Assembly (NCBI GenBank): GCA_017887445.1
Contig: JAGHIA010000119.1
Coordinates: forward strand, 1 to 41,591
Length of the DNA: 41,591 nucleotides
Source of the DNA: Fusicatenibacter sp.
GTDB taxonomy: Bacteria > Bacillota > Clostridia > Lachnospirales > Lachnospiraceae
Direction of reading: 5' to 3'
Shown here: piece after piece, positions 1-41,591 of the stretch
Layout of the letters: every line of letters begins with the position of its first letter
Position numbering within the stretch: position 1 is the stretch's first letter
Position numbers and translations under genes: made by a program
Notes under the pieces: model-generated
The model's input: the letters and a program-made list of their open reading frames with translations, nothing else
The model's database searches: none
What the model was told of the DNA's origin: nothing

Positions 1-1382
1 ATCGTCTTCAGGATGATCTTGATATCAAGACCGAAGTTCCACTCGCGGATATATTTTTCATCCAGCCGGACCACCTCTTCGAAATCGGTGATGTTGCTCC
101 GGCCGCTTACCTGCCACATGCCGGTGAGGCCGGGTTTGGTGGCCATGCGGATCCGATGTCTTGGGGAGTATTTCTCCCATTCATCGAGGGTTGGCGGCCT
201 TGTGCCAACCATGCTCATATCCCCTTTCAGGACATTCAGGAACTGCGGAAACTCGTCGATGGATGATTTCCGGATAAAATGTCCGATTCCCTTGATGATC
301 CTCGGGTCGTCGTCCATTTTGAACATCATGCCGTCTTTGACTTTGTTCTGTTTCATCAGTTCTTCTTTCCGAGCCTCCGCGTCCATATACATGCTGCGGA
401 ATTTGTAAATCTTAAACTTTCTTCCGTTTTTGCCGATCCTCCACTGCGAGAAGAAGATCGGGCCCGGAGATTTGATGTAGATCATCGGCGCGACAAACAC
501 AAACAGGATTCCGGTGATGATACAGCCGACCAATCCGCCCGCCAGGTCCATCATCCGTTTTAAGATCACCTGCTCGCTGGACAGAACGTTGACCGAACTT
601 GTGATCACCATGTAGCCGGCAAGCTTCTGCACAAACCGGTTGGTGTTCTGGAAATCCTCCATTTTCGCCATGCGCAGGTGTACCGTGATGCCCATCTCTT
701 CGCACAGATTTATCATCTCTGTGGGGAGGTCAAGCCGCTCCGGCAGATTGAAAAATACCTCGTCCACCCATTCACGGCAGAGATATTCTTCCGCTGTCGC
801 CGCGTCGGCCACCACCGGGACACCTTCGTAGGACCAGCCCGTCCGGCTCTCGTCCATCAGGATGAGTCCCGTAAGCTTCAGTCCGTAGTAGTTATTTCCC
901 CGGATATTCTTTACGACACCTTCCGCCATGTCTGAGGAGGTTACGATCACAAAAGACCTCTCGCCTCTTTCGCTGAGATGTTTCTGCACGTATCGCTTCC
1001 ACAGAAGCCTGCAGGTATAACTAATCACTGCGTAAAGAACCCAGAAGCCGACAAACACCAGCCTGGAAAGATTGTAAGCGTCTTTCAGCAGGTAAAGAAT
1101 CAGCAGCGTTCCAATGGCAACTTCAGAAGTGTGCAGCACGGTGGAACTCAGTTCTTTGAGATAACCTCTTTTCAGAACATTGGCGTATGTGGAACATATA
1201 ATACTGATCAGGATGTCCATCATAAAAAGCCACACTGCCGTATGGGAATAGATCCTGTCATAATAAGGGAAGCCGCCGTGTCTAAATAATGCCGCCAGGA
1301 AAAACGCGAGCTGTACGCAGAACAGATCAATGATTATAAAGTCAAAATGCTTAAACCATCCTTCGCTTGATCTTCGATACAT
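1..1382 (-). CDS. Exopolysaccharide polyprenyl glycosylphosphotransferase (3'-truncated)
   Basis: Transfers a sugar-1-phosphate to undecaprenyl phosphate at the membrane, the first step of capsule or exopolysaccharide unit assembly (bacterial sugar transferase, WbaP/CpsE type). The 460 visible codons show four N-terminal membrane helices, a nucleotide-binding-like middle, a fifth helix at MMDLAGGLVGCIITG, then the catalytic domain with KFRSMYMDAE, RKSSIDEFPQ, GDMSMVGTRP and PGLTGMWQVSGRS. The frame is still open at base 1, so only a short C-terminus is missing. The start at 1382 is chosen because GAGGGG lies about 10 nt upstream; the ATG at 1392 is in another frame. It is probably the first gene of a polysaccharide operon continuing leftwards. 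The sugar cannot be read from sequence. Confidence 0.92.
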   Translation of the reverse strand, partial: MYRRSSEGWFKHFDFIIIDLFCVQLAFFLAALFRHGGFPYYDRIYSHTAVWLFMMDILISIICSTYANVLKRGYLKELSSTVLHTSEVAIGTLLILYLLKDAYNLSRLVFVGFWVLYAVISYTCRLLWKRYVQKHLSERGERSFVIVTSSDMAEGVVKNIRGNNYYGLKLTGLILMDESRTGWSYEGVPVVADAATAEEYLCREWVDEVFFNLPERLDLPTEMINLCEEMGITVHLRMAKMEDFQNTNRFVQKLAGYMVITSSVNVLSSEQVILKRMMDLAGGLVGCIITGILFVFVAPMIYIKSPGPIFFSQWRIGKNGRKFKIYKFRSMYMDAEARKEELMKQNKVKDGMMFKMDDDPRIIKGIGHFIRKSSIDEFPQFLNVLKGDMSMVGTRPPTLDEWEKYSPRHRIRMATKPGLTGMWQVSGRSNITDFEEVVRLDEKYIREWNFGLDIKIILKT

Positions 1383-1471
1383 ATCTGTACATTTCCCCTC
1401 ACTTTATCTCTGATAATTTCAGCGCTCCACTGCACGGGCTGATCTTCGTAATAGCACCCTGGATGTCATTA

Positions 1472-1546
1472 ACAATTCGAGGCTTCGAATTGCTGTTTGC
1501 TTTTTTAGTCACATTATATATTATACTTTAGACCCGTAAAAATCAA
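1472..1546 (-). promoter_or_regulatory. Promoter and leader hairpin of the sugar transferase gene
   Basis: On the minus strand an AT-rich block reading TATAATATATAATG (1513-1526) lies downstream of TTGATT (1541-1546), giving a plausible sigma-A promoter. The leader would be about 120 nt and holds a 9-bp hairpin, CAATTCGA-N-TTCGAATTG, around 1472-1491. Leader hairpins before polysaccharide operons can be targets of antitermination factors, but nothing here proves that role. The rest of 1547-1795 is AT-rich and I see no supported gene in it. Confidence 0.4.
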
Positions 1547-1795
1547 TGGTAATTTAAGAAAAACGTGTGTTTTCGGTAAGAAAGTAAAATTTCCTGTATG
1601 TTTTTCCGACTATTTATATCTATTTTTTTCTCTGTCCAATTTTCTGTCCACACATAAAATCTTGTAGATTCGGTGATTTCCGCGCATTTCCGTAATTTTA
1701 GTCTTTCCATTATTTTGAAAAAAATGTCTGACATAGACTCTGACAGGTAAATTTTAGATTATTTCCAGAAATATGTAGAAATGGAAGCTTTCAGT

Positions 1796-1882
1796 AAAAA
1801 AACAGCTGTAAAACAAAGAATATTCGCATAACAGTCCATCACGCTGAACTGCTGCATATTCAATATTTTACAGCTGTTTTTT
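1796..1882 (-). terminator. Terminator-like inverted repeat after the GGDEF/EAL gene
   Basis: AAACAGCTGTAAAA at about 1799-1813 is mirrored by TTTTACAGCTGTTT at 1866-1880. On the minus strand the right-hand arm is followed by seven T residues, as in an intrinsic terminator, although the loop is long (about 50 nt, itself partly paired). The opposite strand also ends in a T run, so it may act in both directions. Confidence 0.5.
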
Positions 1883-1883
1883 C

Positions 1884-1941
1884 GTAACCGTTCACCCAGG
1901 TCTGTACATTCACTGCACAGACCACAGGAAAACGTAACGCA
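1884..1941 (+). repeat. Partial copy of the mosaic intergenic repeat
   Basis: Begins GTAACCGTTCACCC and contains the hairpin GGTCTGTACATTCACTGCACAGACC split as GGTCTGT / ACAGACC, followed by GGAAAACGTAACGCAT. This matches the left half of the 133-bp copies at 30739 and 40696. The right half is not recognisable here. Confidence 0.65.
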
Positions 1942-1998
1942 TATGGTTGCGATTAGAATTCCACGCAACGTGGGGCGTGTGACTGCAGGAATGAAGGT

Positions 1999-4320
1999 TC
2001 AAGCCTGCTCTAATAGTTTCTCAAACTCCTCTGCCGGCATGGGCCGGTAATAATAATACCCCTGCGCCGCAGCGACGCCGTGTTTTTTCAGGTACTCATA
2101 CTGTCGCTCTGTCTCCACGCCTTCCGCGATCATTTTCATATGAAGCGATTTCGCAAGTGCGATGGTTGCTTCCAGGATTTTTTCCGCCCGTTCCTCGCCG
2201 ATTCCCCAGACGAATTCGCAGTCCAGCTTCAGGACGTCAAACTCCAGTTCCTGCAGCGACAGCAGGGAGGAATAGCCGGTGCCGAAATCGTCCAGCAGAA
2301 CGGTAAATCCCTCTGCGTGGAGCGCTTGGATGGCCCGCTTCAGCAGTTCCATATCCCTGGCAGCGTATGTCTCCGTCACCTCAAACTGGATATCCCCCGC
2401 CGACAGCTGCTTTTCCTGCAGATATTTCCCGGACTCCCGCGCAAAATTTTCAGAATACAGATAGGTTCGCGAAAGATTTACGGAAACAGGAACGGTTTGC
2501 AGCTTCTTTTCTTTCCACTGCCGGAAGCGCTCACACACGCCGTCCATCACCGCGCGGTCTACCTTCTCAATAAATCCATTGGTCTCAAAAAATGGAACAA
2601 AATCTCCTGGCAAAACCAGCGTGCCGTCCTGTTTCTGCCAGCGCACCAGCGCCTCCGCGCCGCAGATCCGCCCTGTTTTCAGATCCACCTTCGGCTGAAA
2701 CCAGGGGACAAATTCATGTCTTTTCAGCGCCAGATGCATCTCGTCTTCGTAACGTTTGTTTTTTAGCTGGCGTTCCTTCATCTCCTCGGAACTGAAGCAG
2801 TAGGCTGTCGTATGCCCGCCTTTCAGTGTCTGGGCGGCAAGCATGGCGCTGCCGCAGAGCTGCTCGATTGTCAGCGTATCCACCGCGCTGCGTTCCTCCT
2901 GATGGATCTCATGCACGCCTACCGCCGTCTGAAAATGGATATTTTCCATATTCGCAGACAGATTTTCCAGACTTATGCACAGCCGTTCCAGCCTTTTTCG
3001 CAGTTCTTCTCTGTCTCTGTACAGCCACAGAACCAAAAAACGGTCTGCAGTACGGTGCCCCACGACCTCTCCGTCTGTGCTGTTCTCCAAAAGTATCTGC
3101 TCCAGTCTGCGGATTGTATCGTTTCCGGCTTCCACACCCAGCAGTTCATTGATCATCTTGAAGCGATTAATGTCCACAGCCAGTATCGCTGCCTGTGCTT
3201 CTTTCTGGCTCCGGAGCACGCTGACCGCATCCAGGAGAAAGCAGGTATTGTTTTTTCCTCCTGTCAGCGGATCCACATAGGCGTAATATTCCAGCCGGCG
3301 GTTCTGATTTCTCTGCTGCCACAAAATCAGGCCTGCGCCCACGCAGAACGCAAAGCCGATAAACGCGCACAGCATTTTTGTACTGTCTATGATCGGTTCA
3401 TACCGCTCCATGGCTGCCTGCACAGGCACTACGGTCACCACATACCAATCGTTGATGTTCATGGGGCGGTAGTAGGCATACTTCATTTCCTCCGTGAAAT
3501 AGGAAATACTTCCCTCCTGCCGGCGCTGCATATCCCGGCTCATCTGCTCCAGCTGCGACCGGTCCTGCTCCGGATCCGCTCCCATCCCCTCCAGCAGGTT
3601 CTTGTAGTAATCATTCTCCGCGATCATGATCTGCCCGGAGGAATCCGTCACATAGGAATAACTGTTTTTGTCAAACGGCGCGGAAAACAGGCCGGTAAAC
3701 TTCTGCGTCTGATACACCGCGAAAATAGCGCCGCTGTTTTCTCCGTTTACAACGATCGGAGCCGTGTAGAGGTTCACGCGCAGACCGCTTTCGCTGTCTG
3801 TCATGGTAGGACTGACACCCACCTGCCCCTTCACTGCCTGCTGTAAAAACTCCTGGTCCAGAAAATCGTATGTCCTGCCGTCCGCGCTCCATGAGGTTCC
3901 GTCCGGCAGGATGATCCCCACAGATTCAAAATCATACAGTTCTATCAGCGGTTCCAGCGTCTCCAGGGCTTCCTGCTGTCCGTCCTGCAGCGGATGTTTA
4001 TACTGCGCCGCAATCCGCTGGAAAAGCGTCAGTTTGTTGTTGATCTCATACTCCAGCATTCTGGCATTTCGCTCTGAGGCGTCTTTCAGGATCTGCCTGG
4101 CCTGATGTTCTGTGGTTTTGCTGACTCTTTCCGCGTAGGAAAACAGCGCGGCGGCGGACAGAAGACCAATCAGCATCAGTCCGGCTCCCCATGCCAGGTA
4201 TCTGCGTCTTCTTTCACTTCCGCTCCCATATATATGTCCCGGGTCCATCAGCGGATCTCTCCTGCTGTGACGGTAATCTTTTTTCTGTTTTTTACACTTA
4301 TATTCTGTATTTCTGTCCAT
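1999..4320 (-). CDS. Membrane sensor with degenerate GGDEF and active-looking EAL domain
   Basis: Predicted cyclic-di-GMP phosphodiesterase at the cytoplasmic membrane. Two membrane helices (about residues 41-64 and 318-340) flank an extracellular Cache-like sensor region. A GGDEF-type domain follows (about 350-510), but its signature site reads RTADRF instead of GGDEF, so cyclase activity is unlikely. The EAL domain (about 535-770) keeps the metal and catalytic motifs: EALVRW, VNLSR, FEVTET, LLDDFGTGYSSLL, LKLD and AEGVET. The frame is open back to 4398. I prefer ATG 4320, with GGAG 9 nt upstream; ATG 4248, preceded by AGGAG, is an alternative. No operon partner is obvious. Confidence 0.9.
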   Translation of the reverse strand: MDRNTEYKCKKQKKDYRHSRRDPLMDPGHIYGSGSERRRRYLAWGAGLMLIGLLSAAALFSYAERVSKTTEHQARQILKDASERNARMLEYEINNKLTLFQRIAAQYKHPLQDGQQEALETLEPLIELYDFESVGIILPDGTSWSADGRTYDFLDQEFLQQAVKGQVGVSPTMTDSESGLRVNLYTAPIVVNGENSGAIFAVYQTQKFTGLFSAPFDKNSYSYVTDSSGQIMIAENDYYKNLLEGMGADPEQDRSQLEQMSRDMQRRQEGSISYFTEEMKYAYYRPMNINDWYVVTVVPVQAAMERYEPIIDSTKMLCAFIGFAFCVGAGLILWQQRNQNRRLEYYAYVDPLTGGKNNTCFLLDAVSVLRSQKEAQAAILAVDINRFKMINELLGVEAGNDTIRRLEQILLENSTDGEVVGHRTADRFLVLWLYRDREELRKRLERLCISLENLSANMENIHFQTAVGVHEIHQEERSAVDTLTIEQLCGSAMLAAQTLKGGHTTAYCFSSEEMKERQLKNKRYEDEMHLALKRHEFVPWFQPKVDLKTGRICGAEALVRWQKQDGTLVLPGDFVPFFETNGFIEKVDRAVMDGVCERFRQWKEKKLQTVPVSVNLSRTYLYSENFARESGKYLQEKQLSAGDIQFEVTETYAARDMELLKRAIQALHAEGFTVLLDDFGTGYSSLLSLQELEFDVLKLDCEFVWGIGEERAEKILEATIALAKSLHMKMIAEGVETERQYEYLKKHGVAAAQGYYYYRPMPAEEFEKLLEQA

Positions 4321-4612
4321 AAGCAGTTTCTCCATAGTTTGTGAGCAAGTTTCCCGCAAAGCAGGGCATGCAGCTTGCAGGAATAAATTTCCAAACACAT
4401 GCGGACACGCTCCCGATTGTGTTTGCGTAAATTTCCTTCCCCTGAAAGCTTGTCACACTTTTTTCTTTTTATGTCTTTCCGTACAAGAAGCTTAATTTTT
4501 TCTTTTTCAGATACCAAAAAGTCCCAGAATCTCTCCGCGCATATTTCTGACAAAAAGATTGCTGGTCAGCTTTTGGAACAAATTCCGACACGCGGGTTGT
4601 AATACATGATAA

Positions 4613-4643
4613 GGCCGCTTCTGGGACATTCCCGGAAGCGGCC
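4613..4643 (-). terminator. Strong hairpin downstream of the Rpn-family gene
   Basis: GGCCGCTTC / GAAGCGGCC arms enclose a second stem GGGA-cat-TCCC. The gene at 4663-5553 ends 20 nt before it. The minus-strand tail (TTATC) is only weakly T-rich, so termination is plausible but not certain. Confidence 0.5.
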
Positions 4644-4662
4644 TGAAATAAAAAAGAAGCAT

Positions 4663-5553
4663 TTATGATTTTGCAGGAGAAGCGGAAAGCCACTGCTTGA
4701 CCGTATCAATATTGGTATCGACCGCCTGCGCAATCTGCTCAATAGATAATCCCATGTTCTTTAAGATATAAGTGGTTTTTTTTGCTTGCTCTGCACGTCC
4801 TTCTTTTCGTCCTTCCTGGCGGCCTTCTCGACGGCCTTTGAGTTCGATTCTATCCAAAACATCGCACATATTATGGATACCTCCTTCCGCATCGCTATTA
4901 TATGCTTCTTCAAATCTCTGGTCATTTGACATTACACTGAGCAACTGCAAGGTTTCCTGAACGTGTGTTAAGGCGCGTGGTTCAGGATCATAGTCATTTT
5001 TCTCGCGTTTTTGAACAAAATAGTCCGCAACAACCCGGAAATCACTCTGAAACATTTCTACCTGTTCATGTGTCAGATATGCCACCTCAAACAGATTTAT
5101 TTTGTAATCATTCACATATGGCTCAAATTCTGGCGGAATATCAAGCCTTTCCTTAAGGCTCAAAGGTTGATCCCAATGTTTGTTATAGCCAAAATACAGC
5201 ACCAAAGTCACAACAGGATAACGACTGCCGCCAACATGATCTGCCAACAACTGCGCCCGATATTCGGCTCCGTCATACCCCATGACACGCAATGTCATAT
5301 CCGGATCCGGATTCGTCTGGTTTTCAAAACCTACACATGCGATCCGGATATTCCCTTTTTTCCATCGTTTGGCTACATCTCTTTCTATTTCATGGATTTT
5401 ACCGTCTGCTTTATAGTATGACCGTGGCGCCTGATCTTCAAGTTCATCGGGCGCTAAAATCTTTTCTCCATTGAACAAAAGAACATTGACGATATCTGAA
5501 AATACATCATTATAGGATTCCAGAATCTTTTCTGTGATATCCTTCTTCCCCAA
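4663..5553 (-). CDS. Rpn-family recombination-promoting nuclease / putative transposase
   Basis: 296 aa. It resembles the Rpn/transposase_31 proteins (PD-(D/E)XK fold) that are abundant in Lachnospiraceae: an N-terminal region with conserved aromatic and charged blocks, a GFENQT motif where the family has its nuclease-core Glu/Gln, then a highly charged segment (GRREGRQEGRKEGRAEQ, about 241-257) and a C-terminal helix-turn-helix-like stretch (LSIEQIAQAVDTNIDTVKQWL). The start appears to be TTG at 5553, preceded by AAGGTGGTGATATT. Characterised Rpn proteins promote RecA-independent recombination; the function here is inferred from family resemblance. It is not part of a visible insertion sequence. 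Confidence 0.8.
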   Translation of the reverse strand: MGKKDITEKILESYNDVFSDIVNVLLFNGEKILAPDELEDQAPRSYYKADGKIHEIERDVAKRWKKGNIRIACVGFENQTNPDPDMTLRVMGYDGAEYRAQLLADHVGGSRYPVVTLVLYFGYNKHWDQPLSLKERLDIPPEFEPYVNDYKINLFEVAYLTHEQVEMFQSDFRVVADYFVQKREKNDYDPEPRALTHVQETLQLLSVMSNDQRFEEAYNSDAEGGIHNMCDVLDRIELKGRREGRQEGRKEGRAEQAKKTTYILKNMGLSIEQIAQAVDTNIDTVKQWLSASPAKS

Positions 5554-5609
5554 AATATCACCACCTTTACATGTAGGAAGGACATATAAATTACTATCCT
5601 TGTTTTTTC

Positions 5610-5638
5610 ATGTTACCACAGGACGGTAAGCTAGTCAA
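5610..5638 (-). promoter_or_regulatory. Sigma-A-like promoter of the Rpn-family gene
   Basis: On the minus strand TTGACT (5638-5633) and TAACAT (5615-5610) are separated by 17 nt, about 60 nt before the TTG start at 5553. Confidence 0.55.
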
Positions 5639-5710
5639 TAAAACAGAAATAAACCTCATTTGTAACTGTTATGAACTGTTACCGACTCTTGGAAATATTT
5701 GAAAAAATAC

Positions 5711-5739
5711 TTGCATCGAAATCTATCATATGTTAAAAT
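5711..5739 (+). promoter_or_regulatory. Promoter of tRNA-Phe
   Basis: TTGCAT (5711-5716), 17-nt spacer and TAAAAT (5734-5739), ending 20 nt before the tRNA. Good match to a sigma-A promoter. Confidence 0.7.
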
Positions 5740-5759
5740 AAGACCTGTCGTTAAGACAT

Positions 5760-5832
<73 letters not shown>

Positions 5833-5843
5833 TTGAACGATTG

Positions 5844-5882
5844 CCCGAACCCCTCTAAAATCAAGGGTTTCGGGATTTTTTT
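5844..5882 (+). terminator. Intrinsic terminator of tRNA-Phe
   Basis: CCCGAACCC pairs with GGGTTTCGGG (one bulged base), followed by ATTTTTTTG. It lies 11 nt after the tRNA. Confidence 0.85.
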
Positions 5883-5894
5883 GCTACTTATGAG

Positions 5895-6007
5895 GCGGTT
5901 ATAGGGAACTATTCAGCTGGCTGAATAGTTCCCTATAACCGCTCAGCCTTTCTGAGCTATTACACGCTTCGCGATGCACAGAAACTGTATTTCATGCAGT
6001 TTCGTGC
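5895..6007 (-). repeat. Mosaic intergenic repeat with a perfect 23-bp-arm palindrome
   Basis: 5895-5917 and 5920-5942 are perfect inverted arms (23 bp, 2-nt spacer) ending in ATTCAGC / GCTGAAT. Beyond it lie GCTCAG/CTGAGC (5941-5957) and GCACAGAAACTG / CAGTTTCGTGC arms (5976-6007). Read on the minus strand, the order hairpin, GCGAAGCG core, terminal ATTCAGC palindrome repeats at 37034-37129. The remaining bases to 6083 show no gene. Confidence 0.7.
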
Positions 6008-6083
6008 TGCCCTCCTCCAATGCGGTTGCGGCGTTTTCGGTAATTCCCTCTGTGGTACGGATGGAAGCGCTTAGACTTCCTAG

Positions 6084-6142
6084 TTTGAACCTCCCTTTCC
6101 CGCAGTCTGACGCGTACAGACTGCGGGAAAGAGAGGTTCAAA
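6084..6142. repeat. Palindromic repeat P, copy 1, at the 3' edge of the thirteen-gene operon
   Basis: 26-bp arms (6084-6109 and 6117-6142, one mismatch) around a 7-nt loop ACGCGTA. The arms begin TTTGAACCTC and end CAGTCTG. The same design, with loop AAGCGTA, lies at 25414-25464. It is 6 nt after the last operon gene and may also act as a terminator hairpin, although it lacks a T run. Confidence 0.8.
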
Positions 6143-6148
6143 TACCCT

Positions 6149-7798
6149 CTAATAATACTCGATATTTCTCCGGCATTCTTCAAAAAAATCTTCGGCATCA
6201 CAGCTGTAAGTTCCATCTCCGTTTTTGTGGATACATGAAATCTTTTTTTCCCTGGCTCCTCCGTATTCGGCGATCTTCCACTGACGCGCAAGCCCTTTGG
6301 GTGGATACAGATACGCCCCTCCGGAATCCCGCTCGTATTTTGGCGGATTTTCAAACAGAATTGGTCCCTTCCTGCCGCCGCCCGGCCCGGTGACGATCTC
6401 CACATGTTCCATAGCCGGAAAGAACTCCGCCGGAAACACGGAAACGATAAAGCTCGACGGCAGAAGGCGTTCTCTCGTCTGTGATAAAAAGACGCTGATC
6501 ACCTCGCCGAACTCGCCGAAATAGAATTCCTTCTGGGGCAGGAGATATTTGTTAATCAGTACATCCAACCGGGTCCATGCCCAGTTTTGATGCTCCGGAA
6601 GGACATGGATCGCTTCCATCCAATATTCCGCCCCGCTTTCCGGCTTCTGCCACTGGAACAGAAACAGCCACATTCCTGACGGCCGCATCAGCAGATACAG
6701 TGTGTTTCGTCCGTCTGCCTGTTCCGGATGGAAATACCCCCAGATACGGCACGCATGAGAATAAAGCTGAAGGAAAAGACGCTCATCTTCGTCCCGATAA
6801 CATGCTGCGACGCCGCACTGATCCAGTGATACCGATATCCGTTCAAACACCAAACCATGCTTTTCATCCCAGATCTCCCGACGTTCCATGGGCATTCTCC
6901 GGTGTTCCTGCAGCCGTTCCCGCAGTCTCCACACGGGAGCAAATCCATATCTGTCCGCTTTTTTCTCCATTATGATCTGAAATTCCTGAAGTTCTGAAAG
7001 CCGGAAGGCATCGCCACAATCTGCCAGACATCCCTCCTCCCAGCGTATAACCTCTTGGTCCTTCCCGTCACGGCACACAATGTCCGCCCAATAGTAACCG
7101 TCTTTTTTTCTCTGGAATATGAGAGAAAAGCGGACGCAATCTGCTTCCGGGAAACCTGCATAAAAGATTTCCTTTTCCCTATACTCCTTTTTCTCGTCCC
7201 CCATCGCGTACCACCGATCGGCAGCCGCGCCTGTAAAAACATACGGATCGCGGCCATACAAGAAAGAAAACATCCGGTCCGCAGCCCGGGTCTCCGCCAC
7301 CATATTGAGGAAAGAATAATCATATCCCTGAAACGCATCCAGAAGTTCTTTGGTACCCCATGCAAGTTCCTCCTCTTTCAGCGGAAGCTCAACGGATGTC
7401 TGCGCAAACGGCCGCGCGTTGGTTTCCTCAAAAATCATATACAGCTCCTGCAGGCTGCTTCCATACAGTTCCTGGATCAGAAACGGAAGCGCCCTCCAGA
7501 AACGGCCGCTTTTCTCCTTCGGGCAGGCCAATCCCTCCAGCGCGTAAATATTCCGCCCGCCGATGTCAAAGCGCCCGGTAAAATATGTCCAGGCAAGCAT
7601 GCAGTAATTCCGCTTTGCACAAAAGAAAAAGTTGCATGCTACACCAGACTCAAAAACACTGCGGTTTCCAGGGTTTTCAACCGCCGACAACAGCGGACCA
7701 ACGCTCTCGCTCACAGAATCGTCTACATAAGAAGGCCGGAAAAACCATGTATAATCATCGTTTCGTGTCCTTGTCATCAATAGGACGTCAAATTCCAT
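6149..7798 (-). CDS. Unknown protein, last gene of the GTPase/SEDS operon
   Basis: 549 aa, soluble, no signal peptide or membrane helix, rich in Trp, Tyr and Phe. I do not recognise a domain with confidence. The N-terminus (MEFDVLLMTRTRNDDYTW, then a stretch ending YALEGLACP) faintly recalls the opening of the GAP1-like protein at 13853-16954 (a short beta strand, then a segment on opening or testing a record), so a divergent GAP1 N-terminal module is possible. The start at 7798 has GAGGG 7 nt upstream and lies 10 nt after the GTPase stop; an open frame continues upstream to 7957 but would overlap the GTPase by 149 nt. Probably translated as part of the operon. Confidence 0.75.
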   Translation of the reverse strand: MEFDVLLMTRTRNDDYTWFFRPSYVDDSVSESVGPLLSAVENPGNRSVFESGVACNFFFCAKRNYCMLAWTYFTGRFDIGGRNIYALEGLACPKEKSGRFWRALPFLIQELYGSSLQELYMIFEETNARPFAQTSVELPLKEEELAWGTKELLDAFQGYDYSFLNMVAETRAADRMFSFLYGRDPYVFTGAAADRWYAMGDEKKEYREKEIFYAGFPEADCVRFSLIFQRKKDGYYWADIVCRDGKDQEVIRWEEGCLADCGDAFRLSELQEFQIIMEKKADRYGFAPVWRLRERLQEHRRMPMERREIWDEKHGLVFERISVSLDQCGVAACYRDEDERLFLQLYSHACRIWGYFHPEQADGRNTLYLLMRPSGMWLFLFQWQKPESGAEYWMEAIHVLPEHQNWAWTRLDVLINKYLLPQKEFYFGEFGEVISVFLSQTRERLLPSSFIVSVFPAEFFPAMEHVEIVTGPGGGRKGPILFENPPKYERDSGGAYLYPPKGLARQWKIAEYGGAREKKISCIHKNGDGTYSCDAEDFFEECRRNIEYY

Positions 7799-7808
7799 AC
7801 CTTTTCCC

Positions 7809-9077
7809 TCATTTTTTATCGTATACATAATTCCGTTCCAGTTCATCCAGACAGAACCTGTTGATATTCTCGATATATTCCGCAATTTTTTCAGTCTCAT
7901 CGCGTTTTCTCTGGATCCTGTCTCCAAGCTCTTCCCACTGCTCTTTGATCTCCGCATTCAGGACTGGGACACGACCACGGAATTTTCTCGCTTTCTCCTG
8001 TATCTCACTCTGCCTTCCGGACAGTTCTTCCATCTCCTCAGTCAGTCTCTGCTCTTGTTTCAGCAGGATATCGCGGCAGGCATACAGAATGGCGCCGTCC
8101 ACGTTGATCGGATTTGGCGTTGCACCTCTTATGATTTGTGATACCCAGGTCCCTTCCACCTTTCTTTCCTCTGTCACTCCCTCACCGACTGCAGACACCG
8201 GTATGATTGCGAACGAGCGACACTGGTTTCGGATCCCCTGGCAAATTTCCGACGCTTTTTCGCACAATCCTTTATAGTGATCTCTCTTATCTGCTTCGCA
8301 CACCCCAGCATGATCGATTTTTGTGATAACAGCCAGAACCCGCTTTTCCTTGCTGCCATCTCCCAGAATTTCGTTGAAAATCAATTGGAACGTCCCTATC
8401 TTGCATCTTGTGTACCGCTCATTTGAGTCCCCACTCTGGCTAAGTTCTACAGCATCCAAAAACAGAAGCAGGTAATCACTTCTCGTAAGCTGCTCACGGA
8501 ACATTTCTCTGTCTCTTTCCTCTCTGCTTTGCCTTTGGGCACCTGGCACGATATCTGTCATAAACTGTCCACGATAATCGATAAATTCAAAATCACAATA
8601 TTTTTCTGATTTTCCTCCTTTCGATTCCTGCAGCGACATTCCATAAATTGTTGTCTGGCTTGTACCGGTAGGAAAATCCTGCACTGTGCCATCCGCTCTT
8701 ACCATAGCGATATTTTCAATAGAAGCGTATCCTTCTTCCCTGCCATACCGGGCATCCATCGCCATATGTAGCACCGTTCTGGGCTGCAAAAACATTTTCT
8801 GATAGATTGCTGACAAAAACACGGTCTTTCCAACGGTGGAACTTCCGAGCATGGTGATCCGAATCGTCTTATCATCCAGATCCTCCGCGGTCATCTTATG
8901 ATCAGCCGTCTCATGGTCGTCCATTTCATCCGATGTTTCCCGCCATTTTCTTCCTGCTTTTTCTCCGTCCTTATCCGATGTATCAAAACGTTCCTCCCAC
9001 TGATCAGAAACGTCCTGAAGTTTCTCCAGAAAGGAACCTATTCTGTCTCTGAACGTACTTTCCTTTTTTTCACCCAT
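7809..9077 (-). CDS. TRAFAC-like GTPase with C-terminal coiled coil
   Basis: 422 aa. A charged N-terminal arm (1-70) precedes a GTPase domain with P-loop GSSTVGKT (78-85), switch II DYRG (167-170), specificity motif TKID (252-255) and a SAVG G5-like motif. The last 80 residues form a long charged coiled coil. All nucleotide-binding motifs are present, so it should bind and hydrolyse GTP. It is one of two P-loop GTPases in this operon (the other at 16954-18663), as in the predicted 'double-GTPase' systems with GAP1 partners. ATG 9077 has GGAG 7 nt upstream. Exact family assignment is inference. Confidence 0.85.
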   Translation of the reverse strand: MGEKKESTFRDRIGSFLEKLQDVSDQWEERFDTSDKDGEKAGRKWRETSDEMDDHETADHKMTAEDLDDKTIRITMLGSSTVGKTVFLSAIYQKMFLQPRTVLHMAMDARYGREEGYASIENIAMVRADGTVQDFPTGTSQTTIYGMSLQESKGGKSEKYCDFEFIDYRGQFMTDIVPGAQRQSREERDREMFREQLTRSDYLLLFLDAVELSQSGDSNERYTRCKIGTFQLIFNEILGDGSKEKRVLAVITKIDHAGVCEADKRDHYKGLCEKASEICQGIRNQCRSFAIIPVSAVGEGVTEERKVEGTWVSQIIRGATPNPINVDGAILYACRDILLKQEQRLTEEMEELSGRQSEIQEKARKFRGRVPVLNAEIKEQWEELGDRIQRKRDETEKIAEYIENINRFCLDELERNYVYDKK

Positions 9078-9090
9078 AGTATTTCTCCAT

Positions 9091-9648
9091 CTATAAAAAT
9101 TTCTCCGTCATGGTTTCAATTCCACAGGCCTCCGCGAAATCCTGTTCCCAGGCCTCCCAAGCCTCCTCCGGCTGTGCAAGGCACACCGTATGCAGTTTCA
9201 GCTGCCGCCTCAGAGGTACATATTTGTCCCTTATGATGTTTATCATCTGCTTTTCATGCCCGGCAGTGCTGCCCTCGCGGAGGAGGATCAGAAAACACTC
9301 GCTGTCCGAAGCCATCTCTTGTCCCAATCCCCGGAACAGTCCGTAGCTCAGCACAAGGTTTTCCGGCGCGCTGCCAAAACGTCTGCCATCTCCTTCGTCC
9401 CCGGTGCCCTGGCGTTCCATCTCCTGGCCTGTCCTTACGCGGAACCCCAATGGATAAACGGCAAACGGCGATGCCGACGGAAAAGCACGTCCCACAACAA
9501 ACGCCTGCCTCACCTCGTGAAATCCTGCGTCCTCAAACAGCTCCTGCACCTGCTGGAGCGCCTGATCCATACGCCCGCTTCTCCCGTCTCCCGGAAGGAG
9601 ACAGTAACAAACGTACGCGGTTTTTCCTCTGTTTTCTTCCTTGTTCAT
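9091..9648 (-). CDS. Unknown operon protein next to the vWA gene
   Basis: 185 aa, soluble. ATG 9648 is chosen because it overlaps the vWA stop by 4 nt (ATGA) and has GAGAGGAAGG just upstream; the open frame extends to 9696. It has alternating hydrophobic strands (TAYVCYCLL, ECFLILL) and helices in a Rossmann-like order, and it sits beside a vWA gene, so it may be a degenerate vWA or a regulatory partner. No MIDAS motif is visible. Function unknown. Confidence 0.7.
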   Translation of the reverse strand: MNKEENRGKTAYVCYCLLPGDGRSGRMDQALQQVQELFEDAGFHEVRQAFVVGRAFPSASPFAVYPLGFRVRTGQEMERQGTGDEGDGRRFGSAPENLVLSYGLFRGLGQEMASDSECFLILLREGSTAGHEKQMINIIRDKYVPLRRQLKLHTVCLAQPEEAWEAWEQDFAEACGIETMTEKFL

Positions 9649-10241
9649 CCTTCCTCTCCTCTCCAGATTCCCAGATAATCGGTCAGACATTCCCACATGG
9701 GCTCATCCCACTCCTCTTTCAGCTGCTCCAGCGGCCACTGGACCGCCGGCATCGCCAGCTGAAACTTTCCGTACTGGTTCACCGTGTGAAACCGGTAGCG
9801 GCAGCGGGAATCTCCCGGGGTAAAGAGCAGGACGCGCTGCACGCCCCGTTCTTCCGCCAGGGAAACCTCTCCTCTCATGCGGTAATCCGAAAAAAACAGG
9901 ACAATCTGTTCCTCTGCGTTTCCCTCCATACCGTCAAACATTGTTTTCCAGCCGTTCGCAAGGTCTGTCTCATTGGTGGGTCTTCCCTTTTTCAGCTGCA
10001 AGGTCTTCATCCTGGCGAAAAACTTCCCCGGCTCCCGGGCCGTCGTCGATGAAGCAGCTCCGTTCTCAAACATCACACGCTCACTTTTATTGGAAGCGAA
10101 CCAGGTAAGACGATAGCGGACCTCCAGCTCCGTGTTCTTCGCAAGATACCTGTCCAGCTCGTACAGAAAAAGATAGATCATCGCGATACATTCCTTCATC
10201 GACATCGACACATCCAAAAGCACATTGATATCTCTTATCAT
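9645..10241 (-). CDS. von Willebrand factor A (vWA) domain protein
   Basis: 198 aa, a single vWA fold. The metal-ion adhesion site is intact: DVSMS (D10, S12, S14), a Thr in PTNETD (89-92) and D119 in LFFSDY. vWA proteins of this size act as metal-dependent protein-interaction modules inside the cell. The gene starts 12 nt after the kinase stop (RBS AGAGG 8 nt before ATG 10241), which suggests joint action with the kinase and GTPases. Partner unknown. Confidence 0.88.
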   Translation of the reverse strand: MIRDINVLLDVSMSMKECIAMIYLFLYELDRYLAKNTELEVRYRLTWFASNKSERVMFENGAASSTTAREPGKFFARMKTLQLKKGRPTNETDLANGWKTMFDGMEGNAEEQIVLFFSDYRMRGEVSLAEERGVQRVLLFTPGDSRCRYRFHTVNQYGKFQLAMPAVQWPLEQLKEEWDEPMWECLTDYLGIWRGEEG

Positions 10242-10253
10242 ACTCCATTCCTC

Positions 10254-11726
10254 TCAAATTCCGTGTGTTCTGCGCCCTGCTCTTGTCCTCTGCTGCAGTC
10301 CCGGTCCGGCAGTCTGCTGGCCTTCCACACTCAGCACCTCCAGCGCAAGTTCCACGAAGGACAGCCTGCCGCCCCGTTCCAGCCAGACAGGCTCCATGCC
10401 TTCCTTCATCGGAAAAAAGCAGGCCCTGCCGCCGCTTTCCAGCAGATATCCCAGCAAAAGCTCCTCGCCGTATTCATCTTCCGCCCTCTGAAACTCTGTT
10501 CCGCAGATATTTTCTCCATAATACAGCGGGACCAGCGTTCCCTGATACAGCAGAAAATTCAGTATTACCGGCGGATAAGAGCGCGCCTTCGTCTCTGACT
10601 GCGAAAAATCTTCCGCCGCGGACACTTTCATGGAAACGCGGAGGTACGGACGCGCCGCAAGCGCTTCCTCCTCATCGCCTGGTCTCTCCCTTGCCAGAAG
10701 CTCGCAGCGTTCCGAAAAACGCAGGAATCTCTGCAGGAACTTCCGGAATTCATAATACACATCCTGAATGGAGATTTTCAGCTCGTCCGCATTCATCATA
10801 CGTCCAAGAAGTTCTTCCAGTGCCTTCCGTTCTTCCTCCGGAAGCCGTGCCGCCCGATTGGTAAATGTTGCCGGCTTCTTCACGGAATACGGAGCGGCGG
10901 CCCGTTCCTGCCTTTCCGCCTCGTCAAAAAACGCATGCTCGTCCAGAAATTCATAAAAGACGACGGCCAGCGCGTAGAGATCCCAGTACGGCCGGCTCTG
11001 GATCGGCATTCCTTCTTCAAGAAACGTCTGGATCTGCTCCGGATGCGCGTACCCGGGGGAATACAGGAAGGTGTCCATAACGCTTCCGGTTCTTACATAT
11101 CCTTCAAAATCGGTGAGCATTACCTTCTCCTCATTTCCCTTTCCGTCCAGGACCACAAGAAAATTATCAGGCTTCAGATCCATATGGACGCCGACCGCTC
11201 CGTCCTTCGTATCCTGACCGTTCTGATAATCCATCACGCCAAACAGCATCGGCAGCATCAGCCGGTACTTTTTCAGCCGCCATTTCCGCAGGTCGTCCTC
11301 CGTCATCTGTCCGGCGTCCTGTTCCGCCTGCTGGTTCAGATACGTTCCAAGGCTGACGCCGTGAACATATTCCATTACGACAAACGCTCCCTGCCCGTCT
11401 TTCTCTTCCCCGTAACCATAGTTCTTTACAATATATGGCGAACAAAGCGTTATCTTTCCCTGATTTTTCATTGCGTTCCGGATCTCTGGCTCGCTGCCGG
11501 AATAATATTTGACAAAAAGCTCCCGGTCCGGACAATGGCATTCGCAGGCATTGCAGCGCATCCGGTCCATATCGTCCCCGCTGTTTGCCTTGCAGACCGG
11601 GACCGCGCGCGTCCACCATTTCTCCTGTGTCCCCCCAACAGGAAAGACCTCGTCCATGATCCGAAGGCTTCTGCTGCCTGCGCCTGAGGGATCCACCCAT
11701 TCCAGTATATCACCTTTCTTTATCAC
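10254..11726 (-). CDS. Ser/Thr protein kinase with Cys-rich N-lobe insertion
   Basis: 490 aa, no membrane helix. Kinase landmarks are present: candidate ATP-lysine K73 (LFVKYY), hinge VMEY (117-120), catalytic loop HMDLKPDNFL (181-190), DFEG (206-209) in place of DFG-x, an SPGYAHPEQ activation-segment end and WDLYAL with structural D249. The N-lobe carries CNACECHC (58-65), a CxxCxCxC cluster that could bind metal. A 150-residue C-terminal region is unrelated to PASTA or FHA domains. GTG start at 11726 overlaps the PBP stop by 4 nt. Likely phosphorylates operon partners or wall enzymes; no cognate phosphatase is encoded in the operon. Confidence 0.9.
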   Translation of the reverse strand: MIKKGDILEWVDPSGAGSRSLRIMDEVFPVGGTQEKWWTRAVPVCKANSGDDMDRMRCNACECHCPDRELFVKYYSGSEPEIRNAMKNQGKITLCSPYIVKNYGYGEEKDGQGAFVVMEYVHGVSLGTYLNQQAEQDAGQMTEDDLRKWRLKKYRLMLPMLFGVMDYQNGQDTKDGAVGVHMDLKPDNFLVVLDGKGNEEKVMLTDFEGYVRTGSVMDTFLYSPGYAHPEQIQTFLEEGMPIQSRPYWDLYALAVVFYEFLDEHAFFDEAERQERAAAPYSVKKPATFTNRAARLPEEERKALEELLGRMMNADELKISIQDVYYEFRKFLQRFLRFSERCELLARERPGDEEEALAARPYLRVSMKVSAAEDFSQSETKARSYPPVILNFLLYQGTLVPLYYGENICGTEFQRAEDEYGEELLLGYLLESGGRACFFPMKEGMEPVWLERGGRLSFVELALEVLSVEGQQTAGPGLQQRTRAGRRTHGI

Positions 11727-13264
11727 GTTCCCCCTCCTGTCCTTTCTTCGTTCTGAAACAGATATTCATAAATATCTTCCACTTCCGAAAACAAATCTAT
11801 GCCCAGACTGTTCTGTACTTCATAACGATTGATGGCCACCACATACCGTGGATCATCCGCCGGCGCGTAGGAAACCATCCAGATATTATTGAGTGTCGAA
11901 TCCTCCATATCCAGATCGGCGGTTCCTGTTTTCAACGCCACGGAGTAGGTCTTCCCGTTTACCTGGATATCTCCAGGAGCAGCATCCGCCATTGTGCTGC
12001 CGATCACAGCCGCCGTCTCCGGACTGGCGATCCGGTACGTTTCGCCTTTCGTATAACCGCTGCGGCTCTCCGTTTCTTCCCCGCGGAAATACTCCCAGGT
12101 TTCGGGATCCGTCTGATACCCTTTTGTCGTGTACACAGTCTCCACCATATAGGGTTTGCACATCGTGCCCCCATTGGCGATCCCCTGGGCAATCATTGCC
12201 GCCTGCACAACGTTGATCTGGAGATCCGCGTAGCCGTAACCGATCCTGGCCAGCTTCTCATTGGGATACACCGACGTATCGAATGGATCCAGCGCGCTCT
12301 CAAAGGTAGAAAGCAGCTGGGCAAAGTCGCACTCCAAAGGCACGCCGATCATGCACCGGTTGGCCAGTTCTGTCATCTTATCCCAGCCAAGATAATCGTG
12401 AGACATACGCGCGAAATACACATTGGACGAGTTCAAAAAAGCATTATGGAACTCCAATGGACCATACGTATTCTGGTCATTGTTTTCCACATGAAAAGGC
12501 CCGTAATCATCTACCAATGCGCCCCCGTCATCGATCACCACGTTCTGCAGTCCGTTTTCCACAATACCAATTCCGGTGACGATCTTATAAATGCTTCCCG
12601 GGCGGGTTGGCCACCGAAGCGGAAACAGCAGTTTTTCCTGATTTCCACCGTCGGGTACCAGTTCCTTCAACATAACGTCCTGCCATTTGAATGTTTCTTT
12701 TTCTGGCCATTCCTGCTTCACCTCGCGCAGCTCGTCGAGACTGAAAGAGGGCGAAAACGCCAGTCCCATGACGCCGCCGGTCACCGCGTCCAGAACCGCG
12801 ACGGAAGCGCGTGTTCCCGCCCCTTGCTGGATCCCATCCCAGAGCATTTCCTGCAGTCCGCAGTCCAGGGTGAGCTTCAGGCTGCGTCCCTTGCCATTGT
12901 CATAATCGGAATACCGGAGATCTTCGCTCATCCGCTCCATCAGATATCCGCTTCCGATATCCGTCTCGTCAAACCCAACGGTCATCGTATACTTTTCGCT
13001 GTCCCGAGCATACTCTACCTTCCCTCCAGGCTGGCCGGAAACGATCAATGTGTCGTTTCTGTCATAAATATCTCCAAGCGCTGTCCCTTCTTTTCGAAGC
13101 TTATCCTTCTCACCCTCGATCAGCTGAGGGACCTGTTCCTGTGCATCCTTGTCTGTAAACGCGATCCCGGACAGGGGCAGAAGAAAATAGCACATAACTG
13201 TCGCCAACGCCATACAAAAAGCGAACACAACGCGGAGACGCCGCTGAAACTTTGTTTTTTCCAT
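11723..13264 (-). CDS. Class B penicillin-binding protein (transpeptidase)
   Basis: 513 aa. One N-terminal membrane helix, a pedestal segment with a GDIYDRNDTL motif, then a penicillin-binding transpeptidase domain. Active-site motifs are complete: SIYK (S224, K227), SSN (279-281) and KTG (445-447). It should crosslink peptidoglycan and bind beta-lactams. It is short, like actinobacterial PbpA, and shares an operon with a SEDS polymerase, the usual catalytic partner. The frame opens at TTG 13273, but ATG 13264 is the likely start. It lies 26 nt after the upstream gene and overlaps the kinase by 4 nt. Confidence 0.92.
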   Translation of the reverse strand: MEKTKFQRRLRVVFAFCMALATVMCYFLLPLSGIAFTDKDAQEQVPQLIEGEKDKLRKEGTALGDIYDRNDTLIVSGQPGGKVEYARDSEKYTMTVGFDETDIGSGYLMERMSEDLRYSDYDNGKGRSLKLTLDCGLQEMLWDGIQQGAGTRASVAVLDAVTGGVMGLAFSPSFSLDELREVKQEWPEKETFKWQDVMLKELVPDGGNQEKLLFPLRWPTRPGSIYKIVTGIGIVENGLQNVVIDDGGALVDDYGPFHVENNDQNTYGPLEFHNAFLNSSNVYFARMSHDYLGWDKMTELANRCMIGVPLECDFAQLLSTFESALDPFDTSVYPNEKLARIGYGYADLQINVVQAAMIAQGIANGGTMCKPYMVETVYTTKGYQTDPETWEYFRGEETESRSGYTKGETYRIASPETAAVIGSTMADAAPGDIQVNGKTYSVALKTGTADLDMEDSTLNNIWMVSYAPADDPRYVVAINRYEVQNSLGIDLFSEVEDIYEYLFQNEERTGGGT

Positions 13265-13290
13265 AACTTCCAAACTTTCCGCCTTTCTGT

Positions 13291-13848
13291 TTATGAATCC
13301 GTACGTTCTGTGACTTCATATACCTCAATCTTCCACAGGGGATCTTCTTCGGGATCGCTCAGCACTGCCATTCCACTTTTCAGCAGTTCCCCGCCGTCGT
13401 TTAAAATTTCCTGTCCGGCTGTCCGGCTGTCGCTTTCCCAACGCTGGATGGAAACCTTTTTCCCTGTCCCTCTTTCGCCATCAGAGTATGCCGGCTCGAT
13501 ATAAAGCTGCCCATTCTTTTGCACTACTTGGAACCAGCTTCGATATATATATTTTCGGATCTCCTCTCTGGCCGCCTCACTGATACGGCCTTCCTCCTCG
13601 TCCGCCGCCAGAATTCTCTCGAAGCTGACCACATTTCTTTCCTTTCGATAGCCAAAACTTATTCCCTGCTTGTTTACAGGCACAGTACCTTCTTTCAGAG
13701 GCCTCTGCTGTCCCTGGCAATAGACCTTATAATTCAGCTGTTTTCTGATGCGGAGCTTTCCCATCTTGCACTCCATATAAACTCCCCACGCAAAAAGCGC
13801 AGCCGCAAAAATGACCGCTCCGGCCAGAAACCCAAACGATTCCCACAT
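13291..13848 (-). CDS. Small membrane-anchored protein of unknown function
   Basis: 185 aa. An N-terminal membrane helix (about 5-25) is followed by a cytoplasmic or extracellular domain rich in beta strands and charged residues. I recognise no family. The start is secure: AGGAGG lies just before ATG 13848, 4 nt after the GAP1-like stop. Its place between the GAP1-like protein and the PBP suggests an adaptor role in the complex. Confidence 0.75.
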   Translation of the reverse strand: MWESFGFLAGAVIFAAALFAWGVYMECKMGKLRIRKQLNYKVYCQGQQRPLKEGTVPVNKQGISFGYRKERNVVSFERILAADEEEGRISEAAREEIRKYIYRSWFQVVQKNGQLYIEPAYSDGERGTGKKVSIQRWESDSRTAGQEILNDGGELLKSGMAVLSDPEEDPLWKIEVYEVTERTDS

Positions 13849-13852
13849 GGCA

Positions 13853-16800
13853 CTACCTCCTCTCCAAAATAACGCCTGCCACTCCGCCTGCTGTCAGCAC
13901 GATCCCAACGATCAGAGGCGCCGCCCCCGCGTCAGGAATACAATTCTGGATTGCCCAGAAACCAATGACAAATATCATGGCGGAAAGTGAAATCTTCTCT
14001 ATCCTGTCGAAAGACAGAAAAATCTGATACACCACAAAACCCAGGAGCACAAAGAACGCCACAGTCACAACCGCCGGGATCACCGAAGAATTCGGTTCCA
14101 ACAGGGAAAAGATCCATTCGAAGATCCCAAGGATCCCTCCAAACAGACAGCCGTACAGAAAATCTTTTAAGATCAGCTGCCTCCAGTCCAAAAAGGATTC
14201 CTCTGTGTCTTCTTCCCAGTCTGTCTTTCTTGCCTGTTTCCCTGCGGCTTTTTTCTCCTCGGATCCTTCTGCGTACTGTTTGTCTTCCTCGCGTATGGCC
14301 TGCAGCGTTTTTCTTTCCTTCGCCGAAGGATTAAGACGTTCCACAAAATCCCAGACCGCTTCTTCCCCGTCACAGTAGACGAACATCAGATCATACAGGT
14401 TCTCAAGATCATCCAGATGCTTTCTGCCCTTTTCACGGCTGCAGCGAAGAAGGTTTTCAAAAAGCCGTACCGCTGTTTCGTCGGAAAGCCTCATCGTTTC
14501 CCACATCTGCCGAAGCTTTTTCCCCTCCCGATCGGAACTTTCTCCCCGGGCGAAACTCCGGTAGATTTTATACAGTTCGCGGGTGACGCTGTCCGTCTCC
14601 TTCTCGATAAATCCGTGAAGGATCCGCCGCTGCCCCTTTCCTTCTTTCTCACGTTTCCAGATTCCGGAAAAATCCTCAATCCCGATTCCTTCCTCCCAGA
14701 AACTTCTCAGAAAGCTTTCCTCCTCCCGCATGCTCAGCTTCGTAGAAAGCTCCGCCGTGGATAATCTTCCGGAAAGGTTGCCCGCGTCCGCGTCCAGCAA
14801 GGCGGTCAGCACCTTATATACGCCCGCGCCTCCATGGACTTGCACATTGGGAAGACGCCATTCAAGTTCCTCCCGCACACGCTTTGCGTCCGTCTTATTT
14901 CTGATCTCTAAGGCAAGGGCATTCAGCCAGTCCTCATAAGCCGCATCCAGATCCTCGGTGTCCTGCCCGATCTGATAGTCAAGCAGCTCTTCCAGAGACA
15001 TTCTTGTCATCTTATCCGCACGATACCTCTGTCCGATTTCTTCCAGAAGCATTCTGGCCTCACGAAACACAGGCTCTCCCATATCGTTTCCAACCTGCCA
15101 CCTTAACAGAGCGGAAAGCTCGTCCCGGTACAGGTTGTAATCGCCCACAGCATCCGCTCCTTTTTCACAGAAACGCCCCAGAAGCGTCCGCTGAACCTGG
15201 CGAAGTTCCTCCTCTATCTGATATGCGGCATCGTGATGCAGCCTCTGTTTTTCCGCTGAAACAGACTTTTTTTCCAGTTCCGCCGCCGATCTGCCGAAAA
15301 AATTCTTTATATCAGCCACTGCCTTCATCTGGTCTCTTCTCAGCGGAACCTCCATGGGCCGGACAAATTCTGTAAACTCTGCTGCCAGCAAAGGCGACAG
15401 TTCCGGGGAAATCCCCCAAAACTCCTTATACGTCTCCAGGTATCCGCGCCAGCCGCAGATGTCTCCCGCATCCATATATTGCCGGGTTCCCTGCTGCAGA
15501 TACTGCTGTCTGTATTTCAGAAACAGGGAGGTATTCACTTTATTTCCTGTTTTTGCCAGACGCTTTGCCCGGCTGGTTTCCTTGGTCTCCAAAAGCAATC
15601 CGCCGATTTTTCCGATCAGACGCTCCTGAACCTGTTCGTTATCCAAAAACGCTTCCGACTCCGGCCATTCCAGCCACTGCTCGATATCTTCCAGTTTGTT
15701 CTCCGGATGTACCGGCAGAAAAGAATCCAAGCCGATCCCAACGCTCTCGAAACGGCCCCCGCTCATTCCATAGCGCAGCAGCGCCGTGTACAGCGGCATG
15801 GATCTGTTCTGTACTTCCTGCAGACACTCTTCAAAAACGCCTTCCATTGGTTCCCGGAAAGCTGCATGTTCCGTCATCAGCCTCCACAGGATCTCCAGCT
15901 CCTCCTCCTTGTAATCTGCTCCCTGATGAGGCACTCGCAGATACAGATCTATGGCTTTCCAGAAATCCATGCCGTCTGTGTCCTTCATCCTCTGTGCCGT
16001 CAGCCAGCGGTAAAGTTCTTCCGCTTTTTCGCTTCTGCTTCCGGAGAGTTCTACCTGCATTTTTTGAAACTGTTCCTCCGTCAACGTCAGCGGAAGATTC
16101 CGGTCCATCCAGTAATAGTAAAAGTTTTTCACCAGACTGTCATAATCGCCTGCCTGGATAAAATACCAGTCGATACCGTCCAGCAGGCGTCCTCCTGCGT
16201 TTCCCTGGAAAAATTCCCGTACCACGCTCTGGATCAGCGGAGCGTCGATGCGCCCATCCATTTTAAGCTCCGGCTCCTTCGCCAGATCCAGAACGATCCC
16301 GTCCCCCTGGTGCTGGGACACCAGAAGCCGGGACGAATGACATTTTTCCGGCCTTGCATGGCACGCAAAGGAATATTTTCTCCGGCGTTCCTCCGGAAGA
16401 AACTGGTACGCAACGCCCGCCAGAAGCAGCATAGTCTCCTCCGACAGTTCCGGAACACGGCTGTCACAGATACAGATCGTCTCGGCCTGCTGCGCGCAGA
16501 CGCTGCGCAGCCACCGGATCAGGAATGCCTCCAGCCATATCTGCGTGATCCCCTGCCGCCTGCATGCCTCCGCCATCCGCTGATGCTCACAGCTGTGCAG
16601 CGGATCCTGCTCCCAGGGACACATCCACGCGAAAAGCTTCTGATAGCACGCGTCGAATCCCTGGTCGCTGCCGCGTCTCACAGGCACACACAGGGTCAGT
16701 TCCATGTTGACACGCCGGTCCACCTGTCCGCCCTCGGCGGCACGCACTGCCGCAAAACATCCCGGTTCCTCCAGATACAGCAAAAAACAAGTGTTTTCTT

Positions 16801-16954
16801 CGTACGCATCGTAAGGAACGCTTTCCAGAACATTTACTGCCGCACGGCGGATCTTCGCGTAATCTCTGACTTCATAGCTGTTTTCCGGTTCTTCCACGGA
16901 AAAGCCCTGTTCCCTCGTCCTTCTTGTCGCAACAAATTCCAAATACTCCCCCAT
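13853..16954 (-). CDS. GAP1-like GTPase-associated membrane protein
   Basis: 1033 aa. A long alpha-helical, mostly soluble protein ending in four membrane helices (about 928-1031) after a charged EEDTEE stretch. The N-terminal 250 residues contain a strand-rich module with a 'test the record' layout that matches my memory of GAP1-N (GTPase-associated protein 1) domains; the helical middle would be GAP1-M/C-like. This assignment is from pattern and context, not a search. ATG 16954 shares one base with the stop of the preceding GTPase gene (TGATG) and has AAAGGAG 6 nt before it. The direct coupling to the GTPase gene supports a shared function. Confidence 0.8.
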   Translation of the reverse strand: MGEYLEFVATRRTREQGFSVEEPENSYEVRDYAKIRRAAVNVLESVPYDAYEENTCFLLYLEEPGCFAAVRAAEGGQVDRRVNMELTLCVPVRRGSDQGFDACYQKLFAWMCPWEQDPLHSCEHQRMAEACRRQGITQIWLEAFLIRWLRSVCAQQAETICICDSRVPELSEETMLLLAGVAYQFLPEERRRKYSFACHARPEKCHSSRLLVSQHQGDGIVLDLAKEPELKMDGRIDAPLIQSVVREFFQGNAGGRLLDGIDWYFIQAGDYDSLVKNFYYYWMDRNLPLTLTEEQFQKMQVELSGSRSEKAEELYRWLTAQRMKDTDGMDFWKAIDLYLRVPHQGADYKEEELEILWRLMTEHAAFREPMEGVFEECLQEVQNRSMPLYTALLRYGMSGGRFESVGIGLDSFLPVHPENKLEDIEQWLEWPESEAFLDNEQVQERLIGKIGGLLLETKETSRAKRLAKTGNKVNTSLFLKYRQQYLQQGTRQYMDAGDICGWRGYLETYKEFWGISPELSPLLAAEFTEFVRPMEVPLRRDQMKAVADIKNFFGRSAAELEKKSVSAEKQRLHHDAAYQIEEELRQVQRTLLGRFCEKGADAVGDYNLYRDELSALLRWQVGNDMGEPVFREARMLLEEIGQRYRADKMTRMSLEELLDYQIGQDTEDLDAAYEDWLNALALEIRNKTDAKRVREELEWRLPNVQVHGGAGVYKVLTALLDADAGNLSGRLSTAELSTKLSMREEESFLRSFWEEGIGIEDFSGIWKREKEGKGQRRILHGFIEKETDSVTRELYKIYRSFARGESSDREGKKLRQMWETMRLSDETAVRLFENLLRCSREKGRKHLDDLENLYDLMFVYCDGEEAVWDFVERLNPSAKERKTLQAIREEDKQYAEGSEEKKAAGKQARKTDWEEDTEESFLDWRQLILKDFLYGCLFGGILGIFEWIFSLLEPNSSVIPAVVTVAFFVLLGFVVYQIFLSFDRIEKISLSAMIFVIGFWAIQNCIPDAGAAPLIVGIVLTAGGVAGVILERR

Positions 16955-18663
16955 CACCTGCTCCTTTCCGTCCCTCTGTTCTGCGAAACCAGATGGTCAA
17001 GCACAAGATACACCAGCGGCTCCTCAACTCTGATCGGCAGAAGGGCGTTTTTCTCGTTTTCACGGTATGCCGCAATAAAATGACAGCTCGTCTGCCGGAA
17101 CCGGTTCACATCATACTCCAGAAGTCTCCTTCCGCCCGGCATACGCTCTCCTCTCAGCAATTCCTCCATGATCCTATCCCTCTCCAGCTTCAGATTTTTA
17201 AAGCCTTCGGAAAGATACTGCTCGTTCTCGCCAAACAGCAGTCCGTTTTCTTCGGAACGGAAAATATTTGAGTGGGCCATTTTGTCAATCTTGCTGAGTA
17301 TGATCCCAAGGTACTTGTCTCTTACGATCTCGTTCATCTCGGCTCCTATGTTAGATTCCAGCGTCTGCAGGATCTCGCGGCTGTCCTGTCCTGCCCTGTA
17401 TTCGTTCCCGCTCATCCTCGCCACAAGCTCTCCGATGGAAAGCTCCGGCTGCGAGAAATCTTCTTCGGTCCTTCTTTGCTCTTCCTCGCTGTATATCCGC
17501 GCCGTCTCCTGCACACGCGCCCGTTCCTCCGTCGGAAGTCCCTGGCTGGTGCGGTCGTCCTGCAAGGTTTCTGTCTTTTCTGTCAGCGATAAAAGGCAGA
17601 AGATCGCGTCCATTCCCCGGATTCTCTGGTTCAGCTGTGCGCCGCTGTCTCTGCCTGCTCCGGCTGCGTTTTCTCTGCGGGCAAAGCTCTCGCCGCTGTT
17701 ATCGTACAGCGCAAGCAGAATCGTGTGCGCTGTTCCGCCCTCAGTTACGGTAAATTTAAAAAATAACGGAGGAATAAAACGGACCTGCGTCGGATCCAGA
17801 TCACGCTGGCCGGACGCAAAACTTCTGGCGGCATTGACAAAGGTCCGAAAGGGCAGATCTACCGTTTCGTCCTGTACAGGCTCCCAGTAAATGCTGTCCC
17901 CATGTTCTCCTGCAGAGCTAACATTTTCCTGATTAAATCTATCTCTGTGGTAATAGAGTGAGTACAGCATGGAAGTCTTTCCGATTCCCGGCGTTGCCGC
18001 CAGATAAACCCGGAGGGTATCATAATGGTAAAAATCATCGGGGATCAGACTATAGCAATGAGGGCAGACCCGCCGTATCTTAACAATGATATTGTCCCGC
18101 ACGCCGTACGCGATGTCCATCTGAAGGTTTTCCGGCTCCTGGGCGTTCCTCTGTTCGAAAAAATAGTTCGCCGCTTCCTCATTCGCCTGGTGTCCACGGC
18201 CTCTGCCAGCGTTTATGTCCTCCCTCTGCTGTCTCGCTCCGTCGTCCGGCGCCGCTGCGCCTGTGAAAGTTCTGCTGCCGTCTCTGTCCTGGCGCATCAA
18301 TCCTGCATTTCTTCTCATGGTATTCCCGGACGGAACGCTGATTGTCGAAGGCTGCTGTCTTACGTCGGGAACGCTGCCGCCCTCCAGTATTTTTTTCTTC
18401 AGCATTCCAACCTGCTCTGCACTCAGAAGCATGTCCCCTGCAGGGTAGGAAATATCGGAATTCTGAAATTCTCCCCAGAGGCGCTCCTTCCGCTCAGTTC
18501 TGCATTCATCAGAGGTTCCCGTGTATTGTTTCAACGCATACTTCAGCTCAGAATAGGCCTCATTCTCCTCATCCGCGTCTTCCCGGCGGCACCAGTGCAG
18601 AAGATACTTCGCCTCGGCCTCTACAAGCCTCCCCCTGCAATATGGACACTGAAACTCTCCCAT
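16954..18663 (-). CDS. Zinc-ribbon TRAFAC-like GTPase
   Basis: 569 aa. CPYC (6-9) and CPHC (200-203) form a split zinc ribbon around a low-complexity linker (100-170). The GTPase core follows: P-loop ATPGIGKT (223-230), DNSG (321-324) as DxxG, and SKID (457-460) as the base-specificity motif. A large insertion between the last two motifs is acidic and helical. The start ATG 18663 is favoured by GGAGGG about 6 nt upstream; the frame is open back to 18711, which would overlap the previous gene. It pairs with the GTPase at 7809-9077 and is translationally coupled to the GAP1-like gene. Confidence 0.85.
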   Translation of the reverse strand: MGEFQCPYCRGRLVEAEAKYLLHWCRREDADEENEAYSELKYALKQYTGTSDECRTERKERLWGEFQNSDISYPAGDMLLSAEQVGMLKKKILEGGSVPDVRQQPSTISVPSGNTMRRNAGLMRQDRDGSRTFTGAAAPDDGARQQREDINAGRGRGHQANEEAANYFFEQRNAQEPENLQMDIAYGVRDNIIVKIRRVCPHCYSLIPDDFYHYDTLRVYLAATPGIGKTSMLYSLYYHRDRFNQENVSSAGEHGDSIYWEPVQDETVDLPFRTFVNAARSFASGQRDLDPTQVRFIPPLFFKFTVTEGGTAHTILLALYDNSGESFARRENAAGAGRDSGAQLNQRIRGMDAIFCLLSLTEKTETLQDDRTSQGLPTEERARVQETARIYSEEEQRRTEEDFSQPELSIGELVARMSGNEYRAGQDSREILQTLESNIGAEMNEIVRDKYLGIILSKIDKMAHSNIFRSEENGLLFGENEQYLSEGFKNLKLERDRIMEELLRGERMPGGRRLLEYDVNRFRQTSCHFIAAYRENEKNALLPIRVEEPLVYLVLDHLVSQNRGTERSR

Positions 18664-18679
18664 ATCTATCCCTCCATTC

Positions 18680-20419
18680 TCATTCCACTGTAATCTCAAC
18701 TGTGCCGGCATTCTCCCGCTTCCAGTATAACTGTTTGCTGCGTCCCGCAGGCAGGATACGTTCTCCTCTTACCTGCCTTTCATCCGCCGATCCGTCCTCT
18801 CTTGTCTCATGGATATGTTCTCCCTCGCTGACAAGCCGGATGGCACCGTCTCCGCCGGCATAAAAACGGATTCCCGAGGAAGCGCCTGCCAACTGGCGGA
18901 TAGTGCGGGAAGAAACGGCATATCCTTCGCTGACAACGATCGGATGACAGTCGTCCAGAGAAAATCCTTCGTCCGCAGCGCCTTTATTGACCCGGTAAAC
19001 CGTCTGGTCCATGCACACGGTGACGCGCAGTGTTCTGCCAAGGCAGTTTTCCCTTTCTGCCTGATGCCGTCTCTCTTCCTCCACTTCCATTCTCCGCGCG
19101 CTGATCCGTTCCTCCAGCCTGGAGATCTTCTCTCGGATCTCCCTATTCTTATCCGCCAGGTCTCTATAGATCGTCGTCATTTTCTGCTGTGTTTCCGGCT
19201 TTTTCCATTTCTTAGAATACTCTTCATAGTTTCTCTCATAAATCCTAATCTGCTCAATCGCCTCGTGATAAGCGCGAACCTCTGGCATTTCATCCAGACT
19301 TTCCGTTCTCAGCAGCACATCCATTCCCACTGTATCCGTTCTGAATCCGCCACTCTGCCGGTCCAGTATCTGTTGCTGCCTGCGATAGTCTTCCTGCCGC
19401 ATCGACAGCTCCCTACAGGCTTCTTTCAGTTCGTTATATTTTCTGCGCAAATTCTCCTGCTGTTGTATCAACTCGCTTTTTATATGATCCGGCGGAACCT
19501 CGGGACTTTCGCCCCCTTTTCTCCTGTGATATCTCCACGCCAGTATAATACCTCCGGCGCCCAAAAGTACGGCGAGCAGGATACAGATCATGAGAAAGTT
19601 CGAGCTGCCCATATCGACCCGGAGAGAATATCCTGTTTCCTGGGAATTGTCCAAAAGGTCTGTCACCCGAACCTTCAGTACGGCGTCTGTATCTCTCAGG
19701 ATGGAAAGCTCCCAGATCTCTGTGTTCTCCAGCTTTCTCGCCTCCACAGAGGCCGGCAGTTCCTCCAGCTCCACCGTAAAAATCCTTGAAAACAACTCGC
19801 TGTCTTCCCAGTCGAAGACAATACTGGGTTTTTTCTCCGCGTCATCGCCGGATGCCGTCCACTTTTCCGTCTTCAGGTGCGGCCACGATTTGATGCAGTT
19901 CCACGCGCTGTCTGTTCTGGTGAGCAGGATATCCTCTCCGTTCAACAGCATCACGGTGACGCTGCAGTTCTGGTAATCTTCTTCCGTCACCTTCTCCTGC
20001 TTTCCGCCTTCGCCAGTGTCTGACGTGTCCTGGCCGCCCGCGGCGCCGGAATGTACAAGATCGAAGGGCGTCCACAGATATCCGGCTCCATTTCCCGCAT
20101 CTGTCATCGACGCCACAACAGGCTCCTGGGCGACATAGACAACGCTCACACTCAGCGTCCATCCATCCTGCTGCAGCGTATTTCCCTCTGCGTCATAAAC
20201 CTCTGTGTACAGCCACAGATTTCCATTGTCCGTACCGTGCTCCCCCCGTGGGATCAGATAAATCCCCAACTGCTCCGGCGATGGGGCGGATGTATCCGCC
20301 GATACCGGCGCTTCCGTGCCCTCACCGGCAAACACCGCTGCCGGAAGCAGCGCCAATGCCAGCATAAGGGTGAGTATAACAGTACAACGATACATGGTTC
20401 TCCTTTTTTTCTTCCTCAT
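18680..20419 (-). CDS. Signal-peptide membrane protein with coiled coil, unknown function
   Basis: 579 aa. A clear signal peptide (RK-rich start, hydrophobic core, AVFA/GEG cleavage site near 31) leads to an extracellular beta-rich region (32-270), one membrane helix (about 273-297), a cytoplasmic coiled coil (310-460) and a C-terminal globular domain (465-579) starting LRVTVCMDQTVYRV. The topology fits a transducer that senses the wall side and signals to the kinase/GTPases. I find no FHA signature in the C-terminal domain. ATG 20419 has GGAGG 8 nt upstream; the GTG at 20434 is less likely. Confidence 0.82.
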   Translation of the reverse strand: MRKKKRRTMYRCTVILTLMLALALLPAAVFAGEGTEAPVSADTSAPSPEQLGIYLIPRGEHGTDNGNLWLYTEVYDAEGNTLQQDGWTLSVSVVYVAQEPVVASMTDAGNGAGYLWTPFDLVHSGAAGGQDTSDTGEGGKQEKVTEEDYQNCSVTVMLLNGEDILLTRTDSAWNCIKSWPHLKTEKWTASGDDAEKKPSIVFDWEDSELFSRIFTVELEELPASVEARKLENTEIWELSILRDTDAVLKVRVTDLLDNSQETGYSLRVDMGSSNFLMICILLAVLLGAGGIILAWRYHRRKGGESPEVPPDHIKSELIQQQENLRRKYNELKEACRELSMRQEDYRRQQQILDRQSGGFRTDTVGMDVLLRTESLDEMPEVRAYHEAIEQIRIYERNYEEYSKKWKKPETQQKMTTIYRDLADKNREIREKISRLEERISARRMEVEEERRHQAERENCLGRTLRVTVCMDQTVYRVNKGAADEGFSLDDCHPIVVSEGYAVSSRTIRQLAGASSGIRFYAGGDGAIRLVSEGEHIHETREDGSADERQVRGERILPAGRSKQLYWKRENAGTVEITVE

Positions 20420-20460
20420 CTCTTTCTCCTCCACTCCAGAGCGTGTTTGCTTATATGTAA

Positions 20461-22632
20461 CTATTCGTCCCCCATGAAGTTCGACCAGTCATCCTTATCC
20501 TCGTAGCCTTCAAAATCTTCCCTGGGTCCCGTTTCTTCCTCTCGGGGATCTTCTTTCCGGAAAGCTTTTTTCCGAAAATCTTCTTTCTGGAAACCTTCTT
20601 TCTGGAAATCTTCTTTCCGAGGATCTTCTTTCCGATAATCCTCCTGAAAACCTCCGCCCTGCGGCTCTGTTTTCCAGACCTTTGTATGTCCTCCCGGTTT
20701 TTTCCGGCTCTCTGGTCCTTTTTTCCTCCGGGCAGCATCCTCCTCTTTGCCCTGGCCGTATTCCTCCGGATCCGGACGTGGGATTTCTTCTTCCTCGTCC
20801 TCATCCTCCTCGTAGGAAATACGCAGCTGTTCCGTAAACGCCTCCATCCATTCTCTGTACTTGCCGGACGGTTTCTTTTTCCTGAGGATCCTTCTGGCAT
20901 TCCAGCTCTCCTGTACAGGATGCTCCGCCGCCAGCTCCAGAAGAACGATGCAGACGATGGATACCACCAGCGACGAACCGCCGTTGGCGATCAGCGGAAG
21001 GGTGATCCCCGTCAGCGGTATCCACTGACAGTTGCCCCCTATGATGATCAGTGCCTGCAGCAGCCAGGAAACTCCGATACCGATGCACATTCCTTTCTGG
21101 CATTTTGAGGTCGTCTGCAGAGCGATCTCCACAGCCTCCCGGAAAATGAGCATGTTCAGCAGGATCACAAAAATACCTGTCAAACCCCCAAGCTCGGAGA
21201 CGATCATCGCGAACACCATATCCGAATCGGCGGCATATACTCCCCGTTTCATCACAACTTCTTTGCCGTTGCCGAGAAGTCCTCCTGTCAGCATACTCTG
21301 CTTCCCCTTGTTCGTCTGGTATGAGTTATTGTTTGCTTCCTCCCCGGGACTGAGAACTCCCGCAAAACGCTGCTGGAGCTTATTCGTGGCTTTATCGATC
21401 TGGGCGTAAATCTTAAGGATCTGTTGTTGTGCCGTCCGTCCAAGGCTCAGCTTTCCTTGGCGATTCTTGTAGTGATCCGTAAACGCGCCGCACATACGAT
21501 CGATATGAACCGACTGTTCCAAAAAGGCTTCCTGAAAGAGCAGCCGGAACTGCCGGCTGTTTGCAAGAGTTGCCACTGCGTTCAGATATCTTTTCTGACG
21601 TACTGCTTCTGCCGATCCATCTGTCTCAGCAAACCGTTTATCCGGATAGGAACTGTTCACTTCCGCCTGCTGAAGCTCACGCTCAATAAACGTAATGGTC
21701 TTCGCCATATCGATGGTAAATCCGGCCTCCTCTATCTCTTGGCGAATCTCACTTGTGTTCTCCCGCAGCAGCTTTGCCAATTCCTCTGTGTTCGCCGTAG
21801 CGGAAAGCTGGCTGCTGAAGTTCTCACTGGTGATCTCCATGGGGATCCGCTGATACATCTGATAGCCTGTGCCCCAGACTGTTCCTGCCGCGGCCAGGAC
21901 CAGAAGTGTCACGGCAAGCGTCGCTTTGCCGGCACGGGAACTTTGAAACAGATACAGCAGGACCAACCCTGTCAGGCCCAGGATCAGGGCCGTTCCAAAC
22001 TCGTTAAAAAAAGAAATAAAACCTACGGTAATCCCTCCGCAGAAAAACAGAAACAGAATCTGCCGCTTCGTAGATACATGCGCCTGTACACACAGAATAC
22101 TGCTCGCCGTCAGGATAAACAGGACTTTTATGATCTCCGTCAGCTGGATACTTATCCCGCCAACACTGAGCCAGAGCTTAGCGCCATACTCCTCCTGTCC
22201 CCAGATCAGAAGGATCATGCAGCAGATGATACACAGTGCCAGAAAGATCCACATGCCCCGTTTATGTGCCATCAAATAATACACCCAGCCGTATCCGAAC
22301 CACACCAACACTGCAAGCGCCGCGGCCACGGCCAGGAACAGCAGAATACTTTTTCGATAGCTTTCAAATCCATCGCCCTGCTGCAGGATCGCCTGGATCA
22401 GCTGTCCCACGGACAGCAGTGTCATCGTATACACCACAAGACGGGGATTTCCCATTCGTACGCAGGAAACGTACAGTCCGACCAGCGCAAGGACCAGCAC
22501 CGGCAGCAGAAGCATCAGATACTCCATCATCAGCCGCTGCCGCCACGCCTGCCAGATCAGCACGCCCTGCACACCCACCGCCGCCATCAGAAGCGGCCAC
22601 GGCATTTCTTTGCTTAACCTTCGTAATCTCAT
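20461..22632 (-). CDS. SEDS-family (FtsW/RodA/SpoVE) glycan polymerase with insertion and repeat tail
   Basis: 723 aa against about 370-420 for the family. The SEDS core is clear: WLSVGGISIQLTEIIK (154-169), EFGTALILG (211-219), an SPGEEANNNSYQ/GGLLGNG block, ADSDMVFAMIVSELGGLTG (468-486) and TGITLPLIANGGSSL (541-555). About 150 extra residues (275-425) are inserted in the large extracellular loop, and a 150-residue cytoplasmic tail (575-723) carries 5-residue repeats such as KEDFQ/KEDFR. It should polymerise glycan from lipid II with the PBP at 11723-13264. ATG 22632 overlaps the upstream stop by 4 nt and has GGGAGG ahead. Confidence 0.93.
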   Translation of the reverse strand: MRLRRLSKEMPWPLLMAAVGVQGVLIWQAWRQRLMMEYLMLLLPVLVLALVGLYVSCVRMGNPRLVVYTMTLLSVGQLIQAILQQGDGFESYRKSILLFLAVAAALAVLVWFGYGWVYYLMAHKRGMWIFLALCIICCMILLIWGQEEYGAKLWLSVGGISIQLTEIIKVLFILTASSILCVQAHVSTKRQILFLFFCGGITVGFISFFNEFGTALILGLTGLVLLYLFQSSRAGKATLAVTLLVLAAAGTVWGTGYQMYQRIPMEITSENFSSQLSATANTEELAKLLRENTSEIRQEIEEAGFTIDMAKTITFIERELQQAEVNSSYPDKRFAETDGSAEAVRQKRYLNAVATLANSRQFRLLFQEAFLEQSVHIDRMCGAFTDHYKNRQGKLSLGRTAQQQILKIYAQIDKATNKLQQRFAGVLSPGEEANNNSYQTNKGKQSMLTGGLLGNGKEVVMKRGVYAADSDMVFAMIVSELGGLTGIFVILLNMLIFREAVEIALQTTSKCQKGMCIGIGVSWLLQALIIIGGNCQWIPLTGITLPLIANGGSSLVVSIVCIVLLELAAEHPVQESWNARRILRKKKPSGKYREWMEAFTEQLRISYEEDEDEEEEIPRPDPEEYGQGKEEDAARRKKGPESRKKPGGHTKVWKTEPQGGGFQEDYRKEDPRKEDFQKEGFQKEDFRKKAFRKEDPREEETGPREDFEGYEDKDDWSNFMGDE
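20535..20650 (-). repeat. 15-bp degenerate tandem repeat inside the SEDS gene
   Basis: Roughly seven imperfect copies of a 15-nt unit (AATCTTCTTTCTGGA-like on the plus strand) encode KEDFQ/KEDFR/KEDPR units at residues about 668-700. In-frame copy-number changes would alter only the tail length. Confidence 0.75.
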
Positions 22633-23432
22633 TGTTCTCCTCCCAGGATCTTCTCCATTTCCTCCATCATCTCGTCGTCCTTCAGCCGGAATTTGATCTC
22701 GACCCTTCGGGACGCGTCCATATTTTCCTGCTGGTTCTCATCGTAGATCACATTTTTATTGGAACGTCCATTAATGTTCAAAAGCCGCAGCAGCTCCTCC
22801 AGCTGTTCCGGGCGGCCGCTCCACTTCTGCCCCATCAGGTCTTTGCAGTATAAGGCGACGGTCCGCGCCCGCTCCTGAGAAAGGATCAGATTGTTCTCGT
22901 AGGAGCCGCGGGAATCGCAGTTGCCCTCCACAATGATCTCCGAGATAAATTCCTGATACTCCTCCCGAAACAACACTTCAAAGTATACCGGCAGAAACTG
23001 GGCAAGATACTGTTGTCCGGACTCCAGAAGTTCCGACCGGTTGGTTTCAAACAAAATCTCTGCCTCCAGACGGAGGGCTCCTGTCTTCGGGTCAAGGGTG
23101 ATATCAATGTTCTCCTTTTTCAGCTCCTTGTTCAGCGACTCGATGATCTCCGATTTGATGCCAACAATCTTTTTCAACTGTTCCTGCGCTTCCAAAAGCT
23201 TGTTGTTCAGGCTTAAATACTCCGTCCCCTGCTTTTCCAGCAGTTCCCGCTGTTCTTCCAGCTGCTCCTCCTGCTGTTTCAGCTCCTGCTCCTGCTGTTT
23301 CAGATTTTCCTGCTGTCTCCAGAGTTTCACAAAAGCAATGGCGATGACCAGAAGAAATATAAGAAGCAGCGCCGCCATCATGTCTGAATAAGACTGCCAG
23401 TAATTCGTCTCTGAAATCTTTCTTCTTTTCAT
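22629..23432 (-). CDS. MotB/ZorB-like membrane protein with OmpA peptidoglycan-binding domain
   Basis: 267 aa. One N-terminal helix (17-35) begins SYSDMMAALLL with Asp17, the place of the proton-carrying Asp of MotB, ExbD and ZorB. A Gln/Glu coiled coil (38-90) links to an OmpA-like domain with VEGNCDSRGSYENN (168-181), LSQERA (184-189) and RRVEIKF near 242. It should form a proton channel with the preceding protein and anchor to the wall. ATG 23432 and the stop at 22629 each overlap the neighbour by 4 nt. Zorya ZorB is the closest architecture I know, but the rest of Zorya is absent here. Confidence 0.9.
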   Translation of the reverse strand: MKRRKISETNYWQSYSDMMAALLLIFLLVIAIAFVKLWRQQENLKQQEQELKQQEEQLEEQRELLEKQGTEYLSLNNKLLEAQEQLKKIVGIKSEIIESLNKELKKENIDITLDPKTGALRLEAEILFETNRSELLESGQQYLAQFLPVYFEVLFREEYQEFISEIIVEGNCDSRGSYENNLILSQERARTVALYCKDLMGQKWSGRPEQLEELLRLLNINGRSNKNVIYDENQQENMDASRRVEIKFRLKDDEMMEEMEKILGGEQ

Positions 23433-25129
23433 TCCAGCTCATCCTCCCGGTCCTCTGGGTCCTTCTTTCTCCATGAGACACTGCGCCTGCACTTCTGCAG
23501 AAACGTCATCTCCCGTTCTTCCTGGATCATGCCGATCAGCTGCCGCAGCAGTTCATTTGTCTCGCTTTGCATTTCCACGGACTGTATACTGTTGTTTTCT
23601 TCCTTTTTCTCCTGCCTCTTTTCTGTCTGGCTCTGTTCAAGAAGCATGTTGGCTGTCTTCTGGTATCTCTGTGTCGCCGCAAGCTGTTCCTGTTTCAGTT
23701 CGGTAAATACCTGGAATATGTTCTGCTCATATCTTCTTGTTTCTTCCAATACTTCCGACAAGATTTTCTGAAACTCCTCCTGATACTGCGTCATGGCACG
23801 GACGGCCGAAATATTTTCCTTCGTCAGCTCAGAGAAGTTTTGCTGCACCTGCTGCAGTCCGCTGCAGGATTTCATGATTTCCTGCTCATGCGCCTGCATG
23901 GTGTCGATCATACGTTTCTGTACCTGCATACTCTGGTACATCTGCGTCGTATAGCTTTCCACCAGCTGAAACGTGCTGCTGACATGTGTCTGCATATCAT
24001 TCAGCTGACGCATGTAGATATCAAAATGCTCCAGGATCCTTTCCGATTCCGCGTTGATATCGCGGGTGTCCGCCGCGGTCCTTCCAATCTCATCCAAAAG
24101 AAACGACAGCTTTTCTGTCATAGCCTCCTGGGAAAGGCTCAGGCGCTCCACGCTCTCTCCCAGCGTATTGATATGTGAATCCAGGCTCTGGCGCATCTGT
24201 TTGACAAATTCTTCAACGATATAGGAAAGGGATTCCGACTGCTCCGCGCGAAAATCTCCGATCACACGCTTTAAAGTCGTGTCAATACTCTGAAATACCG
24301 GCGTCAGCTGCCCGTTCAGCGCATTTGCGATCTCAGTTCCCATACCCTTTCCCAGTGCGTTTTCGATCCGCCGAAGGACATCAATTTCCTCCTGCTGCAG
24401 CTTTGTACCTTGCTCCCTGACGAACGTACCGTCCGCATTCGGCCGGTTCCGGGATACCGTCTGCTGCAGCTCGTAAATCTCGTCGCAGGTTTGCTGCACC
24501 TGGGCACGATAGAGGATGTTATAGATAACGGACAGGGTGACTCCGTAAATCGACGTGTAAAATGCCACCTGGATGCCGCTGACGATGCTCTCCATCGTGG
24601 CTTCGATCTGCTCTGCGCTGTCGAAGGAAAAGGTATCCATACTCATCACAAGACCAATAAAAGTTCCCAGGATACCCAGCGCCGTCAGAAATCCCGGTAC
24701 CATCTCGCAGTATCCCTTTTTCCCCCGTTCCAGCACCAGCTCCTCATCCAGTGCGTCCGAAAGATCCTTCTTTCCTCCGCCGTCGATGAAATGCTCCCAG
24801 CCACGCTCTAATACAGGGTCGGAAAAAGCAGGGGCGGCTTCAGATCCTGCTTCCAGGCTCAGTTCTTCCCACAGCTCCTCGCCCTGGTAGGAGGCCGAAA
24901 GCTCATCGATCCTTTGCCGGATCTGCCCGCTGTCCTCCGCCGCCTGCTGCAGGACCGCCATTCCCTTATATTCCGCCGCAAAGATCATGACCGTCATGAT
25001 CAACAGAAAAAACAGATTGAACACCATCGCCATCAGATTTTTTCCTGCCAGAAAAAATACCGTTACTCCCAGCAGAAGAAACAGCGAAAAGCAAAGAATC
25101 CTTTTCCGAAGTCTCACCATTTTCTCCAT
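23429..25129 (-). CDS. MotA/TolQ/ExbB/ZorA-like channel subunit with long cytoplasmic tail
   Basis: 566 aa. Helices at about 11-29, 33-52, 145-163 and 185-207 match the four-helix MotA/ExbB plan; the last two carry the ExbB core (PGFLTALGILGTFIGLV, then YTSIYGVTLSVIYN). A cytoplasmic tail of about 350 residues is predicted coiled coil, as in ZorA. It should form an ion-driven stator with the MotB-like protein and transmit force or signal through the tail. It is the first gene of the operon: ATG 25129, AGGAGGGG 8 nt upstream, promoter just before. Confidence 0.9.
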   Translation of the reverse strand: MEKMVRLRKRILCFSLFLLLGVTVFFLAGKNLMAMVFNLFFLLIMTVMIFAAEYKGMAVLQQAAEDSGQIRQRIDELSASYQGEELWEELSLEAGSEAAPAFSDPVLERGWEHFIDGGGKKDLSDALDEELVLERGKKGYCEMVPGFLTALGILGTFIGLVMSMDTFSFDSAEQIEATMESIVSGIQVAFYTSIYGVTLSVIYNILYRAQVQQTCDEIYELQQTVSRNRPNADGTFVREQGTKLQQEEIDVLRRIENALGKGMGTEIANALNGQLTPVFQSIDTTLKRVIGDFRAEQSESLSYIVEEFVKQMRQSLDSHINTLGESVERLSLSQEAMTEKLSFLLDEIGRTAADTRDINAESERILEHFDIYMRQLNDMQTHVSSTFQLVESYTTQMYQSMQVQKRMIDTMQAHEQEIMKSCSGLQQVQQNFSELTKENISAVRAMTQYQEEFQKILSEVLEETRRYEQNIFQVFTELKQEQLAATQRYQKTANMLLEQSQTEKRQEKKEENNSIQSVEMQSETNELLRQLIGMIQEEREMTFLQKCRRSVSWRKKDPEDREDELE

Positions 25130-25181
25130 GTTTTTCCCCTCCTCTTTCTTTCATCGACATTTCACATAAAATTTTGAATTA

Positions 25182-25223
25182 ATTTTACAATATTTTTGGC
25201 GTTATGACAATTCATACTGTCAT
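25182..25223 (-). promoter_or_regulatory. Promoter and inverted repeat of the thirteen-gene operon
   Basis: On the minus strand TTGTCA (25210-25205), 17-nt spacer, TAAAAT (25187-25182), about 50 nt before the first start codon. The inverted repeat ATGACA-N8-TGTCAT (25204-25223) covers the -35 box and is placed like an operator. The binding protein is unknown. Confidence 0.65.
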
Positions 25224-25413
25224 TTTTTTCTTCGTTTTCAGCCAAAAGCAGCAAAGGCACAAAGCGCATTCTTGAAAACTTCCTTTTTTCAAGTATACAC
25301 CTCATGCCTTTTTTCTTTTTTTTGATAAAATATGTATCTGTTCAACTGACCGAATGGTTACAGCCCTGCAAGAACAACATCCAGGGTTTTTCGAAAAATT
25401 CTGAAACGTATTC

Positions 25414-25464
25414 GAACCTTCCTTTCTGCAGTCTGAAGCGTACAGGCTGCAGGAAGGAAGGTCC
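25414..25464. repeat. Palindromic repeat P, copy 2, at the 5' edge of the operon
   Basis: 22-bp imperfect arms (25414-25435, 25443-25464) starting GAACCTTCC around loop AAGCGTA. It matches copy 1 at 6084-6142 in arm sequence, loop and size. It sits between the Cof gene stop (25491) and the operon promoter and may serve as terminator hairpin for the Cof gene. The remainder of 25224-25413 is AT-rich with no supported gene. Confidence 0.75.
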
Positions 25465-25490
25465 AGACTTGTTCTGTTCTCGATAAATTC

Positions 25491-26330
25491 TCAATAAAAT
25501 CCTCTTAATTCCTCCGGCCGTTTTCCCAGCATCAGACTTTCCACCACATACGCCACGCCGTCGTCCTCATTGGACGGCGCGATCAGATCCGCCACCGCCT
25601 TGATCGCCGGCTGGCCGTTCTGCATGGCCACGCCCAGACCGGCAAACTCCAGCATGGACCGGTCGTTAAACCCGTCTCCGAACGCCATCATCCGGCTTCT
25701 GTCCGTGCCGAGAATCTTCAGGAGCCGGTCCAGAGAAGCTGCTTTGTCAATCCCTTTTGGCATAACCTCCAGGAAGTATGGTTCGGAGCGCAGCACGCTC
25801 AGCTCTCCGTGGAAATAGTCTCTTACCTTTTCCTCCACGCCTGCCAGGTACACGCCGTTTTCCATCAGCATACATTTTACCACCGGGAAGTTCACCTCCC
25901 TGCGGAAATCGGAAAGCCTGCGCACCTGCATTTTCGTACAGATGACTTCTTTCAGCACATACTGATTGTCCGGCGTCTCCGTCAGGATCTCGTCGCCCTG
26001 GTAGGTCAGCAGCGCCGTGTGATAAGTGTCCGCCAGATCCGCCAGCTGCTGGGGCACGCCTTCGGGCAGCATACGCTCAAAGACAACCTCTCCGCTTTCG
26101 CAGGCGGTGATCAGCGCCCCGTTGAAGGAAAGCATATATCCGTGGTATCTGGAAAGTTCCAGCTCCTCCGCCAGCGGCGCTACGCCGTAGGTGGGCCGGC
26201 CGGAAGCCAGCACGATGGTCCCGCCTGCTTCCTGAAACGCTTTGAGCACCTCTTTGGTATGAGGCGTAATCTCTTTTTTCTGGTTTGTCAGTGTCCCGTC
26301 CAAATCCAGCACTAAGATATTATACTGCAT
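25491..26330 (-). CDS. Cof-type HAD-superfamily phosphatase
   Basis: 279 aa, full length for the Cof/type IIB HAD group, which dephosphorylates sugar phosphates, nucleotides and similar small molecules in the cytoplasm. Motif I is DLDGTLT (9-15) with the nucleophile and acid Asp; motif II is LASGRP; motif III lies at MPKGIDKAASL; motif IV is GDGFNDRSML. CAGGAG 8 nt before ATG 26330. The substrate cannot be read from sequence. It lies 84 nt after the MarR gene and might be co-transcribed with it. Confidence 0.93.
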   Translation of the reverse strand: MQYNILVLDLDGTLTNQKKEITPHTKEVLKAFQEAGGTIVLASGRPTYGVAPLAEELELSRYHGYMLSFNGALITACESGEVVFERMLPEGVPQQLADLADTYHTALLTYQGDEILTETPDNQYVLKEVICTKMQVRRLSDFRREVNFPVVKCMLMENGVYLAGVEEKVRDYFHGELSVLRSEPYFLEVMPKGIDKAASLDRLLKILGTDRSRMMAFGDGFNDRSMLEFAGLGVAMQNGQPAIKAVADLIAPSNEDDGVAYVVESLMLGKRPEELRGFY

Positions 26331-26414
26331 GTTTTTTTCTCCTGCTTTGTTTAATCTCTCCGGGTTCCATTCCCCGCAGCTTCGCTGTGAACTGTTACGA
26401 CTTGGTCAAACTGT

Positions 26415-26843
26415 TTATGCCCGCTCCATATTCGCGCATATTTTCCTCAGGATCCTCAGGAACTCCCCGCGCTCCTGCTCCGAAAGTCCCTGACAGATCG
26501 TCTCGTCCATTTGTCCCAGAAGCGCCTGGACCTCCCGGGCCTTTTTCTCACCGTCCGAAGTCAGACAGACCTGGTACGACCGGCGGCAGTCGGGATTTTT
26601 TTCACGGCGGAGCAGTCCTTCCTCCTCCAGCCGGTCCAGGGAGCGGGACATGGTGGTCACATCCAGATGACACAGATCCGCCAGTTCCCGCTGGGAAAGG
26701 TTCGGTTTCTGGAGCAGCCGGTTCAGGATCCCCACCTGCCCCTGCCCAGGCGTCAGACCCAGTTCCTGAAGCTTTGGCCGGATCAGCTGTTTGCGCACCC
26801 GCTCCGCCTGGATCATTCCTTCTCTGATCTCTCTTTTTTCCAC
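26415..26843 (-). CDS. MarR-family transcriptional regulator
   Basis: 141 aa from GTG 26843. A winged helix-turn-helix is clear: LSQRELADLCHLDVTTMSR followed by LDRLEEEGLLRRE, with flanking dimerisation helices. GGAGG 7 nt before this GTG sets the start; an upstream GTG at 26879 overlaps the ABC gene by 4 nt and is an alternative. It is the last gene after two ABC exporter genes and probably controls them, perhaps at the palindrome near 30573-30605. Confidence 0.9.
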   Translation of the reverse strand: MEKREIREGMIQAERVRKQLIRPKLQELGLTPGQGQVGILNRLLQKPNLSQRELADLCHLDVTTMSRSLDRLEEEGLLRREKNPDCRRSYQVCLTSDGEKKAREVQALLGQMDETICQGLSEQERGEFLRILRKICANMERA

Positions 26844-26875
26844 CTGTATTCCTCCTTCCGGATTGGAAGCCTTGT

Positions 26876-28819
26876 TCACTCCAGCTCAAACTGTCCGGTG
26901 TACAGCTGATAGTACCGTCCCCGCTGCTCCAGCAGTTCCTCGTGGTTTCCCCGCTCGATGATCGTTCCTTTTTCCAGTACCATAATGGCCTTGGAATTGC
27001 GCACCGTGGACAGCCGGTGAGCGATAACAAATACCGTCCTACCGTCCATCAGCGCATCCATACCCTTCTCAATCAGCTTTTCTGTTCTTGTGTCGATGGA
27101 ACTGGTAGCCTCGTCAAGGATCAGTACCGGCGGCCTTGAGATTGCCGCCCGGGCGATCGCCAGCAGCTGTCTCTGTCCCTGGGACAGGTTCGCGCCGTCT
27201 CCCTCCAGCATGGTATCATAGCCTTTGGGCAGCCTCCGGATAAAGGAATCCGCATTGGCTACCTTTGCCGCCGCCCGCACGTCCTCCTCGGAGGCATTGA
27301 GTCTTCCATATCGAATATTATCAGATATCGTGCCGGTAAACAAGTGGGTATCCTGAATTACCATGGAAAGAGACCGTCTCAGGTCGTCTTTTTTCATATC
27401 CCGGATGTCGATGCCGTCGTAGAGGATCGTGCCGCCGCTAATCTCATAAAAACGGTTGATCAGGTTGATGATGGTGGTCTTTCCCGCGCCGGTGGAGCCT
27501 ACAAAGGCAATCTTCTGCCCCGGCTTCGCGTACAGGCTGATCCCGTTGAGGATCGTCTTTTCCGGCACATACCCGAACACAACGTCCTGGAACCGCACGT
27601 CGCCTTTCAGCGGCACCAGGGTGTAAGTCACTTCTGTGGCGGTACGCAGCTGGCTTTTCGTCGGGATGTGTCCTCTGCTCCGAAGCATTTGCATTTCTTT
27701 TTTCTGCGCCGTCTGCGGCAGATGGGGAACCTTCCATGCGAACTGCCCGCAGTACTCGCCGCACTCCTCCAGGGTTCCGTCCGCCCGCTGGCGCACGTTG
27801 CACAGGCTTACTGTTCCCTCGTCCTCCTCCGGCTCCTCGTTCATCATCTCAAAAATCCGCTCCGCGCTGGCCAGGGCCACAAGGAGGAAATTGATCTGCT
27901 GGGTGAACTGGTTCATGGGCATGGCGCTCTGGCGCACATAAACCAGATAGGAGGCAAGTGTTCCAAGGTCTGTCAGGCCCGACAGGGCGAACAGGCCGCC
28001 CACGCAGGCGGAAACCGCATAGTTCACATAGGACAGGGCCACAACCGTGGGCACCGTCATGCCGGAATAAGTCAATGCTTTTGTGGAAGCCACCCGCAAC
28101 GCCTCGTTGCGTCTGCAGAATTCTTCAAAATCCTGCTGCTCGTGGTTGAATACCTTCTCCACCTTCTGTCCGGCCACCATCTCCTCAACGAACCCGTTGA
28201 TGCTGCCAAGATGCGCCTGCTGTTCGGAGAAATACTTTTTGCTCAGTTTTCCGTTGTGGCGGATGTACAGGGCCATCAGAAACAGAAAGAGAAACACGAT
28301 CAGCGACAGGCGGGCGTCCAGCACCAGCAGCATGACGATGGTCCCGCTGACGGTGATGAAACTCTGGATCAGCATGGCAAAGCTGTTGTTCAGCGCTTCG
28401 GAGATGGTGTCCACGTCGTTGGTGAAACGGCTCATCAGCTCGCCGTGGGTATGGGCGTCAAAATATTTCAGCGGAAGCGTCTGTACATGGGAAAACAGAT
28501 CGGCACGGATCTCCTTCACCACCGTCTGGGAAGTGCGTACCATCAGCTGATTGTAGCCGAAGCAGGCCAGCGCTCCCACGCCGTACATGACCGCCATAAA
28601 GAAAATCATCCGGATCAGGCCCGGCACATCTTTTTGCAACACATAGGTATTGATCACCGGCTTCAGCAGATAGGTCCCGTAAATGTTGGCCAGAGCGCTC
28701 ACCGCCACCAGAACGGCGATGGCCGCCATGATCTTCTTATGCCTGCCCAGGTAGCTGAACATCTGAAGCAGGGTTTTTCCCGTATCTTTCGGTCGTTTAT
28801 AGCTGTTTGTCCTTGCCAT
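26876..28819 (-). CDS. ABC exporter subunit 2 (catalytically consensus NBD)
   Basis: 647 aa half-transporter: six-helix exporter domain, an extra Cys-containing insertion of about 80 residues between membrane domain and NBD, and a full NBD with GSTGAGKTTI, signature LSQGQRQ, Walker B VLILDEATSSID and H-loop IAHRLSTV. The ATG 28819 overlaps the stop of the first subunit gene by one base (TAATG). Its active Glu and His complement the substituted residues of subunit 1, so the two form a heterodimer. Likely substrates are drugs, lipids or peptides; not resolvable here. Confidence 0.94.
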   Translation of the reverse strand: MARTNSYKRPKDTGKTLLQMFSYLGRHKKIMAAIAVLVAVSALANIYGTYLLKPVINTYVLQKDVPGLIRMIFFMAVMYGVGALACFGYNQLMVRTSQTVVKEIRADLFSHVQTLPLKYFDAHTHGELMSRFTNDVDTISEALNNSFAMLIQSFITVSGTIVMLLVLDARLSLIVFLFLFLMALYIRHNGKLSKKYFSEQQAHLGSINGFVEEMVAGQKVEKVFNHEQQDFEEFCRRNEALRVASTKALTYSGMTVPTVVALSYVNYAVSACVGGLFALSGLTDLGTLASYLVYVRQSAMPMNQFTQQINFLLVALASAERIFEMMNEEPEEDEGTVSLCNVRQRADGTLEECGEYCGQFAWKVPHLPQTAQKKEMQMLRSRGHIPTKSQLRTATEVTYTLVPLKGDVRFQDVVFGYVPEKTILNGISLYAKPGQKIAFVGSTGAGKTTIINLINRFYEISGGTILYDGIDIRDMKKDDLRRSLSMVIQDTHLFTGTISDNIRYGRLNASEEDVRAAAKVANADSFIRRLPKGYDTMLEGDGANLSQGQRQLLAIARAAISRPPVLILDEATSSIDTRTEKLIEKGMDALMDGRTVFVIAHRLSTVRNSKAIMVLEKGTIIERGNHEELLEQRGRYYQLYTGQFELE

Positions 28820-30543
28820 TACAGATTCGCTCCTTCCTGCTGAGAATAGTAGATATCCTGATAAATCCGGTTCCTCTCCAGAAGCTCTGTGTGCGTTCCG
28901 ATATCGTTTGGCTTTCCGTCGTCCAGGATCAGGATCTGGTCTGCGTGAGCCACGGAGGAAACCCTCTGAGCAATGATGATTTTTGTCATGCCGGGAAGCT
29001 CTTTTTCTAGACCTTCCCGGATCTTCGCCTCTGTGGCTGTGTCCACCGCACTGGTGGAGTCGTCCAGGATCAGTACCTTCGGCCGCTTCAGGATGGCTCT
29101 TGCAATACAAAGACGCTGTTTCTGTCCGCCGGATACGTTGACGCCGCCCTGCCCCATCTCCGTCTGATAGCCGTTCTCCAAACGGTCGATAAATTCGTCC
29201 ACACAGGCGATCCTGCAGGCGGTGTCTATCTCCTCCTGTGTGGCGTCCTCCTTGCCCCAGCGAAGGTTATCCTCCACCGTTCCGGAGAACAGGGTGTTTT
29301 TCTGAAGCACCATGGCGATGGCATCCCGCAGGCCCTTTAAGGGATATTCCTGCACCGGCTGCCCGTCCACCAGCACTTCTCCTTCCGTCACATCGTAGAG
29401 CCTGGGGATCAGCTGTACCAGCGTACTTTTGGCGGAACCGGTCTGACCGATGATTCCAAAGGTCTGACCGGGGAGAATATGGAAGCTGATATGTTCCAGA
29501 ACATTTTCCTTGGCGCTGGTCTGGTACTTAAAAGAAACGTTTCTGAATTCAATCTCGCCTCGCTGTACCTGGATATCTCTGGCCCGTTCCTCCGTAATGT
29601 CAATCTTCTCGTCCAGCACTTCACGGATTCTCCTCCAGGACGCCAGCGCCCGGGTCAGCATGAGAAAGACGTTGGACAGCATCATCAGCGAATTGAGCAC
29701 CTGCAGCACATAGCTCAGAAAGCCGGTCAGTTCTCCTACCTCCATGGACCCTGCCATGGCCATGTTTCCTCCGAACCAAAGGATGGCGAGGATCGTTCCG
29801 TACATGACGAACTGCATGGCCGGCATGTTCAGCACCGCCGTGCGAAACGCCCGCTCGGAATTGTTTTTCAGGTTCTGGTTCACGTCCTCAAATTTTTCAA
29901 TCTCATAGCCGCCCCGCACATATGCTTTTACCACGCGGATGGCTGTGAGATTTTCCTGTATGATCCGGTTGACCCTGTCCACCGCGCCCTGCATGACTGC
30001 GTACATGGGACGCACCCTGGAAATGATCAGAAACAGTAGAACGCCCAGCAGCGGCGCCGCCACAAAAAAGACGATGGCCAGCGTGCGGTTCAGGTAAAAA
30101 GATACCGCCAGCGAAGTCACCATCATCACCGGCGCGCGGAATCCCGGACGCATACCGGTGGATACAGAATTCTGGATGGTATTGACATCGCCGGTGAGCC
30201 GCGTGACCAGAGACGCGCTGCTGAAGCGGTCGGTGTTGGCAAAAGAAAATTCCTGCAGCTTCTGAAACTCCGCTTTCCGCAGCTCCGCCCCCAGTCCCTG
30301 CCCACAGGCGGCCGCGTAACGGGCGCAGCCATGGCCAAGCAGAAGGCTGATCAGCGCGTAAATGACCATCTGCAGTCCTTTTATCAGAATGTAGCGCCGG
30401 TCGCCGCCTGCTACACCTACGTCGATGATGTCCGCCATGACCATGGGGATCAGAAGCTCAAATACTGTTTCCGCTTCTATGCAGAGGATCGCCAGAATTG
30501 TTTCCTTGCGGTAGGGTTTCAGATAGGTAAGAAATTCCTTCAT
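28819..30543 (-). CDS. ABC exporter subunit 1 (degenerate NBD site)
   Basis: 574 aa half-transporter. Its NBD has Walker A GQTGSAKST, signature VSGGQKQ, but Walker B reads VLILDDSTSAVD (Asp for the catalytic Glu) and the H-loop IIAQRVSSV (Gln for His). This is the pattern of the degenerate site in heterodimeric exporters such as TM287/288 and BmrCD. ATG 30543 is preceded by AAGGAGG with a 12-nt spacer. It is first in an operon with subunit 2 and MarR. Confidence 0.94.
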   Translation of the reverse strand: MKEFLTYLKPYRKETILAILCIEAETVFELLIPMVMADIIDVGVAGGDRRYILIKGLQMVIYALISLLLGHGCARYAAACGQGLGAELRKAEFQKLQEFSFANTDRFSSASLVTRLTGDVNTIQNSVSTGMRPGFRAPVMMVTSLAVSFYLNRTLAIVFFVAAPLLGVLLFLIISRVRPMYAVMQGAVDRVNRIIQENLTAIRVVKAYVRGGYEIEKFEDVNQNLKNNSERAFRTAVLNMPAMQFVMYGTILAILWFGGNMAMAGSMEVGELTGFLSYVLQVLNSLMMLSNVFLMLTRALASWRRIREVLDEKIDITEERARDIQVQRGEIEFRNVSFKYQTSAKENVLEHISFHILPGQTFGIIGQTGSAKSTLVQLIPRLYDVTEGEVLVDGQPVQEYPLKGLRDAIAMVLQKNTLFSGTVEDNLRWGKEDATQEEIDTACRIACVDEFIDRLENGYQTEMGQGGVNVSGGQKQRLCIARAILKRPKVLILDDSTSAVDTATEAKIREGLEKELPGMTKIIIAQRVSSVAHADQILILDDGKPNDIGTHTELLERNRIYQDIYYSQQEGANL

Positions 30544-30572
30544 AATCTTATGGTTCCTCCTTGGTGTCGCTT

Positions 30573-30636
30573 GAAATGTTGTCTGTGCAACAGTTGTGTA
30601 TGCAATAATTTTAGGAGGAAACTGCGATACTGTCAA
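30573..30636 (-). promoter_or_regulatory. Consensus promoter and candidate MarR operator of the ABC operon
   Basis: TTGACA (30636-30631), 17-nt spacer, TAAAAT (30613-30608) on the minus strand. Just downstream, between the -10 box and the gene, is an imperfect 27-bp palindrome centred on CAACAGTTG with outer TTG/CAA arms. Its position over the transcription start is typical for autorepression by a MarR protein. Confidence 0.6.
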
Positions 30637-30654
30637 TAGTTTTTGAAACGAAAT

Positions 30655-30710
30655 CGGAGCGGGGCAGGATGCCTGGGCACAAGGACTCCCAGGTATTCTG
30701 CTCCGCTCCG
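30655..30710. terminator. Long GC-rich hairpin between CarD and the ABC operon
   Basis: 23-bp arms beginning CGGAGCGG and ending CCTGGG, with three arm differences that are all compatible with G-U pairing on one strand, and a 10-nt loop. It is followed on the minus strand by only a loose T tract (ATTTCGTTTC). It could end carD transcription or be another intergenic repeat. Confidence 0.45.
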
Positions 30711-30738
30711 GTTTCTGCTGGATATGAGATTATTTTTC

Positions 30739-30871
30739 GCAACGATTCAGCCAGGTCTGTGCATTTGCTGCGCAGACCGTATGAAAATGCAGCGCCTGCG
30801 GGCAGCCGTCCCATCGCGAAGCGATGTTCAATGGACGGATGCCGTAACGATTCAGCAGGCTGAATCGTTAC
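30739..30871 (+). repeat. 133-bp mosaic intergenic repeat, full copy 1
   Basis: Starts GCAACGATTCAGCC and ends GGCTGAATCGTTAC, so the ends are inverted repeats. Internal hairpins are GGTCTGT/ACAGACC-like and CATCGCGAAGCGATG. It aligns without gaps to 40696-40828, also 133 bp. Its last base is the first of the carD stop triplet (30871-30873). Confidence 0.8.
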
Positions 30872-31380
30872 TATTTTTCTCCCTCCTTCAGCCGCCGCAC
30901 AACATATGCTTCCACCTGTTTCTCGTCAACCCCCAGCGCGACGGAAATTTCATCGTACAGAAGCTTCTTGGCCTCTTTGAAAACCTGTTCGTCCGCGGCA
31001 TGCAGCTTGCGGCCTCGTCCTGTCAGACATTTCTTTTGGTGGCAGATGGTCCGGATCAGCATGGCCAGTTCCCGGCGTCCGCCCTGGTTCAGCATCTGCT
31101 GGAAGACTTCCTTCCGTTCTTTTTCGTTTGCGATCCATGCGTCCGGTGTGCCGGAAATCTCCTCCATCAGGCGTCTGGCATCTTCCTGGGAAAGGATCTG
31201 CCGCATGCGTTTCCCGGCCGCTTCGTTATCCACAGGAACATAAATCGTCGCTCCCTGGTCATGTACCGGCCGCAGAATATAGTACGTCCGTTTCTGTCCG
31301 GAGAACTTTTTCTCGGCAATCTCCTCGATCCTGCAGGTTCCGTTCTTTCCATATACTACCATCGTTCCAGCTTCAAACAT
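30871..31380 (-). CDS. CarD-family RNA polymerase-binding regulator
   Basis: 169 aa. The N-terminal CarD/TRCF RNAP-interaction domain is recognisable (MFEAGTMVVYGKNGTCRI, then YYILRPV and YVPVDNE), followed by an all-helical C-terminal domain. CarD proteins bind the RNAP beta subunit and stabilise open complexes, setting transcription of rRNA and other genes. ATG 31380 has GAGGAGG 7 nt upstream; the frame is open to 31437 without a supported start. The stop codon touches a repeat element. Confidence 0.9.
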   Translation of the reverse strand: MFEAGTMVVYGKNGTCRIEEIAEKKFSGQKRTYYILRPVHDQGATIYVPVDNEAAGKRMRQILSQEDARRLMEEISGTPDAWIANEKERKEVFQQMLNQGGRRELAMLIRTICHQKKCLTGRGRKLHAADEQVFKEAKKLLYDEISVALGVDEKQVEAYVVRRLKEGEK

Positions 31381-31421
31381 GTCTTTACCTCCTCTGACAT
31401 CACACCCGCAAAGCAGGCGGC

Positions 31422-31476
31422 AAAAAAAACGTGCCATTCGCTCAATCGGACCTTTGCCTTTTCAGCGAATGACACG
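31422..31476 (-). terminator. Intrinsic terminator after the amidase gene, inside the carD leader
   Basis: CGTGCCATTCGCT (31430-31442) pairs with AGCGAATGACACG (31464-31476), one mismatch; on the minus strand it is followed by eight T residues. It is 100 nt after the amidase stop but only about 40 nt before the carD start, so any carD promoter upstream of it would have to read through. Confidence 0.8.
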
Positions 31477-31578
31477 TTGATCATATTTTTATTTTACCAC
31501 TTTTTTCCGGAAAATATCATAGGCAGAATCACCGAATTTGTGCCGGTCTTCTGTCATAAAATCTGCTCAGCCAGTCGA

Positions 31579-33987
31579 TTACTGGAAGTACGCGTCGATT
31601 CCATCTGCGATTCCCTTTACCATTGACTTCTGGAAGCTTTCGTCTGCCATCTTGGCGTCGTCGCCAGGGTTGGACATATATCCCATTTCCACGATGGTCA
31701 CCGGCATTGTGGACCAGTTGATCCCGCTCATATCGTCGGTGATGTAGACTCCCCGGTTTTTCAGTCCCGTAGCCTTGCAGTAGCTGTCAATCATACACTG
31801 GGACAGCTTCTGGCTCTCCGGCGCCAGGGCCGAGACAAAAGCGTTGGAATTTGACGGAGCCATACACAGAGCGCCGTTGACGGAACTGCTCTCGGAACCG
31901 TTGGCATGGATCCTCACCAGAATATCGCCGCCCACGGAGGTGGCGTACTCGGCACGCTCCTTGTTGCTGATGTTCACGTTATGGGTTTCCCTGGTCATGT
32001 AGACGGTGTATCCTCTGTTTTCCAACTCTGTCCGGAGTTTCAGAGATACCTCCAGGTTCAGCTCGTATTCATCCAGTCCGGACACGCAGCCGGAGGTTCC
32101 TGAGGTCACCCGCGCCTTCATCACAGAGCTTCCGGGGCCAATCGGCTCCTTGGTGCTGTCGCCTTTTCCCTGGTGCCCCGGGTCGATGACGATCACCTGC
32201 TGAAGCTCCTTTCTGTCCGTAAGAACGCCGTCCTTGTTAAAGTAATGAGTTTCGCCATCGATCACAAATTCACCGCCGTAGCAGCGGCCGCCCCAGCTGC
32301 GGAAATAATAGGTTTTGCCATTTTCCGTATACCACTGGTCGTACATCATTCCGCCCCAGCTGCGCAGATAATACCAGTCGATCCCATCTTTGAACCACTG
32401 ATCGTGGAGCATCTTTCCATCGGCTCCGAACCGGTACCAGTCGATGCCGATCTTGCCCCACTGGCTGTACATCCGGCCGCCCCAGCTTCTTAAGTAGTAC
32501 CAGTCGTTTCCTTCCTTATACCACTCATCGCTGAGCATTTTTCCGTTGGCGTCAAAACGGTACCAGTCGATTCCCACTTTGCCCCACTGGCTGTACATCC
32601 GGCCGCCCCAGCCTCTTAAGTAATACCAGTCGTTGCCTTCCTTGTACCACTCGTCGCTGAGCATCTTTCCATCGGCGTCAAAGCGGTACCAGTCGATTCC
32701 CACTTTGCCCCACTGGGTGTACATTCTTCCGCCCCAGCTTCTTAAGTAATACCATTCGCTTCCTTCCTGTACCCAGTCGTCGTGGCGCATGGTTCCGTCA
32801 CTGTCAAAATAGTACCAGTCGATTCCATGCTTGCTCCAACCCTCGTACAGCGCGCCGCCCCAGGTGCGGAAGAAATACCATTCGCCGTCAATCTTTTTCC
32901 ATCCGTCGTCCTGGTTGGTGCTGCAGAACATTTTGTCGTCCTGCTCCGGATCCAGATAGTAAAGGTCGATACCGTTTTTCTGAAGTCCGCTCATTCTGTG
33001 ACCGTCTTTTGCGTCCAGCAGATACCAGTCGCCGTCTACGATCAGCCACTTGGTGTTGTCGTCCTGATTGGAGGCGTAGTTTCCATCTTTGGAAACCTTG
33101 CCGTCAAGGATGTAGTAATCCTGCTCCCCAACGGTAATCCAGCCTTCTTCTGTCACCTGTTTTCCGTCTTCGCCGAAATAATAGGTGTCTTCCTTCACAT
33201 CGGCAAAGCCGTTCTTGACAAACGCTCCGTCCTTGCCGGCATAATAGGTGCCGTCCTCAAGCTTCAGAAGCGTGTCCTTGGAAATCACTCCGTCTTTTCC
33301 GGCGTAATACTGGCTGTCCCCTGCGGCAATGACTCTGTCTGTCACAAGATCCGGCTCGTAGTATTTTCCGTCGGCCGCAAACGCGTTCACAACCTGTACA
33401 CCGTAGCTGCTGTTATCTCCCGGCTTTTCGCCTTCCTCGGAGAAATAATAGTTATGTACTTTGCTTTCCTTGTCGGTGTATTTCTGGGCGCCGGTTTTAA
33501 GATATCCATCCTCATCGGACAGATAGGTCTGTTCGGCATTTTTCCACAGGCCTGTTTTTACTTCGCCAGCCTCCGCATCGTAGTAAACCCAATGCTTGCT
33601 GCCTTCCTGGTCGGTCACTTCATTCCAGCCGTCTTTGTACGCATCGTCCGCGTCATTCTCGGACCCGTCTTCCGCCCCGGGAGTTACCGTCGTCTCAGGA
33701 TTCTGCGAGCCGTCAGGCTTCTCATTGGACGGGGTATCTGTGGTATCGTCCGGCGCCGCGGAAGGCTCCGCTGCCGCCGAGGGACTTGGAGTCACCGCGC
33801 TGGGACTTGGAGTCGCTGCTGTCGGACTCGGGGTAGCCGCCGCGCCGGTGTTCTCAGACTCTGTTTTCGCCTGAGACTCCGTATTCACAGATGATGAGCC
33901 GGAAACAGTGGCAGATGCGTAAGCCGTCAACGGCACGGCGCTGATCGAAACAGCAAGAGCCATAGCCGTTAAAAACTTTCTCTTCAT
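31579..33987 (-). CDS. Secreted N-acetylmuramoyl-L-alanine amidase with wall-binding repeats
   Basis: 802 aa. Signal peptide (MKRKFLTAMALAVSISAVPL...TAYASA), a TPSPSA-rich linker, choline-binding/GW-like aromatic repeats (WYYLRSWGGRMY type, about 120-590), then a zinc amidase_3 domain (about 598-802). Zinc ligands are visible at DPGHQG, YELNLEVS, RIHANG and the catalytic VEMGYMSN. It cuts the bond between MurNAc and the stem peptide during wall turnover or cell separation. ATG 33987 has GGGAGG 7 nt upstream. It lies beside an LCP gene, so a cell-wall neighbourhood. Confidence 0.93.
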   Translation of the reverse strand: MKRKFLTAMALAVSISAVPLTAYASATVSGSSSVNTESQAKTESENTGAAATPSPTAATPSPSAVTPSPSAAAEPSAAPDDTTDTPSNEKPDGSQNPETTVTPGAEDGSENDADDAYKDGWNEVTDQEGSKHWVYYDAEAGEVKTGLWKNAEQTYLSDEDGYLKTGAQKYTDKESKVHNYYFSEEGEKPGDNSSYGVQVVNAFAADGKYYEPDLVTDRVIAAGDSQYYAGKDGVISKDTLLKLEDGTYYAGKDGAFVKNGFADVKEDTYYFGEDGKQVTEEGWITVGEQDYYILDGKVSKDGNYASNQDDNTKWLIVDGDWYLLDAKDGHRMSGLQKNGIDLYYLDPEQDDKMFCSTNQDDGWKKIDGEWYFFRTWGGALYEGWSKHGIDWYYFDSDGTMRHDDWVQEGSEWYYLRSWGGRMYTQWGKVGIDWYRFDADGKMLSDEWYKEGNDWYYLRGWGGRMYSQWGKVGIDWYRFDANGKMLSDEWYKEGNDWYYLRSWGGRMYSQWGKIGIDWYRFGADGKMLHDQWFKDGIDWYYLRSWGGMMYDQWYTENGKTYYFRSWGGRCYGGEFVIDGETHYFNKDGVLTDRKELQQVIVIDPGHQGKGDSTKEPIGPGSSVMKARVTSGTSGCVSGLDEYELNLEVSLKLRTELENRGYTVYMTRETHNVNISNKERAEYATSVGGDILVRIHANGSESSSVNGALCMAPSNSNAFVSALAPESQKLSQCMIDSYCKATGLKNRGVYITDDMSGINWSTMPVTIVEMGYMSNPGDDAKMADESFQKSMVKGIADGIDAYFQ
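32335..32838 (-). repeat. 126-bp tandem repeats in the amidase gene
   Basis: Four units of exactly 126 bp (32335, 32461, 32587, 32713) encode 42-residue wall-binding modules at about residues 384-551. The middle two units are the most similar, which suggests recent duplication or recombination. More diverged partial units flank them. Confidence 0.85.
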
Positions 33988-34023
33988 ATCGTTTCCTCCC
34001 ATGATTCACTTTTTACATCTATT

Positions 34024-34052
34024 ACCTTACTACATTTTTAGAGTATTTTCAA
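34024..34052 (-). promoter_or_regulatory. Promoter of the amidase gene
   Basis: TTGAAA (34052-34047), 17-nt spacer and TAAGGT (34029-34024) on the minus strand, 36 nt before ATG 33987. Confidence 0.55.
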
Positions 34053-34149
34053 TAGACGATGCTCCGAAATACCTTACAATTTTCTTATCTCCATATGGAT
34101 AATCTTATACAATAAAGTCAAATATCCCTGCGGCCCTGGCTGCCTTTCC

Positions 34150-34243
34150 ATAACCGTTGCGCTATGCCAAACGGGTTACCGTGTAGCGGCTCCGCTATGC
34201 CAAACGGTTACCTTGTGACGGCTCCGCTATGCCAAACGGTTAC
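34150..34243 (+). repeat. Three tandem copies of a 32-bp intergenic repeat
   Basis: Units share CGCTATGCCAAACGGTTACC; two are nearly identical and the first is shorter and diverged. The TAACCGTT / AACGGTTA ends pair. A related module (AACCGTTCCGCAATGCCGAACGG) sits inside the repeat at 37034-37129. Confidence 0.75.
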
Positions 34244-34264
34244 GTCTTTCCCACAAGAGAAAAG

Positions 34265-34306
34265 AACAGCCGCGGCAGATACGAAAACGCATCTGCCGCG
34301 GCTGTT
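34265..34306 (-). terminator. Terminator of the LCP gene
   Basis: Perfect 16-bp arms (34265-34280, 34291-34306) with a 10-nt loop, followed on the minus strand by CTTTTCTC. 18 nt after the LCP stop. Confidence 0.75.
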
Positions 34307-34324
34307 GGCTTGCTTTCTATTTTT

Positions 34325-35452
34325 TTACTGGCCCACTGTGGAGCTTCCATAAATATCCGTCTGCAGCTTCTGGATCGTAGCGGCGAAATCTGGAACCAGC
34401 ATCTCTCCCTTGCTGCTGAACATTCCGTCGTAGGGAACACGGCTCTGTACAATCTCGTAAGAGAGGATGGTCGGCAGCTGTCCGATCAGCGACAGCAGCG
34501 TACTCTGATCGATGTTGTGAGTCACTGCCGGCAGAATTGCGTCCGCCAGGGAGCTGAGCTCCGTCACGCTGAGGCTGCTGCATTTCTTCATAATCTTCTC
34601 CAGCACCTCTCTCTGGCGCTCGGTTCTCTGATAATCGGCATTTCCCACATAACGGATCCGGGCATAGGCAACCGCCTGGTAGCCGTCCATCAGCTGGGAA
34701 CCGCTCTGGGTCAGCTGGTGAGCGGAGGCGTCCACGCCGGCCAGCCGGCACATCTCGTTGATGTAGTTGTTCGCCACACGCATTTCCTCGGAACTGATAT
34801 CGATCTCCACGCCGCCTACCAGGTCCACAATGTCAATCATAGCGTCAAAATCCACGCTGGCATAATTGTCGATGGGCAGCTTGTAGTTGTCCTCGATGGT
34901 CTTCACAACCAGCGGGCCGCCGCCGTAAGCGCAGGCAGCGTTCAGTTTCTTTACGCCCACGCCAGGAATGCTGGCATACAGGTCTCTCATGAACGAGGTC
35001 ATATGGATCTGCTTCGTGTCTTTGTTGATGGACATCAGGATCATGGAATCGGAGTTTCCATACCAGGTTTTGTCCCGGCGGTCCACGCCGATCAGCAGCA
35101 GATTGTAAACATTCTCATCGTTTGGCAGTGTAATGTCTCCGGTTTGCTCGATGATCTCCGTCTGGAGCTGCTCCGCCTCCTCGTCGGTGATGCCCGTGCT
35201 TTCCGTCTCCACGGTGCTGTTCAGCTCGATCTCGCTGTCGCTTACATAGTTGCTCTTTCCATAATAATGATTGATGACAGCGTAAACGCCAAGAAGAATC
35301 AGAACAATCACGATCATGACGATCGTCAGCACATTGACCCATTTATTCTTTTTCTTCTTTCTCTTTCCGTTCCCCTTACTTCCGGAGTTTTTTTTCCTGG
35401 GACTTACATGAAGCTCTTCCTCGTCTTCCCAATCCTCATATTTTTTCTTCAT
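34325..35452 (-). CDS. LytR-CpsA-Psr (LCP) family wall glycopolymer ligase
   Basis: 375 aa. A Lys-rich cytoplasmic start, one membrane helix (about 38-61) and an extracellular LCP domain with LLLIGVDRRD, DSMILMSINKD, SFMRDLYASIPG, KLNAACAYGG and YARIRYVGNADYQRTERQR. LCP enzymes move wall teichoic acid or capsule polymer from undecaprenyl pyrophosphate to peptidoglycan. ATG 35452 with AGAAGG upstream is preferred to the GTG at 35479. Its own promoter and terminator make it a single-gene unit. Confidence 0.95.
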   Translation of the reverse strand: MKKKYEDWEDEEELHVSPRKKNSGSKGNGKRKKKKNKWVNVLTIVMIVIVLILLGVYAVINHYYGKSNYVSDSEIELNSTVETESTGITDEEAEQLQTEIIEQTGDITLPNDENVYNLLLIGVDRRDKTWYGNSDSMILMSINKDTKQIHMTSFMRDLYASIPGVGVKKLNAACAYGGGPLVVKTIEDNYKLPIDNYASVDFDAMIDIVDLVGGVEIDISSEEMRVANNYINEMCRLAGVDASAHQLTQSGSQLMDGYQAVAYARIRYVGNADYQRTERQREVLEKIMKKCSSLSVTELSSLADAILPAVTHNIDQSTLLSLIGQLPTILSYEIVQSRVPYDGMFSSKGEMLVPDFAATIQKLQTDIYGSSTVGQ

Positions 35453-35495
35453 AACAACCTTCTTTCGTACGGATTCCACATTTTTTATCTTCTAT

Positions 35496-35524
35496 ACTAT
35501 AGACAAAATCCGCACCTATGTCAA
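35496..35524 (-). promoter_or_regulatory. Promoter of the LCP gene
   Basis: TTGACA (35524-35519), 17-nt spacer, TATAGT (35501-35496) on the minus strand, 43 nt before ATG 35452. Confidence 0.7.
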
Positions 35525-35856
35525 GGTTCATGAGACATTTTATCCTGCACGCGGGCATCCGGTCCATTTACCTACACGTTGGCAATCCGTGTGGTCAGGG
35601 ATTTTCCCTGGCCTTCCGTAGGCACCTTCCGTTTGCCGTTTCTCAGAAGAACTGTGATGCAATGCAGCCGCAAACACTTGCTGTTTGCGGCGTGAGAACG
35701 TGGTTCAGGGGTATTGGGTCCCTCGGTTTCAAAAAAACTGCCGCTTGTTTTCCCGCGAAAACATGGTAAACTATTATTAGCCGGAACGCGTTTGAACCTT
35801 CCTTCCTGAAAGTTTCCAGCGCGCTTCGGAAAAGCCAAGAGAAGAGGATAGGAATT
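35525..35856 (+). promoter_or_regulatory. asnA upstream region: hairpins, promoter and partial repeat
   Basis: 332 nt without a gene. It has short hairpins CAGGG-atttt-CCCTG (about 35597-35611) and GCCGCAAACA/TGTTTGCGGC (35667-35691), a candidate promoter TTGTTT (35745-35750), 16-nt spacer, TAAACT (35767-35772), and at 35791-35812 a partial copy of palindromic repeat P (TTTGAACCTTCCTTCC). I see no T-box core sequence. Confidence 0.45.
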
Positions 35857-36867
35857 ATGGGAGAAATCATCATTCCGCAGGGATATGTCTCTGCGCTGAA
35901 CCTGCACGACACTCAGGTGGCGATCAAGACCGTCAAGGACTTTTTCCAGCAGGAGCTGACCAAGCGTCTGAACCTGCTCCGCGTCACCGCTCCGCTGTTC
36001 GTCAATCCGTCCACCGGTCTGAACGATAATCTGAACGGTGTGGAACGTCCCGTGTCCTTCGAGCTGAAGGATATGGACCACACACCGGCGGAAATCGTCC
36101 ATTCCCTGGCAAAATGGAAACGGTACGCGCTGCAGAAATACGGTTTCGGCCCGGGCGAAGGAATTTATACGGATATGAACGCCATCCGCCGGGACGAGGA
36201 GACCGACAACATCCACTCCATCTATGTGGACCAGTGGGACTGGGAAAAGATCATCACCAAAGAGGAACGGAACGTGGAAACCCTGCGCAAGGTAGTACGC
36301 TCCATTTACAAGACCCTGAAACACACGGAAAAATACATGTCCATCCAGTATGACTACATACAGGAAATCCTTCCGGATGATATTTACTTTATCACCTCCC
36401 AGGAGCTGGAAGACCTTTACCCGGAGCTTTCCCCGAAGGAAAGGGAATACCAGATCGTCCGCGAAAAAGGCGCCATCTTCCTGATGCAGATCGGCGATCT
36501 GCTCAACTCCGGCGTTCCCCACGACGGACGTTCCCCGGACTACGACGACTGGACCCTCAACGGAGACATTATCGTTTATTATCCGGTGCTGGACATCGCT
36601 TTGGAGCTTTCCTCCATGGGAATCCGCGTGGACGCGGAAAGTCTGGCGTCCCAGCTGAAAAAGAGCGGCTGCGAGGACCGCGCCCGCCTGCCGTTCCAGA
36701 AATCCATTCTGGACGGAACCCTGCCGCTGACCATCGGCGGCGGTATCGGCCAGTCCCGCCTGTGCATGTTCTTCCTTCGCAAGGCGCACATTGGGGAAGT
36801 GCAGTGCTCCATCTGGCCGAAAGAATCCCTGGAGGTCACCGACGCCATGGGCATCCAGCTTCTTTAA
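35857..36867 (+). CDS. asnA: Aspartate--ammonia ligase (asparagine synthetase A)
   Basis: 336 aa, full family length. Makes asparagine from aspartate, ammonia and ATP in the cytoplasm. Recognised by the class II synthetase-like sequence with RVTAPLFVNPSTGLNDNLNG, the motif VERPVSFE, the YVDQWDWEKII block, and the C-terminal GGGIGQSRLCM motif 3 arginine. AGAGG precedes ATG 35857. It is a single gene facing away from the LCP gene, ending in its own terminator. A long reading frame lies opposite it but is a shadow of codon bias. Confidence 0.97.
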   Translation: MGEIIIPQGYVSALNLHDTQVAIKTVKDFFQQELTKRLNLLRVTAPLFVNPSTGLNDNLNGVERPVSFELKDMDHTPAEIVHSLAKWKRYALQKYGFGPGEGIYTDMNAIRRDEETDNIHSIYVDQWDWEKIITKEERNVETLRKVVRSIYKTLKHTEKYMSIQYDYIQEILPDDIYFITSQELEDLYPELSPKEREYQIVREKGAIFLMQIGDLLNSGVPHDGRSPDYDDWTLNGDIIVYYPVLDIALELSSMGIRVDAESLASQLKKSGCEDRARLPFQKSILDGTLPLTIGGGIGQSRLCMFFLRKAHIGEVQCSIWPKESLEVTDAMGIQLL

Positions 36868-36961
36868 CGCCTGATCAGGCTTACGGAAAGCCTGGTGAGC
36901 ACTTATTTGGGCCGGTTCTGACATCTGCAGATCCAGACACATTTCTGCCTGCACAAAATAC

Positions 36962-37011
36962 CCGCCGCGGTTTCCTTTTTCAGGAAACCGCAGCGGATAT
37001 TTTTTTGTTTA
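36962..37011 (+). terminator. Terminator of asnA
   Basis: CCGCCGCGGTTTCC pairs with GGAAACCGCAGCGG (one mismatch) and is followed by ATATTTTTTTG. Confidence 0.85.
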
Positions 37012-37033
37012 AACTGCTATCCCAAAGCCTGCA

Positions 37034-37129
37034 GCGCGAAACTGCATGAAATGCAATTTCGCGCCGCGAAGCGTATAACCGTTCCGCAATGCCGAACGGT
37101 CACGGCTATCCAGCCTGCTGAATCGTTAC
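37034..37129 (+). repeat. Mosaic intergenic repeat after the helicase gene
   Basis: Hairpin GCGCGAAACTGCAT-gaa-ATGCAATTTCGCGC (one mismatch), GCGAAGCG core, AACCGTT...AACGGT hairpin and terminal CAGCCTGCTGAATCGTTAC. Same order as 5895-6007 read on the minus strand. It ends 5 nt from the helicase stop. Confidence 0.7.
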
Positions 37130-37133
37130 GATT

Positions 37134-40100
37134 TTAAACGTATTCCAGAAGTCCCAGAAGCTCCTCTCTCGTAAACGACGCGCTTTTCAGCTCGTCGCCG
37201 GAGAGTACCTGCTGGGCCAGCTCTTTTTTTGCCTCCTGAAGCTTGAGGATTTTTTCCTCAATGGTGTTTTTGGCGATCAGCCGGTATACGGTCACCACCT
37301 GCTTCTGGCCGATCCTGTGGGCCCGGTCTGTGGCCTGATTTTCCACCGCCGCGTTCCACCACGGGTCAAAATGGATGACCAGATCCGCCGCCGTCAGATT
37401 CAGTCCCGTACCGCCGGCTTTCAGGGAGATGCAGAACACCGAAACCTCCCCTGCCTGGAACCGCTTCACAAGCTCCGCCCGCTCCTCCTTGCTGGTGGCG
37501 CCGGTGAGCATGATGCTGGAGATTTTCTCCTTCTGCAAACGCTCTGCCAGCAGATCCAGCATGGACGTAAACTGGGAAAACAGCAGCACCCGGTGGCCGC
37601 CCTCCAGCGCGTTTTTCAACAGTTCCATACAAAGTTCCACCTTGGCCGCCGACCCATGATAATCTTCATAGAGCAAGCCCGGATCGCAGCAGATCTGGCG
37701 CAGGCGGGTCAGCTCCGACAGCACCTGGAAACGGCTGTCGCGGAATTCATCCTCCGACTGGCGGGAAAGCTGCATCATCAGCCGTTGTGCCCGCGCCCGG
37801 TACAGTTCACTTTGCTCTCCTTCCAGCTCGGCAAACAGATTTTTCTCAATCTTGTCCGGCAGATCTTTCAGCACATCCTTCTTCAGACGCCGGAGCACAA
37901 AGGGCCGGATCATGGTCTGCAGCTTTTTCAGCGCTTCCTGGTCCTGACTGCGGACAATGGGACTTTCGATCTGCTGGCGGAACTGTTGGTAGCCGTACAG
38001 GAATCCCGGCATCAGATAATCAAAAATACTCCATAGCTCGCTCAGCCGGTTTTCCACCGGCGTTCCGGTCAGGGCGATATGGAAGTCCGCATGGATCTGT
38101 TTGACAGCTTTCGCTCCCTGTGTTGCATGATTTTTGATAAACTGCGCCTCGTCGATCACCTGGCAGAAGAAGCGGATATCCTCATACTCCTCCACATCAC
38201 GTTTCAGCAGGTCATAGGAAGTCACTGCAATCTGGGTTCCGCTCAGGCTGTGGATCAGTTCCTTTCGCTCCGCCCCGTTCCCGGTGATGGTGCGCACCGA
38301 AAGAGACGGCGCAAACCGCTCGATCTCACTTTTCCAGTTATACACCAGAGACGCCGGCGCCACGATCAACGTCAGCTTTTCCTCGCCGGGCCCGGCCTCG
38401 GAAAGCTCCGACAGCAGGAAAACGATCACCTGCAAGGTTTTTCCCAGTCCCATATCGTCCGCCAGGATTCCGCCGAACCCGTTTCGGTACAAGGTTTTCA
38501 GCCATCCGAAGCCCAGCTTCTGATACGGCCGCAGTTTTGCCTGCAGTCCTTTGGGAATCTCAAAATCGTTTTCCTCAATGGTTTTCATATTCCGGATCAG
38601 CGCCCGGAATTCCCGGTTTTTCTCAAACAGGATCTCCTCCTGGTCCCTAAGACACTGGTCCACATACAGGGCCCGGTATTTGGGCAGGAGGATCTTCCCG
38701 CTTTTCAGCTCCGCCTCTGTCAGCTTCAGCTGTTCTCTCATGCCCGCGAGAACACGGATCCCGTCCTCCTCCATATTGACAAAATCGCCGTTTTTCAGGC
38801 GGTAATATTTCTTTTTCCTGTCATAGCGGGACAAAATGGCAGCCAGCTCCTCCGGAGAAAACTCGCTGGCGCTCAGATCCATCTCCAGCAGATTTCCCTC
38901 CAGCGACACGCCGGCGGAAACCCTCGGCGCAGGATGTACACGGATCTCCTTCAGCTCGTCGGAGATGAACACCTCTCCCAACGCCTGCATCTGTTCCAGG
39001 CCGGCGGTCAAAAGCTCGTAAATCTTATCCTCTCCCTGGACCACCATCTCCTCCCGCTCCCCGTCATAAGCGGTGAAATAGGAAATAAGACGCGAATATA
39101 CCTCCATCTCCTTTTTTACGTCCCGGCCGCGGGCCATCTGCCAGATATTGTTGATATCCCTGAAAACGTTAAACCGTTTCTCTCCGTACAGCGCATACAG
39201 TCCACAGGTGACCGTCGTCTTGTCCGGAAGATCCAGGTAAAAAGCAAATTTCACCTCCGGCGGCAGATATTCCGCCAGCATCAGAGAATTGATTTCCACC
39301 TGGAACAGGTTCTGCAAAACCGGAAGGATATTCTGACAGAACACCGGAGCGTCTTCCTCCCCGATGACGCATTCATTTTCCGAGCGTTCTTTCAGATACC
39401 GGAGGAACACCATGATCCCCTCCAGCTTTTCCGTCTCCTTCCGGTATACGGTTCCCTCCTCAAAGAAATATGTATAGAAACGCCCCTCAAAAAATTCAAA
39501 GGAAGAGACAGTAAGCCGCAGCGCCTTTCCCTCCTCGTTCACCTGGATCTTCAGGGGCGGAACTCCCTCCACCAGTGTTCCTTTATAATCTATTTTGAGC
39601 ACATAGCGTACCGTAAAATCCACCGGTTCCAACGTTTCCAGAAAAGAGTCGGCCATCCAGCTTTCTATGGTCATATACCTGTCCGACTCATAGGAATACC
39701 ATCGTCCGTAAGGCGTCTGATACAGTCTTCTTTGCTGACGGGCATGTTCGATAAGATAGCGCACCAGCGGACGGCTTTCCGGCGTAAAGGCCTCCATACA
39801 GTGGAGAAACGAAAGCGCCTCCCCGTAGCTGACCTTCTCCAGATTCATTACCGCCGACGCGAACTGGGAAATGCTTTTCATCACATACATTCTTCCGATC
39901 CCCAGACGGAATTCCGCCTGAAGGTTCATGTGAACAAACTGCAGCTTCGCTTCCAGGCGCACCTGCCCGTTCTGCGCCCCCGGAAGGTACACGGCCTTGT
40001 CCCGCATGGCATAGTTCGCCATAAGCTCCGAGAGGCCTGGACTGGTCTTCGATCCTTTCTGCACTTTCTTTATACGGTTTCCGGTGATAGCGCTTATGGT

Positions 40101-40532
40101 TTTTTTCGCCGGCGCCTCATATGCACCCTTTCGCACGCCCATCTGCTCCAGCAGGGACTCCAGCTCCTCCACCACTTTCTCCTGGCTCTGCGCCAGCTGC
40201 TGCTCCCGCTCTCTCCTGCGCGCCTTTCTCCAGTCCAGATAGGCCAGCATCACCGCCACACAGTGCTTGCACATGCCCCAGTATTTCTGATAGGCCGGAC
40301 AGTCACAGGTATCCGACAGGATCTCGCTTCCCTGCTCGTCCACGGTGATCTCAACCTGATACTCTTCCCCGCTGCTACCTTCTACCTGCGCTGAGATCTT
40401 TGTCACCGGATCGGTCCCGTCCTTCTCCTCCTGCACCTTCAGGTTATGCACCTTACCGTTCAGCCAGACCTGCTGGCCGCGGCTGTAAGTGGTTGAATTT
40501 GTTTCCTGCCTGATATCTGCTCGTGTTATCAT
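37134..40532 (-). CDS. SWIM zinc-finger SNF2-family DNA translocase
   Basis: 1132 aa. An N-terminal SWIM finger (C76, C78, C88, H90: CxCx9CxH), a long SNF2-associated region, then helicase lobe 1 with ILADDMGLGKTLQ (about 689) and IDEAQF (about 796), and lobe 2 with LFSQFTSMLD (about 982) and the motif VI region QATDRAHRIGQ. Such bacterial SNF2 proteins move along or remodel DNA-protein complexes; a direct cellular role is not established. ATG 40532 has GGAG 9 nt upstream. It stands alone with its own promoter. Confidence 0.94.
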   Translation of the reverse strand: MITRADIRQETNSTTYSRGQQVWLNGKVHNLKVQEEKDGTDPVTKISAQVEGSSGEEYQVEITVDEQGSEILSDTCDCPAYQKYWGMCKHCVAVMLAYLDWRKARRREREQQLAQSQEKVVEELESLLEQMGVRKGAYEAPAKKTISAITGNRIKKVQKGSKTSPGLSELMANYAMRDKAVYLPGAQNGQVRLEAKLQFVHMNLQAEFRLGIGRMYVMKSISQFASAVMNLEKVSYGEALSFLHCMEAFTPESRPLVRYLIEHARQQRRLYQTPYGRWYSYESDRYMTIESWMADSFLETLEPVDFTVRYVLKIDYKGTLVEGVPPLKIQVNEEGKALRLTVSSFEFFEGRFYTYFFEEGTVYRKETEKLEGIMVFLRYLKERSENECVIGEEDAPVFCQNILPVLQNLFQVEINSLMLAEYLPPEVKFAFYLDLPDKTTVTCGLYALYGEKRFNVFRDINNIWQMARGRDVKKEMEVYSRLISYFTAYDGEREEMVVQGEDKIYELLTAGLEQMQALGEVFISDELKEIRVHPAPRVSAGVSLEGNLLEMDLSASEFSPEELAAILSRYDRKKKYYRLKNGDFVNMEEDGIRVLAGMREQLKLTEAELKSGKILLPKYRALYVDQCLRDQEEILFEKNREFRALIRNMKTIEENDFEIPKGLQAKLRPYQKLGFGWLKTLYRNGFGGILADDMGLGKTLQVIVFLLSELSEAGPGEEKLTLIVAPASLVYNWKSEIERFAPSLSVRTITGNGAERKELIHSLSGTQIAVTSYDLLKRDVEEYEDIRFFCQVIDEAQFIKNHATQGAKAVKQIHADFHIALTGTPVENRLSELWSIFDYLMPGFLYGYQQFRQQIESPIVRSQDQEALKKLQTMIRPFVLRRLKKDVLKDLPDKIEKNLFAELEGEQSELYRARAQRLMMQLSRQSEDEFRDSRFQVLSELTRLRQICCDPGLLYEDYHGSAAKVELCMELLKNALEGGHRVLLFSQFTSMLDLLAERLQKEKISSIMLTGATSKEERAELVKRFQAGEVSVFCISLKAGGTGLNLTAADLVIHFDPWWNAAVENQATDRAHRIGQKQVVTVYRLIAKNTIEEKILKLQEAKKELAQQVLSGDELKSASFTREELLGLLEYV

Positions 40533-40625
40533 CTTATCTTGCTCCTGTTCCTGGCATGACCGGCTTCCTTTGTACCGGATACTGTTACAAACCGTTATCT
40601 TCTATTTTGTCACGCATATTAATTT

Positions 40626-40655
40626 ATTCTACCGCAAATACTGTCTCTGTGTAAA
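40626..40655 (-). promoter_or_regulatory. Promoter of the SNF2 gene
   Basis: TTTACA (40655-40650), 18-nt spacer and TAGAAT (40631-40626) on the minus strand, about 95 nt before the start codon. Confidence 0.55.
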
Positions 40656-40695
40656 GACGGTACATGAAAAATCAAGAAAACACTATAACAATTCA

Positions 40696-40828
40696 GTAAC
40701 TATGCAGCCAGGTCTGTGCATTTACTGTACAGACCGAATGAAAACGTAAAGCATACAGGCATCCGGCCCATCGCCAAGCGATTTTCCATGGCCGGATGCC
40801 GTAACCATTCAGCTGGCTGAACTGTTAC
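40696..40828 (+). repeat. 133-bp mosaic intergenic repeat, full copy 2
   Basis: Starts GTAACTATGCAGCC and ends GGCTGAACTGTTAC; inner hairpins GGTCTGT/ACAGACC and GGCATCCGGCC/GGCCGGATGCC. It aligns end to end with 30739-30871. A further inverted partner GGTAACAGTTCAGC lies at 40847-40860, so the right end can also fold on itself. Confidence 0.8.
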
Positions 40829-40946
40829 CAAACGCTGGTAACTATCGGTAACAGTTCAGCCCGCCACGATTCCGCGAGGCATTTTCGCACAGAATGTGAG
40901 CCCCCGAGGCCTGCAGCGCGTGACTTCGCTTCGTTTGTGACCTGCT

Positions 40947-40977
40947 CACAGAACTTTTCTTTTTTCTGTGGTACATT
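40947..40977 (+). promoter_or_regulatory. trxA promoter region with inverted repeat
   Basis: TGGTACATT is an extended -10 box (TACATT at 40972-40977) about 88 nt before the trxA start. CACAGAA-N10-TTCTGTG (40947-40970) overlaps the -35 position and may be an operator. Confidence 0.4.
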
Positions 40978-41064
40978 AAACACATCAAAAGTCAACGGGA
41001 GAGCAACGCAGCAAAAGCCGCAGCCTCCCACCCAATACAAAAAAACATCATGGAGGTATATATC

Positions 41065-41382
41065 ATGGCAATCGAAAAAGTAACTGCTCAGAATTTTGAC
41101 GAAAAAGTAAGAAACAACGCAGGAGTAACCGTTGTAGATTTCTTCGCAACCTGGTGCGGACCGTGCAAAATGCTGGCTCCGATCCTGGAGGAGACCGCTT
41201 CCGAGTCCGCGGACGTAACGTTCTGCAAGGTTGACATCGACGAAGAAATGAATCTGGCTACCCAGTATCAGATCATGAGCGTTCCGACGCTGCTGTTCTT
41301 CAAAGGCGGCGAGGTCGTAAAGAAATCCATCGGCCTCATCTCCCAGGACGAACTGGAGGAGTTTATTCAGGAATGCAAGTGA
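41065..41382 (+). CDS. trxA: Thioredoxin
   Basis: 105 aa, normal length. Cytoplasmic disulfide reductase with active site WCGPCK (30-35), DFFATW before it and cis-Pro in SVPTLLFF. Keeps reduced thiols and supplies electrons to enzymes such as ribonucleotide reductase and methionine sulfoxide reductase, recycled by thioredoxin reductase. GGAGG 8 nt before ATG 41065 sets the start; an earlier in-frame ATG at 41050 lacks a site. Confidence 0.96.
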   Translation: MAIEKVTAQNFDEKVRNNAGVTVVDFFATWCGPCKMLAPILEETASESADVTFCKVDIDEEMNLATQYQIMSVPTLLFFKGGEVVKKSIGLISQDELEEFIQECK

Positions 41383-41389
41383 TTGGCTG

Positions 41390-41591
41390 AGCCCTTGGTG
41401 CGATGAGGGCGGACGAAAGCAGGCTGTGGCCGGCGCCATGTGCGTTTGGCGGGCATCTGTGGGGAGACGAGAAAATCTTAACGGCCCGGAGGCGTTCCGG
41501 ACGGGGCAGATTCCGTGCTGCCAGCACGGAATCTGAGGCGCACTGAACCGGGAAATCATAAAGATTTCCTGGTGAATTGCGCCGGTCCCCG
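41390..41591 (+). other. Strongly structured non-coding region downstream of trxA (cut by the window)
   Basis: GC-rich and without a supported ORF. Perfect 13-bp hairpin 41507-41519 / 41523-41535 (loop gcc) next to a long hairpin 41537-41583 (GGCGCA...TGCGCC outer stem; inner CCGGGAAATC / GATTTCCTGG with loop ATAAA). CGGGG at 41502-41506 can pair with CCCCG at 41587-41591, closing a three-way junction. Upstream stems such as GCCCT/AGGGC add to it. It may be a structured RNA or leader for a gene beyond the window. Confidence 0.5.

Follow-up and report, generated by a model that had tools for sequence, protein, structure and literature searches.

In the available text of the paper that describes them, DO-GTPase/GAP1-N2 systems are predicted to be active against invaders, and their themes are tubulin (52%), HSP70 (14%) and, in actinobacteria only, kinase+PP2C+vWA (10%) (Kaur et al. 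2020, PMC7159879). In the available main text of that paper, figures and source data aside, there is no FtsW, transpeptidase, penicillin, MotA or TolQ, and no precedent for a GTPase-SEDS/PBP theme was found in the papers searched. According to the accessible part of PMC11237479, a DO-GTPase also occurs in some PSP envelope-stress operons. Two further systems share components with the locus presented here: the actinobacterial fhaA-fhaB-pstP-rodA-pbpA-pknA-pknB locus, which in the accessible part of PMC6554272 likewise joins a SEDS protein, a PbpA-like PBP and a Ser/Thr kinase, and Zorya, which in the accessible part of PMC11890865 has the same ZorA/ZorB-like subunits, conserved Asp and wall-binding-type domain.

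Organization of the predicted operon

Thirteen ORFs, all on the minus strand and running from 25129 to 6149 of the window (the whole stretch of Fusicatenibacter DNA analysed, 41,591 nucleotides), form a predicted operon (Table 1). They are as tightly packed as the earlier note had claimed, with five 4-nt overlaps and remaining gaps of 4-41 nt at the 12 junctions. These distances were computed from start codons backed by homologues in a second Fusicatenibacter species (G005), and the larger overlaps of the raw K and M ORFs with their upstream genes are an artefact of taking the first possible start. No foreign signature was detected in the DNA composition of the operon. Of the single good promoter proposed earlier, the hexamers and the spacing both recur in G005, where they precede the corresponding gene; taken alone, this promoter carries little weight, because it is one of 21 promoter-like matches observed against 14.8 (sd 3.7) expected. 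All 13 genes are found in the same order in G005, at about 25-71% identity, so that their grouping exceeds chance, and this collinearity supports a single co-directional and co-inherited unit.

Table 1. Predicted operon of the Fusicatenibacter window, in order from the promoter. Junction, distance to the next gene in nt (negative values are overlaps). Pfam, matches at E <= 0.01; none for D, E, F, G, K and M.
Feature	Description	Position	Strand	Junction	Pfam
Promoter	Predicted, TTGTCA-17 nt-TAAAAT	25182..25210	-		
A	ZorA/MotA-like channel subunit, long coiled-coil tail	23429..25129	-	-4	MotA_ExbB 1.9e-9
B	ZorB/MotB-like subunit, one TM helix, Asp17 at MotB/ZorB position, OmpA-type domain	22629..23432	-	-4	OmpA 5.6e-8
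C	SEDS glycan polymerase (FtsW/RodA family), extracellular loop enlarged	20461..22632	-	+41	FTSW_RODA 9.5e-38
D	Signal peptide, beta-rich ectodomain (Ig-like, weak model), TM helix, coiled coil, C-terminal beta domain	18680..20419	-	+16	
E	DO-GTPase, two CxxC motifs	16954..18663	-	-4	
F	Probable GAP1, four C-terminal TM helices	13853..16957	-	+4	
G	Small protein, single N-terminal TM helix	13291..13848	-	+17	
H	Class B penicillin-binding protein, PbpA-like	11723..13273	-	-4	Transpeptidase 9e-29
I	Ser/Thr protein kinase with C-terminal domain, without TM helix	10254..11726	-	+12	Pkinase 3e-13
J	vWA-domain protein	9645..10241	-	-4	VWA_2 0.0016, below cut-off
K	Corresponds to the C-terminal region of a 424-aa sister protein (profile comparison)	9091..9648	-	+13	
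L	Second DO-GTPase (DO-GTPase2-like)	7809..9077	-	+10	DO-GTPase2 5.6e-6, 26.6 bits vs cut-off 27
M	Protein with 44% identity to its G005 counterpart	6149..7798	-		

The Pfam matches of C, H and I agree with the wall synthesis genes and the kinase assigned earlier to this operon. The sequence comparison shows that the SEDS polymerase C and the class B PBP H retain their usual motifs, and PbpA structures are among the best matches of H in the PDB comparison. The claim for the kinase holds less generally: in G005 the kinase domain is lost and a 155-aa C-terminal part alone remains, so the kinase step appears dispensable in one species. The vWA assignment of J is weak by Pfam, but profile comparison matches J to sister vWA genes (P 9e-8).

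By hhalign against seven DO-GTPases, E (98.1%, P 6e-14, 282 columns) and L (96%, P 4e-9, 235 columns) are DO-GTPases of the TRAFAC clade. E carries the cysteine motifs CPYC (22-25) and CPHC (216-219), which are invariant in G005 and give it the zinc ribbons, here putative, of DO-GTPase systems. F sits directly downstream of E, the position of GAP1. Its similarity to the Pfam family GAP1-M (E 0.045) and to GAP1 by hhalign (0.14-0.25 in one comparison and 0.11 in another) is not significant in the hhalign case; it improved to 4.7e-4 with a profile of sister F and G204 and to 1.3e-4 with a pooled GAP1 and sister profile, a level near 1e-4 being reached only with profiles that contain sister proteins. 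A shuffle control, which covered only the comparison of F with the sister profile, gave 0.024 as the best of 20 shuffles. Sister F itself matches GAP1 with P 3e-8 to 4e-8, and F is probably a GAP1 tied to the membrane through its C-terminal helices. Of the paired GTPases with a GAP1 partner described in the earlier note, the two GTPases are thus confirmed by profile comparison and the GAP1 is probable only.

The locus therefore resembles DO-GTPase/GAP1-N2 systems in its CxxC DO-GTPase, in a probable GAP1 with C-terminal TM helices directly downstream, and in having further membrane components, a second DO-GTPase and separate vWA and kinase genes. It differs in being joined to SEDS/PBP, the themes in the available text of PMC7159879 being those listed above.

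The model of D gives Ig-type and FN-type matches of low confidence (pLDDT 60.9; query TM-scores 0.10-0.17), and hhalign gave no match (0.58) between D and four small proteins that occupy the FNIII position in tubulin-type loci. The layout had raised the suspicion that D is the first gene of the sister operons and that G is an FHA protein; profile comparison supported neither (0.022 and 0.5 for D, 0.28-0.42 for G with the sister FHA proteins). Nor did it support M as a GAP1 relative, M having no profile similarity to any protein compared.

Recurrence of the GTPase-SEDS-PBP core

A core of SEDS, PBP, kinase, DO-GTPase and GAP1-like protein was found again in three other genera, accompanied in most of these sister operons by vWA, FHA and PP2C. 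With Fusicatenibacter, four genera from two families thus have SEDS/PBP next to the DO-GTPase, and gene order and homology show that the GTPase-SEDS-PBP core recurs in all four. Sister proteins keep their motifs in 16/16 SEDS, 15/15 PBPs and, for HRDLKPEN, 13/14 kinases. In the genus g694, the GTPase is present in 24/24 genomes. Of its loci, 21 were read (G958, G959 and G971 left out): nine have all 11 genes in one order, four lack one ORF call and eight end at a contig edge with an order that agrees. SEDS and/or PBP is reached in 16 of these 21 loci, the other five stopping before it; the locus of G948 (g199) is also cut by a contig end.

SEDS/PBP was found at none of 16 control loci, three of which are short (4-12 kb) and one of which, G399, falls below the DO-GTPase2 cut-off and may not be a DO-GTPase. 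The positive loci are not independent, except for G460, because they contributed to the models used for SEDS, PBP and kinase; the kinase of G460 was missed by that kinase model and found by Pfam. The E profile also matched G897, G527, G554 and G444, which have no SEDS/PBP nearby and whose GTPases lie outside the SEDS-linked clade. The converse arrangement, a SEDS/PBP pair without the GTPases, which the earlier note had named as contrary to its reading, was not observed: a GTPase lies beside every related SEDS/PBP pair found.

In the GTPase tree the 11 Lachnospiraceae SEDS-linked rows are grouped with support of 99/99, which drops to 61/67 for the clade including G460. In the SEDS tree the seven operon rows form their own clade, apart from 29 others (100/99). 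Both trees were flagged with long-branch warnings, and their branching orders agree. We regard it as very unlikely that unrelated modules have come under one promoter by chance or for dosage. Such an assemblage would fit the varying composition, with ZorAB, L and M in Fusicatenibacter only and PP2C and FHA in sister operons only, but not the 13 collinear genes at their high divergence, the agreement of the two trees and the control loci.

The earlier note had presented the actinobacterial rodA-pbpA-pknA/B genes as a partial analogue. The likeness is real, and the analogue is closer than that note held, because the sister operons carry PP2C and FHA; neither has a Pfam match in the Fusicatenibacter window operon. 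There are also differences. The Fusicatenibacter kinase has no PASTA match with Pfam, a hydropathy scan finds no TM helix in it, and each of the seven operon-bearing genomes has 3-4 further SEDS genes, which shows that C is, by gene content, extra to the remaining SEDS genes of the cell. The actinobacterial locus is not known to contain a motor, a vWA protein, a GTPase or a GAP1. An alternative reading, a wall synthase specific to development or shape (for instance at septum, pole or spore) that uses the GTPases without sensing stress or phage, would accord with the presence throughout g694 and with the resemblance of the SEDS, PBP, PP2C, kinase and FHA set to the pstP-rodA-pbpA-pknAB growth and division locus in the accessible part of PMC6554272. 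This explanation seems improbable to us: the operon was not found in five of seven Fusicatenibacter genomes, and the sensor-like ectodomains (D; the vWA carried by the first gene of the G204 operon) and rapid divergence would be unusual for such a role.

The ZorAB-like pair and the distribution in Fusicatenibacter

The ZorAB-like motor, which the earlier note had treated as a defining part, was observed in the two Fusicatenibacter operons only. The operons of G460 and of two other Lachnospiraceae genera showed no such pair, which speaks against the motor as the centre of the operon. B scores 220 bits with the PADLOC ZorB1 model. This match is not specific to defence, because three stand-alone Lachnospiraceae MotAB/ZorAB-like pairs score comparably (217-255 bits), and the NCBIfam ZorA scores for A are below cut-offs (best 74.7 vs 100). 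The presence of ZorA and ZorB is therefore non-discriminating with respect to Zorya. ZorC, ZorD and ZorE had no PADLOC match among the 13 proteins, so that the operon, lacking a ZorC+ZorD or ZorE effector, is not Zorya; it differs further in that its ZorAB-like pair stands with wall-synthesis and GTPase genes. Other ZorB-like loci are A-B pairs in 14 of 18 cases, and no homologues of genes C to M were found in the 4.5-20 kb read around them, which distinguishes the stand-alone pairs from this operon. Among Clostridia, the A1 search yielded a match in G421 that is weak and partial. The best reading is that ZorAB is a genus-specific addition in Fusicatenibacter, where L and M have the same restricted occurrence.

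The GTPase is present in two of seven Fusicatenibacter genomes (of the five genomes in which it was not found, two have a completeness of 75% and 88%), and the two operons occupy different genomic sites. Between the window and G005, the two adjoining ABC genes are 81-93% identical, compared with the far lower identity of the operon, in which D, F and G are the most diverged genes. By these comparisons the patchy presence, two sites and high divergence look more like a conflict system than like wall housekeeping. Carriage by a plasmid or phage was not supported, E being without a match in phage or plasmid records. No L was found in viral contigs in a scan limited to two short patterns, and a scan of genome contigs from 84,980 species with two short N-terminal patterns found one locus; because only two short patterns were used, this silence means little.

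Could the operon then be a phage-defence system? ZorAB and D would sense infection damage, the GTPase/GAP1 pair would fire, and wall synthesis would respond by repair, thickening or misdirected synthesis. Such a function is the most serious alternative, though rather unlikely in our estimation. Besides the distribution just described, it draws on the predicted role of DO-GTPase/GAP1 in conflict and the requirement of Zorya protection for wall binding by ZorB (PMC7159879 and PMC11890865, in their accessible parts), on PADLOC matches of the kinase to several kinase models, among them PD-T4-6 (9.5e-14), and, weakly, of L to LeoA (4.7e-5), and on a helicase, predicted to carry an endonuclease domain, that adjoins the G204 operon. 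Against this, the kinase matches resemble generic kinase similarity and the ZorB profile does not single out defence; no nuclease or toxin family was found above curated cut-offs (Pfam, 13/13 proteins; NCBIfam, 10/13) and no Zorya partner was detected; E has no phage or plasmid match; and the presence in every g694 genome, with the same upstream gene at 15 of the 16 loci examined, fits core physiology.

Proposed mechanism and significance

The reading that we prefer, and to which we give about an even chance, is an accessory machine anchored in the membrane, with a dedicated peptidoglycan synthase that would be controlled by a DO-GTPase/GAP1 switch. The beta-rich ectodomain of D would read the wall or another outside cue, and its coiled coil could relay the signal to the GTPase/GAP1 pair, whose nucleotide state may release or recruit SEDS-PBP so that wall is laid where needed. 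The assembly would be tuned by the kinase, joined in sister operons by PP2C and FHA, and scaffolded by the vWA proteins. In Fusicatenibacter, the ZorAB-type ion-driven, wall-anchored motor may have joined this machine as a further sensor or actuator. A stronger form, in which this rotary channel actuates SEDS-PBP via DO-GTPase/GAP1 as an ion-motor-driven, GTPase-gated builder, is a tentative and unlikely proposal.

The recurring core without the motor suggests, from its gene content, a GTPase-controlled wall-building system. DO-GTPase/GAP1 systems have so far been known from prediction only, mainly as conflict switches, and a GTPase branch with its own peptidoglycan synthase offers a concrete output that can be tested, namely whether wall synthesis is switched by GTP binding. 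It should be noted that ZorB models used for Zorya calls also match motor pairs without Zorya partners. If GTPase control is true, wall synthesis would be controlled via GTPases alongside the known kinase route. If the motor-driven builder is true, DO-GTPase/GAP1 would also regulate envelope growth, in every examined genome of at least one genus. The Fusicatenibacter form places a ZorAB-type motor, an envelope sensor in defence, beside wall synthesis, and could reveal links among wall damage, phage attack and repair.

Gene content of the operon

The thirteen genes of the operon, lettered A to M in the order of transcription, share the minus strand, and five of their twelve junctions are 4-nt overlaps, the others being gaps of 4, 10, 12, 13, 16, 17 and 41 nt; for these lengths, start codons were chosen to agree with the homologues in the second species carrying the operon, Candidatus Fusicatenibacter merdavium (DXEK01000042.1). 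Upstream of A lies a promoter-like pair, TTGTCA and TAAAAT separated by 17 nt. One match of this sort is expected by chance alone in a region of this size; both hexamers and their spacing were found again 5' of the same gene in Ca. F. merdavium.

Profile comparison with seven members of the family identified E and L as DO-GTPases (98.1%, P 6e-14 and 96%, P 4e-9, respectively). F, encoded directly downstream of E and ending in four C-terminal transmembrane helices, is probably a GAP1 protein, the sequence evidence being mixed. It matched Pfam GAP1-M with an E-value of only 0.045, and direct hhalign comparison with GAP1 was not significant (0.14-0.25, and 0.11 in a second test). The proteins at the F position of the sister operons described below match GAP1 at 3e-8 to 4e-8, and F matched their profile at 4.7e-4 when it included the G204 protein, at 1.7e-4 with that of G460 added and at 1.3e-4 when GAP1 and sister proteins were pooled; among 20 shuffled versions compared with the profile of the sister proteins, the lowest value was 0.024.

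C belongs to the SEDS family and I is a Ser/Thr kinase; H is a class B PBP whose best structure matches include PbpA structures. Reading the sequences by eye, we found SIYK, SSN and KTG in H, the Asp of SDMVF in C, and HMDLKPDN and DFE in I, which we take to be the catalytic motifs. J is a vWA protein with a weak Pfam match. D has a signal peptide and an ectodomain rich in beta structure, together with a transmembrane helix and a coiled coil. Confidence in its structure model is low (pLDDT 60.9), and Foldseek matched it mostly to Ig-type domains, at low TM-scores. Pfam returned no family for G, K and M.

The channel pair formed by A and B is ZorA/ZorB-like: matches of A include MotA_ExbB (1.9e-9) and ZorA proteins of known structure (4e-13), and B has an OmpA-type domain and an Asp17 that lines up with the Asp found in ZorB proteins of known structure. 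ZorB-like proteins were detected in 19 of 299 genomes of the family, and the 18 other loci comprise 14 A-B pairs, with none of genes C to M in the sequence examined around them, and four with the OmpA-type protein only. Since three ZorB-like proteins from outside the operon score 217-255 bits on the PADLOC ZorB1 model and B itself 220, the ZorB label is no proof of defence. At three loci of three genomes (L042, L043 and L044), OmpA-domain proteins stand beside protein-kinase-like genes and small proteins, perhaps a secretion locus as read from sequence.

Sister operons in other genera

A search of 397 genomes of the family with the E profile gave four matches: the window, G870 (genus g694), G204 (genus g199) and G897. 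G870 and G204 each carry, on one strand, genes for a DO-GTPase, a GAP1-like protein, SEDS, PBP, PP2C, kinase and vWA proteins, G870 also having a clear FHA protein; G897 has another layout, without SEDS/PBP. E was found in 24/24 genomes of g694 versus 0/37 other relatives of G870. Of the 21 g694 loci read, nine are complete, with all 11 genes in a single order, four lack one ORF call and eight end at contig ends, yet agree; 16 extend to SEDS and/or PBP, and 15 of 16 loci tested share their upstream gene. All three g199 genomes have E, with SEDS/PBP in G204 and G947, the locus of G948 being cut. Among 265 Clostridia, five matched the E profile; one of these, G460 from another family, carries genes for the GTPase, GAP1-like protein, kinase, SEDS and PBP side by side in a single locus. 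The first protein of the G204 operon is another sensor-like protein ahead of the GTPase.

Profile comparison linked I (P 4.5e-13) and J (9e-8) to sister genes, and K to a 424-aa sister protein, over the C-terminal part of the latter (4e-10); it gave no link for D, G and M. ZorAB was seen in none of the sister operons (g694 including G870, g199, G460). Sixteen further loci that matched DO-GTPase2, GAP1-M or the E profile showed no SEDS, PBP or kinase of the operon kind; one of these loci perhaps has no true DO-GTPase, and three of them are short.

In the SEDS tree, seven operon proteins separate from the 29 other SEDS of the same genomes (support 100/99). All seven operon-bearing genomes have 3-4 further SEDS genes, and the operon copy is thus a dedicated one. 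In the GTPase tree, the 11 SEDS-linked proteins of Lachnospiraceae cluster with 99/99, and the 12 including that of G460 with 61/67 only. In both trees, each flagged for long branches, G204 joins the Fusicatenibacter pair and G947 joins g694, a branching that fits joint inheritance.

Occurrence and site in Fusicatenibacter

E was found in two of the seven genomes of the genus, two of the five without it being only 75% and 88% complete. Ca. F. merdavium has all 13 genes in the same order, with identities from 25% (G) to 71% (B); the two adjoining ABC-transporter genes share 93% and 81% identity. Its kinase gene codes for 155 aa only, matching residues 354-490 of I. The operon occupies opposite ends of one gene block in the two species: in the window its neighbours are tRNA-Phe and a HAD gene, and in Ca. 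F. merdavium it adjoins the first ABC gene. The block also occurs in G003, there lacking the operon. The tRNA-Phe gene runs the same way as the HAD gene in G003, G004 and G006, three other genomes compared at this site, and its changed orientation in the window is an inversion or an insertion at the tRNA site. In G003, only about 200 nt separate the GGDEF/EAL gene from the tRNA.

Coordinates of the operon and of features at or near it and the G204 operon
Location	Coordinates	Strand	Feature
Window	4663-5553		Transposase_31 (YhgA-like) gene between GGDEF/EAL gene and tRNA-Phe
Window	5759-5833	opposite to HAD gene	tRNA-Phe, beside operon
Window	6084-6142 and 25416-25462		Two alike long hairpins (82% over 57 nt), one each side of operon
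Window	25129 to 6149	minus	Operon, genes A to M
Window	30741-30871 and 40698-40828		Dispersed repeat of about 130 bp, the two copies 82% alike; occurs many times in genomes of the genus
Window	31579-34002		Amidase of 807 aa with numerous repeats of choline-binding type, upstream of ABC genes
L121 (G204 operon region)	451-3108		First operon gene: 885 aa, signal-peptide-like start, vWA domain
L120 (G204 operon region)	363-5318		1651-aa helicase, DUF4011 and MTES_1575 endonuclease-type domain, directly 3' of operon

A proposed role in wall synthesis

What the operons share is a DO-GTPase/GAP1 switch together with a kinase and a dedicated SEDS-PBP synthase, a core that points to GTPase-controlled wall synthesis, and we give even chances to the operon being such a system. 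D would be its likely receptor and ZorAB a local addition to the core. The DO-GTPase/GAP1 themes presented by Kaur et al. 2020 (PMC7159879) are tubulin, HSP70 and kinase/PP2C/vWA; FtsW, transpeptidase, penicillin, MotA and TolQ are absent from the main text of that article. Among the openly available papers listed by our literature search, none was seen to unite DO-GTPase/GAP1 systems with SEDS/PBP.

In Fusicatenibacter, the operon is patchy and diverged, which favours conflict or stress, and its role might be primarily defensive. We consider this less likely than GTPase-controlled wall synthesis: the ZorB model match is not specific to defence, and the presence of E in every g694 genome speaks for a physiological role. 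Control of wall synthesis and a role in conflict or stress can be compatible if the output of the system is wall repair.
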